Assembly: GCF_000165425.1 (NCBI RefSeq)
Contig: NW_001799177.1
Location: 186,001 to 250,000, forward strand
DNA length: 64,000 bases
Origin: Paramecium tetraurelia
Taxonomy: Eukaryota; Ciliophora; Oligohymenophorea; Peniculida; Parameciidae
Direction: 5' to 3'
Shown: in pieces, positions 1 through 64,000 of the stretch
Layout of the letters: each line of letters begins with the position of its first letter
Position numbering within the stretch: position 1 is the stretch's first letter
Position numbers and translations under genes: made by a program
The notes under the pieces: model-generated
Told to the model about the DNA's origin: nothing
The model's input: only the letters and a program-made list of their open reading frames with translations
The model's database searches: none

Positions 1-852
1 CTAACCTTAAGAGAATCTATTAGTTTTAAAAGATCTTTATTGTTCGTTTTATATTGATTATTCACAATTTACTCCATATGCACCGTTGGGCACTTCTGTG
101 GATTCGATGTAACTTGTGAATAATTATGATGAGAAAAAGATGCTTGAGTAATTGATTTTGCATTATTTTGTTTTATCTGTTTCTAATTTAAATAACTCAA
201 AGGTTTTAGATGAATTTCCGATTTTGGAATAACGTTTTTTAACATCTGATTCATATAAATCGAAACCTAACTTTTTCTAGGTTCTCGGGCACTATTTATG
301 ACATGATGGAAAAATGTCTCCTCATCAGGAGTTGTTTTGATCCTTATTTTTTTTATAACAAAAATTACCTTTACGATTATCGCGAATGAGGTATACTAAT
401 CAATGGTTATTGCTATAACTGAGTTGGAGCACTAATTTAAGATTTTTTTAATGTTGTTAAATTTCTAACTGCTTTTAATATATGCATTCTCTTTCTAAAT
501 TTCTTAATAGCCTCTACTTTATATGATAAGATAAAAATAATAGCATTTGTTGCTGCTTTAAATCTTTTAAAAATCCTTCTTCTTTTCTACCATCTTTAAA
601 TTTATGAATTCATTACCTTGTTTCACAGAATGGATATTGTTTTTTTATTGTCTCACTAAATTAACTACATTTTCCACATTCTGAACATTCGCAACTCAAA
701 TCAGTTTTTATATATTCTTTATCAAGCATTGCCCGATTCAAATAGAATTGAGTTTGCTTCTTTTTTGATAAAAATTTGGAGGGATTGTCCTTCAATGTTC
801 TAACATGTTTCAATTCATAAAAGTCATTTTAAGATAGAGAGCTTTCAGACAT
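1..852 (-). CDS. Unknown protein, N-terminal part (runs off the left edge)
   Basis: I do not recognise this gene. The frame starts at an ATG at 852 and stays open to base 1 if two short introns are removed (about 23 and 26 nt, both ending in AAG). The N-terminus has a cysteine cluster (SCECSECGKCSQF) at about residues 55-67. It is followed by a basic, partly hydrophobic stretch (KRFKAATNAIIFILSYKVEA) and a polar Gln/Ser-rich region. The basic-hydrophobic block resembles the cytosolic lead-in of some ciliate ion channels, but no channel motif is inside the window, so this is only a guess. The C-terminus is missing. Confidence 0.55.
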
Positions 853-1601
853 TTATTAAAAAATAAATATCCTTAAATAAAGAATTGAGACTTAAATTGA
901 TTTAATTCAGTCATTCTAGATATTAGTTATTAGATATTGTTCACCATACTAAGAGCTTACATTGAAAAAAAACTAAAATTATGCGAAATACTTAGGTGAA
1001 GATGGTGTGAATATTCATCTAAATTATTGGACTATCAATATAAGTTTATTATAAGAATTAATTTAACAAAAGAATAATTATCTTTGCTTTTATTTGCAAT
1101 CTATTAGGTAATTATTAATATTTGTTCAACATAAAATTATAAATATTATCGTTCAAAAAGTCCAATTTTAATAATAAAAGTAATCCCAATTAAAGAGTAA
1201 ATTTTATGAGAAATAATAAATTTATGTAACAATTGCAAGATTATAACTGATAGTAAAAAACAAATTCTTACCGTATGGTTTCAATTAAGTTTCATAAGAC
1301 ATCGTTTTTAGAACTTTCATATTCTTAATTTTATCTAAAATGTATATCAAGCCTAAATTATGAAGTTATCGATTGTATTTTAGCTATTTAATTTTTAAGT
1401 CTTTCGATCACTCGTATATAGACAGGAAAACTATATAAACTTCATTACAAGATTTCCTAGCCGTTGATAATATTTTAGAGAAAAAAATTCAATTGAAAAT
1501 TTTATTTGACAAGTTTAGATTTATTTGAGATATATATATATTTGACCAATTATTCTTTAATGATTAGGTTATTATAAAGTTAAACATAAATTATTATTAG
1601 T
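853..1601. other. Intergenic, no gene recognised
   Basis: This AT-rich stretch lies between two minus-strand genes. On the minus strand around 1145-1320 there is an open frame of about 60 codons in the ciliate code, but it is low-complexity with no motif. I see no RNA gene. Confidence 0.5.
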
Positions 1602-3210
1602 TCATTAAAGATAATCAAATTCTTCATCTTCAAAGTTTCTACCAATTATTTTACTATGATATTACAATTAAATTACTCGAAAATTTCAGATTCTAAATAT
1701 TATTATTATTATGATTACTAATTGGCATTGCTATTGCCAAGAGTAAATTATAAAACACTTCTTCCAACTTGCATTTCTATACCATTTAGTTCTGGAATTA
1801 AGGGAATTACACCTTATTGAATGAGAATTAATGTTCCAAACTTAGATTTATTATCGGTTAAATAAATTTATCCATCTATTAATTTAATTGTTCCATGATT
1901 TCTGCTTACTGATATATCGTTCACTCGAATTTCTGTTTCATTTGCTCTGCCTATTTTTAATTCATTAGATCTTGCAAATTTGACTTAACCATTATTATTA
2001 TTTTCAAAAGAAACAATATAGACTCCATTACATTAATTCCATTAAGTATCTTCATTCATGTTGTTTTCTTACATTTCCTATATGATTATCAGATATTTTA
2101 ATACTTCATATCGTTTCTGAGTGATTTCCATCAAAATATATGGGTATTCAGTAGGTTTACTCAATTCTATTAAATCGAATATTCCTTCATCACTTTTGAA
2201 AATGGGTGGATAATTAAATTTACATAATTCACATTCCAAGTTCTTCCACATATAAATGACACAATGATCACTCTATTTTGTTTGGAATTTAGACTTCAAC
2301 CATTTTTTTAAACAGTTAAGATGTATATATTTAATAGAGCCAGTACATTTGCATGGATTTACAAGTGGATTCGATCTGCTATATGCACTACTGCAACAGA
2401 CTCTGCATGTAATGGCATCTGATTAACTAGATTTTGCAGAATCTGAATCTTATCTTTCAATAAAAAGAGAAAGATTACATCAATTATCTTTAATTTAACT
2501 GAATTTCTCTGATCTTAAATTTCACTCTCCCCATCTTTATGACATCCCCTTCCTTTAATTTAATCCCATTGTTGCTCATCATTTACTGGATAGATCTTAC
2601 CACCAGCCACAATTTACTCCCTTTTTCCATCAATTTAGTATTAGTTCTCTAACTCATACTGATTTTTTGATGATGACTGTACTTCTTAATTATGTCATTA
2701 GGTTAATGAAATTCATCCCCCTCCAATTAATCCAGATTTTCCGATTATTAAAAGTCTTTATTATCTCCATGATACTTGGTAGTTTATTCTTACTTGTCGT
2801 CTTCATAATTTTATTTACATTCTCCTCTTTTATTTATTATACTGAAAATTCCTTCATTTTTATCAATTCTGAATAGAATCTGTTCCTATTTAATTACACT
2901 CTTATTCCAATCTACATCATCATCGATCCATTATAATTCGTTATTATTTTTAATTAAGTACCCTCCCTTACTTATCTTTTATAATTAATCCATTTACTTA
3001 AAAGTTCTACTCTTTTAAATGACTCTAGTTTTCATAATCAAAAAGTGAAAATGATTCTTTCTGCCAAGTCTTTATCTTTATGAACAAATCTTTGGCTGCT
3101 CCTTCTTAATTATTAACCCTATAATCATCATTTGTAGCAATTTCTTGTATATGTAGATTGGAATTGATTGGATCAGATTCACAAAATTTACGACACTGGC
3201 AACTTCCCAT
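1602..3210 (-). CDS. RING-CH (RINGv) protein with C-terminal FHA domain
   Basis: This is a predicted E3 ubiquitin ligase with a phosphopeptide-binding domain. Three introns (22, 25, 23 nt) give 512 residues exactly. An N-terminal half with an FHA-like ending ([16 protein letters not shown]) is followed by a C4HC3 RING-CH finger ([30 protein letters not shown]). A clear FHA domain follows, with the core GR (KIGRAN), SRNHGTIKL and DNKSKFGTL. The C-terminus is acidic ([11 protein letters not shown]). There is no transmembrane segment, unlike MARCH-type RING-CH ligases. MGSCQC at the start could be an N-myristoylation and palmitoylation signal. A paralogue with the same layout lies at 29995-31431. 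Ligase activity is inferred from the family; targets are unknown. Confidence 0.8.
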
Positions 3211-3246
3211 TATAAATAATATATTAATTAATATAAAATATGATAT

Positions 3247-4041
3247 TCAAACAATCAGAGCAAACCAACTTAAAAACAAATAGAATAAAATCACTGGGTA
3301 AAGTGCTAATATTCTTTTCTATTCTGGAATTAATAATTTCATGAATCCTACCGCAGCTATAAAATAAATTTCAGTAATCTTACAGTAAGTGGACCATAGA
3401 AAACATCCAATAACCAAAAACATCTTCAAATAAAAGAACTAAAAGAATAAAGTAAATAATGCTCCTAAATTTATTGGAAATACACAATATCCCAGAACAC
3501 AAACTGATTGGAAAAATGATCTTAATTTTATTTTTATATTTACACTTTTCCACCCAATAATTAAGCATTTAGAGTAACCACAAAGGATCCAACCCAAATA
3601 AGTACAAATATTGTTGCAAATATTCCTGGGCCATCATCATTATTACCGCTCAAACTTAGGGTTCTAAATGTCAAACTAAAATATACAATGCAAGCATCAA
3701 ACAAAATACTAATGGTCCCCACAAATCCCCTAGTAATATTAAAAAAATTCATTTACAATTTCTGAGTTCTCTAGCATTATCAGTTGACATTGTAGGTACC
3801 AAAACGCATCTCAATTTTATTCCTATTTATCTCAAATCTCGAAGCTATGTTTTAAATTTAGATGTACTAATGTGACTGCTACGCTTTCTTCTAGTGTGCT
3901 AGAAACTTGAATGTCAGTTTGTTTAATTTATATTTCTTACTATTATACTTAGACTTAGTTCACTTAATTCACCTAAGGCTAAAGATTTATTATTCCTTAT
4001 ATGGAGTTATTGGCTTAATTTTCTTAAACTTCAAATTCCAT
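3247..4041 (-). CDS. YIPF6: YIPF6-like Yip1-domain membrane protein
   Basis: Yip1-family proteins are multi-pass ER/Golgi membrane proteins that act with Rab GTPases in vesicle traffic. Four introns (23, 27, 23, 23 nt) give exactly 232 residues. The family signature is clear: ELRNWDLWGPLVFCL, then FVLIWVGSFVVTLNAQLLGG, FFQSVCVLGYCVFPIN and a last hydrophobic segment near YPVILFYLFLSWFALIV, making about five membrane segments. The N-terminus is a Gln-rich cytosolic tail. The start at 4041 is chosen because the conserved RDLRQIGIKL block lies upstream of the nearest internal Met. The match to the YIPF6 subfamily is strong by motif; localisation is inferred. Confidence 0.88.
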
Positions 4042-4681
4042 TTTTTTTATAGATATAAATTATATATATTCAATATTATCCAAAAATTTCTTCTTTAATC
4101 GGAAGATTCTGAACTTATATATAATTAAGTAATTTTATCCTTAGGTTGATAGATTTATTATTAAGGCAAGGCCCCTCGATAACCATAAATGTTATGCAGA
4201 TCCTAATTCTTTTTTTCTTAATTTACCTTAAGTTATCAACTTCAAGTGATTTCATTTGTGTATCTAATTATGTAGAATTCTTATCTAATAATCTATTTCT
4301 TGTGATAACCCTAATAAATGTTGGTGTATACCCCAAATTAAAATAGCATAATTAGCAGAAAAAAATTTTATATCAGCATTTGTAGTTCTACTTTTTTTAT
4401 TTTATCGTCTCTATTTTTTAGGTAATAAATGATACACATTTAATAATTTTAATCTATTAAATTGAAAAATTTGGTTTCGGTTGTATTATATTAATGAAGA
4501 GTATGCTATGCTTTATTAATTATTAAATTTTATCAGAATTCTTTGTTGATTTGAGTTTTATTTCACTTTCTTCAAGATTTTAATCAAAAAATTATAATTT
4601 CAATTGAATCAATAATACATTTTAAAGTTTAGTTTACAGAATTTTCAAGCAATAATATACTAAAGATCATTAAAATAATAA
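4042..4681. other. Intergenic between divergent genes
   Basis: This is the divergent promoter region between YIPF6 and the next plus-strand gene. A hydrophobic open frame at 4146-4346 (+) has no ATG start and no recognisable motif, so I do not call it a gene. Confidence 0.5.
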
Positions 4682-5611
4682 ATGAATAATGTTTTAAAAC
4701 ATAGGTTATTCACATCACCAGATTATAGTTATTAAAAAAAGGACGATGAAGATGAACTAATCAACCCTATGGTTGACTCATTTTTTTCATAAAAATCTTA
4801 AAATACCTTGAAATCAAATTCTAGTCCACCAAAAAATATTAAATTAATTCTCAGAAGTGATAAGAAAACCTAATATATTAAACCATAACAATATTAAGTA
4901 CAAAGAGACTGTTTAGATATCAAATCAAAATAAGAAAAAAAATATTAGCAGTTAGACTGCCTTATTCCCTAAATTAAATTAGTTTAAAGGAATGAGAAAC
5001 AACGTCGAATTGAATGCTTCAATGGTGAAGAGGTAACAATAGATCAAAAGATTTACTTCAATAAATGCCATGAAATTAGGAACATTTATTATATGACATC
5101 AATTGGGTATAAGTTGGGTATTGAAGAAGTAGAAGTTGAAAAAGAACCTTAAATATAAAATAGTGTATCCATCTCTGAGAAGATGATAAAATCCATTAGA
5201 GCTAAAAAATAGTTCTAAAAAGCAAAGAATAAGATAACTCACATTAAATTAGTGTCAGAGATTTCAAAGAGTTTTTCAGATGAAACAAAAAGATAAAAAT
5301 TAGATAGAGAACATTCTGATCATATCAATCAATTACTTAATGATCCAAGTGCTATTGTGAAAAGCGAACATCAATTGGGAGAGTTAATTGGTTAAACAAA
5401 AATTGTAACAACATATAAAAATTAAGATAATTATCAAACCTATCAATAACCAAATAACATTATTATAAGAAAAGAGAAAAAGGCAAGCATTCATCTATCG
5501 AAATCGTTAATCATACATGTATTTTGTACTATAGGAATTCTGATATTAATTGTCATATTGGCATATGCAAAAACTATAAATGGATTCCATTAATAGAATG
5601 AAGATTTATGA
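4682..5611 (+). CDS. Unknown protein with one C-terminal membrane anchor
   Basis: This intronless gene encodes 309 residues. The protein is polar and rich in Lys, Gln, Asn and Ser for about 275 residues. It ends in a single hydrophobic segment (SLIIHVFCTIGILILIVILA) followed by a short polar tail, so it should be tail-anchored with the bulk in the cytosol. No domain is recognised. Tail-anchored proteins of this shape include SNAREs and membrane adaptors, but no heptad pattern typical of a SNARE is evident. Start is the first ATG after an AT-rich spacer; stop is TGA. Confidence 0.7.
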
Positions 5612-5692
5612 AATTTATTTTTTTCTTTTGTTTAATATGAGAAATCATAAATATTTTAATTAAAAGTATTATCAATAAGAAATTGTTCAATA

Positions 5693-6418
5693 ATGAATAC
5701 ATTAAATAACATGACCAATCCTTATAACATGCCATCTATGCCATATGGAGGTATTTTAGATCCAGATGGCTGCAGAATGCTTGCTAGAAAAATCTTTTAG
5801 ACTTATGATAGTATAAAAAAGGAAAATTTAATATAAAAGTCTCCAAAAAAGGATATATAGATGTTGTTGATGTTGGATCCATGTTTACAGATGCATACAG
5901 AGCGTAGAATATCACGATCAAGCCTAAAGTCAATGAGACGAATGGTTTTCTGAGAGCAATTAATAGTATGAATATCTGATTGATGGTTAGAGAGTGCTTA
6001 GAATAGAGTTACATTACAAGATGTGGAGTAGTATTGTTTGAAGAAATTTTGCGGTACTTCTTATTAGTTCAAATAACAACAATCAGCCAACAAGTTGATA
6101 TTTAAATAACAATAGACAACCTAATTATATTGAAGAGAGACTCGAAGTGGCAAGAAGTCTTTTCAAGAAGCTTGACGCAGACGGCTCTGGGTACATAACT
6201 GAAGATGAGGTTTATGAGATAATTCGTGAAACATACAGATAGATGGGTATTTGTAATATGTGAGGGTAGGAATGAAATATGAGCCTACTGTTGATGATGT
6301 CCGAAGTTGGATTCATATGACTGATTCGGATGGGGATGGGAAAGTTACTTTAGAGGATTATGAAAACTTGGTGTTGAAGTCATTGCAACAATAAGCGATT
6401 TCATATAATCTAAGTTGA
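5693..6418 (+). CDS. EF-hand calcium-binding protein
   Basis: Four introns (29, 25, 22, 23 nt) give exactly 208 residues. Three EF-hand-type loops are visible: a degenerate one near the N-terminus (DISKKGYIDVVD), a canonical one in the middle (DADGSGYITEDE) and a canonical one near the end (TDSDGDGKVTLEDY). The N-terminus is rich in Met, Pro and Asn. It could be a calmodulin-like sensor or a ciliary EF-hand protein; the sequence does not say which. The third intron appears to start with GTT rather than GTA, a less certain boundary. Confidence 0.75.
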
Positions 6419-6439
6419 TTTATTATTTTTATTAATAAT

Positions 6440-8758
6440 ATGGATAATTAAGAATAGGTTTTAATAGTTAACTATACTTAATTATAATCTGTTCAATCCT
6501 AATTCGAGTCTATTAATGAATAACTGGCTAAGCTCATTCCAAAAGTATTAAATCATTATAAACTAGAAAAAATACAAACAAATATATGCATTACTGTCAA
6601 AATTCTTTGATCGTTATGATCATTCTAGTTAAATTCATTTGAATGACAAAATTCACTTTTAAAATATTCTGCTCAAAGCTTTAAATAAGATCTATTAAAA
6701 ATGTATGCTAAAGGATATGTCTCGTAAAAATATTATCGACATTAAAATATGGAAATAGAAAATAGCTAAATACTTGGAAATCTATCCTGTTCTTATATCT
6801 AAACTTACTTCCAATTTCGACATGATCTAAATTGAAACTAAACATAGTTTAAGAGACTAAATTAGGAACTCCATGTTGAAGGATAAATTACAATAGCAAA
6901 TTCATATCACAAATAATAATGCGAAACTCAAACTGAACTAAATAGTGACTAATTTCTCTTTAGAATAAGAATATGACAGTTATTTATAAAATATTATGGT
7001 TTCTTTCAGACTTTTAAGTTATTAGGATATCAAGCCATAAGAAAAAGGCAGATATGCAAAATTGTCATTTGATATCAGCAAAATCTTACTTCAGGGAAAA
7101 GGAAAAAGAGCCTCTAAATTATCTCAGTACATTTTATGTGCTACTAACTTATTAATTAAAAGTTTTGAAAATAATAATGATATGGCTCAGGAAATTTTAG
7201 AAGAAGTCAATAGTTCAATTACAATTAATTATTTAACATATTTAGTATAGTAATTAGAGGCCAATAACGATTTTAAAAGAAAACTCAAATGTAAATGGAA
7301 ATTCATGAAATTATTAAAACCATTAACTTGGTTTTGGATGCAATCTATCTATTATTATCAATCCATTTTTAAATTTGAAAAATGCTAGGCCATTATGACA
7401 CTACTAAAATGGCTAAGTTTTTATTATCTTCTTCAGAATGATGAACTAGCAAACTATATTCAAAATGTGTCCTCATTGACATATTCTAAATACAAAGAAT
7501 TAATTATATTCAATTCAGTAATAGAAGCCGTTTGTTTAGATGATGATGTGGGAATGCCAAGATTAAAGAAATTGATGAGAGATAATTAAGAATAGAATCA
7601 AGAGAAATAGTAATATAAACAATCAGTCAATTATTATTATAATGTGAATGATAAGAACACCTCATTTTAACCAGAATTTTATTATTGCACTCCTTAGATC
7701 AAAGCATTGGCTTAACAAAAAAAGAATACTGATGCACCATTTATCGATATCCCTGTTGAAAATCTGAGTTCTATGGACACTCGTCAATCTAGCAAAACTT
7801 TGAAGTGTCCAAAAAGATTAAATACATCATTTAATTTGAATGTATAAAAGTCTTTTCGTGGATCAATATCATAATTCTCGACAAGTTTCTCAGAGAAGAA
7901 GAATTAGTCAATGTGTGCCAATAGTCAATAAGTGCAATAAATCTAGCAAAATACAGTTCCTATGCTTGATAAAATGATTAAAAAACTGATCGAAGAGAAA
8001 ATAGTTCTTGATAATATAGAGTAATTTATTATTCCATAAATATTAGGGATAAGAAATCTCAATCACAGTAATTACTAAGTAAAGAGAAGCTCTAATAAAA
8101 GGAGAATGATTTCTACAAAAAGCTATTGAAATACAAGACATAATTTTCAAAATTCGTCTCTCCAGTCAAAATGAAATCAAATTAAGAAGTCATTACAAAA
8201 TAAGATTTATAAATGAGAGTTATTGATAGACAAACATTAGTTGATTCTAAGAACTCCTAAACTATTACATTTTAAACAAAACAGAACGATTAGGATACAT
8301 CGTTGTTATCCTTTGAAAAGCCTGGAGCTTCATTAGGCCCACTATAAAAATTGAAGAAAATCATCTTTAAGCATCCTGAAGTGTTTTCCCTTCAAAAATT
8401 AAGGAACAAACTTAAGTCGTCCAAAAAATGGTACAATAAAGCAAATGCAACTCGAATATCGAATACAAGTATATATCTGCATAAGACATATATAGGAAGA
8501 TCAATAATGTCGTAAAAATCAAAGGATCACATAACTACAGATTTGAATTAATTAAGAGATAGATCATAGACGCAATTAAGGAAGAAACTTAGCGAAACTT
8601 AATTTCAATTGGAAGCAGTGGAGAAGGAAATGAGGAGTTATAGTGTTAAAATAAAGTATTCTAGATAAAATGCGGATTAACCTTTGCAGCTCGACAATAA
8701 ATATCAAATATTAAGTAGATCTATAATAAAATAAGAGATGAGTAAAAAATAAATTTGA
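6440..8758 (+). CDS. Unknown long, basic, partly helical protein
   Basis: I do not recognise the family. Two introns (22 and 26 nt) give exactly 756 residues. The first 350 residues look helical and contain a hydrophobic and aromatic patch (LKPLTWFWMQSIYYYQS). The rest is polar, Lys/Gln/Ser-rich and probably partly disordered, with likely coiled coil near the end (LETQFQLEAVEKEM-like spacing). There is no signal peptide or membrane segment. It lies between an EF-hand gene and the E2F gene, all on the plus strand, but nothing shows co-transcription. Confidence 0.65.
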
Positions 8759-8838
8759 TATATTTTATTGATATTTTTCCTAATTTTTTGGAATTTGAAT
8801 TTGAATATAATAATTAGCGGAAAAATATTTTTCAAAAG

Positions 8839-10039
8839 ATGGAAGAAGATCAAAGTATATATATATATAATGTTCATTAGACTTAGTCTCATTATCATTA
8901 CTCAATGATGAGTAGGATTAGAAATTGTTAGAAAAAATATCTAGCAAGAGTAAAAAAATTTTCAAAATTGTATACCCAAATAAGTATTTATAATGCCTAG
9001 TATTCTTTAGTAAACAATTAATCAAATACAAGATCTATAATAGAAAGGAAAAAAGTTTGGAGGAATTGAGTAAGAAATTTGTACGATGTCTGATTGATTA
9101 TGATGAGAAAATTATCTGCTTGGATTAAATCACCGAAGAGTTGGGTATTGTATTATACAAACTTAGGTGTTGAAAGAAGGAGAATTTATGATATAATTAA
9201 TATACTCGAAAGCTTGTAAGTAGTGAAAAGAAAATGCAAAAATTAATATAGTTGGAGTGGATTCAAAACTATTTATTCAACAATAGAACAAGTATTTTAT
9301 TATATATATATATTTAATAGTATGCCAATAAATAAGTTCATTTCGACATAACTTCGCATAAAAGAGAGAAATCCTTAGAAGTACTCTCAGCTGGGTTTAT
9401 TAAGTTGTTTATGTAACAAAAATCCATTTGGACTTTGGAAGAAGCTGCTAAATATCTCGGAAATGAAGTTGATCAAAATAAATTGAAAACAAAAGTGAGA
9501 AGACTGTATGATATTGCTAATGTCTTAAAGTCTATTGGTTTAATCAAGAAAACTCATTTAGTTTCATCCAAAAAACCTGCATTTTAATGGGTTGGTAAGG
9601 AAGGGTTAAAAGTATTTCAATACAATTTAAAATAACACGAATTAAAAAACTAAGCTTAAGAGAGCAAGGAGAATATAGTTAATGTACCTACTCCTTAAGT
9701 TTAAACTGTGAGTAAACCAGACAGTTTTAATTCCTATAATTCATATGTTGGCAAATGCATAGATCTGCTCATCTAATAACAATTGAATGATAGAAAATAA
9801 TAAACTGAATAAAAAATTAAAGAGCAGAATTAAAATCAAGTCACAGTTATAACTCCAAAACTAAGAAAAACATACACAATTATTGTAAAATATAAAGTTT
9901 AATTTAGCCACTCAGAGTCACAACTCCAAAAAAGGCTTTGCAGATCACTCCGAAAAAAAACCATTCTAATAGTCACACTCCTAATAACAATAAAACTGTA
10001 GTTGGTTCTCTTATTGGGAAGTTTAATTAAAACATATGA
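8839..10039 (+). CDS. E2F7/8-like: Atypical E2F transcription factor with two DNA-binding domains
   Basis: E2F factors control cell-cycle genes. Classical E2F/DP proteins have one winged-helix domain, whereas E2F7/8 (DEL in plants) have two and bind DNA without DP. Here the first domain shows [12 protein letters not shown], then [16 protein letters not shown] and [14 protein letters not shown]. The second shows [12 protein letters not shown], then [20 protein letters not shown] and AFQWVG. Both carry the RRxYDIxNVL recognition-helix motif. Four introns (35, 22, 29, 23 nt) give 363 residues exactly. No leucine-zipper, marked-box or Rb-binding tail is seen, which fits the atypical class. The first intron, and so the first 45 residues, is the least certain part. 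Confidence 0.85.
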
Positions 10040-10104
10040 TTCTTTTTAGAGATCTATATTTTTCATTAAATTATTTATCATAATACTCTTCTCTGTCTTT
10101 TCTA

Positions 10105-11800
10105 ATGAGGAGAGATCTTAGTACTTAATAAAGTTAGTAAACTGTTGAAAACATTCCCTAGATAGGAACTACGTAATGTCATTTTCATATTTAGATTTCG
10201 GTTTGAGCAGGCCAATTAAGTTTTGAGCTCTGTATTGCTGTCCAATTCTATTTATGCAATAGCAGTTTTACTATTCAGTTTTCAATTGAGTTTTGACGGT
10301 AATCTGCTATCTGTTATTTATTGTATTGATTCAAAATTGTTGTTGCAATTGATACATTAGCTCTATTTTTATCGAATATTCCTACATTTTAACATGTATG
10401 ACAGTCATATTAATTAATTAGAACAGAAAAACACACATTACTAAGATTAATATCAACATTAGTTGAAGGTTCTTATTTACTTGTACTTAATTTATATTAG
10501 ATATCGGGGACTAGAGATTTACTATTACTTTCAAACATATTTCCATTATTAAATATATTTCTATCTGTGATTTTAAAGTTGAATGAAGGAAATTAATACT
10601 TTAAACAATCAATATCATAAATCAATTTGTTTCATGTTTTTAGAAATATTGCTTTATTTATAATTTCAATATTCTTAAGCCTAAAACTTGAAGGATACTT
10701 CGATATATAATGGTTATATGCATTGTGGATGTTTTGGATACTATTTGGGATATCAGCATCTATTGTAATTTATTACATTTTTGTGGTTTTGGCATTAGGA
10801 ATCCAAAGTGTATTAGAACAAAATAGTAGACTAAAAAATTTAGGTTTAAGATTTGTCTATATTCTTAGTTATTATAAACTTCTGGATATTGTTCTTTATG
10901 ATATCGAATACATCCATGCTCCTTTTGATTCCCATATCAATACTAAACTTCCATAACTTAGGAAATTACGGAAACATTATTGACACATCAAGGATTATTC
11001 TAATTATTAACCAAGTCGTCTTTTCTTATTTTACAGTGAGATTTAAACCTGAAATGGTATTCAGCTTATAATCTTATTTATCCTTGAACGATTCTGTTAA
11101 TCCCCTCAACACTCTACCTACTTAACAAGGAGAAATTTAACTCTAATAATTCAACAATAAAGACTTTGGGGAAAGTCGAGTATCAGAGCCCCAAGTGCAT
11201 ATTCCAAAAATAGTAAAGAGAATATCAAAAACTTATTTTGGATTTGAGGATCTACCTACAGATAAAAAGTCTGAGACTTAACTGTCTAGTAAGAAACCCT
11301 CTCATCACAAAGCATTATCATCATAAATATAAAGATGTTCTGATGATCAAAATGAAAAAATCAAATTGTCATCCTTAATTAACATTAAGTTGAGTGGAAG
11401 GCAAAGGAGCATTGCAGATTTAGAAAACAATTCATAAGATATTAAACAAGTACTGTGTATAATTATTTCTGTTTTAGTAAGTTAATGTGCCAAGCTCGAT
11501 CTCTTTATCATCTATTAATTCTTGTTGCATCTGTTTTGAAAATGAACCTAATGCATTATTTATGTAATGTGGCCATGGAGGAGTCTGCTATAATTGTGCC
11601 ATAGACTTGTGGAAAAATAAAGAGGAATGCTATTTATGTCGTAGTGTAATTATGCTCTTAATATTTAGAAAATTGAAAGAGTCTTATAAATCAAAATGAG
11701 TGAATAACAAAAAAATATTTATCAAGTTGTTGCTGCTACTGAATTGAATTAGAAACTAAAATTAGAACAAAAAACCTATACATAGAACTTATAATAATGA
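10105..11800 (+). CDS. Polytopic membrane protein with a RING finger near the C-terminus
   Basis: This is probably a membrane-bound E3 ubiquitin ligase. Five introns (22, 26, 34, 28, 23 nt) give 520 residues. Several hydrophobic segments lie in the first 300 residues. A charged cytosolic region follows, then a C3HC4-type RING (CCICFENEPNALFMQCGHGG, CYNCAIDLW, CYLCRS) at about residues 425-470 and a short polar tail. The RING resembles that of the MUL1/IAP type (H in the CGHGG turn). Whether it acts in ER, endosome or plasma membrane cannot be told. The intron splitting the RING end removes an otherwise early, poorly conserved tail. Confidence 0.75.
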
Positions 11801-12075
11801 GTTACTGACTTAAATCTATTGAATTTAATCAAAATTTTTTTTCTTTTTATTTTTCTATTAACATTAAATGTCAATTTATAATAAATTTGACCTTTTTAAT
11901 GCTATTAATCAATCAATATCATTTTCAAATAATTTATTTATACAGTCTTATTATTGAATATGCAATATTGCTAATTTCTATGGAAGTGCATTGTATTTAT
12001 TTCTTAAAACTACAAAATGAAATTTACTCAATAAAAGATCAATCTTAATTTTATAAATTAAAAACGTAAATAGTA

Positions 12076-14593
12076 TCAAGAATGAAAAGTATCTTTTTTT
12101 GTAGAAATAGCATACAATTCTTCTGGAAACACAGCATATCTATGATAATTGGATAATCTTGAGTTTATTGTTTACTTTTTGGAACATTTTGGTTCTATTT
12201 TAGGAAACACTATTGAAACATCTTAATAATCTTCCCTTCTTGTAACAGATTGACTCTTTATTGTTTACTTTATGCTTTCTGTTTTTTATGATTTTTCTAA
12301 TGTATTATTTCTAGCTGTTCTCATTTGATTCTTCATTATCTTTTGCTCTTATCTTTGTAATAAACTTGCAAAATTTTGAAATTCCCTAATAAAAGTCTTC
12401 TCATTTAAATTCTTTTATTTAATTTTTACGATTTTCTCCTTATTCTCAATTAAAGCCATCTCTTATTATTGTTATTTAAGCTAAGAATATTCAATATGCT
12501 CATTTATATCTTCAAGTGGGAATTACCTTCTCTTTGGTTAAATGCAACTATAATTCTAAGAGTCATTTTATTCTTTAATCTTAGAATTATTTAAACTATT
12601 ATTTTGAGTTCTGAATCTACTAGTCATAACAAACTCTTAATTAGATTGTTCTGTTCTTCTTTTAAATTTCGGTTGCTAAAATTAAATCTCTGCATTTTCT
12701 AAGCACATTATTGAAAATTTCAGAGGCACTTAAGTTGAATTACTACTACCATCAATTATACCAGATTATGGAGATATATCAAGAGATTATTATGGGATAA
12801 ATTTTTGAATAAATGACTTGTAATCTTATTAAATATCACCAAATGACGAGTTGGCCTGCTATATATGTGAACTGTTTTTTAAGCTATTCTAATTCAATTA
12901 TATTGAGACTTGATTTCTTAAATATTTTTATTTGCATGCTAATTCTGGACACATCCAAATAAAATTTTCAATAATACGAGATTTTTCATTAAAAAATTAA
13001 AGTTGAACTGTTTACTTATCAAATTTGAATTTCTCTGCTTGAAAATTATCCAAGCATAAAATTACTTAATTTTGTTTTCCATTATACAATTAGGATTTCT
13101 CCAAAGTCTGTATTTCTACTTAATAAATCTTCTAAATTTTCTAATAGTATCTGCTTAAAAAGGTAGTTTTTTGTTGCTGAGTGCCTTCCCAAATATTATC
13201 CCCAAACATAAGAATGCTGGTTCCATTAAATTTGAATCTGTAAGTAAGCAAAGCCAATGCAATCACTCTGTATTTTGCTTCACTTGTTGAAACATAAGTG
13301 AACTTAATGTAATCCCTATTGTTGATATAATCAAAAGATATAGATGCTCCAAAATGTAGTAATCCATAGATATCAACTGGTTTTTCATATTGAAGTTCTT
13401 TCAAAGATTCTCTATTCTTATTTAAGTATTCTCTGTTTCTGCAATTCCATTTAGTTTAAATTTATTCTTGTTTAATAACACTATAATCGATTAATTTATC
13501 TTCATTTATGTAAACCATTTAGATTTCTCTAATAAGCCAATTAGGAACAATAGGAACATTTAGAAGATCAAATAAAGCCAAAGATTGTACATAAGTAGAT
13601 TAAACTGAATCATCAAAACTTTTGGATTTAAATTATAGTCTTGCTGATTGGTTATCTGCTACAATCTTAAAATTATTATAGTAATACCGTATTGTATTAT
13701 TCTAAAAACTTTAAGGAATGTTATTAACTTTTAGCAATCTCTTAAATTTTCGAATAGATCTCCATATCAAGATACAAATTTGAATTTGGAATTTGAGAAA
13801 CATAAAAGGAGATTTCTTTGAAGAAATTGTTTCTGTGATTCCATCTGATCCTTCTAAACCACCTTTGAATGACATAAACAGCTCTAGATTGATTAATCAA
13901 TTTCATGATAGCTTGATATTTCATACCATTCGAAGCAATGTCTTTTTTTGCTCTAAAGTATTTTTGAATTCGACATACAGCAGCAAGCTCTTTCAGTTAG
14001 AAATCAAAAAAAATGTGGAGTTATCTATCTCTGTTTTGACTATTATATTGATAGACCTTCTTCAAAATCTTTGGATTGTCTAATTCAATATATTTTAACA
14101 GATTGTATTCTTCTAATTAAAATTTATCTATTCTTTTGAGTAATTCTTAATGGATTGTACGTTCTTAATTAGTGAATACAAATTATTTTATTGGCAACTT
14201 TACTTTAACATATTTTATAAAGTTATAAAGAAATTCGTATTTTATTACGTCTTTATTAATATTTGTTTCTCCAAAGGTTTTTTTTAGTTAGTGACAATTG
14301 AAAAGGATAACGGCAGATTTAATTTTGTGAAATAGTAAAGGGATAAGATTTTTATATTGGCAGCTACTTTAGACGTGTAACCTTATTGTTTTCACGTTTA
14401 CTTCTTTAGCATGCAAATTGAAGGTATTTTAAAATATTTACTCTTACGATTTTAAAATATAAAATCGCTTAACTTAATTTTAATTCAAAAATTGCTTAAG
14501 ATGCTTGACTTTCCATAAATTGATTTTCAAAGCCTTGTAGATTAAATTAGATGCGTTGTTGATTATGTATTATTAGAACCTTCGTCTCTTCAT
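12076..14593 (-). CDS. Large IQ-motif protein of unknown function
   Basis: One intron (22 nt) gives 831 residues exactly. A basic N-terminal domain of about 200 residues has no recognised family. Two IQ-type calmodulin-binding motifs follow (AAVCRIQKYFRAKK and AVYVIQRWFRRIRW). Then comes a folded-looking block of about 180 residues (NWLIREIQMVYI, DIYGLLHFGASISF, YRVIALALLTYRF) and a long Gln/Ser/Asn-rich tail. IQ motifs suggest calmodulin or centrin binding, as in myosins or ciliary scaffolds, but no motor domain is present. Its stop converges on the RING gene at 11800, 275 bases away. Function is unknown. Confidence 0.75.
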
Positions 14594-14745
14594 CTCTTTA
14601 TATGATTAAAGAACTCTAATATAACTAGGCTTATATTATGCAATGAGAATGGCTCTGACCTCCTTTCGCTTATTTACAAAGCTCCGCCATTGACTAACAA
14701 CCATGTGTGCCAATTAAATATTCATAAAATTACAAAAAATATCAA

Positions 14746-15936
14746 TCATTCATAGTTTAATTTAACTTTTTGTTTGTGATAATAGTTTGTCCAAGCCCCT
14801 CCATTGTTAGAGTAATAATCCATAGGATAGATTTGTTTCCAATCAGCCTCCCCCAACATAACATATGTTTCATATGGAGTTAACAAAGGTTTCTAGAATT
14901 ACACTCCCCAGTCGATCGACAGTCTTGGACAAGCAATTTATATGAAGATATCAACCTCGTTCAATTAATTTAGTTGTTCGAAATTGATTTCACTTATCAA
15001 AAGAGTAAAATATTGTATCTAATGCTTTTTCAACAATTCTTCAATTCTCTACAAAATCTAAGTGCTCCCTTGTCTTCCAAGTGTGCTCATAATGATGCAT
15101 GCTAATTAAGGTTACATTTTCTGGCATTGCACAATTTATTAATATCTCAAATTCATCATTTTTGGATTGTCGTACTTTTCTATAGTAAGTCGATAAGTGT
15201 ATGGATCATATTAGAAGAATTCAAATTGTGGATTTTGAATCATGGTTGACTCCATATGAAATCTACCATCACATACAAAGATGACTATATTTCTACTATC
15301 TTAAGATACCTCTAATTTAGGGGAAGTGCATCCCAAGACTTCACCTGAAGATCTAGGTTTTTCTTAGGGAATTGCAATTTTATAACCATCCTCCTCTAAT
15401 TATTTCTTGAGTAAGTGGATATAAGTATTAAATTGAATTGTACCCATTAGATAGTATTTGATATTCTTATCAGTGAAATTCTTTTAGATGGTTTCAAATA
15501 AGTGTTTAGTGTCAATGTTAATTTCCACAAAAACATACAAGGTTTTAACTGCACATTCATTAATTGGAACCAAACAACTGTGACCATAATGAATTATGTA
15601 ATCAGCTTGCATTTCATCTGCGGTCAAATCATCAATGCAACAAGCTCCATATGTGACATCTCCACTTATAAAGGTTTCACAACCAGTAAATGTTGTTAGA
15701 ATATCTGATATCATGCAAGAATATAGTAATAGTCCTTCTGGAAATTACAAATTGATTAAGATGTTTTGTCTTTACAGTCTCTCTTGAGTCTCAATAATTC
15801 TGCTGATTGTCTTATGAATTTCAAAATTGTAATGTTTGGGTAACTAACTTATTGCATTATTCAAGGCTTAATTGTTTAATATGTATTCTGGTATTTGATT
15901 TAAGAGTTTAGGTTTGTTCTAAACATTTTAGATCAT
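14746..15936 (-). CDS. DPH1: Diphthamide synthesis protein DPH1 (radical Fe-S enzyme subunit)
   Basis: With DPH2, DPH1 transfers a 3-amino-3-carboxypropyl group from S-adenosylmethionine to a histidine of elongation factor 2, the first step of diphthamide synthesis. The gene is intronless, 396 residues. Family blocks are obvious: [53 protein letters not shown] and [14 protein letters not shown]. The three cysteines expected to hold the 4Fe-4S cluster can be placed in YGACC, VLGCTSP and IACPR. The start at 15936 keeps the conserved N-terminal IPE...LN region. Identification is firm; DPH1 rather than DPH2 is favoured by the intact first Cys motif. Confidence 0.93.
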
Positions 15937-16030
15937 TAATAAATAATTTAATATTCTAAGAAAAATGTGCATCATAAGACTATACAATATTCTAACACAT
16001 TTAATATATTTTAATATTTATGATGATATC

Positions 16031-17108
<1,078 letters not shown>

Positions 17109-17197
17109 TTATTTATAATATTTGCAATGAGTATTTCAAGATATGTATATATAATCTAAAAATTCTCAACATCGGTATTATTTATTTTTAAATTAAT

Positions 17198-17832
17198 ATG
17201 GATTCAATTTTCGGCTTATAAGGAGGTGATTTTGTTATTGTTGCATGTGATGGCAGCATAGCTCACAGCATTCTAAAAATTAAGGAAACCGAAGACAAAA
17301 TTCTTAAGCTTGATGATCATAAGATTTTTGGGATTTCAGGAGAAGGAGCTGACAGAAACTCTTTTGGAGAAATAGTACATAAGAATCATTGTCTCATAAG
17401 ATATAAAACTGGCGGATACATGAATCTCCAAGAAACTGCTCATTTTGTTAGGTATTGTAATGAGTCATTCGATAAGATCCATGTATGCTTAAGCCATCAG
17501 ATCAAGAGATGGCCCTCACTAATGCAATGGTTTATTGGGAGGAGTTGATTCAGATGGTACACCTTCACTTTATTGGCTTGACTATTTGGGATCCCTATAA
17601 AAGATTACAAGAGGAGCTCAAGGCTATGCAAATTATTTCCTATTGGGTTTGTTGGATAATCAATATAAGCCTGTATATAATTGATAATTATCATAAGAAT
17701 TTAACTAAAGAAGAAGGAATTGAAATAATAAAGAAATGCATTAAAGAATTATAAACTAGATTTCTGATTGCCTAAAATAAATTCATTGTTAAGATTGTTA
17801 CCAAATAAGGAATTGAAGCATTCACAATTTGA
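17198..17832 (+). CDS. PSMB2: 20S proteasome subunit beta type-2 (beta-4)
   Basis: This is a structural, non-catalytic beta subunit of the 20S core; as expected it lacks the processed N-terminal Thr of active beta subunits. Two introns (25 nt each, both ending in AAG) give 194 residues, close to the family length. Matching blocks are GLQGGDFVIVACD, KIFGISGEGADR, FVRSMYAQAIRSR, GGVDSDGTPSLYWLDYLGSL, GLLDNQYKP and KKCIKELQTRFLIAQNKFIV. The two AAG introns are well supported because removing them restores continuous family alignment. Confidence 0.92.
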
Positions 17833-18671
17833 ACATAATTACAATTATAAAATGTTATTTTCAATAATTAATGACTTTCTAATATCAACATCATATACTA
17901 GAGGAAATATTTGTTGCAATAACTGGAAAAGTTATCATTTCAATTATATTCGAGAATTTTATGAATTCTAATTTATTTGAAACAACCTATCTTTTAATTT
18001 ATTGGATTGATAGCGAATATGTAATAAATTCTAATTTTAAATCCTTATTTTGGATAAAAATTAACCTTCCTTTGACTTTGAATCCTAACAGATTGATATA
18101 CCTTTAGTTTAATTTTGTTTTATACTTAGCAATTTTTTAGGAATTTCTTATTTTTTTGTTAATGTCATTTCAAATTTTTTTACTGAACCTCAAATTTCAG
18201 ATTTATTTTATCTCAATATTCTTTCTAATAATATTTCTTTTTGCTTAATTTATTCACTTTTTTTCGTTCTTATTCAGCCATTATATCAGAGTATCATTAT
18301 CTAAACTTTTCTTCCCCCCTTTTAATATCTAAATCATTTAGTTTGCAAAAATCATTCAACATACAACTTGTATAATATTATATAAATGAGATACTTAAAG
18401 AAATCTAATTGATTTAAGTATTTTACAAATAAAGAAATAAATAGATAGGATAATAATTAAATTATAAATTAATGAAGTTGTTTAAATGAGAATAGAAAAC
18501 CAGAACAGGTAATTCAGAGTCAGCTAGTAATATTATTAGTCTAATTTTACAATATAATTAAAAATAATAGATATTATTCTAGAAAAGTGAATGGTTTGTT
18601 CAAACAGGGCAATATTTATTTACTCTAATATTTTATGTGTTGTATTATATGAATATGATTTATTTAAATGG
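17833..18671. other. Intergenic, possibly holding gene remnants
   Basis: This is the longest gene-poor stretch of the first 20 kb. A short minus-strand open frame near 18290 begins MAEQERKKVNKLSKKK and soon ends. I could not extend it with a convincing intron. Nothing else is recognisable. Confidence 0.4.
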
Positions 18672-18875
18672 TCAAGGGTTTTAACCCAATAATTCTTGGA
18701 GTCTTTATTTTCTTTGCTCGAGTTAAGAAGTCTCTTCTCTGATCTTCCTAACTTCTTCTTCCAAGAGTTCTCTTGTGATGTGTGTCTGAAGGAATTGCTC
18801 ACCTCTGCTTTAATAAAGGAAATTGCTGTGTCCATACAAAACGATTAAACCCTACAGATTAAGGTTATTATTCAT
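18672..18875 (-). CDS. Small coiled-coil protein (57 aa)
   Basis: One 30-nt intron gives exactly 57 residues. The protein is strongly helical and charged: RELLEEEVRKIREETSQ is followed by LEQRKQRLQELLGQNP, with heptad-like leucines. A frame on the same strand beginning MDTAISFIK overlaps it but lacks coding character. Product unknown; such small coiled-coil proteins are common in ciliate axonemes and complexes. It lies 30 bases downstream of the next minus-strand gene. Confidence 0.6.
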
Positions 18876-18905
18876 ACAAGTGCTCCAGAAAATACGAAAA
18901 TCAAT

Positions 18906-19291
18906 TCATAAAGTGGTAACTCGACATTATTTTATTAATTAAGGGGCTTAGAGATACAAATAAAAATTTACATCATCCATTACTAAGTATCCATGAGGTT
19001 AATTTGCCAAGGGATCAGTTTCATCGGCATGGAAATATGGGTCAGACCAATAGAATCTCTCAAAACTATACATATGAGTGATATCAGAAACCTGAAAAAG
19101 GGAGCATCCACTAGATGTTGATATGGATTTGTATTGTCATGGTGAGGGTGATCATGGAGATCAGTGAAGCCAGTGATGCAAACTAATTTGCCACTATCAT
19201 TTGAAATCCAATTTTAGACTGTGTTTAATTTAACATGGTGATGGCCATGTCCACCTGATCCAAATCTAAATAAACCTAAAATTCTTTTCAT
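18906..19291 (-). CDS. Small His-rich protein, possibly mitochondrial
   Basis: One 20-nt intron (beginning GTG, therefore uncertain) gives exactly 121 residues. The N-terminus is basic with MKRILGLFRFGSGG, compatible with a mitochondrial presequence, followed by HGHHHVKL. A conserved-looking tail follows: MYSFERFYWSDPYF, DETDPLANQPHGYLVMDDVN. I suspect a ciliate respiratory-complex accessory subunit, but that is inference. No catalytic motif is seen. Confidence 0.6.
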
Positions 19292-19349
19292 TATTTTATT
19301 ATTATAGATAATAATAATAATTATTAATATGAATAGATTATAACAAGTA

Positions 19350-20116
19350 TCAACAACAATTATTTCCATTAGGAGTATCTATTGTTTTCAACTAAACAGC
19401 TTCTTCATAAGTGTTTATTACTTGTATTTCCTTATCCCTCTTTTTATACTATCCCCCAATCTTGATTCCTGGCTTAACATCAAAATAACATCATTACATC
19501 TTATCCAAGCAGTATTTTTTGATCATCAATCTCCTGCAAGATCCTTTGTGTTGATTAATAGAATGCTGATTGCACATTGATACCCTGTTTGGCAGATATC
19601 TCAAGAAAGATCAGTGACTATGATTGGGCATATTACCACCCTTCTTCATATGTTACTGCTCGCCTCTACATAAAATCAATGCTAATTACTCGGATTCCAA
19701 ATCAATCTTATTACCACATAGCACAATTACCATATTGGCATTCCCATTATTTTTTATCTCTTCCATCCATCTTTGCAAATTATGAAACGAGTTTTTATTC
19801 GTAATATCGTACACCAGTAAAGCTCCTTCAGATATAATATTCCAGTACCAATAGCTGATCGATAATAACTACGAATAATAGATCTGAAGTTCTCTTAACC
19901 AGCGGTATCCCATATCTACAATTTGATGTTCATCCCATTCACTTTAATGATTTTTGCTCCGAATTCAACACCTATTGTGGCATCATGTTACTCTCTGATT
20001 TCATTTTCAATCAATTACAAAAGGATGCTCGACTTTCCTACTCCTAATCATTGCATAACAATTAAACCTGTATCCCCTATGATTATATACTTAAACATCA
20101 GACTGTAATTAGACAT
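19350..20116 (-). CDS. RAB2: Rab2-like small GTPase
   Basis: Rab2 acts in ER-Golgi traffic. Four introns (24, 23, 26, 25 nt) give 222 residues. All G-boxes are present: G1 GDTGVGKSS, switch I TIGVEFG, G3 WDTAGQENFRS, G4 GNKIDLES and G5 EISAKQ. FKYIIIGDTG and the C-terminal double cysteine (NGNNCC), the site for geranylgeranylation, are typical. The first intron begins with GTT and the third ends in GAG, both unusual but needed to restore the conserved blocks. Assignment to Rab2 rather than Rab4/14 rests on the FKYIIIGDTGVGKS and HDATIGVEFGAK blocks. Confidence 0.9.
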
Positions 20117-20149
20117 CTCTTTGTATTTAAATTATAATTTAATAAACAA

Positions 20150-20416
20150 TCATATTAATTTTTATTCATCTATACGAATTTTCCATTATAGAATCTCCTC
20201 AGTAGTTCTACCAAATTGTTTATTTGCAACATGCTACTTTAATAATGCATAGGTTGATCCTTTCCTTACTACCTAACATATGCACAATTAGCCTATTGCT
20301 GAAATAAGGAATGCAATTTATGGTTAAAATAATTTACAGCCACATTGTTTATTATTTTTGATTTATCCATAAAAAATATACCTCTAACCATTAAATAGCT
20401 GAAGTTTAATATTCAT
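20150..20416 (-). CDS. Small predicted membrane protein (88 aa)
   Basis: This intronless frame from ATG to TGA encodes 88 residues. It has one hydrophobic segment (CGCKLFQPQIAFLISAIGQL) and a basic C-terminal half (VRKGSTYALLKQHVANKQFG, TTEEILQWKIRIDEQKLI). The other two frames are less protein-like. No family is recognised; size and composition would suit a mitochondrial or ER small membrane protein. It lies 33 bases upstream of the Rab gene start on the same strand. Confidence 0.55.
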
Positions 20417-21156
20417 TAGATTCTATCAATTAGTTCTACTAATTCAAATTAAACACATTCAAATAGTAATTTTATAAGAAAACTCTCAAAATTTTTTGAT
20501 TATTTTGTGAATAGTTTCAATAATTTTATACCTAATTTTTTTTAGATTTATTAGAGATGGGCAATCTATTTTTAAGGTTATTCAAATCTTAAATAAAAAA
20601 AGTATAATTGATTTTTTTAGCATCTTCCTTCCTTTTTAAGATTTTTAAATTCTTAATTTCTATATTCATCTAATTTGTTTAAATAATAATCATAATTTAA
20701 TTGTCGTTCATTTATAGATATATCTATCACATTTTAGAACGACTTTTTTTGATCCTTTTGCATTTTATAATAAATTCTTCTTGAAAATGAAAAAGTTCAT
20801 AAACATTTTTGATTTAATCTTCTATAACAAACCTTCTTTAACGAATTCTAATAGTTGAGCGTTATGATTTATCAATAAGTTTGATTTGTCTATTATTTTA
20901 TAATGCAAATGATAAAGGATATTCTTAAATTATAATATTAAGCCGGTTGGCTGTCATAGCAAAATTATTTTTAAGTAGAAATTTAGGAATGTTAATAAAA
21001 TCTGAGATTTGTGATTATAAAAATATATTTAATAATTAGTTGAAAGTAGAAAATTGTAGATGATGTTGATGTTATAAAGATATAGTATTATATTTAGCGA
21101 AATACAAAATAAAAGGTTGGGGAAATATAAATTAAATTTAATTAATTTGTGGTTGA
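20417..21156. other. Intergenic between divergent genes
   Basis: This is AT-rich sequence with T-runs. I see no gene or RNA. It should hold the promoters of the 88-aa gene and of the plus-strand gene at 21157. Confidence 0.5.
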
Positions 21157-22530
21157 ATGTCTATTACAGTTGAAGATTTGGCAGCTAATATCGAGACAGT
21201 GTTGGCCTCTTTGGGTGATGAAAAAATGTATTCTTGTCTTCATCTTGTAGGGTCAACTGGGAAGTGGTTGAGCAGACCGAACATAACCTAATGAAACATT
21301 TTGATTAACTATTTGAGAGATTATACACCCTCAAAGATTCATTATAAAGAGTTTTCTTAATAAACATCAAAAATTTGAGATAATACGATGCTAAGGATTT
21401 GGTCTAAAAGGTTAAAGATAAGAAACTAGAACCTATTGTATTAAAATCACTCACTCAATATGCCTTTAAAAATGATAAGGATGAATTATTACTTAATCCA
21501 TCTCTCATTAAAGGATAAGTGAATAGTATTGTATTACCTTGGGTCGGTAATAACTTATCAGTGACTGACAAAATTAAAGAAACCAATGAATGGCTTGATT
21601 CAAAATTAGCTGAATTAGAAGTCTTCAAACCCAAAGAAACCTAAGAATCTCATAAAACCTTAGATGTGCAACCAAAAAATGAAGGAAACGATAAAAGTAT
21701 CATAATTTATTCTAATCATAAGACAATTACACATTCAAGAGTGACAAATTAAACGAAATTGCTTCATAAATTTAAACTATGCACATCCCAAACACCAATA
21801 ACATGATTAGCATTAAGACATACACTTAAATAGTTGAAGGCAGTGTTGAATTGGCTGAACCTGAATTTATTAGAATTACTTTAGAAAACAGAAAGGCCAG
21901 AAGGGAAGTCCTTTATTCTGATGGAGCTAAATATGTTCAATTATTGTTGGATTATGTTAACGATATTGAAAATCTTTTGATGAAGGCATAAGAAGAAATT
22001 TGCAAGAAAATTGATATTTCACAATAAACACTCGAACAAAGCGAAATGTTGTTAATGGAAAGAGGACTTGGATAACATGTATTCATGTTACAAGCTTCAG
22101 CAAGATAAAGAATCAAGGACAAACTACCAAAGTAGAAGTAGGTTTAGATGAATGCAACAAAAGAAATCATCAGATATCAAATCAAATTGTTAAATGAGAA
22201 ACAAGATTTCTTGAAGAATATGATTGACAAATTGCCTACAAACTACGAATCTGGATAATTGGTTCCAATGGTATTAAATTTAGTTATGGGAGATATGATA
22301 TTCGAAGAACATAGCTATGAAGAAGAAGACTATATTTCAAATCTTGAAAATCCATGTACAATATTCCCTCTATTTTAGAATTATTCTAAGATCCAGATAT
22401 GATGGAATTACTAAAGTCAATTGAAACTGGAGTTGTTTAATTATTGGGAAAAACTGCATTTGCATAACCCCCAGGCGGTATGATGGGCAACATTCCTCCA
22501 CAAATGTTATAGAAATAATAATAATAGTGA
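21157..22530 (+). CDS. Unknown mostly helical protein with Gln-rich tail
   Basis: Three introns (23, 26, 23 nt) give exactly 433 residues. The protein is helical throughout and starts MSITVEDLAANIETVLASLG. It has long amphipathic stretches (DYVNDIENLLMKAQEEICKK) and ends with a Gly/Pro/Met patch and five glutamines. There is no membrane segment or catalytic motif. Codon use and spacing match the neighbours. I do not recognise the family; a structural or ciliary role is only a guess from the coiled-coil-like composition. Confidence 0.65.
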
Positions 22531-22646
22531 TAAACGTAAATTTTACATATATAAAATAAATTTATCAACATTGTCTTTAATTTAGTGTTTTAAAATTAAA
22601 TTCAAAACAAAATAAACGTAATAATTATATTTCAAAATTTGTTTGA

Positions 22647-24076
22647 ATGAGTTAATCAAATCCAAGTCACAATTATTATTCGCAAGGTGTATCAGATAAA
22701 TTCAAGCCTCCTTTCAATTAAAAATTACTCAAAGAAAAAATTAATGAATTACAGAATGCTATTCAAAGAACAGAAAAAGAATATAATTAAGCAAATCAAA
22801 TAAGTGATAAGACAAATAGTAAGGCTAAATAATCATTAAATTCGTTCGATAGGACCTAAAATTAAAAAGATTCATAGATTGAAAACCTAATTGTTGAAAA
22901 TCAAATTCTAGTTAAAGCCATTTAAAAATTAGAAACTAAGGTCAAGAACTAAGTTTAATTATAAAATGAAAATCAAACCCTTAAACAAAATGTTGAAGAC
23001 ATAAAATCAGAAAATGAGTTATTAAAATAAAAAAAAACGTTAAAAAATGATAGCAAATTATCATCTGATGCTGCCCTAGGAATTTTAGCAGCAAAAAGAA
23101 GCTAAGAAATCTAAATATTAACTAATGAAGTCAAAGAAACAAAATAGAAAAATCAAAACCTCTAAGGAAAATTAGATAAACTCATTTTAGAGAATTAGCA
23201 CTTGTAGTCTATAATCAAAAATTCAGAGAACTAATAATTGAGATCTGATTCATAGAATAATTCAATTAAAAAAAATAATTTTGTTGAAAAGCATTCTGAT
23301 TAAAATTAAACTAAATAAAATGAGCAAATATTTTAACTCTAGTTAGAACTAGATGATGCAAAAAAAACAATAACACAACTACAAAAATTAAATAAAGCAA
23401 ATCATTATACATAATAATCATCTAATTATAAATTTAGTAATTCTAATGATAAGATATCAAAAAGTTAATCTTTAGAACCATCTCATTTTGATAAAGATAA
23501 GAGGATGAAAGAGCTAGAAGAAAAGATAAAAAAGCTATAATTTGAAAAGGATAGCCAACTTTATACTACAAAATTAGAATGTGCACAGGATTTGAAATAG
23601 TTTCAAGAGAAATTGAAATAGGAGTACAATTAAAAATAGTAATTTGAAAATGATTACGACAAGCCAACTTAAGATAAAGTAAAGAAATTGAGTGCTGAAA
23701 ACACTAAATTTCAAATAATGCTTGAAAGATAGAATAAGGAAATCATGAATATGGAGAGAAAATTTACTGGTATGCATATAATATTTATACATCTTTAGAA
23801 TTATTAATGTAAAAGGAAGAACTTTAATAAAATTTGTTGAAAGAACAACAGTTTTAAGGGTATCTTAAATAGGAAAAGTCTTTGTTACAAAATTCATTGA
23901 AAGAAAAAGATAAAGAAATCAGTGAGCTTAAGGATGATATCATCAAACTTTCAAAGGAAAGACAATAATTAAAAGATCAAATAGAGAAGCTAAAATTTGA
24001 AGTCAAAATGAGTTAAATTAAAAGCAGTAATAGACCTCAAAGTCATCAAAGTGAAACTAGTAAAAGGAACAGATGA
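22647..24076 (+). CDS. Coiled-coil protein
   Basis: One intron (29 nt) gives exactly 466 residues. Almost the whole protein is predicted coiled coil, rich in Lys, Glu, Gln and Asn (for example KDKEISELKDDIIKLSKERQ). The first 30 residues and the Ser-rich C-terminus (SSNRPQSHQSETSKRN) are polar and likely disordered. It gives no clue to partner or location; comparable ciliate proteins are basal-body, axonemal or cytoskeletal. Confidence 0.7.
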
Positions 24077-24196
24077 TTATTATTATTTAATATTGGTATT
24101 CTATTAAGTTCTTATATTTAATTCTAAATCTATCTTGATTCTCTGTTAAAATTGGATGAAAGTGATTTATAAATTGTTAATTTGATTATTTTTATA

Positions 24197-26136
24197 ATGA
24201 GAATATTAATTGTTAATGGATATGGAAAATCAGAAACTGGTAAACAATAATTTGAAAGATATTGTGGATAAATACGAAAAGTAAGCATTATAAATATCAT
24301 ATAGTTATTCTTGAATTAGAAGGAATTATTGGATACAGAGACAGAATTTTTTTCTAGAGATGCAAATGATTTGGATGAATTCCTTTACGATTAAGACTCT
24401 GGTTATTCTAAATAAGAAGCAGCAAACTAATTTAATTTTATAGATTTTGTTTTCATAGAAATAGATGCCAACCTTAGACCATGGTCGAAGCATTTAAAAA
24501 AAGTAAATGTCTAATTCTCATATTAGGTTATGATATTAATTAGAATGTGCTTAAGAACTAATAAAGTTTTATTAGCTACAGCTGGAGCAATGCAAGCATT
24601 GGTTTTTTTTGTAGCCACAAACTTAGAAACTGTAAGAATAAGTTTATATTGTTAGCCAGTTGAGGTGGTAAATGGTCCATAGGGCGGACCTCTTGGTGAT
24701 ATGAGCAAACTTTCAAAGTCCCTTGATTAAATGACAAAGCATGAATATTTTTTGGACAGCATAACAGGTGATCTCTACGGGATCTACTTCGATAAGGTAG
24801 AATCAGCTAATTGTTGGATTCCCATAGCGAATTGTGGTATACACTCTAGAAGAGCTGTTGAAGAGTTCAATACAGTTGGAAAGTACATGTTGCAGGCTCC
24901 TGTTTATAAACCCTAAAAAATAAAGGAAATTTATGGACTTTATACATCTACATAGGATGAGGAAATATGCTTGATAAAAAAGAACTTCGTTTAAAATTAC
25001 TTATTTAAGGATGTTATGTAAGAATTTTTAGTTCATTCTAAACATGCATGGGACATCCATCCATTCAATGTATTGAATCCAAAGAAGACATTTGTTATTT
25101 TAGCAGATTCATCAAAAGGACCTCAAGTTATTACAGTAAATGAAAACATTGTTGGTTTATAATTTGATATTAATCCAAAATATCCAGAAACACAATTAAT
25201 TCTTAGAAACTTCATTATCCATTATTTGATTTAAATACGATCTTGTGTTAATAAACCATTAACTATCTAATAAGCTAATAATGATTTAAGAAAGAACAAG
25301 TTAGATTTAGAGAACATGACTAAATAATAAGCAGAAAGCCAATAAAAGGGTGAAAGAACAGTTTTTAATTTTGAAGTGCTAACTAAATTTAAGCATGTGG
25401 GATTTACAGGTAAAAAGGCAAAGAAATTGGAGATTGTTATGAATAATGCTATTAATGATCAAGGACAATTACAAGAGGCCATGAAAACAATGAGATAGAA
25501 GTAGTCTCCAAGGACTAAGCAATCAACAGAGGAGACTGATCTAGAAAAGTCTAAGTTTGCTAAGTTTTCAACCAAATTGAATCATGAACATAGGGATACA
25601 ACTGAGAAGTTCAATAAAACAGCTGCTGAAATTAGATAGATGTTGCATCCCAATATAGATGAATAATTATTGCCTGAAAATGAGCCTTTGTGGGTATCTA
25701 TTAGGTATTCAATATTTTATAGGTGCCTGGAACTATGAATACTTCAATGTTGGCTAGCACTGGATAGAGGATTAGATAAAGGCCCTAATCTACAACTTAA
25801 AGTCGTACTTTTAAATTGACCAGAGTTCAAACTGCAAAATCTAGAGTTTCAAAGGGTAATACTACTAAGGAGGACTATGATTTATGCAGAGAACACCCAA
25901 TAGTCAGATGCTCTTCTCCTTATATTACAAATATAGAGAGGGATAGGTTGGAGTAGAGATAAAAAGACAAATAAATAATTGGACCTAGAAGCATTAGGAC
26001 AAGTGTTGTGAGCACAATCAAAGGGGGGACTCCCTTTATTTTGTATGACAATCCATATAGCAATCCGGCAGATTTCAAACACAGGGACGAAAACAAGTCT
26101 AGGTGGGTAGGTGGTCAGAATTTCAGAGTTTGTTGA
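24197..26136 (+). CDS. Unknown protein with N-terminal GATase1-like domain
   Basis: Three introns (24, 24, 29 nt) give exactly 620 residues. The first 180 residues look like a class I glutamine-amidotransferase-like alpha/beta fold. There is an opening strand MRILIVNGYG, a strand FIDFVFIEID and RPWSKHLKKVMILIRMC. The turn NKVLLATAGAMQALVFF sits where the nucleophile elbow would be, but it has Ala instead of Cys, so it is probably non-enzymatic. A beta-rich middle (FVILADSSKGPQVITVNE) follows, then a basic tail ending SNPADFKHRDENKSRWVGG, a style seen in flagella-associated proteins. The fold assignment is inference from pattern only. Confidence 0.65.
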
Positions 26137-26155
26137 TTATAACTATAATATTATA

Positions 26156-27751
26156 ATGGATTAAAAAAAAAGTCTGAGTGATTTGAAACAAGCATTGGCT
26201 TATCGCAATAGAAGCAAAGATATTATTGATGTAATTGCAAAGGGAGTTCAAGATATTAAATTCTTCAAAGAAAAATAGTAGTTATTTGATCCAGCATTAT
26301 ATTGTTAAATGCTTAAAAAGATCTAATTGAAAGAATTCAAAAAGGGAGAAGTCATATTTCATTATGGTAACATCATTTTGATAGGTAGGTTCTAATAATG
26401 TTGAATAGTTTTATGTAATTCTCCAGGGTTAGGTTGCAATTTTGTGTCCAAATGATAAAAGCATTACTCACCAATAGGTTATCGAAGAGTACAAGAAAGG
26501 AATAGATTCTAATCCGTAATAACTGAGGAGATAATCGGCCATCTACAGTCCTCGATTGTCCGCCTTCAATAATAGAGCCCTAAAAGATATAATTATGGCA
26601 CAGGCTTATGGGCAATTTTTTAGGAATCAGTAATTATTCAATTATATAGTTGATTTTTTGTAGATATTCAAAAAGTCGATTAAGAATCCTTAATTGAAGA
26701 ATACACTAATAATCCCAACCAAATATCAGTAGATAAATGGTTGGATAATTTGGTGAAAAGACTCTTCCCAAGTTTACACATAGTTAATATGTGTTGTAGT
26801 GGCGACTAATTTGGAGAAATCGCTCTTATTGGTAATGTGACTAGAACAGCAACTGTCTTGTGTACTCAGGATACATTAATGATAACGTTAGCCAATCCAG
26901 ACTTTCAAGCCATTTTATAATAATATCATGATCAGGTTAAAAATGAAAAGATTTCTCTACTCAGAAATTTTGAACTCTTTAGCAAATTATCTGATAAAAG
27001 ACTTAGAGGTATTTTGGAAAATATTATTGTTTAAAAACCTTCGATGTTTAGTGTGATTTATATGGAGAATTCTATTCCAGAATACATCTATTTTATTAAA
27101 CAAGGAGAAATCGAATTACTCAAGGTATTTCCTAAGAATAAAACAGTCTCAATTACTTTACTTTAAATAGGTTGTGTCTTTGGACATGAAGAAGTTCAGC
27201 AATCCATACCTAGAGAATACAGAGCTATTTCAAAATCATCTCAGTGCGAACTATATTTATTACCAGTTGAAACTATACAATAATTTGACAAGAAAAACTC
27301 ATAATCTGTTGAAAAGAAATTCCATCATGAAAGATTGGAAAGGTTATTAAGTGATAAAAAATCTTAGAAAACTAGCTCATAAATACCTTAAACCTCTATT
27401 GAATTGTATAAAACAGTCTTTGAAAAAGACTATTCAAGTCTTTTCAGTCATGCTTTACTTTAAAAAAGGTACTATTTTATGCTACTTAGAATCATATCAC
27501 CTAAACATAGAAAAATGTTATCAGAACCATTTACTCCTTTCTTTGATATAGATAAGAAATCTTTCTCTTCCAAAAAGCAATTAACAGATAGGAAAACTAT
27601 TAACACCACTACAACAAGATATAATAAAGAAAACTCCACAAGACAATTCAGTACATAAACTACAATTAATATACACAGACACTTATTCAGTCCTAAAGTC
27701 AGTAAAAGACAACTAGACACCATCATGCCCTTCAAAAAAATTTTATAATGA
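26156..27751 (+). CDS. Protein with two cyclic-nucleotide-binding domains (one frameshift in the sequence)
   Basis: Two cNMP-binding domains are visible. The first has HYGSNNVEQFYVILQGQVAI and a phosphate-binding cassette GDQFGEIALIGNVTRTATV. The second has EYIYFIKQGEIELLKVF and a weaker cassette (GCVFGHEEV) lacking the conserved Arg. There is no membrane segment or kinase domain, so it resembles a PKA-regulatory-like or ciliary CNB protein. Introns of 22 and 21 nt fit. One base is missing for a continuous frame: adding one T to the T-run at 26654-26659 joins the two halves and makes the length divisible by three. This is either an assembly error or a real lesion. Confidence 0.7.
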
Positions 27752-27900
27752 AAAGAACTGGATTTATTTATATCTATGTAAATTATAAATATTGATATCG
27801 AAATTAAATCAAGAAAGATTTTTTAGTATTTTCAATTTTATACTATTACATCAATTCAAATTATTAAAATACTTATGTTTGATAAATTTAAATTATTTCA

Positions 27901-28878
27901 ATGATGAGTAAAAAGAGTGAAAAAAAAAAATTATTGAAGATACAACCTTTGGTTTAAAGAATAAGAACAAAAGTAAATAAGTCCAAAAGTAATTCTATTA
28001 TTGATTTTAGTTTTTATAGGTGAAGCATAATGATGTTTCTTTGACAAAATTACATAAGAAGAATTTGAAAGAAAAAAAGATTAAGTAGTAATTTGAAGAG
28101 GAACAAAGATTGATACAATCCCTATATAAAACAGTGGAAAAAGGAAGAAGAATCTGAGGAGGAAATAAATCCAAAATCAATTCTATATGAATATTACAAA
28201 TAAGGTAGGTTGACATGATAAGGCTAGGACTATGTTAGAAGGGTAAGAAATGCATTTATTCTCATGATATAAGTTTGGAATAAAAATATGCAATACTTGA
28301 TTTATAAACTTTAGCAGATGGAATTTAACTAGGATATATCGGAATAATAAACCTCTTATACGTTTTCTCATTGCGATTACTTTTTGGACGCTTTAGAGAA
28401 AGGCAAATATAGATGAAAATGGAATGAAATGTCATTATAAGGTATGTATTTAGAAAGAAAGAAAGAAAGAAGAACCAAAACAAAGATAAGAAGGCGATCT
28501 AGAAGAAGAAATAGATGAATAAATTTAGTAGTTATAAAAGGGAAGAACTAAAATTATTAAGGAGGTTTTCGAAAAGTGTAAAGAGAGGGCTGAAAGAAAA
28601 AATTGGAAGCTGAAAATAAAAATTAGAAAAAAGGTAGAAAATTAGAAAACTATTTTAGGATCGAAATAATTCGTAAATGACAGGAAGGTCTTTATTTGTT
28701 AACGATCCTAGTTTGTTTATTGATGATGATGAAACAGAGAAAGGTTATGAGAGAGAGGAATAAATAGAAAAAATGATGAGGAAGATGAATAAAACAATAA
28801 ATAAAAATTATATGAAGGGAATGAAATTAATAATAGGATGAAGATGTTGATTAATTATTTAAGTAGTAATAATAATGA
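27901..28878 (+). pseudogene. ZC3H15: Decayed ZC3H15/DFRP1 gene
   Basis: ZC3H15 (DFRP1) is a CCCH zinc-finger partner of the GTPase DRG1. Its family blocks occur in order but in different frames: KKIIEDTTFGLKNKNKSK, NPKSILYEYYKQG, LCQKGKKCIYSHDISLEQKY, CDYFLDALEKGKYR, ERKKEEPKQRQEGDLEEEI, KLEAENKNQKKGRK and SLFVNDPSLFIDDDETEKG. Breaks include one missing A in the A-run at 27920-27931, one extra A near 28140 and loss of residues around the second zinc finger at 28410-28430. More shifts lie near 28600 and 28680. The first Cys of the first CCCH finger is Tyr (TAT, 28186). The number of lesions argues for a pseudogene; a functional copy presumably exists elsewhere. Confidence 0.75.
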
Positions 28879-28887
28879 TTAAAATAT

Positions 28888-29926
28888 TCATTATAATTCA
28901 TTATTTATCTATTCAAGTAATTTATCATTAATTAGAGTTGTTAATGGACTTAATTTGATGTCAGAAACTACTATGTCAGGATTACTCTTTTAAAGTTGAT
29001 TTTTTAGATCGATAATTTGTTGAATGTTAAACAATCCCTCAAATGATATTTTATACTCTGTATTATTATCAAATAAATTTTATGTTTCATTTTCAATCTA
29101 GTCAACACCATTATATGTTTGAACACTATTGAAATAAGAATTATGAAATGTAAAATTAGCAGCTACATCCATTGTCTCTTTTTCTATTCCTATATTAAGT
29201 ATAATATTGAATAAGTATAAAATGTGTTTTCTCTAGATTAATGATAATGTGTATTTAGTCGGAAATTAAGTTGGATTAGTTGGAAATAACACTGACAATG
29301 GAGTTTCAACACCTAAAACTGTAGACTCAATTTGTTTCTATTCTAAAAACTATGATTTCTAAAGTTATTTATTTAAAGCATCCTGTCTTGTGATAAAAAG
29401 ACAATATGGTATTTTCTAATTTGAATATGAAAAAAAAGCCAAAAATAATGCATTTGAAATCATGAAATAATTATTCGGGTTTTGTTTATATTCTTAAAAT
29501 ACATTAGTTAAGGTATAAAATAATTGTGTTTTATTTGAGAGGGTTGATGATGATTTTAGATTTAAAAGGCTCCATTCATTATCAGCAATTTTATTTCTTT
29601 TATCATAAACTTAAAATTGAGCGAAATGTTCTTGAAGTGGCAAAGATTTAAATTTAGTGGTAGAATTAAAAGTTACTTAAGTAACTACTGCGTATTTAGT
29701 TACCCCTTTTTCCATTACTTAACCAAGCTAATCTTTTCTAAATTGATTATTTCAAAATTTACTTTTATTGATTTACTTTTCTAACAGGAGTACGTGGATA
29801 ATAAGATTGAAATATTTGTGAAAAAGAATTCGAATTTGAATTGGGGGATGCGATTGGCTGGATAATATGTTTTGATTTTGGTGTTTAACATTGTGGTTAT
29901 GATGGTTATTATTATTTTTTTTTCAT
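28888..29926 (-). CDS. Unknown protein (337 aa)
   Basis: One 25-nt intron gives 337 residues exactly. The first 50 residues are low-complexity (Gln, Pro, Ser, Asn). The rest looks globular and mixed alpha/beta: TKYAVVTQVTFNSTTKFKSL, then NYFMISNALFLAFFSYSN, YCLFITRQDALNKQLQK and KYTLSLIQRKHILYLFNIIL. The family is not recognised. The start at 29926 is chosen because the intron joins its frame to the long downstream one. It converges with the ZC3H15 pseudogene (9 bases between ends) and lies 68 bases downstream of the RING-CH/FHA gene. Confidence 0.65.
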
Positions 29927-29994
29927 ATAAATCAAATATGAAATTAATATATAAAATATTAAAATAAATCAATGAAATAATACTAACCTTTGTA

Positions 29995-31431
29995 TCATCT
30001 TTCATCGCAGATACTATCTTCCTTAACATCCATATTGGCTTGAGGTTTTTGCGGGTTTTAAGAATTATTAATGATAATATCCCCAGCAGTAAGTTCATCA
30101 TGAGTAACAAATGAATCTTACATTTACTCTTATTGATCTAATTATGGTTTTGTTTCTATTTAAATCAATACTACATTATCAGGATGTTTGTATGCAGGTT
30201 TTTAATTTATTTTTTTTTTTTGAACACATTGTAATAAAACTCTTCCAGTTTAAAATAAGATTGGAGATTTTCCATCTTCTGGTATTACAAGCAAATCTTC
30301 ATCTTGAGCCAAAACCAAAGTTCCGAATTTACTTTTACAATCCTAAACTCTAATTATATAATCTGGATTTTCAGCTGTGTGTTTACTCGTTGGTATCAAT
30401 TTCATCATAGCATGGGATCGAGAAACGGAGATATCCCTCAATTTAATATCACAATCTGGAATTCTACCCTAGATTTATTAGGAATCAATAGTTACAATTT
30501 TCAATTCTGTCTTTTCACCTATTTCAACTACGTAGATCATAGCCTCTTTCGATTTATCATCATTGGTGATTTTGAAAGTTATATAAGAGGATTTTGGCTT
30601 TGGCAATTTGAGAACTGAGTAACTCTTATCTTAAAAGGTGTAAGTATTTCTAAATGTGAACTTGCAAATTTCGCAATCCAATCTTTTACAAAGATATTAG
30701 ATGAAATGTTCACCTTATTTAATTTTTAGTTAAATTCCTATCCATTTTTATAAGCATTCCAAATGAATGTATTTTACTGATCCCTCACATTTACATGGAC
30801 TTATCAAAGGGTTTGTTTCACTTGCCTTACTTGAAAAGCATATTCTGCAACTGGCAACATCACTAATTGTTTAAATATCCTCCTCCTACTCATCTTGATA
30901 CTGGGTTGCCTCATCACAAGTAGGCATGAATGCATATTCTAATAATTGCATCCTTACTCGTCCCAACTTTACTATATCTCCAATTTTTAAATCCAAATGC
31001 TTTATATTTATGAAACATCTTACATCTATCGATTAAAACTAATTGGCCTCTGATTTCAACACTGCCCATAATTTATGATCTTGTTATTAGGATATGCTGT
31101 TAATAAAAGCTTATTATTCGTTTAATGTAATATTTGCTATTTCAATCGAGTTACGAGCCCATTCACTTTTCGTCAAAGCCACAAGTTCCTTATCCACTGT
31201 TGCTAATTGAGCTAAAATAATAGATTTCACTATAAATTACCTGAAAAATCAACCTCTATCTCCTTCACACAATACGAACTGGACTCGAAATCAAATAAGT
31301 TGTGCTAATTCTTCGGCCAAATTATTGCCATTATGTGAACTCTAAACCGTTACTTATAAACTTTACTTATATGGCATCAATGTTCTTACAATCTCATATC
31401 TCTTTTGCTTGGTTGATGTACAAGCTCCCAT
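29995..31431 (-). CDS. RING-CH (RINGv) protein with C-terminal FHA domain, paralogue of 1602-3210
   Basis: Two introns (25 and 29 nt) give exactly 460 residues. The order of elements repeats the gene at 1602-3210. There is an MGxC start (MGACTS), an FHA-like segment ending GDIVKLGRVRMQLLEY, and a C4HC3 RING-CH finger (CRICFSS, SPCKCEGSVKYIHLECLQKW, CEICKF). A clear FHA domain follows (QGRIPDCDIKLRDISVSRSH, CKSKFGTLVLA). No membrane segment is present. FHA domains bind phosphothreonine peptides and RING-CH fingers recruit E2 enzymes, so a phospho-directed soluble ubiquitin ligase is the natural inference. The pair probably stems from duplication. Confidence 0.82.
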
Positions 31432-32967
31432 TAAATAAATTATTTATTAATTATATTTATATAGAAGCATACTAAATTGTCCCCTATTAATATCATCCAA
31501 TTATTTCTAGCTCTAAGTTCTACATATTTATATATAATTAACCACATCAGATTACAAACTTTAAAAATCAGATAGAATAGTATAAATAATATTTATGATA
31601 AATATTTTCAAAATACTGAGAAAATTATAAATGGCTTATAAATAATTTTATAGTCAATAACATAACTAGTTACCTAGTCAAATTTTTTTCAATATTATAG
31701 ATTGAAATAAGTTACCTATCAAGAAATTATAATTTAAAATTTATTCCTTTATTCTTAAAATATTCCTGTATCAAATTACAGAATTAATTACGAAATGCGA
31801 GTAAATAAATAAGAATTACATAAAAATTTATGTTTCTCCATTTACAACTAAACCATCCTATTCCTTAATTTCAGCTTTGAAATATTTACTTATTTAACAA
31901 TTATATTTTGACTGCTTTTTTATTTTGATTTACTCCAAATTAGTTATTTTGGAAAGTTCTCCTTGTTCTTCAGTCCTCTTAATTGATTTTTAATTTGACT
32001 TCCTCAAATAAATTGCCTTCCACTTTATTCGAAGCCAATTATAACTGATAATAGTTAATAATATTTAGTCTCAAAAAATTTTCACGCTCATTTATAAAAT
32101 AGTTTGGTTTTTAAGGGAACCAATTAAGACAACGATTTTTTACCCTTATTTTCTCTTTTTGATAAATAATAAAATAGATTATGCTTGACTAACAGAACTA
32201 CTTCTAAATGATTATTAATTAAAAGTTTGATACTGGAGTATTCATGATTTTTATTAAATTAGTAGAATTTGAAATATATTATCTAACCTTTATTCAAATT
32301 AAGATGAATACTCAAATTCTCATAGTCACCATGATTTAAAATGCCTTATATGATGGCATCTATAAATTCTATAAGAATAAGGATATTGAACATTACTTTA
32401 AATTTTCTGAAATTTTACTGGATTTTTAATTTCTATTTCTTTTGACAGTGAATTTATTGATTTACATTTTTAAAAAGAATAAAAAAGATATCTTTAATAA
32501 ACTGTAATGACAGAAACAGAACTTTACTTTGATAATCAATTATGATTTTAATTTTATTGGAGTCATTATAACAATAATATTATCAGTTTATGCACACATT
32601 TTATAAACAACTATTTTCTGATGGTAATAATTAGCTTCATAAAGCGCTTTTTCATCTAATTTATTATAAAATCCTTTCACAACTTATACCATTTGATATT
32701 TTTTATAAATTGAATTAGTTGTTATAATGATATAGCTCATTCCGATTCTAATACTTTTTTGAGAATAACCTCTTAGTTTTTATTCATAATTCTTATTTCT
32801 CCTTATGTTTAGTAAAAATACAATATATAAATACAAAATTCAGGGATCTTTTATAAACAAACATTATTATAAATTTAGGAAATATTTTACAATTGATATA
32901 GTTGTCTATTGTAACTTAAAGGTGAATATAAAAAAATGAAAAACATATTAATACTGTTAAAAATTTT
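31432..32967. other. Long gene-poor stretch with degenerate coding-like segments (minus strand)
   Basis: No intact gene could be built. On the minus strand several open segments look protein-like but lie in different frames without usable introns. One is near 32560-32800 (VQVVKGFYNKLDEKALYEAN and KIVVYKMCAQTDNIIVIM). Another is near 31830-32040 (NKVEGNLFEEVKLKINQED, then in another frame RTEEQGELSKITNLEQIKIK). This looks like an old pseudogene; the family is unknown. Confidence 0.4.
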
Positions 32968-33547
32968 ATGGACAAATAAAAAAGCGAATTATATGATACT
33001 GCCTTGTTTAAGAAATTTCAAGAATGTTTGGAAAGTAAAAATGAACTTGAAATATATCAAAATACTCACACTGATAAATTTTATAAAGCAATGCCTTGTA
33101 CTATTAAACCCAGAAAAATAAAAAACAATCCTTTAATGATGGCATAAATGCTTGTAAACAATAGTCAAATTGAATTAGTCCAAAAAAATAGTTTATAAGG
33201 AATAAAATTCGTCAATGGAAATCAATTAATAGGAAAGCAATAGAACCAGAGGATGTCCAAGGTTTTCATCACCTTCTAGAAATGACGAAAGATAACAATA
33301 AATAAGATCTTTAATTATTTCAAGAAGAGAAAAATAAAGATGCCCTAGCATCAAATAAGATGTATTTAAAGAAGCAAATGTTTAATTGAATCACAATATT
33401 TTTGATCAACCAAAAAAAATAAGAACACCCAAATATACAAGAGCAGAACTCTATTTTAGCTATCAATTAAGAGATAGTCTGAGAACTCCAAGAAGTGGAC
33501 TTACAATTCCTTAATATTTGGCTGGCAAAATTAAATCTATAAAGTGA
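32968..33547 (+). CDS. Unknown small basic protein (184 aa)
   Basis: With one 25-nt intron (unusually starting GTC) the model is exactly 184 residues. The N-terminal half is helical (KKFQECLESKNELEIYQ). The C-terminal half is basic with TPKYTRAELYFSYQLRDSL and LRTPRSGLTIPQYLAGKIK. No family is recognised. If the GTC intron is wrong, the shift between the two halves would be a frameshift instead. The upstream in-frame TGA fixes the start at or after 32968. Confidence 0.55.
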
Positions 33548-33625
33548 TGACGGTCGCTTTGATTTCTAAATTATTTATAAATAACATATTTCTTAATTTT
33601 TATACATAAAAACAGAATAACACAA

Positions 33626-35116
33626 TCATTTTAACAATTGATTTCTTATTTAAGGGTCTAAAAATTATATGCTAGTCATAACTTAAGTAATCTTTTAAGG
33701 AAATTACTACTTTGTTTATTCTAAGACAAATTTCCAAGTATCTACATTTGGATGATATTCTGTTAATTTAATTAGTTGCACAAAATCTAATTTTCTTAAT
33801 TTATGATATTTCAAAGGACAAAATTATTTCTGCTTTTCCAACCAATTAAGAAGCTATTATTATTCCTCTTAATTGAGTAATGGATAATATTCATCTAAGA
33901 ACAATTCAAATAATTCTGTTTATCCTAAAAGACATTATTTAGCAATATCAAACGAGAACTCCTTTTTGTGTAAATGTACTAATAATAGTAATATTTCAAG
34001 TAATTCTTTTTTATTTTTTAATTTTGAAATTTCTGATACATTTATTTACTCAATCTATAAATATCCTTTTTAAACAAGTTAAATTTTTAATTTTATTGAT
34101 TTATTTTTTGTTTCTGCTAATAGAATTGGTTATAATTCTGGCTATGAAAAAGCAAGTGACCAAAAACTATCCAAAGAATCTGCTTTTTCTTTAAATAATT
34201 ATGATAATTCATCTTAGTAATCAACATTGAGTTCTTTTAACTTATCAAAAACCTCAGGATCATTTTAATTTTCAATAAGAAATTGAGTTATTTTATCCGA
34301 ATTATCTAATTATTTTGTTGTTTCATAAACTTCTTCAGCCAATTCATTTTGATTATGTCTAAGTAAAATCTTTTTGAATAATTTTCTTAACTCAGTATTA
34401 TCACAGTTTTCAAATGCCAATTAAATAATTTATTTAATTCCTTCAAGTTTTTTCGATTTAATTTGAGTAATTGGTTCCACTGTATTCAAAGGCATAAATC
34501 CATCAGTATTTTTGATTTCCTCCTTCTACTCTTGTCCAACTTGCAATTGATTCAATTCAATTCAAAATCTAAATAACTTCCCCATAGATCGATATTTTTA
34601 TTGTTAATTCTTAAGGCCTGGTAAAATATTTTCCTTGCTTTAATTGGATTGTGAGCTTTTTCTAATTCAAAGAGAGCACCTGCCAACCATAGATCAGTAT
34701 TGAATGGATTGAAATTCAAGGCTTTTGTTATAACTTTAAAGAAGTGTTTTTTGGATTCAATGATATAACAAAAACTCAAATATTGTTTCCACAAATCGAT
34801 ATTGTAGCGATATTTATTCATGATCCTATCCCAAATATAAATTATTCTTTTCACAATGGCATAATCCCTAGTAGTAACCTTCTTTATTTAACGTTCCTTA
34901 TTTCGTTGTCTTCTGAGTCTTTCCAACCCGTATTCATAGTCGAGTAATTACATGTAATTGCTTAGATTGTGTGTTCTACGCTATAACATGTATTCGAATT
35001 CTTCCCTTTTGTGGAGGATGTCTCTTGACTTCATCCTTAGAGAATACCTGTTTTTTTTAGAGAGCCAGGAGATCAGGAATAAACTTTTCTAAAGTGTACC
35101 TAATTTTGTCAGCCAT
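33626..35116 (-). pseudogene. UTP6: UTP6 (U3 snoRNP, HAT-repeat protein) with two frameshifts
   Basis: UTP6 is a HAT-repeat component of the small-subunit processome for 18S rRNA maturation. Recognisable parts are the N-terminus (MADKIRYTLEKFIPDLLALQ), VFSKDEVKR, EEFEYMLQRRTHNLSNYMQL and HAT repeats such as NIDLWKQYLSFCYIIE, NTDLWLAGALFELEK and NIDLWGSYLDFELN. A long C-terminal part follows. Two breaks interrupt the frame: one extra base near 35020, and a third copy of a 5-bp unit (GAATT on the minus strand) at about 34551-34565, which creates a TGA. Removing six bases makes the length divisible by three (495 codons). It may be a recent pseudogene, an allelic variant or an assembly error. Confidence 0.65.
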
Positions 35117-35132
35117 TAATTAAATAAAATAT

Positions 35133-36429
35133 ATGATTGCCAAAAAATCAGAAAATACTCTTCTCATAATTTTAAGGTATTTTCGTGAGGGGAAATGCTT
35201 AGAGGCAATGAGTTGTTTGAAACGTATATTTGCTGGAAAAGAATAAAGTCTATTAGGATTGGATTTAGAATAAACTTTGAAACAATTGAGATTAGAAAAT
35301 GATTCAGAAGCATGCAAGAAATTAAATGAAAATGCTCGTTTAAGTCATCCAGGATGGGTTGACCTCCTATGCAGTTTACTCTTATATTATGTAGAGAGAG
35401 AAAGAGGAAGTGCTCATGTTATAGATCATTTTGAAAATCTTTTTAAAAATACGAAGTGGCTTCTAGATGAGTAACGTTAATAAATATTTCAATTTTTGTG
35501 TAAGCAAGTTGTTAGTGAACAATATAAGATCGTATAGATCATGAAAAGAAAAGCAAAGGATTCTGAAGCTGTAAAAAGAGCCTCTCATGCTTAAGAGACT
35601 TTGGAGAGCAAAAGCTTACAAATATTCTAAGAAATTGGAAGGGAGGTCAATACAAAGAACATGTAAAAACTTAAATTGCTGAATGCTAATTAATAAATGA
35701 AGATTTATTTTAAAGGCTTTAAATTTGATAGAGCTGCTGATTGTGATAAAGTTGAAAAAGAATAAAATCTTCTTTTCACCTCTCCTAAACAGGATTAAGT
35801 TACTTATCATTATTATAAGGGTAGAATCCTTATCTTTCATTCTAAATTTGTAGATGCATCATAACATTTAACTCAAGTTTTATAGGAATGTCCAAGAACA
35901 TAGAAAGGAATATCATGTGCTAAACAAGTATTAAAATACTTAATTCCCATCAATATGTTTATGGGAAGATATCCAAAAAAAGAATTGATTGAATAATTTA
36001 AAGAATATGATTAATTATGCACATGTGTAAGATAAGGAAATATTGCAGGATTATAAGAAGCCATTGATAAATACAGATAAATTTGGATTAAGAGAAGTCT
36101 ATTAATTTTGATGGATCAATTGAAAGTGCTCTGCTATAGGAATTTATGCAGAAAAGTTTGGTTGATCAATTAAAAGAGCAATAAAATATTGTTGAATCAA
36201 TTTTAAAAAGTACTTTAATTACTATATAGTAAATCAGGCATTTCAAATATCACATCCTATGAATAGCAACCCTACTTTATCTGAAGTATGTTGCATAATA
36301 GCCAACTTAATATATTTATAATTAATATAAGGCCAAATATATTTGAATAATGTAAAAGATGTTTATGCTATCACTCTCAGTCCAGACCCTTTTAAAAATA
36401 GACCACATGAAATTAATTGGTAAAATTGA
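35133..36429 (+). CDS. PCID2: PCI-domain protein PCID2 (TREX-2 / Thp1 homologue)
   Basis: PCID2/Thp1 is the PCI-domain subunit of the TREX-2 complex that couples transcription to mRNA export at nuclear pores. One 28-nt intron gives exactly 422 residues, the usual size. Helical repeats fill the N-terminal half (YHYYKGRILIFHSKF). The conserved LKYLIPINMFMGRYPKKEL leads into the PCI winged helix (RSLLILMDQLKVLCYRNLCR and NPTLSEVCCIIANLIYLQLI). The start codon is only 16 bases from the divergent UTP6 start. Confidence 0.87.
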
Positions 36430-36445
36430 TATCTGTATTATATTA

Positions 36446-37757
36446 TCAACAATCACATCCAATCAGTTTGATTTCTGTTTTGAATAAATCTGTGAATTGT
36501 TTCTCTGTAAACTATTTCATCTTTCTAACCTAACTTTGTAAATCTCTTAATTAGTTCTATAGTTTGAATTATTCAGATTTCAAATCAGCTATTTTGTTTT
36601 AGGAATGAATAATGTTCGATTCACTCTTTTTAATTGAAATAGCATATTCTTCCAGATTTTTAATGATTCTCTATTGAGTTCTAAATTTACTATATTATTT
36701 ACTTAACAGATGATTTCAATTGCAAAAGTTATCTAAGCCAAGGACTAATCAGTTTGTCTAATAACTAATGCAAGACATTCAAATAACTTGATATTTCTTA
36801 TTATGATAGTTCAAATAGTTTGTTCTGAGCATCAAAATTAACTAGAGTTTAATCTTATTTTAGTTATTCCAATCTTGCTTGATAAAATCCGATTAACTAA
36901 AATTTTATTTATACTATATTACTTCGTTTAAATTAATGATAAGATTGCTTCTAAATTATGTATTCAATAGTTCACTGTCGGGAATATTTACTTATTAAGG
37001 TTAGATATATTTCATCCAATCAATCTCTTCTGTTTTAGGAGCTTCAATGATTTCCCAATCTAATGGTTTTTAATTCCCCTTCAACACAAAGGATTCCAGA
37101 TGTGTTATTATGTTGGATTTATCCAAAGAGGGGTTAGTGTAGACAGAAAACTATCTGTAATATTCAATGCTATTTAAAATGGATTGATTGTTTAATGCTA
37201 ATTATTCGATTTCTTAGAACAAAGGTGGAATTTACAGTATCATATTAGGAACTTCCTCCTCAATATTTTAGCCTTCAATTCCATACTTCTTACATTGTTT
37301 TTCAAATTATAACTTATAATTCTGTATTTAGACTTAGGAATCTATAATCCTTTGCTCTGTGGATGATAATTATTAATCATTCAATATTAATTACTTTTTA
37401 ATTCCTGGTCTTAAATTAAATAAAAATTTACATGTCATATGTCAAAACTTATACTAAAGCCTGTCCCATATTTATTAGGTGTAGATTTTCTTTTTAATAG
37501 AGCTTAAGTAAATTCTCCATTGTTTTTATGGATTTAGATGAGAAGCCTCCAAAAATCGTTTTTTGTGCCCCCTCATCTGAGTTCTTCAATTTTTCTAATT
37601 CTTCAGAACAATCTTGAAAAGTGTATGTGCTTTTGCTTTCTCCTAAAATTTCTATTTGTTTTAATTGTAGAGCTTTATATTTTTTTGACCATTCTTAGCT
37701 TAATTTGTTTCTTTCTTATAACCATTAAGGAATTCGTTTATAATCAATATCGATCAT
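36446..37757 (-). CDS. CDK5RAP3: CDK5RAP3 (C53/LZAP) homologue
   Basis: CDK5RAP3 is part of the UFM1 E3 ligase machinery (with UFL1 and DDRGK1) that modifies ER-bound ribosomes, and is an ER-phagy factor. Three introns (22, 26, 22 nt) give exactly 413 residues. Family landmarks are IDIDYKRIPQWLQERNKLSQ, AQKTIFGGFSSKSIKTMENL, YDIPGIKKQL, QFEKQCKKYGIEGQNI and KPLDWEIIEAPKTEEIDWM, the last being the IDW-type shuffled UFIM-like region. A coiled coil follows, ending FTDLFKTEIKLIGCDC. It converges with PCID2 (16 bases between stops). Identification rests on several ordered blocks and is strong. Confidence 0.87.
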
Positions 37758-38016
37758 AATAATTAAAATAATTAATGTAAAAAGGCATTAAATTTATTCA
37801 TATAAAAATGTTTAAGATTGTTAAAGCAGATTTTTGCATAGATAAGTGGAAATGTTAAGAATTTAGATCATAATATTTGTAGAATATATATAATAATATT
37901 TAAATATGATATTGAAAAAATCATCATTGGAATTAATAAATATTTCGATTTTTAAATGAATAAACATAGAGCTTGATGTGATGAATTTATATATATGTAA
38001 AATTTATTTTAATGAT

Positions 38017-39188
38017 TCAATCTTATTCTGATAATTAAATTAAGTATCCCTAGTCCCATTTGCCTTTGATGACTTATCCATCAAGATTTGTGAATTCTCC
38101 ATCACCATGTATCATCCCATCCTCGAATTCTCCAAAATATTGTTCATTATTTGTTAAGATTAGTGTTCCTTATCCATGCATCTTTCCTTGTGAAAAGTTT
38201 CCTATAGAATTATTAGTATATGTACCTTCATAAGATGCCCATCCATTGCCAATAGTTGTCATATTATTCCAATCAATTTGTTCTGTCAATTCTTCAGTTT
38301 GAAGATTTGTCAGTCTTCCTTAACCATCATATAAGTTGTCCTTCCAATATCCAGCATATATTTATTGTCCATCTGAATCTGTTAAAATACCAAATCCACT
38401 TCTTGTCTATGGAGGATAACCCTATCCTCTATAAATAAAGCCATCTTCATATTACAATGCCAATTCTAAAGATATATGTATGTTTGTATGTACCTTAGAG
38501 ATCGCCATCCTCTGCTTCATGATTTTCTTGATTGGTTTAACGACCTTTGCTGCCGGAATCATCAACTGTGTATTTTTTGATGATTTCTTCTGTGCTTTTG
38601 AGAGCATTTTAGTATCTCTTATCCAAATCATCTTCTTTTTTGGGTGGTTAGGTTGGCTATTATTTTTATTTAGAAGCCTAAGGTTATTGCTTTTATTAAT
38701 TTGGCTTGGGTTATGGTGAATCTAAAGTATTTGATATAAAAAAAACATTATTTTTGATTTTGGGGTGGTTAAGGTTGCTACTGTTAGGCATTACGAATGC
38801 GTTCTTGTACTTATTCATAAGTAAGAAATTATCTATTTGGGGATTGCAACTGAGGAGCTGGCGATTTGGGCACTTGTTGAGATTGCATCAACACATTTCT
38901 GGATGGGGACTAAGCTCCTTTCAAACGATCGGGAGATTAGAATTATCGTTAAGGGGAAGCCATAATTTAACTTAACATTGGCTGTGGCTGGTAGGTAGGT
39001 GGTATGATGGATGAAGCGTATGGATTGTATGGATAAGTTGGCGGGGGTATTCTTAATCCTGGATAGGGATATTGAGGAGCATTATAAACAGGTGGTCTCC
39101 ATTACTATGGTACTTATGGACGTACACCATAGGGTTAATACCTGTATTATGGATATGCTTATGGGTAATAGGGCTAAGGATAATACAT
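38017..39188 (-). CDS. MORN-repeat protein with Pro/Gln/Tyr-rich N-terminus
   Basis: MORN repeats bind membranes or other proteins and are common in ciliary and cortical scaffolds. Two introns (28 and 25 nt, the latter starting GTT) give exactly 372 residues. The first 165 residues are very rich in Pro, Gln and Tyr (MYYPQPYYPQAYPQYRYQPY, QQQQPQPPQNQ), probably disordered and prion-like. The C-terminal 190 residues hold MORN-type repeats (GFGILTDSDGQQIYAGYW, DNLYDGQGRLTN, GKMHGQGTLILTNNEQYFGE, GMIHGDGEFTN). It is divergent from the SUB1 gene, with 20 bases between start codons. Confidence 0.8.
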
Positions 39189-39208
39189 TTTAATTTAAAT
39201 CTTAATTA

Positions 39209-39565
39209 ATGAAATAGATGAGAGATCGTTCATCATCTGAAGACAACAATTATCCCAAAGGATCTTCTAGTGCTAAAAAGTAATAAGTCTAAAAGAACAA
39301 GTAGAACAACTACACTTTTGAAGACGGGCAGTATTTTTTTGAAGTAAATACTGATTTTTTACTAAATTTTAAGTTAACTTCATTTAAGAAAGTATCTGTA
39401 TCTAAGTTCAAAGGGAATGTGATAATAAGTATAAGAGAGTTCTTTAGTAAGGATGGATAGTCGTTACCAACCAAGAAAGGAATAACTTTGCAACTAGATA
39501 ATTGGGAGAAATTCAAGCAATATATAGCTGAAATCGATGAATGTGTAAATAAATTAAAAAAATGA
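39209..39565 (+). CDS. SUB1: SUB1/PC4 transcriptional coactivator
   Basis: PC4/Sub1 is a small single-stranded-DNA-binding protein that helps RNA polymerase II initiation and repair. The C-terminal PC4 domain is clear: FKKVSVSKFKGNVIISIREF, then KKGITLQLDNWEKFKQYI. The N-terminal 40 residues are polar. A 30-nt segment at 39344-39373 (GTAAAT...TTTTAAG) has splice-like ends. Removing it joins GQYFFE directly to LTSFKKV as in other PC4 proteins, giving 108 residues. The segment is a multiple of three with no in-frame stop, so both forms stay open. Confidence 0.85.
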
Positions 39566-39735
39566 AAACTGAAAAAATATATATATATATATGATATTGC
39601 TTTTATTAATCACATTTCATATAAATACACAATTATTTGTGGTTATTTTATGTTGAAATATTTTAGATACATAGAAATATGGTATTTAAACAATTAATTA
39701 TAAATGATTTATTAATAAATTGTCCATCAATTATA

Positions 39736-41022
39736 TCATTTTTATTGTAAAATGTTAAAGAAATATTCCACTTCTAGTATGCCATCTTCAGGAAGATCAG
39801 TACAATGTATAGCATTCTTAACTCTATCAATTCCAAATTTAGCTCTGATTGTTTGTGGTCTCAAAGTTTTTGCTATTTAAGGATCATGTGGTCCACATAA
39901 ATCCCTAAAAGCTTTCACCTAATAGTTATGATTAATTATTACAGCATTTTCTTGTCTGATTTCCATTGCAATACAAGGTCCAGATGTTAAATGTTCTGAC
40001 ATTGCTTAGAATTCAGGTAAGACCCCCTTAATTAAATCATAAATAAGTTAGTTATACCTTATAGACTTCAAAGAATTCTTCACTTGTAGCTCTATCTAAA
40101 TAGAACATTTGCATTGCTGATATTTCAAAGCCTTCACTTAAAATAATGTCAATAATTTGTCCAGCCCTTCCTTCTAACACAATATGTGGTTTGATTATGG
40201 CACAAGTACAATTATTAAATACAGCAGTCGATTTTAGATTAGACTTATCAGAGAAAAAGAAATCTAATTCCCTTTATGCAGATCCAGCTATATTTTATAA
40301 TATTAGTAACTTACGAGCATCACTGCCATGACAAGCATTTCTAACCCCTTCTGTACCATACAAGGCTCTCATTGAATTTGGTGCCTCAACTCTAGCAACT
40401 TGACATTTAGTTGGTCCAATAAGATCTCTCCATTTTTTGACACTGTTATCGGCAATCAACTCCAAACCTACAATAAAATCACTGCAGATGAATTAAGTTA
40501 GCTCATCGAAAAAAGGTTTTCCCTATTCAATTTGATTTTTTAATTACTCTATGTTCTCCATAGAATTGCTAAGCATCTCCAATTTACATTCTTGTCATTT
40601 TCAAATTACCAATTACGAAACCGTTCCTTTCAACTGCAGTTATTATCTTACCAATATGAGTATATGCATCTGGCTTAATCATTCCAAATGTTCTAACATT
40701 TATACAATTTATTTACTTTCCTCTTTACACTTCGAATTTAGATCTAGTAAATACATCTGCATAATCCACTATTTTTAATTATCTTGAAAAAACTGTCACA
40801 ATTGATCCAACATACAAATCTTTCAATTATATCGATGGGTATTCACATCTTTTCAAGAATATTCTTTTATTTTTCAAATCAAACTAGATTCCTTAATTAA
40901 AATATTACCATTTCAATAGTCTTGTCTGACATGAAATATGTGAGGTTGTAACTCCTTATTAAAGACGCACTTGTGTCAAACCATTCAACTATGAATACAT
41001 ATCTTTCATCATTGACTGCCAT
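39736..41022 (-). CDS. NME7: NME7-like nucleoside diphosphate kinase (DM10 plus two NDK domains)
   Basis: NME7 sits in the gamma-tubulin ring complex, at centrosomes and as a microtubule inner protein of cilia. The N-terminal DM10 domain is clear (DERYVFIVEWFDTSASLIRS, KNKRIFLKRCEYPS). It is followed by an NDK domain (TFGMIKPDAYTHIGKI, GTEGVRNACHGSDA with the phospho-accepting His) and a second NDK domain ending HCTDLPEDGILEVEYFFNIL, the usual NME7 end. Several short introns interrupt it; the clearest are 25 nt near 40900 and 25 nt near 40545. I did not resolve every intron in the 3' half. Confidence 0.9.
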
Positions 41023-41572
41023 TGTTAATAATAATAATAAAAATATAATCAAAAACTAGATTTCAATTTCTAGTGTTACATTCCATTTCCAACTAGTATT
41101 TCTCATCCTCTACCTTTTTTAATCTATTTTTATATCCCTTAGAATACTTTAAAAAATCTGAAAATAGTAGTAATTCTACTTGATTAACTATATCAATCCA
41201 AAAATTATTTTTAAGATTTATATACAATATTCTCATTTTATTTCTGTCTTGAATCTAACTATTATTTAGAATCTATTCTTATAAACTATAAAAAACAAGA
41301 TAATAATTAAAGATGAATAAACTCAATTTTTTTATGTGTATTTTTTGCAAACTGTTTAATTTATGTTAAAATGTTTATATCAATTATTTCACTTATTTGA
41401 TTGACCAAATTCTTTCAAGATATCTCCCAATTTTAAGGAATTCATTTCAGATGAAAACATAAATAGATCTAGTCTATAATTTCATGCTATTCTATTAGCT
41501 GCTCAAAACTACTGCATAAATTAAGTATCTATTGCTAATTGAACTGATTTTTGTATACATTTATTTTTTAAA
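41023..41572. other. Intergenic between divergent genes
   Basis: This is AT-rich DNA with several TAA/TAT runs and no gene or RNA recognised. It should carry the NME7 promoter and that of the next plus-strand gene. Confidence 0.55.
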
Positions 41573-42193
41573 ATGAATGATAGGTTCCTTTAATTAAGAA
41601 ATAATTATTGCTATCAATACAACAAGCGATTTATTAAAAATTATGAATAACCTCAATGTTCTTAAAGAGTGAAAACTGATACTCCTCCAATACTTAAACA
41701 AAATAAGTATACATATCATTCACCAAGGAAATTTATCAAAACTACTTAAGCTTCATTTTTTGATCATTTTAAAAAGTTTCCCACACCTAAACCAACTGCT
41801 TATTAAATTTACTTACAAACATTACTAGATAATAAAATTGAAATATAAGCCAAATAAAAATAGTAACCATCCTTCACTGTGCATAATGTTAATGGTCAGA
41901 AAATCAACACTTATCGGCAAATAAAGGATACGATAAATAATCAATCTAGACGTCATCATCAAATTAAATCTGAGATTAAAATGCCCTAAAAAGTGAACCA
42001 ACAAAATAAATCCTAATTTAATTCGCCTCGAAAACTCTAAGAATCGTTCAAATAAATTTCAATAAAAAAATTCGACAGGATTAACATAGCGAGAGCATCA
42101 AATGAAGTTTAAATTATAAGAAGTGATAGAATTCAGACTTATGATGATAATTTTGATGACATTGAACCTTGGAACACTTCTGAAATAAAATGA
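41573..42193 (+). CDS. Unknown small basic protein (206 aa)
   Basis: This intronless gene has 206 residues from ATG to TGA. It is basic, rich in Gln, Asn, Lys and Pro, with short motifs such as HSPRKFIKTTQASFFDHFKK and SPRKLQESFKQISIKKF, and an acidic end (YDDNFDDIEPWNTSEIK). It is probably disordered. No family is recognised; proteins of this style are often microtubule-associated in ciliates. The stop converges with the next gene, 25 bases apart. Confidence 0.62.
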
Positions 42194-42218
42194 TAGTGAT
42201 TTATTAATTTTAATAATT

Positions 42219-43050
42219 TCATATTTTTTCAACTTGATAGTTCTCTAAGTTATGAAATGATGAAGATCTTGAATTATGATGTTGAGCATATCTATACTAT
42301 ATTATTGGGTAATTGGAGGATTCATAATTTTATATTACCCTATGATTTTATTAATTTAATACTTCACATATTATTAATTGGGTTACTGCACATAGAATTA
42401 TTGATGAATCAAAGGATGCTAATTTTGAATATGATTAATTTGTGGATTAGGCTGCGATTTCTTAGTTAAGATCTTTACTGGAGTTGTATTAATCTTAGAT
42501 TAATGATGCTAAGTTATTTGCTGCACTTTAGGCTAAGCAATATGAGATGGTGGTATAAGCTAATGGCATTCTCTTTTAAGATTCTCCTTATTATCGTTTT
42601 ACTTGTTGAGTATTTCTTGAAATCTTTTTTAAAATTCAAAATCATTATTGAGTTGAGTTTTCCCAATTTAAACATGAGTAGTGTAGGCATTTTAGCAATA
42701 AAAATCTTTTAAATTGATGTCAAGCGATGTTGATTCGATATGATGATTGAATGATTAACTTCTCATTTTAAATGGTGCTTTATTTTATTATTCTAGTAGG
42801 TTCTAGTTATTAGTTCCCAAATTAGCAGTCACTTTTTTTTGTATTTATTTATTTTCTTCTGAAATTATTCCTATTTTTTTTAAATTCAATTTGGGTATTT
42901 TTGGATCCTTTTCTACAGTGATTTCAGGGGGTATTATTTTCTAAAGATTGTTGAGTCTTTAGTTTATGTTTCTAAGGGCATTTTTAATTGATTCGCAATC
43001 AAGATCTGGTCTTAAATGATTATATATTCTTACTCTTAACGAATTTACAT
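42219..43050 (-). CDS. Unknown Gln/Asn-rich protein (261 aa)
   Basis: Two 23-nt introns give exactly 261 residues. The first 60 residues are helical (CESIKNALRNINQRLNNLQK). The rest is rich in Gln, Asn, His and Pro (HPLIHQQFYVQQPNQQYVK) and likely disordered. No domain is recognised. It diverges from the LETM1-domain gene, with 50 bases between start codons. Confidence 0.6.
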
Positions 43051-43100
43051 TAAATTTATAATAATATAATAGTGATTATTAAATAACACAAATAAAATAA

Positions 43101-44333
43101 ATGATCTTCAGAAATTTGAAAAGTCCATTACTTTCTAAAACCTTCAGGTCTCAAATACCCAGCTTTGGAGTATTGAATCATGAAAAGTTTCAAAAGAAAG
43201 TGGAGGGAAAAGGCAAAGTTTCCAAATTCCTTTATGAGTTTTGGGAAATCCTTTATTAGGTATGAGATCTATTTTGTATGTTAGGGCACATGGGATCAAT
43301 GTGTTGATGCTAAGCTGATGTTAAAGTACACGATTACACAAAAGAAAACTGCTTTTATGCTATCTGAAATCACAAGAATCAGAAAAGATTTAGTAAAATT
43401 CATTCCTTTCTCTTTCTTTCTCATCGTCCCTGGGGCAGAGTTGCTTTTGCCTCCTTACTTGTACTTGTTTCCTAATGCATTTCCTACTACCTATTTATTT
43501 GATGATCAACTGGCGAAGAGATATATTACAAGAGATAGAAAACAAATGAATTCTTATAGATATCTATTTCAATTGATGAAACAACGCATTCCTTCAATTG
43601 AAAACATAAGAAACAATCAAGATTACAATGCTAAGGGTTTGTAGGAACTCGTTTTAAAGCACTCTCATCTCTTCATGACAAAATTGGATTACAGAGAATT
43701 TAATTCAGAACAATTGGTGCACGTAAATTAAATATATTGAGAGTTTAGTTATGCAAATTTTTAGGGATGGAGTTTTTCAGAGGAACCTACACCATTATGA
43801 AACTCACTAAACTTTTTGTTAATCTCCCGGTTTATTTCACTAATCTCTTTTATTGGCTAACGAGAAATCCAGAAAGAAGACCTTTAAACAGTGTTCTAAA
43901 AAATTGGAATTCACTCCTTCCTTTTCCACTTGAGGATTTAAAAAAATCTTTGCTTTTATGGTAAATCAAATCACATCTCAAAAAAGTATATATCAATCAT
44001 TAAATATCAAGATGGAAAGACAAGACAAGGCATTTAGATTAAATGGATTTGGAGATAATAAGTTTGAAAGTATAAGGTAATTTGCAAGGGAAAGAGGCAT
44101 TCCAGCATTAGTTATGCAGAAAGAGAACCCTGAATAAGATTTTGAATAGTAATCTAATCATATAATTATAAAGCTCTAAAAAGCAATTCAAAAGAGACTA
44201 CATTGATTTCATACATAAAGAGTAAGTTTTTGAAAATCTTAAAATTTGGTATGCTGTTCTCTACTATGAGAGATATCATAATAGAATGGTCGAAGATTAT
44301 GAAGAAAGAGTCAGAAAATATTTACTACATTGA
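43101..44333 (+). CDS. LETM1: LETM1-domain mitochondrial inner-membrane protein
   Basis: LETM1 proteins control mitochondrial K+/H+ or Ca2+/H+ exchange and ribosome docking. Four introns (25, 26, 26, 25 nt) give exactly 376 residues. A basic N-terminus (MIFRNLKSPLLSKTFRSQ) suits a mitochondrial presequence. The LETM1 hallmark follows: KFIPFSFFLIVPGAELLLPP, the membrane segment with its characteristic PGAELLLP, then LYLFPNAFPTTY, which matches the family's (M/L)FPNMLPSTF. The ribosome-binding-like region extends beyond. EF hands are absent, as in short LETM1/LETMD1 types. Localisation is inferred from the family. Confidence 0.88.
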
Positions 44334-44737
44334 TATGTTTCCATAAAATATTATAAATAATGATTTATTATTCTAATTTAATTATTTGTTATCACAAAGC
44401 CAATCCAAATCATTGTCATAGACACATACAATATGAAAAGGATGTTCTCTCTTTATAATTTCATTTTGCATTAGTGAGTAAAGAAGACTTCTTAATATGT
44501 GTTCAAATTATGAATAATAAACTTCAACAGTTTCAATTAATTATTTCCTCAGTATTAAATTATAATGATTTGATTTTATTTTTTGATGTATTAGAAATTC
44601 TGTTATTGTTGTGGTTAAGTATTATTTTTTGAAATACATTCTTATATATTGGAGAAGGTTATTAAGATTAAGCTTAATAAAAATGCACACTTAGCAATAC
44701 TTATGGCAGGATATATATTAAATTTTTTAATTAATAA
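44334..44737. other. Intergenic
   Basis: Between two plus-strand genes. A short minus-strand frame near 44490 begins MQNEIIKREHPFHIVCVYDN, but its continuation overlaps the LETM1 exon antisense. I do not call it a gene. Confidence 0.45.
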
Positions 44738-46327
<1,590 letters not shown>

Positions 46328-46413
46328 GATATTCTATGTTTGACATGAAATTTATTGATAACGAAAATATCATACATTCACTTTTAACAAAATAATTTAT
46401 TAATTAATATATA

Positions 46414-47063
46414 ATGGACAACACATCAACAGATTAAAAAGAAAATCCAGACATTTATCAAGTTGAATAAGAGTAAGATTAATAGTAATAGTAAATGGAA
46501 TAAATTCAGAAGGAAAAAGAAAAATGTTTAGAATTAAAAAACAAGGCAGGGTTGTTATTCAGTCAATTAAAGTATGAAGAGGCTGCTGATATCTACAATG
46601 AAGCTATCGATTATTGTCCTTTAGAAGACTTGAATATGTTGTCCATCTTAAATTCAAATATTGCCATTTGTTTTATGAAACAATCTGATTTTGAAAGCGC
46701 CTTAGAACATTGCTCAAAAGCCCTTGAATTCAACCCTGAATTCGTGAAGGCCTTGATGAATAGAGCTGAATGCTATGAAAAAACAGATAAATTAGAAGAA
46801 GCTTTGGAAGGTAATTATTTCTAGAATATACTTTAGATTATAAGAAATTAAAAGAATTATCACCTAATGACAATTTTATAATTAAAAAATACATTGATTT
46901 AGATTAAAAAGTCTAGGAATTACAAGAGAAAAGAAAGAATGAGGCTTTGAAGGGATTAAAGGATTTAGGTAATACACTATTAAATAAATTTGGATTGAGT
47001 TTGGATAATTTTAAAATGCAATAGAATGAAAATGGATCGTATAATATATAATTTTAATAATGA
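46414..47063 (+). CDS. TTC1: TTC1-like TPR protein
   Basis: TTC1 is a small TPR adaptor (binding for example Hsp90 and G-alpha16). One 26-nt intron gives 207 residues. An acidic Gln-rich N-terminus precedes TPR repeats: KAGLLFSQLKYEEAADIYNE, then LNSNIAICFMKQSDFESALE and KALMNRAECYEKTDKLEEAL. The typical TTC1 C-terminus follows (EALKGLKDLGNTLLNKFGLS, LDNFKMQQNENGSYNIQF). Its TGA ends one base before the stop codon of the convergent gene. Confidence 0.88.
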
Positions 47064-47064
47064 C

Positions 47065-47698
47065 TCAAACAATTTATTTTTTTATTTTTTTTGATTAGTC
47101 CAACCTTATGGGAACTCCAGATAATATTTACATTAAAACACTTTAGTCTTAAAACTATTCTGCAAACTCATTCTTCTCAATATTTATCCAAACTTTGCCA
47201 ACACTTGTTAAATCTACTTTATGATAATTAAAATAGGATTCTGTGAGATTTGCAAACTCGCTAACATGAACAGTTTAGATTCTTGGAGTCCAAAATGCAT
47301 TGAAGTATTTGATCTCTACAAAATCACCTGTTTTCAAAAGTCTTAGTTCGTGAATTGTTCTTTTTGAGAATATTTTTAAGAAAATTAAACCTGCAAAACC
47401 TACTACTGTGCATAAAGTATATGAGGCACAATTCCATCCTCCAAAAACTAATTTTGAGTCTTAAAATTACTTGGCTAAATGTATTCTTAAGAAGCCAGAA
47501 TACAATTTAATGCAGTGAAAAAACTTAATCCTCTTAAGCACCATTATAATTAGTTCTAAATCTAAGTCTAATTTTTACTTCACCATTGTGCAATCTATAG
47601 ATTAGACTTTTATTCGTTTTATCAAAGATTAATTTTTCAGCTTCTACAATTCTAAAGTTCTATTTAGCAAAATTAAAAACAATTTTTGTAAAATTCAT
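47065..47698 (-). CDS. TMEM223-like small membrane protein (195 aa)
   Basis: Two 23-nt introns give exactly 195 residues. Two hydrophobic segments (GLSFFTALNCILA and YTLCTVVGFAGLIFL) are separated by a short loop. After them come KRTIHELRLLKTGDFVEIKY and a globular C-terminus (KVWINIEKNEFAEQF). This layout matches TMEM223/TMEM70-type mitochondrial inner-membrane proteins involved in complex IV or V assembly. The family assignment rests on layout and the strand motif after the second segment, so it is moderate. The stop nearly touches that of TTC1. Confidence 0.65.
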
Positions 47699-48042
47699 AT
47701 AATTTTTATTATAATCACTTTCATTTTTGTTAATACATAGCATTCGGTTTTAGTTTATGATGTTTTCATCAACTTAGGTTAATTATTAGTGCTAGTCTTG
47801 CGAACTCTCTGCATATTAAAGAAATTCTACAAAAATAATGGACTTTCTGCTAATTTTAAATTATCCCTCAAATTATTGTAAGCTGAAGATCAAAATTTTC
47901 ATTCATTAATCACTAAGTTATAATTAGGAAAGCAATTGAATTTTTAATTTTGTTTGAAAAAATAATTACCATTATACAGCTAATAAGAATTTGATTTTTC
48001 AAAGGAATAATACCCAAAACCTCCTTTTTTGATTATAATCAT
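47695..48042 (-). CDS. Possible small gene, model incomplete
   Basis: Protein-like sequence begins at an ATG at 48042 (MIIIKKGGFGYYSFEKSNSY). It continues in another frame further down (YNNLRDNLKLAESPLFLQNF and NMQRVRKTSTNNQPKLMKTS) to a TGA overlapping the next start codon. I could not find an intron that joins the two parts, so this may be a real gene with an odd intron or a remnant. Confidence 0.35.
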
Positions 48043-48714
48043 TAAAATTAATAATGATTCTTGCTTTTTTTTTAAAAAAATAAATGTTTAATGAGAGAAA
48101 AATAATAGTTATAATTAAAGAATTAAAGCATTAAAAGAGAAAAAGATTTTATAAATAAAAGTTCACTAACTATCATTTTAAGGGTAATATAAATAATATA
48201 ATAATTTTTATCCTGTCATGGTAATTTTCATCTGCTTGAATAAAAAGATTAATCCTACTTGATAAATGAAAATTTTGAATTCTTCAATGTGAAATTTCAA
48301 CAAAAATCAACAATGAAAATATTTAGCTAAAGAAAAAATGTGTATATATATTGAGAACACAAACACCACATCCCTAAAATGATCTAAGTCATTTTAAGGA
48401 GATTTGATTTTTTGGTGATTTAATTTCCAATTTCTATATAAATTTAATTATTTTTCTCAAAAATAAAGGTAACATTTCAAGTAAATATTTCTTAATTATG
48501 GCTGCCATCCATCAATAAAATTAGTTTAAAACCTAAGTGGGAAATATACAGAAAACCTCGAGTTATCGTTAAATAAATAGACATTTGATTAATATTAATA
48601 TGTGATAATGATTTTATGAAATTATAAAGAACTAATTAGATGAAAATTTTATATCCAAATTGCGTAAACATTTTCCAGTTATTATATTAATCTTGAAATT
48701 TCTTTTAAAAAATA
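48043..48714. other. Intergenic with one perfect inverted repeat
   Basis: This AT-rich stretch has no gene. At 48375-48396 there is a perfect inverted repeat, TAAAATGA, six bases, TCATTTTA. I see no T-run placing it as a Pol III terminator. Confidence 0.5.
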
Positions 48715-49285
48715 ATGTAAAAAAGAGGAAAGGTTAATGATTATGAGACTCCCACAAGAAAAATAAAAAAACGAAATTTCATAGATCCTCAATTAAAACT
48801 TGGTCTGATAAATAGTGTTGTTATTGACCATTTACCAATTTATTAAGTTTTAAATTTAATGTATTCTCTAGGCAGCACTATTACATAAAATCAAATATTC
48901 TTCTGCCAAACACATTGTTAGAAATTATCTAAGTGATACAGATAATTTCTTATCAAAACAGAAAAAAAGGGGTAGGAAAATTATTTAAAACAATTTAAAA
49001 GTAATAATTGATGTCAATTCTGGGAAAATCAAGATCACAAGATCGACACAAACGATTTTGCCAACAAATTAATAACAAAATAATAATTAAACAATTCTTA
49101 ATAATATCCTAAGCGATTTATCACATAACTTATTGAAAGAAATAAACAAATCGCTAAATAGTCATATTAAAAATAAATAGTACTATAGACTTGAATTCCC
49201 TATGATAAATCTATCATTGGAGGAATAATTATTAAAAATGAAGACTATACTCAACTCTTAACATGAACAAATGAATTCAAAATGA
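48715..49285 (+). CDS. Unknown basic protein (181 aa)
   Basis: One 25-nt intron (starting GTT) gives exactly 181 residues. The N-terminus is basic (KRGKVNDYETPTRKIKKRNF), a likely nuclear localisation signal. A helical segment follows (LLHKIKYSSAKHIVRNYLS) and a second basic patch KQKKRGRK, then a leucine-rich helical tail. No family is recognised; a nuclear protein is plausible but inferred. Confidence 0.6.
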
Positions 49286-49711
49286 TTTCATATAGTTTTA
49301 TTTTTATAAGATTTCATATTGTAATAAAACATAAAATATTTGTAATTATATTAATAATATTTAAAATAATGTCCCTAAATTAGATTTTATGAAATTTTGA
49401 TATCCATTTCAAATCTATGCATTATAGATATCTGTAGCCACCCAATAAGAATTATCATTTTTTAGTTGTTATGTTTATTAATTATCTTCTTGAAAATTCT
49501 ATTATTCGGGCTGTTTTTATTTTATCAACATTTTAATCATGAATGACTAAATTTTAACTTATTATCGATTTAAAAAAACCTACCATAATAATTATTTATC
49601 AAAATTATTGATACTGCATTGTTGATTAATTAAAAATATTTTATACCGCATTATTATTCATAGATGAAATGTTTATATCTTCATAATTTTGCATCAAATT
49701 ATTAATAAATT
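49286..49711. other. Intergenic
   Basis: AT-rich spacer between two plus-strand genes. I see nothing in it. Confidence 0.55.
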
Positions 49712-50338
49712 ATGAAAATAAATTCCACATCCTCCGAATAAAGAAAGAAAACTTAGGCCTAAAAAAATGGTAAAATTGATGGTCATTAAATTGTTTAAAA
49801 TAATCAAACATTTGAGATTGATGAAGAATTCTTTAAAAAGAAAGAAAAAAGAAATCGTAAGTATTTTTTAAAGCGATCTATTTCTTTGTTATAGATCTGT
49901 AAATAAAGTGGAAAGATAGATTTTTCAGTGGGATCAGATTTCCTCCACATTGAGATTATGTAAGGAGGACACTACCCTCTGAATTAATAGAATCTAAAAG
50001 ATATTTGTTCTGAGATCCATCTTAATGATGCAGAGTTTTATTAATCTAATTTAACTTATAGTTTAAATAACGCTTCTAAATGTATTCTAAAGAATTTTAG
50101 AAATCCTTAATCAGAATAAAATTACAAATCTTTTACATAAATTTAATAATAAATAAAAGAAATTAATGCATTTTGCGAAAACAATTTGAAACAGGATTAT
50201 AAAAATTGTCAAGTTGATTCATAATAATTGGATTCCATATTGAAACAGTAAAATAATTAGATTCTTTAAGTAATTCAAGAAACTAAGTAAATTTTGATGG
50301 AATAGCATAGTGCAATAAAAAACACTTTGTAATGTTGA
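49712..50338 (+). CDS. Unknown protein (208 aa)
   Basis: The frame is open from ATG to TGA with 209 codons. A basic N-terminus (SSEQRKKTQAQKNGKID, EFFKKKEKRNRKYF) is followed by a short globular-looking part (GKIDFSVGSDFLHIEIMQGG) and a helical Gln-rich tail (LDSILKQQNNQILQVIQET). A 38-nt segment at about 49858-49895 has GTAAG...TTATAG ends but is longer than the usual introns; since it carries no stop I left it in. Family unknown. Confidence 0.58.
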
Positions 50339-50436
50339 ATATGCAATTTATAATTAAATATTCTGTTTTAATTTATTTATTTAATGATTCTAATCGTGTG
50401 TTGAAATTCAATATATTTTTTGTTTTCAGATTTGTA

Positions 50437-50784
50437 ATGAAGCCAAAGAATTTTTTTGAAAAAAACTTCTAAATAATAAGTATTCCTTACAATTTCATAT
50501 AATTTCGAGAGTTATTATTCAACAATCTAGTTGCTGATTTTTTTAAGTTATCGACTTAATTAAGATTAAATTAAGGTAATGGATTGTTCTATAAATTTAA
50601 ATAGATGACTTATTATTTTGTAATTGATGGGAAATCCAATGCTTATAGTTATTTAAGCAAATTTACTATTACTGAATAAAATAACGATCCCTCTAGGATT
50701 CTCCTAGTAATAGGTTTTTATTATGCATTCATTCATTGTTCCTTTTATAATTCAAGTTAATAGCTTACTATCTTTTAAGAATGA
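50437..50784 (+). CDS. Unknown small protein (115 aa)
   Basis: This open frame of 116 codons from ATG to TGA is rich in Phe, Asn and Tyr, with a central part GNGLFYKFKQMTYYFVIDGK and a hydrophobic patch RILLVIGFYYAFIHCSFY. A 29-nt GTAATG...AAATAG segment inside could be an intron, but removing it quickly meets a stop, so I favour the unspliced reading. Low-to-moderate confidence that it is a real gene. Confidence 0.45.
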
Positions 50785-50877
50785 TCTTTAATAATTCTCT
50801 TCATTTTATGATTACCCAACAATAGGTATCATAACATTATATTTTAATTTAATAAATCATTATTAAATATAATAGCA

Positions 50878-51640
50878 ATGGTAAGGCTTAGCTCAAACAA
50901 TTTATTTAGCTCATTAGTGTATAGTAAAACAATAAAATAGATATAGCAAATTAAATCAAATCGAAAACTTCCGATAAAATTAATTAAAAATTAAACTCAT
51001 CTTAAGTAAAATAAGGAATTCCTTATTTTCTTCTCTTTTATTTTAGAATTATCTCATCTATAGAACAACTTAAAATAAAATTAAGCCTAACTCAAGATTT
51101 TCTATTCAATGAAATTTTTTAATCTTGAAATTATATTTCTACAGAAATTGTGTTGCTGTTTCAGTATTTGAAGATTTGATAGGTAAAAATAAGTAATTCA
51201 TCCTTAAAACCATAACACCTGCTTAAATAATTAATAAGTTAAAATAAACATGTTTATAATTAATAATTTAATATTAGGTGGTATATATCACATTGATTTA
51301 AGCAGCTAAAGCTTTAACTTCATTGTAATTGTAGATACTTTTTTATTAGTAAAAAATATTTATAATCCAAAAAATTTTAATAACAAAATTGATTAATTAA
51401 AGTTTTAAGTCTTGTTAAATTTTTCAATTTGATGATAAACTTGCTTTCTTTAATAAAATAAAATCTAGGCAGTATGAACAAGGTCTAATATTTTAATGAA
51501 TTTATTGGATTCGTCATAGAGGGGATTTCTAAATAATCAAAATTAATCTAATTGATCTGAGAGCAGAGAATAGGTTGTAAAAGAAAGGGAGGACGTCTAT
51601 ATTGTCAAAAGGGAAATGTTTGATTTAGACTATGTAAATT
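50878..51640 (+). other. Coding-like stretch, gene or pseudogene not resolved
   Basis: An ATG at 50878 opens a basic frame (LVYSKTIKQIQQIKSNRKLP). Further protein-like pieces follow in other frames: YRNCVAVSVFEDLIGKNKQF, VVYITLIQAAKALTSL, FNEFIGFVIEGISKQSKLIQ and RIGCKRKGGRLYCQKGN. Possible introns of 25-41 nt exist but I could not chain them into one frame. The pieces look like a small globular protein of unknown family. Confidence 0.35.
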
Positions 51641-51671
51641 AATAGGCTATATTGAGGTGAATGAATAGGTT

Positions 51672-51744
51672 GCCCTCTTGGCCAAGTGGTTAAGGCATCT
51701 CCCTAGTAAGGAGAAGATCGACGGTTCGACCCCGTCAGGGGGCT
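51672..51744 (+). tRNA. trnT-AGU: tRNA-Thr (anticodon AGU)
   Basis: The cloverleaf folds cleanly: acceptor GCCCTCT/AGGGGGC with one U-G pair, a short D-arm, anticodon stem TCTCC/GGAGA with loop CTAGTAA (anticodon AGT), and T-arm GACGG/CCGTC with loop TTCGACC. The discriminator base is T. There is no intron. Internal promoter boxes A (TGGCCAAGTGG) and B (GGTTCGACCCC) are intact, and a run of eight T follows at once (51744-51751) as Pol III terminator. A34 would be read as inosine. Confidence 0.95.
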
Positions 51745-51751
51745 TTTTTTT
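51744..51751 (+). terminator. RNA polymerase III terminator of tRNA-Thr
   Basis: A run of T directly at the 3' end of the tRNA, the usual Pol III stop signal. Confidence 0.8.
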
Positions 51752-51818
51752 ATTTGATTAATTTAATTTAAAGTAATGTTTTATTTATTTTTGCAGAATA
51801 AACATTTATATTTTTAAA

Positions 51819-53303
<1,485 letters not shown>

Positions 53304-53552
53304 ATTAACATATGATATATTATTCAAAATAGACAATCCTCAATATAGTATTTATCATACTTGAAATCAATGATCATTTTCTAATATTTAATTTAATAAT
53401 TACCAATAAGTTTAGTAAACAAATTGTTTTTCATATTTTCAAGATTTTATTTCTTTTATATTTGATCATATATCAAATTTTGGATCAATAAATATTAAAG
53501 CTTGACTTTTATTTCAAGAGAGAAATTTATTATCATTAATATTATTAATATA

Positions 53553-53955
53553 ATGAGCAATAAAAATCCAATAATGTAGGACAATGCCTAAACTAATAAC
53601 TCTCTAATTAAAGAAAATGAATCAAAAGTTATTAACAATAAAAGCTAAGTGCAGTAATTAACTGAGGAATAAAAATTACAATAAGTATATAGCTTAATTC
53701 CATATTTAAGATGGATTAATTTAAGAAGTTTTTACAATAAACAGGCATTTCAGATGCATTTTAAGTCATATTTGCTGAGATAATTGATAAAAGATTAAAA
53801 GAGGAGGATAGTTACAAATATACAGCTGATAGATTGAGAGAGATTGGAAAAGGTTTGAGTACAGAATAAATGGTAAATGAATTATTAATTCTAACTAGAA
53901 AGCAAAAGCTGATATGTAAAAAAAAGAATTAGCAGAAAAAATGAAAAAAAAATGA
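53553..53955 (+). CDS. Unknown small helical protein (116 aa)
   Basis: Two introns (26 nt each) give exactly 116 residues. The N-terminus is polar. The centre is a compact helical block (MDQFKKFLQQTGISDAFQVI, FAEIIDKRLKEEDSYKYTAD, RLREIGKGLS), and the end is a charged helix (KADMQKKELAEKMKKK). No family is recognised, though short proteins of this pattern occur among ciliary microtubule-associated factors. Confidence 0.6.
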
Positions 53956-54145
53956 GTGACTCATATTTTTTATTCTTATTATATGTATAAAACTCTTATA
54001 AATAATTTCCTATTGCATACAATTAGTTTTGTATCTAATGATTTGTAGTGCCTTTATTCTCAGTATTAAATCATATAAATGAAACTGATGTATTTTAAAA
54101 TATTAATATTTTCTAATAAAATTATGTTTATATAAAATATTAACT

Positions 54146-54522
54146 TCAAATTAAGTCGATCTCTTCGTCAGAAAAAGCTTAATTATATGTAAATGGGGAT
54201 TGTTTTTTCTTTAAAGACAAAGAACTTGATTTCATGAGTTTTTAATTTGATAGAATGAGTTAAACGATTTCAAGTATTTGCTCATATGAAACATTTTGTT
54301 CATTAAAATGTAAAGAATGCTAATCAAATAAAAAAGATGTAATTTTATCAGCATCGTTGATTTGAACCATCTCATTAAATTATATCTTATACATTTTCGT
54401 TTTATTGTCTGGTCGTCTTCTTTAGTTCAACATTCTTACTTATACACTAATCCTAAAGCAGGAGGGTAGTATTGACATACGATTTTACGAGCCTGCAAAG
54501 GTTTCTTAGCTCTTAAACTCAT
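54146..54522 (-). CDS. Unknown small protein (108 aa)
   Basis: Two introns (28 and 22 nt) give exactly 108 residues. The start is basic (MSLRAKKPLQARKIDQ). The middle is ADKITSFLFDQHSLHFNEQN and VSYEQILEIVQLILSNQKLM, helical and possibly an EF-hand-like or LisH-like helix pair. The end is acidic (AFSDEEIDLI). Family unknown. Confidence 0.58.
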
Positions 54523-54599
54523 AACAATATTTAATAATTTATGTAAAATATTTTCAAAATTCTAGATATCACGTAATCGTGAACATTTTAAACATTTAA

Positions 54600-55660
54600 G
54601 ATTTATAATTCTTTATATGAATAAATAAAAAAATGCATTATATTTTTTTAACAACATCACATTTCAGTTCTTATAGATTACTTAATAAATCATCTTTTGG
54701 CTTAGAATTTTAATTTTAAAGTTATTTCATCATCAAGTTTATCATATTTGTTTCATAAAACTCTATGAGAAGAATTATAATTAACCTTGAACTCTAGAAT
54801 TAGGTACCTGAGTCAATTATTGTTTTATCCTACTTTGAACAAGCTTCTATTAATCATAATAATTGTATATTTTCCTGTAATTCTGTCATAGATTTTCAAT
54901 CTTATTATTGAGTTCATCAATAAGTAGATCCTGTTTGATATCATGCTTGTTTAATTAATTTTGGACTTCATTTTTCAACTGCTTGAATGGCAATATCAGA
55001 CAAATCCCATTAATTTTTTTTTACTAAAGTTATCATAAATTTAGGGAATCAATTTCACCATTTTTTTAATAGAATTATGATTTTAATACATCATTCTTCA
55101 ATTTTTCAGTTATTTTGAACCAAAATTCATCATTTTTTTTTCATATTTTCTTTATAAATTTATTTACTTTCACTCATCCTTCTCCTACCTAAATCTACAC
55201 TCTTATTCTCTAATATTGTATAGGTGAGCATACTACTTTAGTTCTAATTTGGATCTTGATTCAATGATTGAAGATTAATTTGCTCAAAATTGTTATAAAT
55301 TTTGTTCTTAATTTAAATTTTCTTAATATCATGGCCTAAGTCTCTTCATTTAAGCCCATCAAAAATATTACTAATTTATAACAATTTATATCCTAAAAAG
55401 ATAAATCTGTCTCATTTTTATTAGTATATAGATTCAGAAAGTGATATCCTTTAATTTAATGAATTTGAACTGATATTTTTTTTCAATGTCATCATATTGA
55501 GGTTATTTTATTTATCCCCAAGAATTTGATGAGTATAATTGTGTAATCTAATAGTCCATCAATAGCTTAAATATATATTTCTTTTAATTTGGCTCTTAAA
55601 ATGAAAAATTAAAGTTTCTATTCATAAAATTTCCTTTTTAATGATTTAACTTATTTTTTA
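54600..55660 (-). pseudogene. Decayed coiled-coil gene
   Basis: Protein-like pieces occur in order on the minus strand but in shifting frames: KYQFKFIKLKDITF, LVIFLMGLNEETQAMIL, YNNFEQINLQSLNQDPNQNQ, ENKSVDLGRRRMSESKQIYK and DEFWFKITEKLKNDVLKSQF. LKNEVQNQLNKHDIKQDLLI, LVQSRIKQQLTQVPNSRVQG and KYDKLDDEITLKLKF complete the series. Breaks include a one-base change in the A-run at 55133-55141 (minus strand) and an in-frame TGA near 54885. No intron explains them all. I infer a pseudogene of a coiled-coil protein; the family is unknown. Confidence 0.55.
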
Positions 55661-55678
55661 ATATTATATTTCTTTTTA

Positions 55679-58257
55679 ATGTCAGCTAGACCATCTGGAT
55701 ATTAAAAATTTAAAGATGAGGAAGCATTTGTTAGTAATCGTCAAGAAAAGGCTGTTGATGTAAGTGCAGGAGCACTTGGCAAGGGAGCTGGAGCTGCAGA
55801 CTTTCCCATAGATTAAATACCTCCTAATTTTGAGTTGGCAGAATTGCATAGAGTATTATTATGATTTTAATATACTAGGAAGCATGGAATGTTGGTACAA
55901 CTAAGCTATCAAAACGATAAAAGCGTAATCTATAGAAGCATTAAAAAACCGTATCAAATAGCAATGAAAATGAATTGATTGGAAAAATATGTGATTGCTG
56001 TGCTCGATAGGTTCCTAATCATTTACTTTCTATTGGATGTAACAACAGGGATTATTCATTTTTAGGAGCAGGTATTTAAATTTCGTATTTTAGGCATGCC
56101 CTTATATTTTGAGTACATCAAATCTTGTATTTTGATGCTTTTAATTATATTTGTAACATCAGGAGACTATAATATTATAACGAATATGGCTTTTGGTAAA
56201 TCTTGTAAGGTTTTGGATAAAGAACACTAAGGCTAGGATATAGATGAGAAACAGTTTTGTTAACTTTCTTGGGCGACTTAAACATCCCTCGCCAATAAAA
56301 GAAGTGGAGATTAATTTATAGATTTGTAATAAATGTTAAACCTCATTTCAATGGTTACATTAATTTTACTCTTCCAATATTTCCGTAAAGAGTAAAGAGC
56401 ATTTGATGCAGAGATAGATTCTTAAACGTAGTATGCTTCTGATTTCTCAATTTTATTAAAAAATATTCCAACTGATCCAACTGGTTTGTAAAATGGAGAT
56501 TTTGATGAGGATTTAAAAACCTTTATGGAATAATATGTTTAAACATATCCTAAATTACCTGAAATTGTTGATTATGAACAAGATAGAAAACAGTATTAAA
56601 TATAATAGAAGAAGCCAGTTACAGATTTAAAAAGAGTAGTATCAGTTAATTTATGCTATAATTTGGATGAACAATATTAGCTTGAACAATCGAAGCAATA
56701 GAAAATAGTATAAAAACAGAAAGTATTTCAATATATTTAATTAGATCCTCTCTACATTATACGGTTAAGGTAAAGAACCTTAAAGTTCGGATGTTTTGAA
56801 TGATCCTTCACTTGCTGCAGTTGAGTAAGAGATATTAGCCATTGAAAATAAATTAGAAGAATTAGAAAAAAGATTTATCGATGGCAAAGATGTTAAAAAC
56901 TACTTTTTGGGACAGGCATTTGTAACCTTTTAATGGGAGAATGATGCTTAATCGATATTAAGTGAACATAAACTTTCAAAGTTCTAAAGATTAATAGGAA
57001 AGAAGAGCAAATTAATCTATAGAGGAGTTCCTTTAATTGTAGAAGAACCACCTGAACCAACTGATGTATTTTGGGAAAACCTTCATATTTCAACAAAGTC
57101 AAAGATTCTAAGAAGATTATTTGGATATACTATTACAGCAATAATTTTAGCAATTTGTGGAGGCCTTATTTATTGGTTATCTGCAATCTAGGCTGAAAGT
57201 GCAGAAGAATAAGCAGAAGCCATTAAAAAAGGAGACTTATCACCTAATTTGAAAGTCAAATTTATAGCCTAAGTAGCATCAATTTCAATTATTATCATTA
57301 ATACTCTATTAGCTATGATCATAAAGAATGTATCTTAATTTGAAAGATTTTCAACTCAAACTGGATATAACATTAGTTTGGCAAGTAAATCAAGCTTGGC
57401 ATAATTCATCAATACTGCTGTAATTACATTTGCCATTAGTACTTGGGTGACCAAAAATATATACGGAGCAGGAGGGCTTGTTTACAATTAATCATATGTT
57501 TTTGTACTTAACGCTATCATACCTGCTGTTGTTTCTTTTATTGATGCTGGTACAGTTACTAAATGGGTTTTCTAATATTTGGAAAAGAAAAAAGGAAATA
57601 AATCTGTTAAGACATAGAAGCAATTACACGAGTATTATTTATTAATTACTATTTTAGATTATATGAAAGACCAGCTTTTGATATTTCAGTTGCATATGCA
57701 ACTATTTTAAAAAACATGTATGTTGTTGCATTCTATGCTTCTGTTATTCCATTGGCATTAATAATTACTTGCTTTGCATTATTACTTCATTATTGGGTTG
57801 AAAAATTAAACATTTCTAAAAGGAGATCAATTAAATATAACTACAGCTCATAGATGTCAATAGAAATGATTGAATAATTGGAGTTGGTCTTACCAATTTA
57901 TTGTGTAAGCATTTATTTAAATGAAGGGAACCAATTTATGGTGGGAATATGCATTTTTGGGATCAATCTCAACTGAAGCTATTATTGGAATTTGCTTAGG
58001 TGTTGGAAATGCTATTCTACCTATGCATGAAATCAATGAATTAATTTTCCCCTTGCAATCTGAGATAGATGAGCATCTCCCAATATAAGAAGCCGAGGAA
58101 GGATTCTTAACTGTATATAAATCTATTATTAATTAAATAGGATTATTGTAGAGAAAATCCTGCAACTGCTGAAACTGCTAGACAATAATATAAAGCCAGA
58201 GTTGAAAAGCATAAGCAACAAAAGTAAAGCATGGATAAAATGTTTGGAGATGCATGA
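55679..58257 (+). CDS. CSC1/OSCA/TMEM63-type (DUF221) cation channel protein
   Basis: CSC1/OSCA/TMEM63 proteins are mechanically or osmotically gated cation channels. An N-terminal cytosolic region (RPSGYQKFKDEEAFVSNRQE) and membrane segments near KSCILMLLIIFVTSG and QMLNLISMVTLILLFQYF precede the RRM-like loop (DFSILLKNIPTDPTGLQ, AFVTFQWENDAQSIL). The family signature EEPPEPTDVFWENL follows, then several more membrane segments (IILAICGGLIYWLSAI, ISIIIINTLLAMII, NAIIPAVVSFIDAGTVTKW, AFLGSISTEAIIGICLGVG). Short introns interrupt it at least five times; I did not check the total length. The EPPEPTDVFWENL signature makes this family the best fit; an anoctamin-like protein is the alternative. Confidence 0.75.
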
Positions 58258-58736
58258 AATAAATATTATAGAAAATATATTTAAGATTAAGAATATGTAG
58301 AGATATCTGTATTATATCTTAAATATTTTAAGATATTTAATAAATTCTAATATATTGCAATTTCAATAACTCCTTTTTCTTATAAAATAATGAATATTTA
58401 TAAAATTTTATAGTTCAAAGTTGTCAATGAAATGCTTTAACAATAATTTTATCCCCTAATGTTGTACATGAAATACAACTTGAGATTATCATATTTGAAA
58501 TTAAAGAAATAAATTTTATTTATAAAATTAGGGCTAACTTTAATTTTTTTCTTTATTAATTATGAAATGCAGCAACAAATAATATAATTATTCTTAATAT
58601 TTTGAAAATAATAATATAATTATTATGATGAAAGAAATTAATGAATCGATGATGAATAAGTTAATAATCTAATCTAGATGTATTAGAATTTAGATTTAAG
58701 GAAGCTTATAATACTAGAATTACTTAAATAATAATG
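58258..58736. other. Intergenic between convergent genes
   Basis: AT-rich, nothing recognised. The 3' end of the minus-strand gene at 58737 is uncertain and may reach into this stretch. Confidence 0.45.
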
Positions 58737-59355
58737 TCATATATATTTAATTGCCAATCAGATGAGTATTAAGGGTCTAAAGGTCTTTTTGATAGTTTCA
58801 AACTTTTATTTAAGATTTTCTAACTCTATAGTGGGTTCAATAGAGTCAATCTATTGGGGTTTCTTGCTTTGGTATTCAACTTGAGATTAAATTATGTTTT
58901 ACTTTTCTTAAAGTATGGATGATAGACTACAATACCATCATCAGTTGTTTGGACCTTCTATATTTACTATTCACTCTATCTTCTCATTTGTTCTGGATTT
59001 TGATTGAGATTGGTTAATAAGTTTTGAATTAAAGACATTATCTAGAATTACAGAAACTGGTTACTCCTTCTTCAGTTTATTCCTTTTTCGGCTTTTTAAT
59101 GGTTGGTTTTTTTGGCTTTAATACACAGAATTATATTTCCAAGTCGAATGTTTATCCATTATCATGTGGATATATGCAATCAAGCCAATCAGTCATATGT
59201 CCATACTCATACACTAAATAATAATGAACTAGTCAACCTTTCTTTTATTCTTATACTTTCTTTTGTTAGCACTTGTCTTATTTTTAATCTGATTTCTTGG
59301 CAGATGGTTTTTGTTCCTTGATCTCTTAAAGCATTTCTTTAAAGTTCTCGGTCAT
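58737..59355 (-). CDS. Unknown polar protein, 3' end uncertain
   Basis: The start at 59355 opens MTENFKEMLQEIKEQKPSAK. Introns of 24 nt (GTT start) and 23 nt join it to a conserved-looking middle (VYEYGHMTDWLDCIYPHDNG, FDLEIQFCVLKPKKPTIKKP). The C-terminal part reads SLIQNLLTNLNQNPEQMRRQ, DDGIVVYHPYFKKSK and KARNPNRLTLLNPL. The MTDWLDCIYPHD block looks folded and should be searchable. I could not fix the stop: the frame either shifts to the TGA at 58737 or runs further into AT-rich DNA. No family recognised. Confidence 0.5.
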
Positions 59356-59462
59356 TTTCTTTTATCTGGATGATTTACGTACTAGAGAATCTCAGAACAT
59401 GTTACCTTAGGCTGCTTCCTCTTGTTTCAAACTCATTTACTTCAATTTTTTTATTTATCAAC

Positions 59463-62168
59463 TCAATCAAAAACCAACTTAAATAGCCTCTCTCTTCTTA
59501 GATAATATAACATATTATAATATATGACCATTCTGTGTTGTTAATTCTATTGATTTTATTCCATTAATTATTGTTGTTCCTATTAGATCTACTCTCTCCT
59601 TCTTTATTCCAAATACTTTCTATTAGTCTCTTAAAGTTCTTTATTTAATCTTTCGATATCATACTTGTATTCGTTGATCTATAATCAAATAAGAAGATCT
59701 AATACCTAGGCCTAATACATATTTAATTCGGCAGCCAAACTCTTCATTTGTCTAGTCTTGGCCTTCATTTACTCCTACAATTTTGAGATTTAGGTTGCCT
59801 CTTCCAACCCTGGTTACTTCCTCATAATATCTCTCAATTCAAGTATTTATTTCTCCTTCTATTGAATAAGTACTTCCTTCTCTACTACTTACTCAGTTTT
59901 ATAGATGAGTCTTCTTTACAACGTTTTTATTTTCTATTTCATTTCATATACATCTGGATCACTCTAAAATTAATATCAATTATTACTCCTCCTAGCTTCT
60001 TGCATCTCTATGGATTTAATGGATTCTCCAATTCTTCACTTAATGCTTTCACTCTCAATTTCTCTTCGACTAAATCCTTTTTATAAATTGTTTATCTTTT
60101 CCTTTAAAATGGGAGCTTAGCCAGCCTTCTTTCTTTTTATTTTCAACTCTCTTTGTAGATCAGAAATCTTGAATTTTAATAACTCAATATCACTCAATCT
60201 TTCTCTATATTACTATTCTCCATATGCCAAAGTTTCTTATTACACCTTAATTTTCTCATACAATAATGCTGATTCATCATTCCTTCTTATTAATTGAGTA
60301 CCCAGAATATCCCTTTCAGATACTACTGTTTCATATTCCTCCTTAAGTTTTTGTCTCTTAATTTCGCTATCTTTTAGAACAAAATGCAATTTGGATATTT
60401 CACCAACATAATTCTTGATAGTTTCTTCTTTTTCCTCAATCTCCTTTCTGTTCTTTTCTAGAATTCTACAACACTCCTCTATAGTTTTATCCTTCTTTTT
60501 ATGTTCAAAATGTTCCTTGGCCAAAGCAACTTCTTTTGCATCAATTTCTTCTTTTAATTATGCTATTTGATGTTAAACTATTTTATGTCTTCTTTTGATG
60601 ACAGCAATTTCATCCTGTGTTTCTAACAAATTTTTAGAGTACAAGTTTCTATCTGATCTGACTTCCTCATATAAATGTTATTATTGTTTTAATTTATTAT
60701 CTGTTTCAATGTTTTTCTTCTAAAATTCACTTATTAAATTATCTTTCAATTTAATCTCCTCTTGAGAATGCAAAAACTTTGCATTTATTAAAGCAGCATC
60801 CTTTCCAAATTTTTCCTTCTTTTTAGTGTTAATTACAAATTACTTTTCTCTTTCATCTACCTCCTCTTAAAGTTGTAAGATTTCTTTTTCATATGACTCT
60901 ATCTCCTTGTCAATCAAATTAATTTTTTCATTTAATTTACTATTGTATTCTTCAGATTTTGCTTTATGATTAGCAAAATTAATATGTGCTTTTCTCAATT
61001 CTTCAAGTAACTACTGATCTTATTCATTAAATTTCTTTGTATCTGTAACATGTCTGTCTAATTATTAAATTGAATTAATTGCAACTTCCTTATCCTTTAT
61101 AATTTTATCTCTTTGTTTCTATAAATCTAGCAATTTCTTATTTAAATTATTATTTTTCTTTTCTATTTAATTCAAATGAGTTCTAGCATTGTTCTTCTCA
61201 TTCTTCAATTTAATTATTTCAGCTTCATTACTTTCCCTAATATCTTCATTTTCTTCTTTCTTAGCCATGATCTCTTTGTAAATCTTTTTAACATCAGTCA
61301 CTTGATCTCTTAAATTTTTAAGTTCGTTTTCCTCAATTTCTTTATCAATATCCTTTTTCTATAATGTTTCTGTTTGTTTCTTTAGTTCAACCTAAACTTT
61401 TGATAAATCCTCTTTCTATTTTTCGTATTCTTTTTTTGTCTTAATGTAGTTCTGCCTTAATTATTCTAATTCTTCATTAATGTTATTTCTTCTTTATTCA
61501 TCCTTATCTACTTTTTCTTACATTTCTTATAAATTCTTTTTGAGTTATTGAGAACTTTAATCAAGTATTAATTTTTCATTTTCTAACAGTTTCAATTTTT
61601 CAATTAGATTACCAGTTTCTGATCTGTTTTTGATTAACTCGGCTTACAAACTGTCCCTTTCTACAATATATCATATCTATACCTTTCATTAAATCCTCTT
61701 TCTGAGTTTGGAGCTCTGTGATTTTGTTAGTTTAACTCTAGAGAGCATTACCTTGTTCAACCAAATCCGATAAATGTTTAATTTCAGCTTAAAAGTTTTC
61801 AATTTTCTATTTCAATTTGTCTTCCCTCATCTAAGCCTATTCTATGACTTTGTAAGTGTTATCAAGTTCAGTTTTGAGTAACTTAATTCTCTCACTGTCT
61901 TCTTGTGAAAATTTCAGAGCATTAGTTACTTTGCCCGCATTATTTAAAATATCGCTATTGATATCTCTCAATTTCCTAAGCAATCTTCTCTCCTAATCAT
62001 AAGCGTTTCGAAATGCTTGATGTAATTTTGTGTATTCTTGTCTAAATCTCTCCAGAGCAGGCTCATTGGCTAATTCGTTGATTATCTACATGATCAAAGA
62101 TACCTTACATCCTGAAATTCTCTTTCTAAAGCGTCTCTGTCTTACTCAGAGAAACCTAAATCTTCCAT
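59463..62168 (-). CDS. CFAP58: CFAP58 (CCDC147) ciliary coiled-coil protein
   Basis: CFAP58 is an axonemal coiled-coil protein needed for motile cilia and flagella, near the central apparatus or accessory structures. The protein is almost entirely coiled coil. Diagnostic blocks include the N-terminus (SEQDRDALEREFQDIINELA, EPALERFRQEYTKLHQAF), GKVTNALKFSQEDSERI, the conserved SERDILGTQLIRRNDESALL with LYEKIKV, and the end (KSLAAELNMYQAQINEYKYD, RLNKELQETNRKYLEQRRRE). A 23-nt intron follows the first exon and a 27-nt one lies near the end; others are likely. The exact last codons are unsure (TGA at 59463 or 59467). It is divergent from the gene at 62330. Confidence 0.92.
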
Positions 62169-62329
62169 TTATTTTAAAATAAAATAATTATTTAATATCA
62201 GAAGACTTCGAAAAAGAATTTTATGCTTTGAATATAGTCAACAAATAAACTCAACTGCATTTTAAATCCCTATAATTTTTTGATTAAAGTAATAAATGTT
62301 TGCATGATGAAAATTTTGATTTATATTTA

Positions 62330-64000
62330 ATGGATAACGAACCAAAAATCATCAAGAAGATCTATGTATATCCAGCAACATCAATTCAACAAATGAAATC
62401 GGCTCAAGAATACCAACAGATTAATCGATAATTATATTAGGATCAACACATCCAGAAGTTAATGGACATGTGCTTATCCAATTAAATGTAATCAATCCTG
62501 AATAGCTTTGATTACGAAGATCTCCAACAACCCCTGAAAGAGGTCTAGTACTTCTTAAAGGATTTAAAGGGTAAATTCATCTAGTAGCCTAAAAACAAAA
62601 TCAAAGAACCGCTGATTTCTAAGATACCCAATAAAAAAACAAATTATCTATAAAAAACCTAACTCTTGGCTTCTATCAAATAGAAACTAACCTAAATGGT
62701 TTAAGAGAGTAAATTATTTCCTTCATTAATAAACTTTATTAAAATAGAATATGATTAATAAAATTATCAATTCAATGTTTGTAAATTGGGACTGTTAAAT
62801 GATGCAGCTGAAATCATGCTTCAATGCGGTCCTTTTGGAATATTGAATGCTCAAATAAAAAGCCCAACTAACTTAACCATCACAGATCTCATTTTGGAAT
62901 TATTTAGATAGTTAAATCACTACAATATTGTGGAGGATAAGGAGATAGCTGAAGAAGTGTGGTTTTCATTTAATAGAGCAAAAAATAAGACTCATCTTTC
63001 TGAAATTTTAAGTCATGAAATAGCATAGAATTTGTCATATAAGGATATGGAAATATAAAGAGAAATCTTAATTTTATAAGGGACCATCTAAAAATTAAAT
63101 TATAATGCATAATTTATTAATAATCAGAGAGAAAAAATAATAAAAGTGTTAAGAAAAAGAGTTTAAGTTTAATTATATCATGAATGTTAAGTACGAAAAA
63201 TAGCCTAGCCTGAGATATTACCCAATCTCACTTTATCCATTAAACAATATAGATCAACTCATGGAGTGTTCTGCGGTTGTGCTCTCTAATTTCCCATTGT
63301 AATGATCAAGAAATTCAGTATTACTCCAGGATTGGAAGATGTATGCAAAAACCTTTGTTTAAGTATTCTCTAGAATTTAGATACAATAAATTTTTGTTTA
63401 GCTATTACTTACGAAAAATACTTGTCTTCTAGATTATATAAGGAACATAACACATTTTAAGTAAGAACAATTATTTAAAATGCCTTAGAAGACATCATTC
63501 ATAAAATGGAAACAGATGTCAATCTTTGCAAATTCTTAAGACTAGCAATTCTAGATTAGCAATTTATTAAGTTCTACAATTTGTTGCATCGATACAATAC
63601 AATAAACTAAAATGACACAAGTATTCCAAATGATAAAAGAGATTAGACTAATTAATTAATTTTGAATGCAGTCCATTGTATTTTAGAAAAAGTGAAAAAT
63701 CTACAATTGGAGAACAATATAATTGAATAGAAGTACGAAATAGCACTCCCACCTGAGAAGATAATAAAAGTCAACATGAAAAAACACAAAACTAATTAAT
63801 CAGATAAATTACTTTTTTATATTAAATTAATAGCTAGTGATCTTAACAAGTTGAAAATTCCTCTATTTGAGATTATTTATTACATTACAGCTATGAATAA
63901 TAGAATTTAGTTTAGAAATGATTTACAACCCAAAAGTACAATTAGATTTTTTACATATCCACACATTATTTATTATATTGAGGAGCTTTACGGTGTAAAA
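62330..64000 (+). CDS. Unknown large protein, N-terminal 557 residues (runs off the right edge)
   Basis: One uninterrupted frame runs from the ATG at 62330 to the last base with no intron. The start is polar (MDNEPKIIKKIYVYPATSIQ). Most of the rest is helical: GLLNDAAEIMLQCGPFGILN, LTITDLILELFRQLNHYNIV, GVFCGCALQFPIVMIKKFSI, LEDVCKNLCLSILQNL and KFLRLAILDQQFIKFYNLLH. No membrane segment, kinase or nucleotide motif is seen. The repeated helical texture could be an armadillo/HEAT-like or ciliary scaffold protein, which is inference. The C-terminus lies outside the window. Confidence 0.65.

Follow-up and report, generated by a model that had tools for sequence, protein, structure and literature searches.

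CHFR, RNF8 and Dma combine a phosphothreonine reader and a RING finger in one chain. In these proteins, the FHA domain comes first and a classical RING finger follows later, and the RING of CHFR and RNF8 is of the C3HC4 type. The C-terminal RING-like domain of Pellino is of another type. The FHA domain of Pellino E3s binds phosphorylated MDC1, by which the ligase is recruited (excerpt of PMC11884936). ZNRF2 is a RING E3 whose membrane tether is an N-myristoyl group, and its G2A mutant loses partners (excerpt of PMC4889327). Transmembrane domains follow the RING in most MARCH proteins but are absent from the RING-CH proteins MARCH7 and MARCH10 (excerpt of PMC4897099). The premise of the original prediction that known RING-CH ligases are membrane proteins therefore does not hold for all of them. 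In the alveolate Plasmodium falciparum, an architecture of RING plus FHA has been listed (excerpt of PMC2408969).

The window analysed here, a stretch of 64,000 nucleotides from Paramecium tetraurelia, contains two genes, A and B (Table 1). Spliced models place both where they had been predicted, on the minus strand, read with genetic code table 6 and interrupted by tiny introns. A and B are paralogous, as predicted (33% identity over 305 aa, E 8e-47, computed with the first model of B). This first model, of 460 aa, was superseded by one of 443 aa, because two in-frame introns (31023-31000 and 30495-30469) had been read as protein. Once they are removed, the 'GR' motif of the FHA domain of B is whole and the domain scores 32.5 bits against Pfam FHA, up from 28.1. 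Intron 4 of B is 27 nt long and has 25 nt in the paralog L011. Intron 3 of A, 27 nt versus 25 nt in the duplicate L028, is likewise of different length, indicating that it is a real intron. The dN/dS is 0.05 for A against L028 and 0.05 for B against its duplicate L015, so the sequences of both genes are under strong constraint.

Table 1. Positions of genes A and B and of their parts in the window
Feature	Position	Strand	Description and basis
Gene A	1602..3210	-	5 exons, 500 aa; spliced model, genetic code table 6
Gene A introns (nt)	2997-2967 (31), 2478-2454 (25), 2104-2078 (27, in frame), 1676-1654 (23)	-	
MGSC start of A	3199..3210	-	candidate N-myristoylation (G2) and palmitoylation (C4) signal; sequence and generally known signal rules
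N-terminal conserved domain of A, ~aa 41-233	2479..3090	-	11-member alignment; split by intron 2997-2967
RING-CH finger of A, C4HC3, aa 250-311	2222..2407	-	Pfam RINGv 45.5 bits
FHA domain core of A, aa 391-434 (Pfam match)	1826..1957	-	43.1 bits; GR, SVSRxH, SKFGT
Gene B	29995..31431	-	5 exons, 443 aa; spliced model, genetic code table 6
Gene B introns (nt)	31366-31342 (25), 31240-31212 (29), 31023-31000 (24, in frame), 30495-30469 (27, in frame)	-	
MGAC (MGACTS) start of B	31420..31431	-	candidate N-myristoylation and palmitoylation signal; sequence and generally known rule
RING-CH finger of B, C4HC3, aa 169-230	30664..30849	-	Pfam RINGv 47.4 bits; whole-genome match G000:C155:216664-216849
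FHA domain core of B, aa 285-338	30313..30501	-	Pfam FHA 32.5 bits; intron 30495-30469 crosses core

Profile searches revealed that both proteins contain a RING-CH finger followed by an FHA domain, as predicted. The scores for RINGv (PF12906) and FHA (PF00498) exceed the Pfam cut-offs, 21.6 and 20.7 bits, respectively, in A and in B. Both fingers have a complete set of C4HC3 ligands. This layout is not restricted to the two genes; RINGv followed by FHA was found at 17 of 30 RINGv loci of the P. tetraurelia genome. The family thus comprises at least 17 loci, a count that covers these 30 loci, with 24 further RINGv places outside it. The prediction of two such genes therefore understated their number. 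Some of the 17 gene models are incomplete at one end, and the residue alignment covers 11 members. None of these 11 members deviates at any of the eight C4HC3 ligands or at the Trp that follows them, and the full pattern with RING-CH spacing is present in 16 of the 17 models, including A and B; the sole exception is L023, in which Phe replaces the seventh Cys. When the family profile was compared with solved structures, the best matches were the RING-CH of Doa10 (2m6m, E 2.1e-12) and 2d8s (E 7.7e-10), the RING-CH of 'cellular modulator of immune recognition', which we take to be MARCH8. These similarities suggest that the family fingers have E3 activity. Because small introns of A and B sit between or inside the RINGv and FHA domains, a separate RINGv gene and a separate FHA gene might have been joined by wrong splicing. 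The same order is, however, repeated at 17 loci, and in L026 and L029 both domains lie within one uninterrupted open exon. This indicates that the fusion is not an artefact and refutes that explanation in the P. tetraurelia genome; we give it virtually no weight.

Neither A nor B has a membrane segment, as had been predicted, since the highest 19-residue Kyte-Doolittle means are only 1.22 and 0.78, respectively. The maxima range from 0.67 to 1.53 across the 17 family models, some of which are incomplete at an end, and no transmembrane-like segment was found by this measure in any of them. No hydrophobic window was found at +200 to +500 nt in 17/17 family loci; in all of the other 13 among the 30 RINGv loci, the RING is closely followed by a hydrophobic segment (+253 to +274 nt), as in MARCH proteins. 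The predicted MGSC and MGAC starts are present in A (MGSCQC) and B (MGACTS), and MG-x-C or MG-x-x-C opens 12 of the 17 models. Such a start was not found in L009, L010, L016 and L017, and L023 starts with MRAC, which means that lipid anchoring does not extend to the whole family. Myristoyl transferase prefers Ser or Thr at position 6; B has Ser there, and A has neither residue. The recurring motif makes A and B candidates for N-myristoylation and palmitoylation.

The domain between this start and the finger is conserved, and in A it closes with a motif like L-x-x-GD-x-IKLGRV in the 11-member alignment. It had been described as an FHA-like segment, which our searches do not bear out. No Pfam FHA match was found in it in any of the 11 aligned members at E values up to 5, its best match among PDB profiles was STAT1 (E 0.15), and comparison with the family's own FHA domain gave a probability of 1.4%. 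An AlphaFold2 model of the L002 N-terminal domain had a mean pLDDT of 43, which is too low to support or exclude any fold.

The FHA domain after the finger is well preserved except at one residue. In A it extends by alignment to about aa 465, beyond the Pfam match. The family profile matched the FHA domain of OdhI (E 1.7e-7) and, more weakly, that of GarA among solved structures. With the FHA domain of B alone, the best match was MDC1 (E 0.062), and that of L026 alone reached 2.5e-5; the assignment in B thus rests on Pfam and the family profile. G-R, S-V-S-R-x-H and S-K-F-G-T blocks are present in all 17 models, 16 by pattern and L026 as read from the sequence, because the pattern required L or I before GR. 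The five most conserved residues of FHA domains are G, R, S, H and N (excerpt of PMC4238996). Four of these are kept, and the canonical Asn is Phe (SKFGT) in 17/17 models. Therefore, the prediction of a full FHA domain was slightly overstated, and binding of phosphopeptides may be altered or lost. In a docking study, mutating the FHA Arg (of GR) or Ser (of SxxH) lost contacts (excerpt of PMC4238996). All 11 aligned members keep the GR and SxxH blocks unchanged, with this Arg and Ser, and likewise the Arg that follows the Ser. By its retained residues, the family FHA may bind phosphothreonine.

What do A and B do? We lean, with modest conviction, towards the reading that they are RING-CH E3s without membrane helices, probably held by acyl groups, whose targeting is guided by phosphorylation through the FHA domain. 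The acylated N-terminus would hold A and B at the membrane, and the substrates of the family ligases may accordingly include membrane proteins. An E2 charged with ubiquitin would dock on the C4HC3 finger, and the FHA domain that follows would recognise phosphothreonine, either on a target or on an adaptor; ubiquitination would thus be directed to proteins that a kinase has already phosphorylated. Target choice or membrane contact might be contributed by the N-terminal domain. By analogy, ZNRF2, a myristoyl-tethered RING E3, and Pellino, an FHA-recruited E3, count for this reading.

The Phe in place of Asn in all 17 models would also fit an FHA domain that is a phosphate-blind scaffold for protein binding, in an otherwise ordinary helix-free RING-CH ligase, for which MARCH7 and MARCH10 set a precedent as described in the excerpt of PMC4897099. 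The invariant Arg of GR, Ser of SxxH and following Arg would, however, be unexpected for a disused pocket, and we regard such a scaffold as unlikely. A pocket that does bind phosphate could also serve the ligase itself; the FHA domain might bind phosphothreonine inside the same or a partner ligase, and thereby control dimerisation or activity rather than substrate choice. OdhI and GarA, matched by the family profile, are regulators of this self-binding kind, and some FHA proteins bind their own phosphorylated tails. Beyond the FHA domain, A and B do end in polar stretches that are rich in Q in parts, about 35 residues long in A and 65 in B. These tails align poorly, though, and no conserved internal phosphosite was identified, and this explanation appears about as improbable to us as the scaffold. 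We retain the reading of phospho-guided targeting. The core of the original prediction, a helix-free protein joining RING-CH to FHA with a lipid-anchor-like start, has been strengthened by the family of at least 17 loci; its second, N-terminal FHA is not supported by the sequence searches.

Relatives were also sought elsewhere. In one scan of viral contigs, 30 pattern matches included no relative, and in one scan of prokaryotic contigs, 21 pattern matches included one, the bacterial L031, in the FHA region only. Neither scan found a relative with both domains; as the collections were viral and prokaryotic, they say nothing about other eukaryotes. A full-text literature search, which covered titles and abstract beginnings among the matches listed and left most subscription journals outside its scope, found no description of a RING-CH plus FHA protein.

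The family shares the C4HC3 RING-CH and the conserved Trp with MARCH and Doa10 (PF12906). It differs from MARCH in that it has no transmembrane helices, an FHA domain instead, and a lipid-anchor-like start in most members; lipid anchor and phospho-reader might stand in for the helices of most MARCH proteins. A further and tentative possibility is that this dually acylated family is the ciliate equivalent of MARCH, in which the Asn-to-Phe FHA domain reads kinase marks at the membrane, and through which the many kinases of a ciliate could cause phosphorylated proteins of the surface or ciliary membrane to be removed. MARCH7 and MARCH10 are alike in having RING-CH without transmembrane domains, but their RING-CH is nearer the C-terminus, that of MARCH7 lies after a disordered region, and the excerpt of PMC4897099 mentions no FHA. 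ZNRF2 differs in having a UBZ domain and a RING, with no FHA mentioned in the excerpt of PMC4889327. The Plasmodium falciparum entry is a RING, RINGv being a separate term in the excerpt of PMC2408969, and is compared here by description, not by sequence. Pellino also has an FHA domain and a RING finger, but its FHA is atypical, N-terminal and carries wing inserts (excerpt of PMC11884936). The order also differs from that of CHFR, RNF8 and Dma, since the C4HC3 RING-CH comes first and the FHA second. The combination of RING-CH, FHA and a likely lipid-attachment start is new, and all of its parts are known. If our reading is right, a RING-CH finger can find its targets without transmembrane helices, and a single ciliate, with its family of 17 or more loci, would offer a testable system for phospho-triggered ubiquitination. 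Phospho-guided ubiquitination, as in RNF8, CHFR and Pellino, would then have arisen with a different type of finger, with the domains in a different order and with a lipid anchor.

Two minus-strand genes of the window, here called A and B, were translated with table 6, and their introns are 23 to 31 nt long. Both features, together with duplicated segments, suggest Paramecium as the source. The spliced models confirm the two originally predicted genes and their N-terminal starts (see table). B had been modeled as a 460-aa protein with two introns, but comparison with its paralog L011 revealed two extra introns of 24 and 27 nt, both in frame and free of stop codons, and this model was replaced. 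Their removal shortens B to 443 aa and gives it a normal FHA motif, KIGRIPDCD. Both 27-nt introns differ in length in a related copy, the one of A measuring 25 nt in the duplicate L028 and the one of B 25 nt in L011, which marks these stretches as introns, not coding inserts. The 24-nt stretch of B has the same length in all three copies compared, and it is taken as a putative intron on the basis of its GTA...AG ends and divergence. Such introns are easily misread as protein by an ORF reader; copy-to-copy length differences expose two of the three. A Pfam scan of ten stop-to-stop frames of the window matched six. In the PHM7_cyt frame (cytosolic domain of 10TM putative phosphate transporters), a sub-threshold anoctamin match follows.

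Coordinates of genes, domains and introns (window positions unless a locus or residues are given; G000:C155 is contig NW_001799177.1)
Feature	Position	Strand	Evidence or remark
Gene A (L027)	3210-1602	-	500 aa; MGSCQC...EFDYLQ-stop; introns removed 31, 25, 27, 23 nt
A, RINGv	residues 250-298		Pfam, 45.5 bits
A, FHA	residues 391-434		Pfam, 43.1 bits
A, in-frame stop-free intron	2104-2078	-	27 nt
Gene B (L013), corrected	31431-29995	-	443 aa; MGACTS...DSICDER-stop
B, RINGv	residues 169-230		Pfam, 47.4 bits
B, FHA	residues 285-338		Pfam, 32.5 bits
B, in-frame stop-free intron	31023-31000	-	24 nt
B, in-frame stop-free intron	30495-30469	-	27 nt
Diphthamide synthesis protein	14749-16173	-	Pfam, 360 bits
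Cyclic-nucleotide-binding domain	26654-27748	+	Pfam, two matched stretches
PSMD3-like N-terminal TPR repeats	34917-36281	+	28 bits, barely above cut-off of 27
Calcium-dependent protein kinase, partial	45038-46213	+	Pfam; kinase domain, then EF hands
PHM7_cyt	56136-57866	+	32.6 bits
CFAP58 central coiled coil	60039-61670	-	Pfam; ciliary protein by name
MARCH-like RINGv gene (L019)	G000:C155:173182-176292
B-like copy (L023)	G000:C200:201488-204607
FHA-like stretch, bacterial MAG contig	L031:4780-5046		32% identity to family FHA region

A search of the whole assembly (69.07 Mb, 231 contigs) revealed at least 54 RINGv places, of which 30 were examined and 24 lie outside the counts. The order N-terminal domain, RINGv, FHA was found in 17 of the 30 (L002, L004, L009-L013, L015-L017, L023, L024, L026-L030), some models being incomplete at one end. 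Thus, A and B do share one layout as paralogs, but they belong to a family of at least 17 loci, not to a pair. A tree of the RINGv-to-end region, which has good support for 7 of its 14 inner branches and contains several long branches, grouped B with L015, L011 and L023 (100/100), and paired L012 with L024 (100/98) and A with L028 (88/86). The distance between A and B on C155 is 28.4 kb; on C189 their nearest copies, L028 and L015, are separated by 27.5 kb and show the same order and orientation. This is the pattern left by segment or whole-genome duplication. dN/dS was 0.05 for both A vs L028 and B vs L015, and 0.03 to 0.18 over nine compared pairs. L023, which begins with MRAC, has Phe for the seventh RING ligand Cys (FEIC); its closest copy, L011, keeps all ligands (dN/dS 0.09), and L023 is apparently losing function.

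Both domains of A and B exceeded the curated Pfam cut-offs (RINGv, 21.6 bits; FHA, 20.7 bits). A fusion artefact was ruled out, as L026 and L029 carry RINGv and FHA in a single exon with no stop and no intron required. Across 11 aligned members there was no variation in the eight zinc ligands, in the Trp of H-x-x-C-x-x-x-W, or in the FHA motifs G-R, S-V-S-R-x-H and D-x-x-S-K-F-G-T. Against solved structures, the family profile matched the RING-CH of Doa10 (2m6m, 2.1e-12), 'cellular modulator of immune recognition' (2d8s, 7.7e-10), and FHA proteins (OdhI, 1.7e-7, and weaker ones); single FHA queries were weaker (L026, 2.5e-5; B, 0.062). PMC4238996 names five FHA residues as the most conserved: G, R, S, H and Asn. 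The first four are kept, but Asn is replaced by Phe in all 17 models, so the full FHA originally predicted holds by profile and not in this residue.

The N-terminal domain is conserved across the family and mostly closes with a motif like L-x-x-GD-x-IKLGRV, whose likeness to the last FHA strands may be the source of the FHA-like segment proposed before the RING. Sequence searches gave no support for that segment: no FHA was matched in 11 members (Pfam, E up to 5), the best PDB hit had E 0.15, and matching against the FHA of the family itself gave a probability of 1.4%. AlphaFold2 of the L002 domain (17 rows) gave a low-confidence model with a mean pLDDT of 43, strands at both ends and one helix. 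An FHA degenerate beyond sequence recognition is possible.

As predicted, A and B lack a membrane segment. The highest 19-residue hydropathy was 0.67 to 1.53 across the 17 models, and no hydrophobic window occurred 200 to 500 nt after the RING in any of these loci (three frames, one strand, introns ignored); windows elsewhere near some lie outside the coding models, whose own values are below 1.6. In each of the 13 examined loci without FHA, hydropathy exceeds 1.9 in a stretch 253 to 274 nt past the RING, which is the MARCH layout. L019, which sits on the contig of the window but roughly 11 kb beyond its edge, has hydrophobic segments after its RING. MG-x-C or MG-x-x-C-type starts were found in 12 of 17 models: MGQC (L002, L004), MGAC (B, L015, L011), MGATC (L012, L024), MGNC (L026, L029, L030) and MGSC (A, L028). 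These are not 12 independent events because of shared ancestry. No such start was found in L009, L010, L016 and L017, whose 5' ends are uncertain; either this subgroup is not lipid-anchored or a 5' exon is unrecognised.

An intact RING-CH, an FHA with Arg (GR) and Ser (SxxH), and, in most members, an acylation-type start suggest how the family might act: it would be an E3 directed to targets that kinases have marked, likely at a membrane. Published precedents report that a myristoyl anchor can put a RING E3, ZNRF2, on membranes (PMC4889327) and that FHA guides E3 recruitment in Pellino (PMC11884936). Against a probably lipid-anchored, phospho-guided E3 family count Phe for Asn, the weak match of B's FHA alone, and the lipid-type start not being universal. 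Among the open-access matches listed, mostly titles and abstract beginnings, no RING-CH and FHA family was described, and ciliate databases may already contain an annotation of this combination. Two known systems also count against the reading of a phospho-guided E3 family: RING-CH proteins without transmembrane domains are already known in MARCH7 and MARCH10 (PMC4897099), and Plasmodium already has a RING/FHA architecture on record (PMC2408969).
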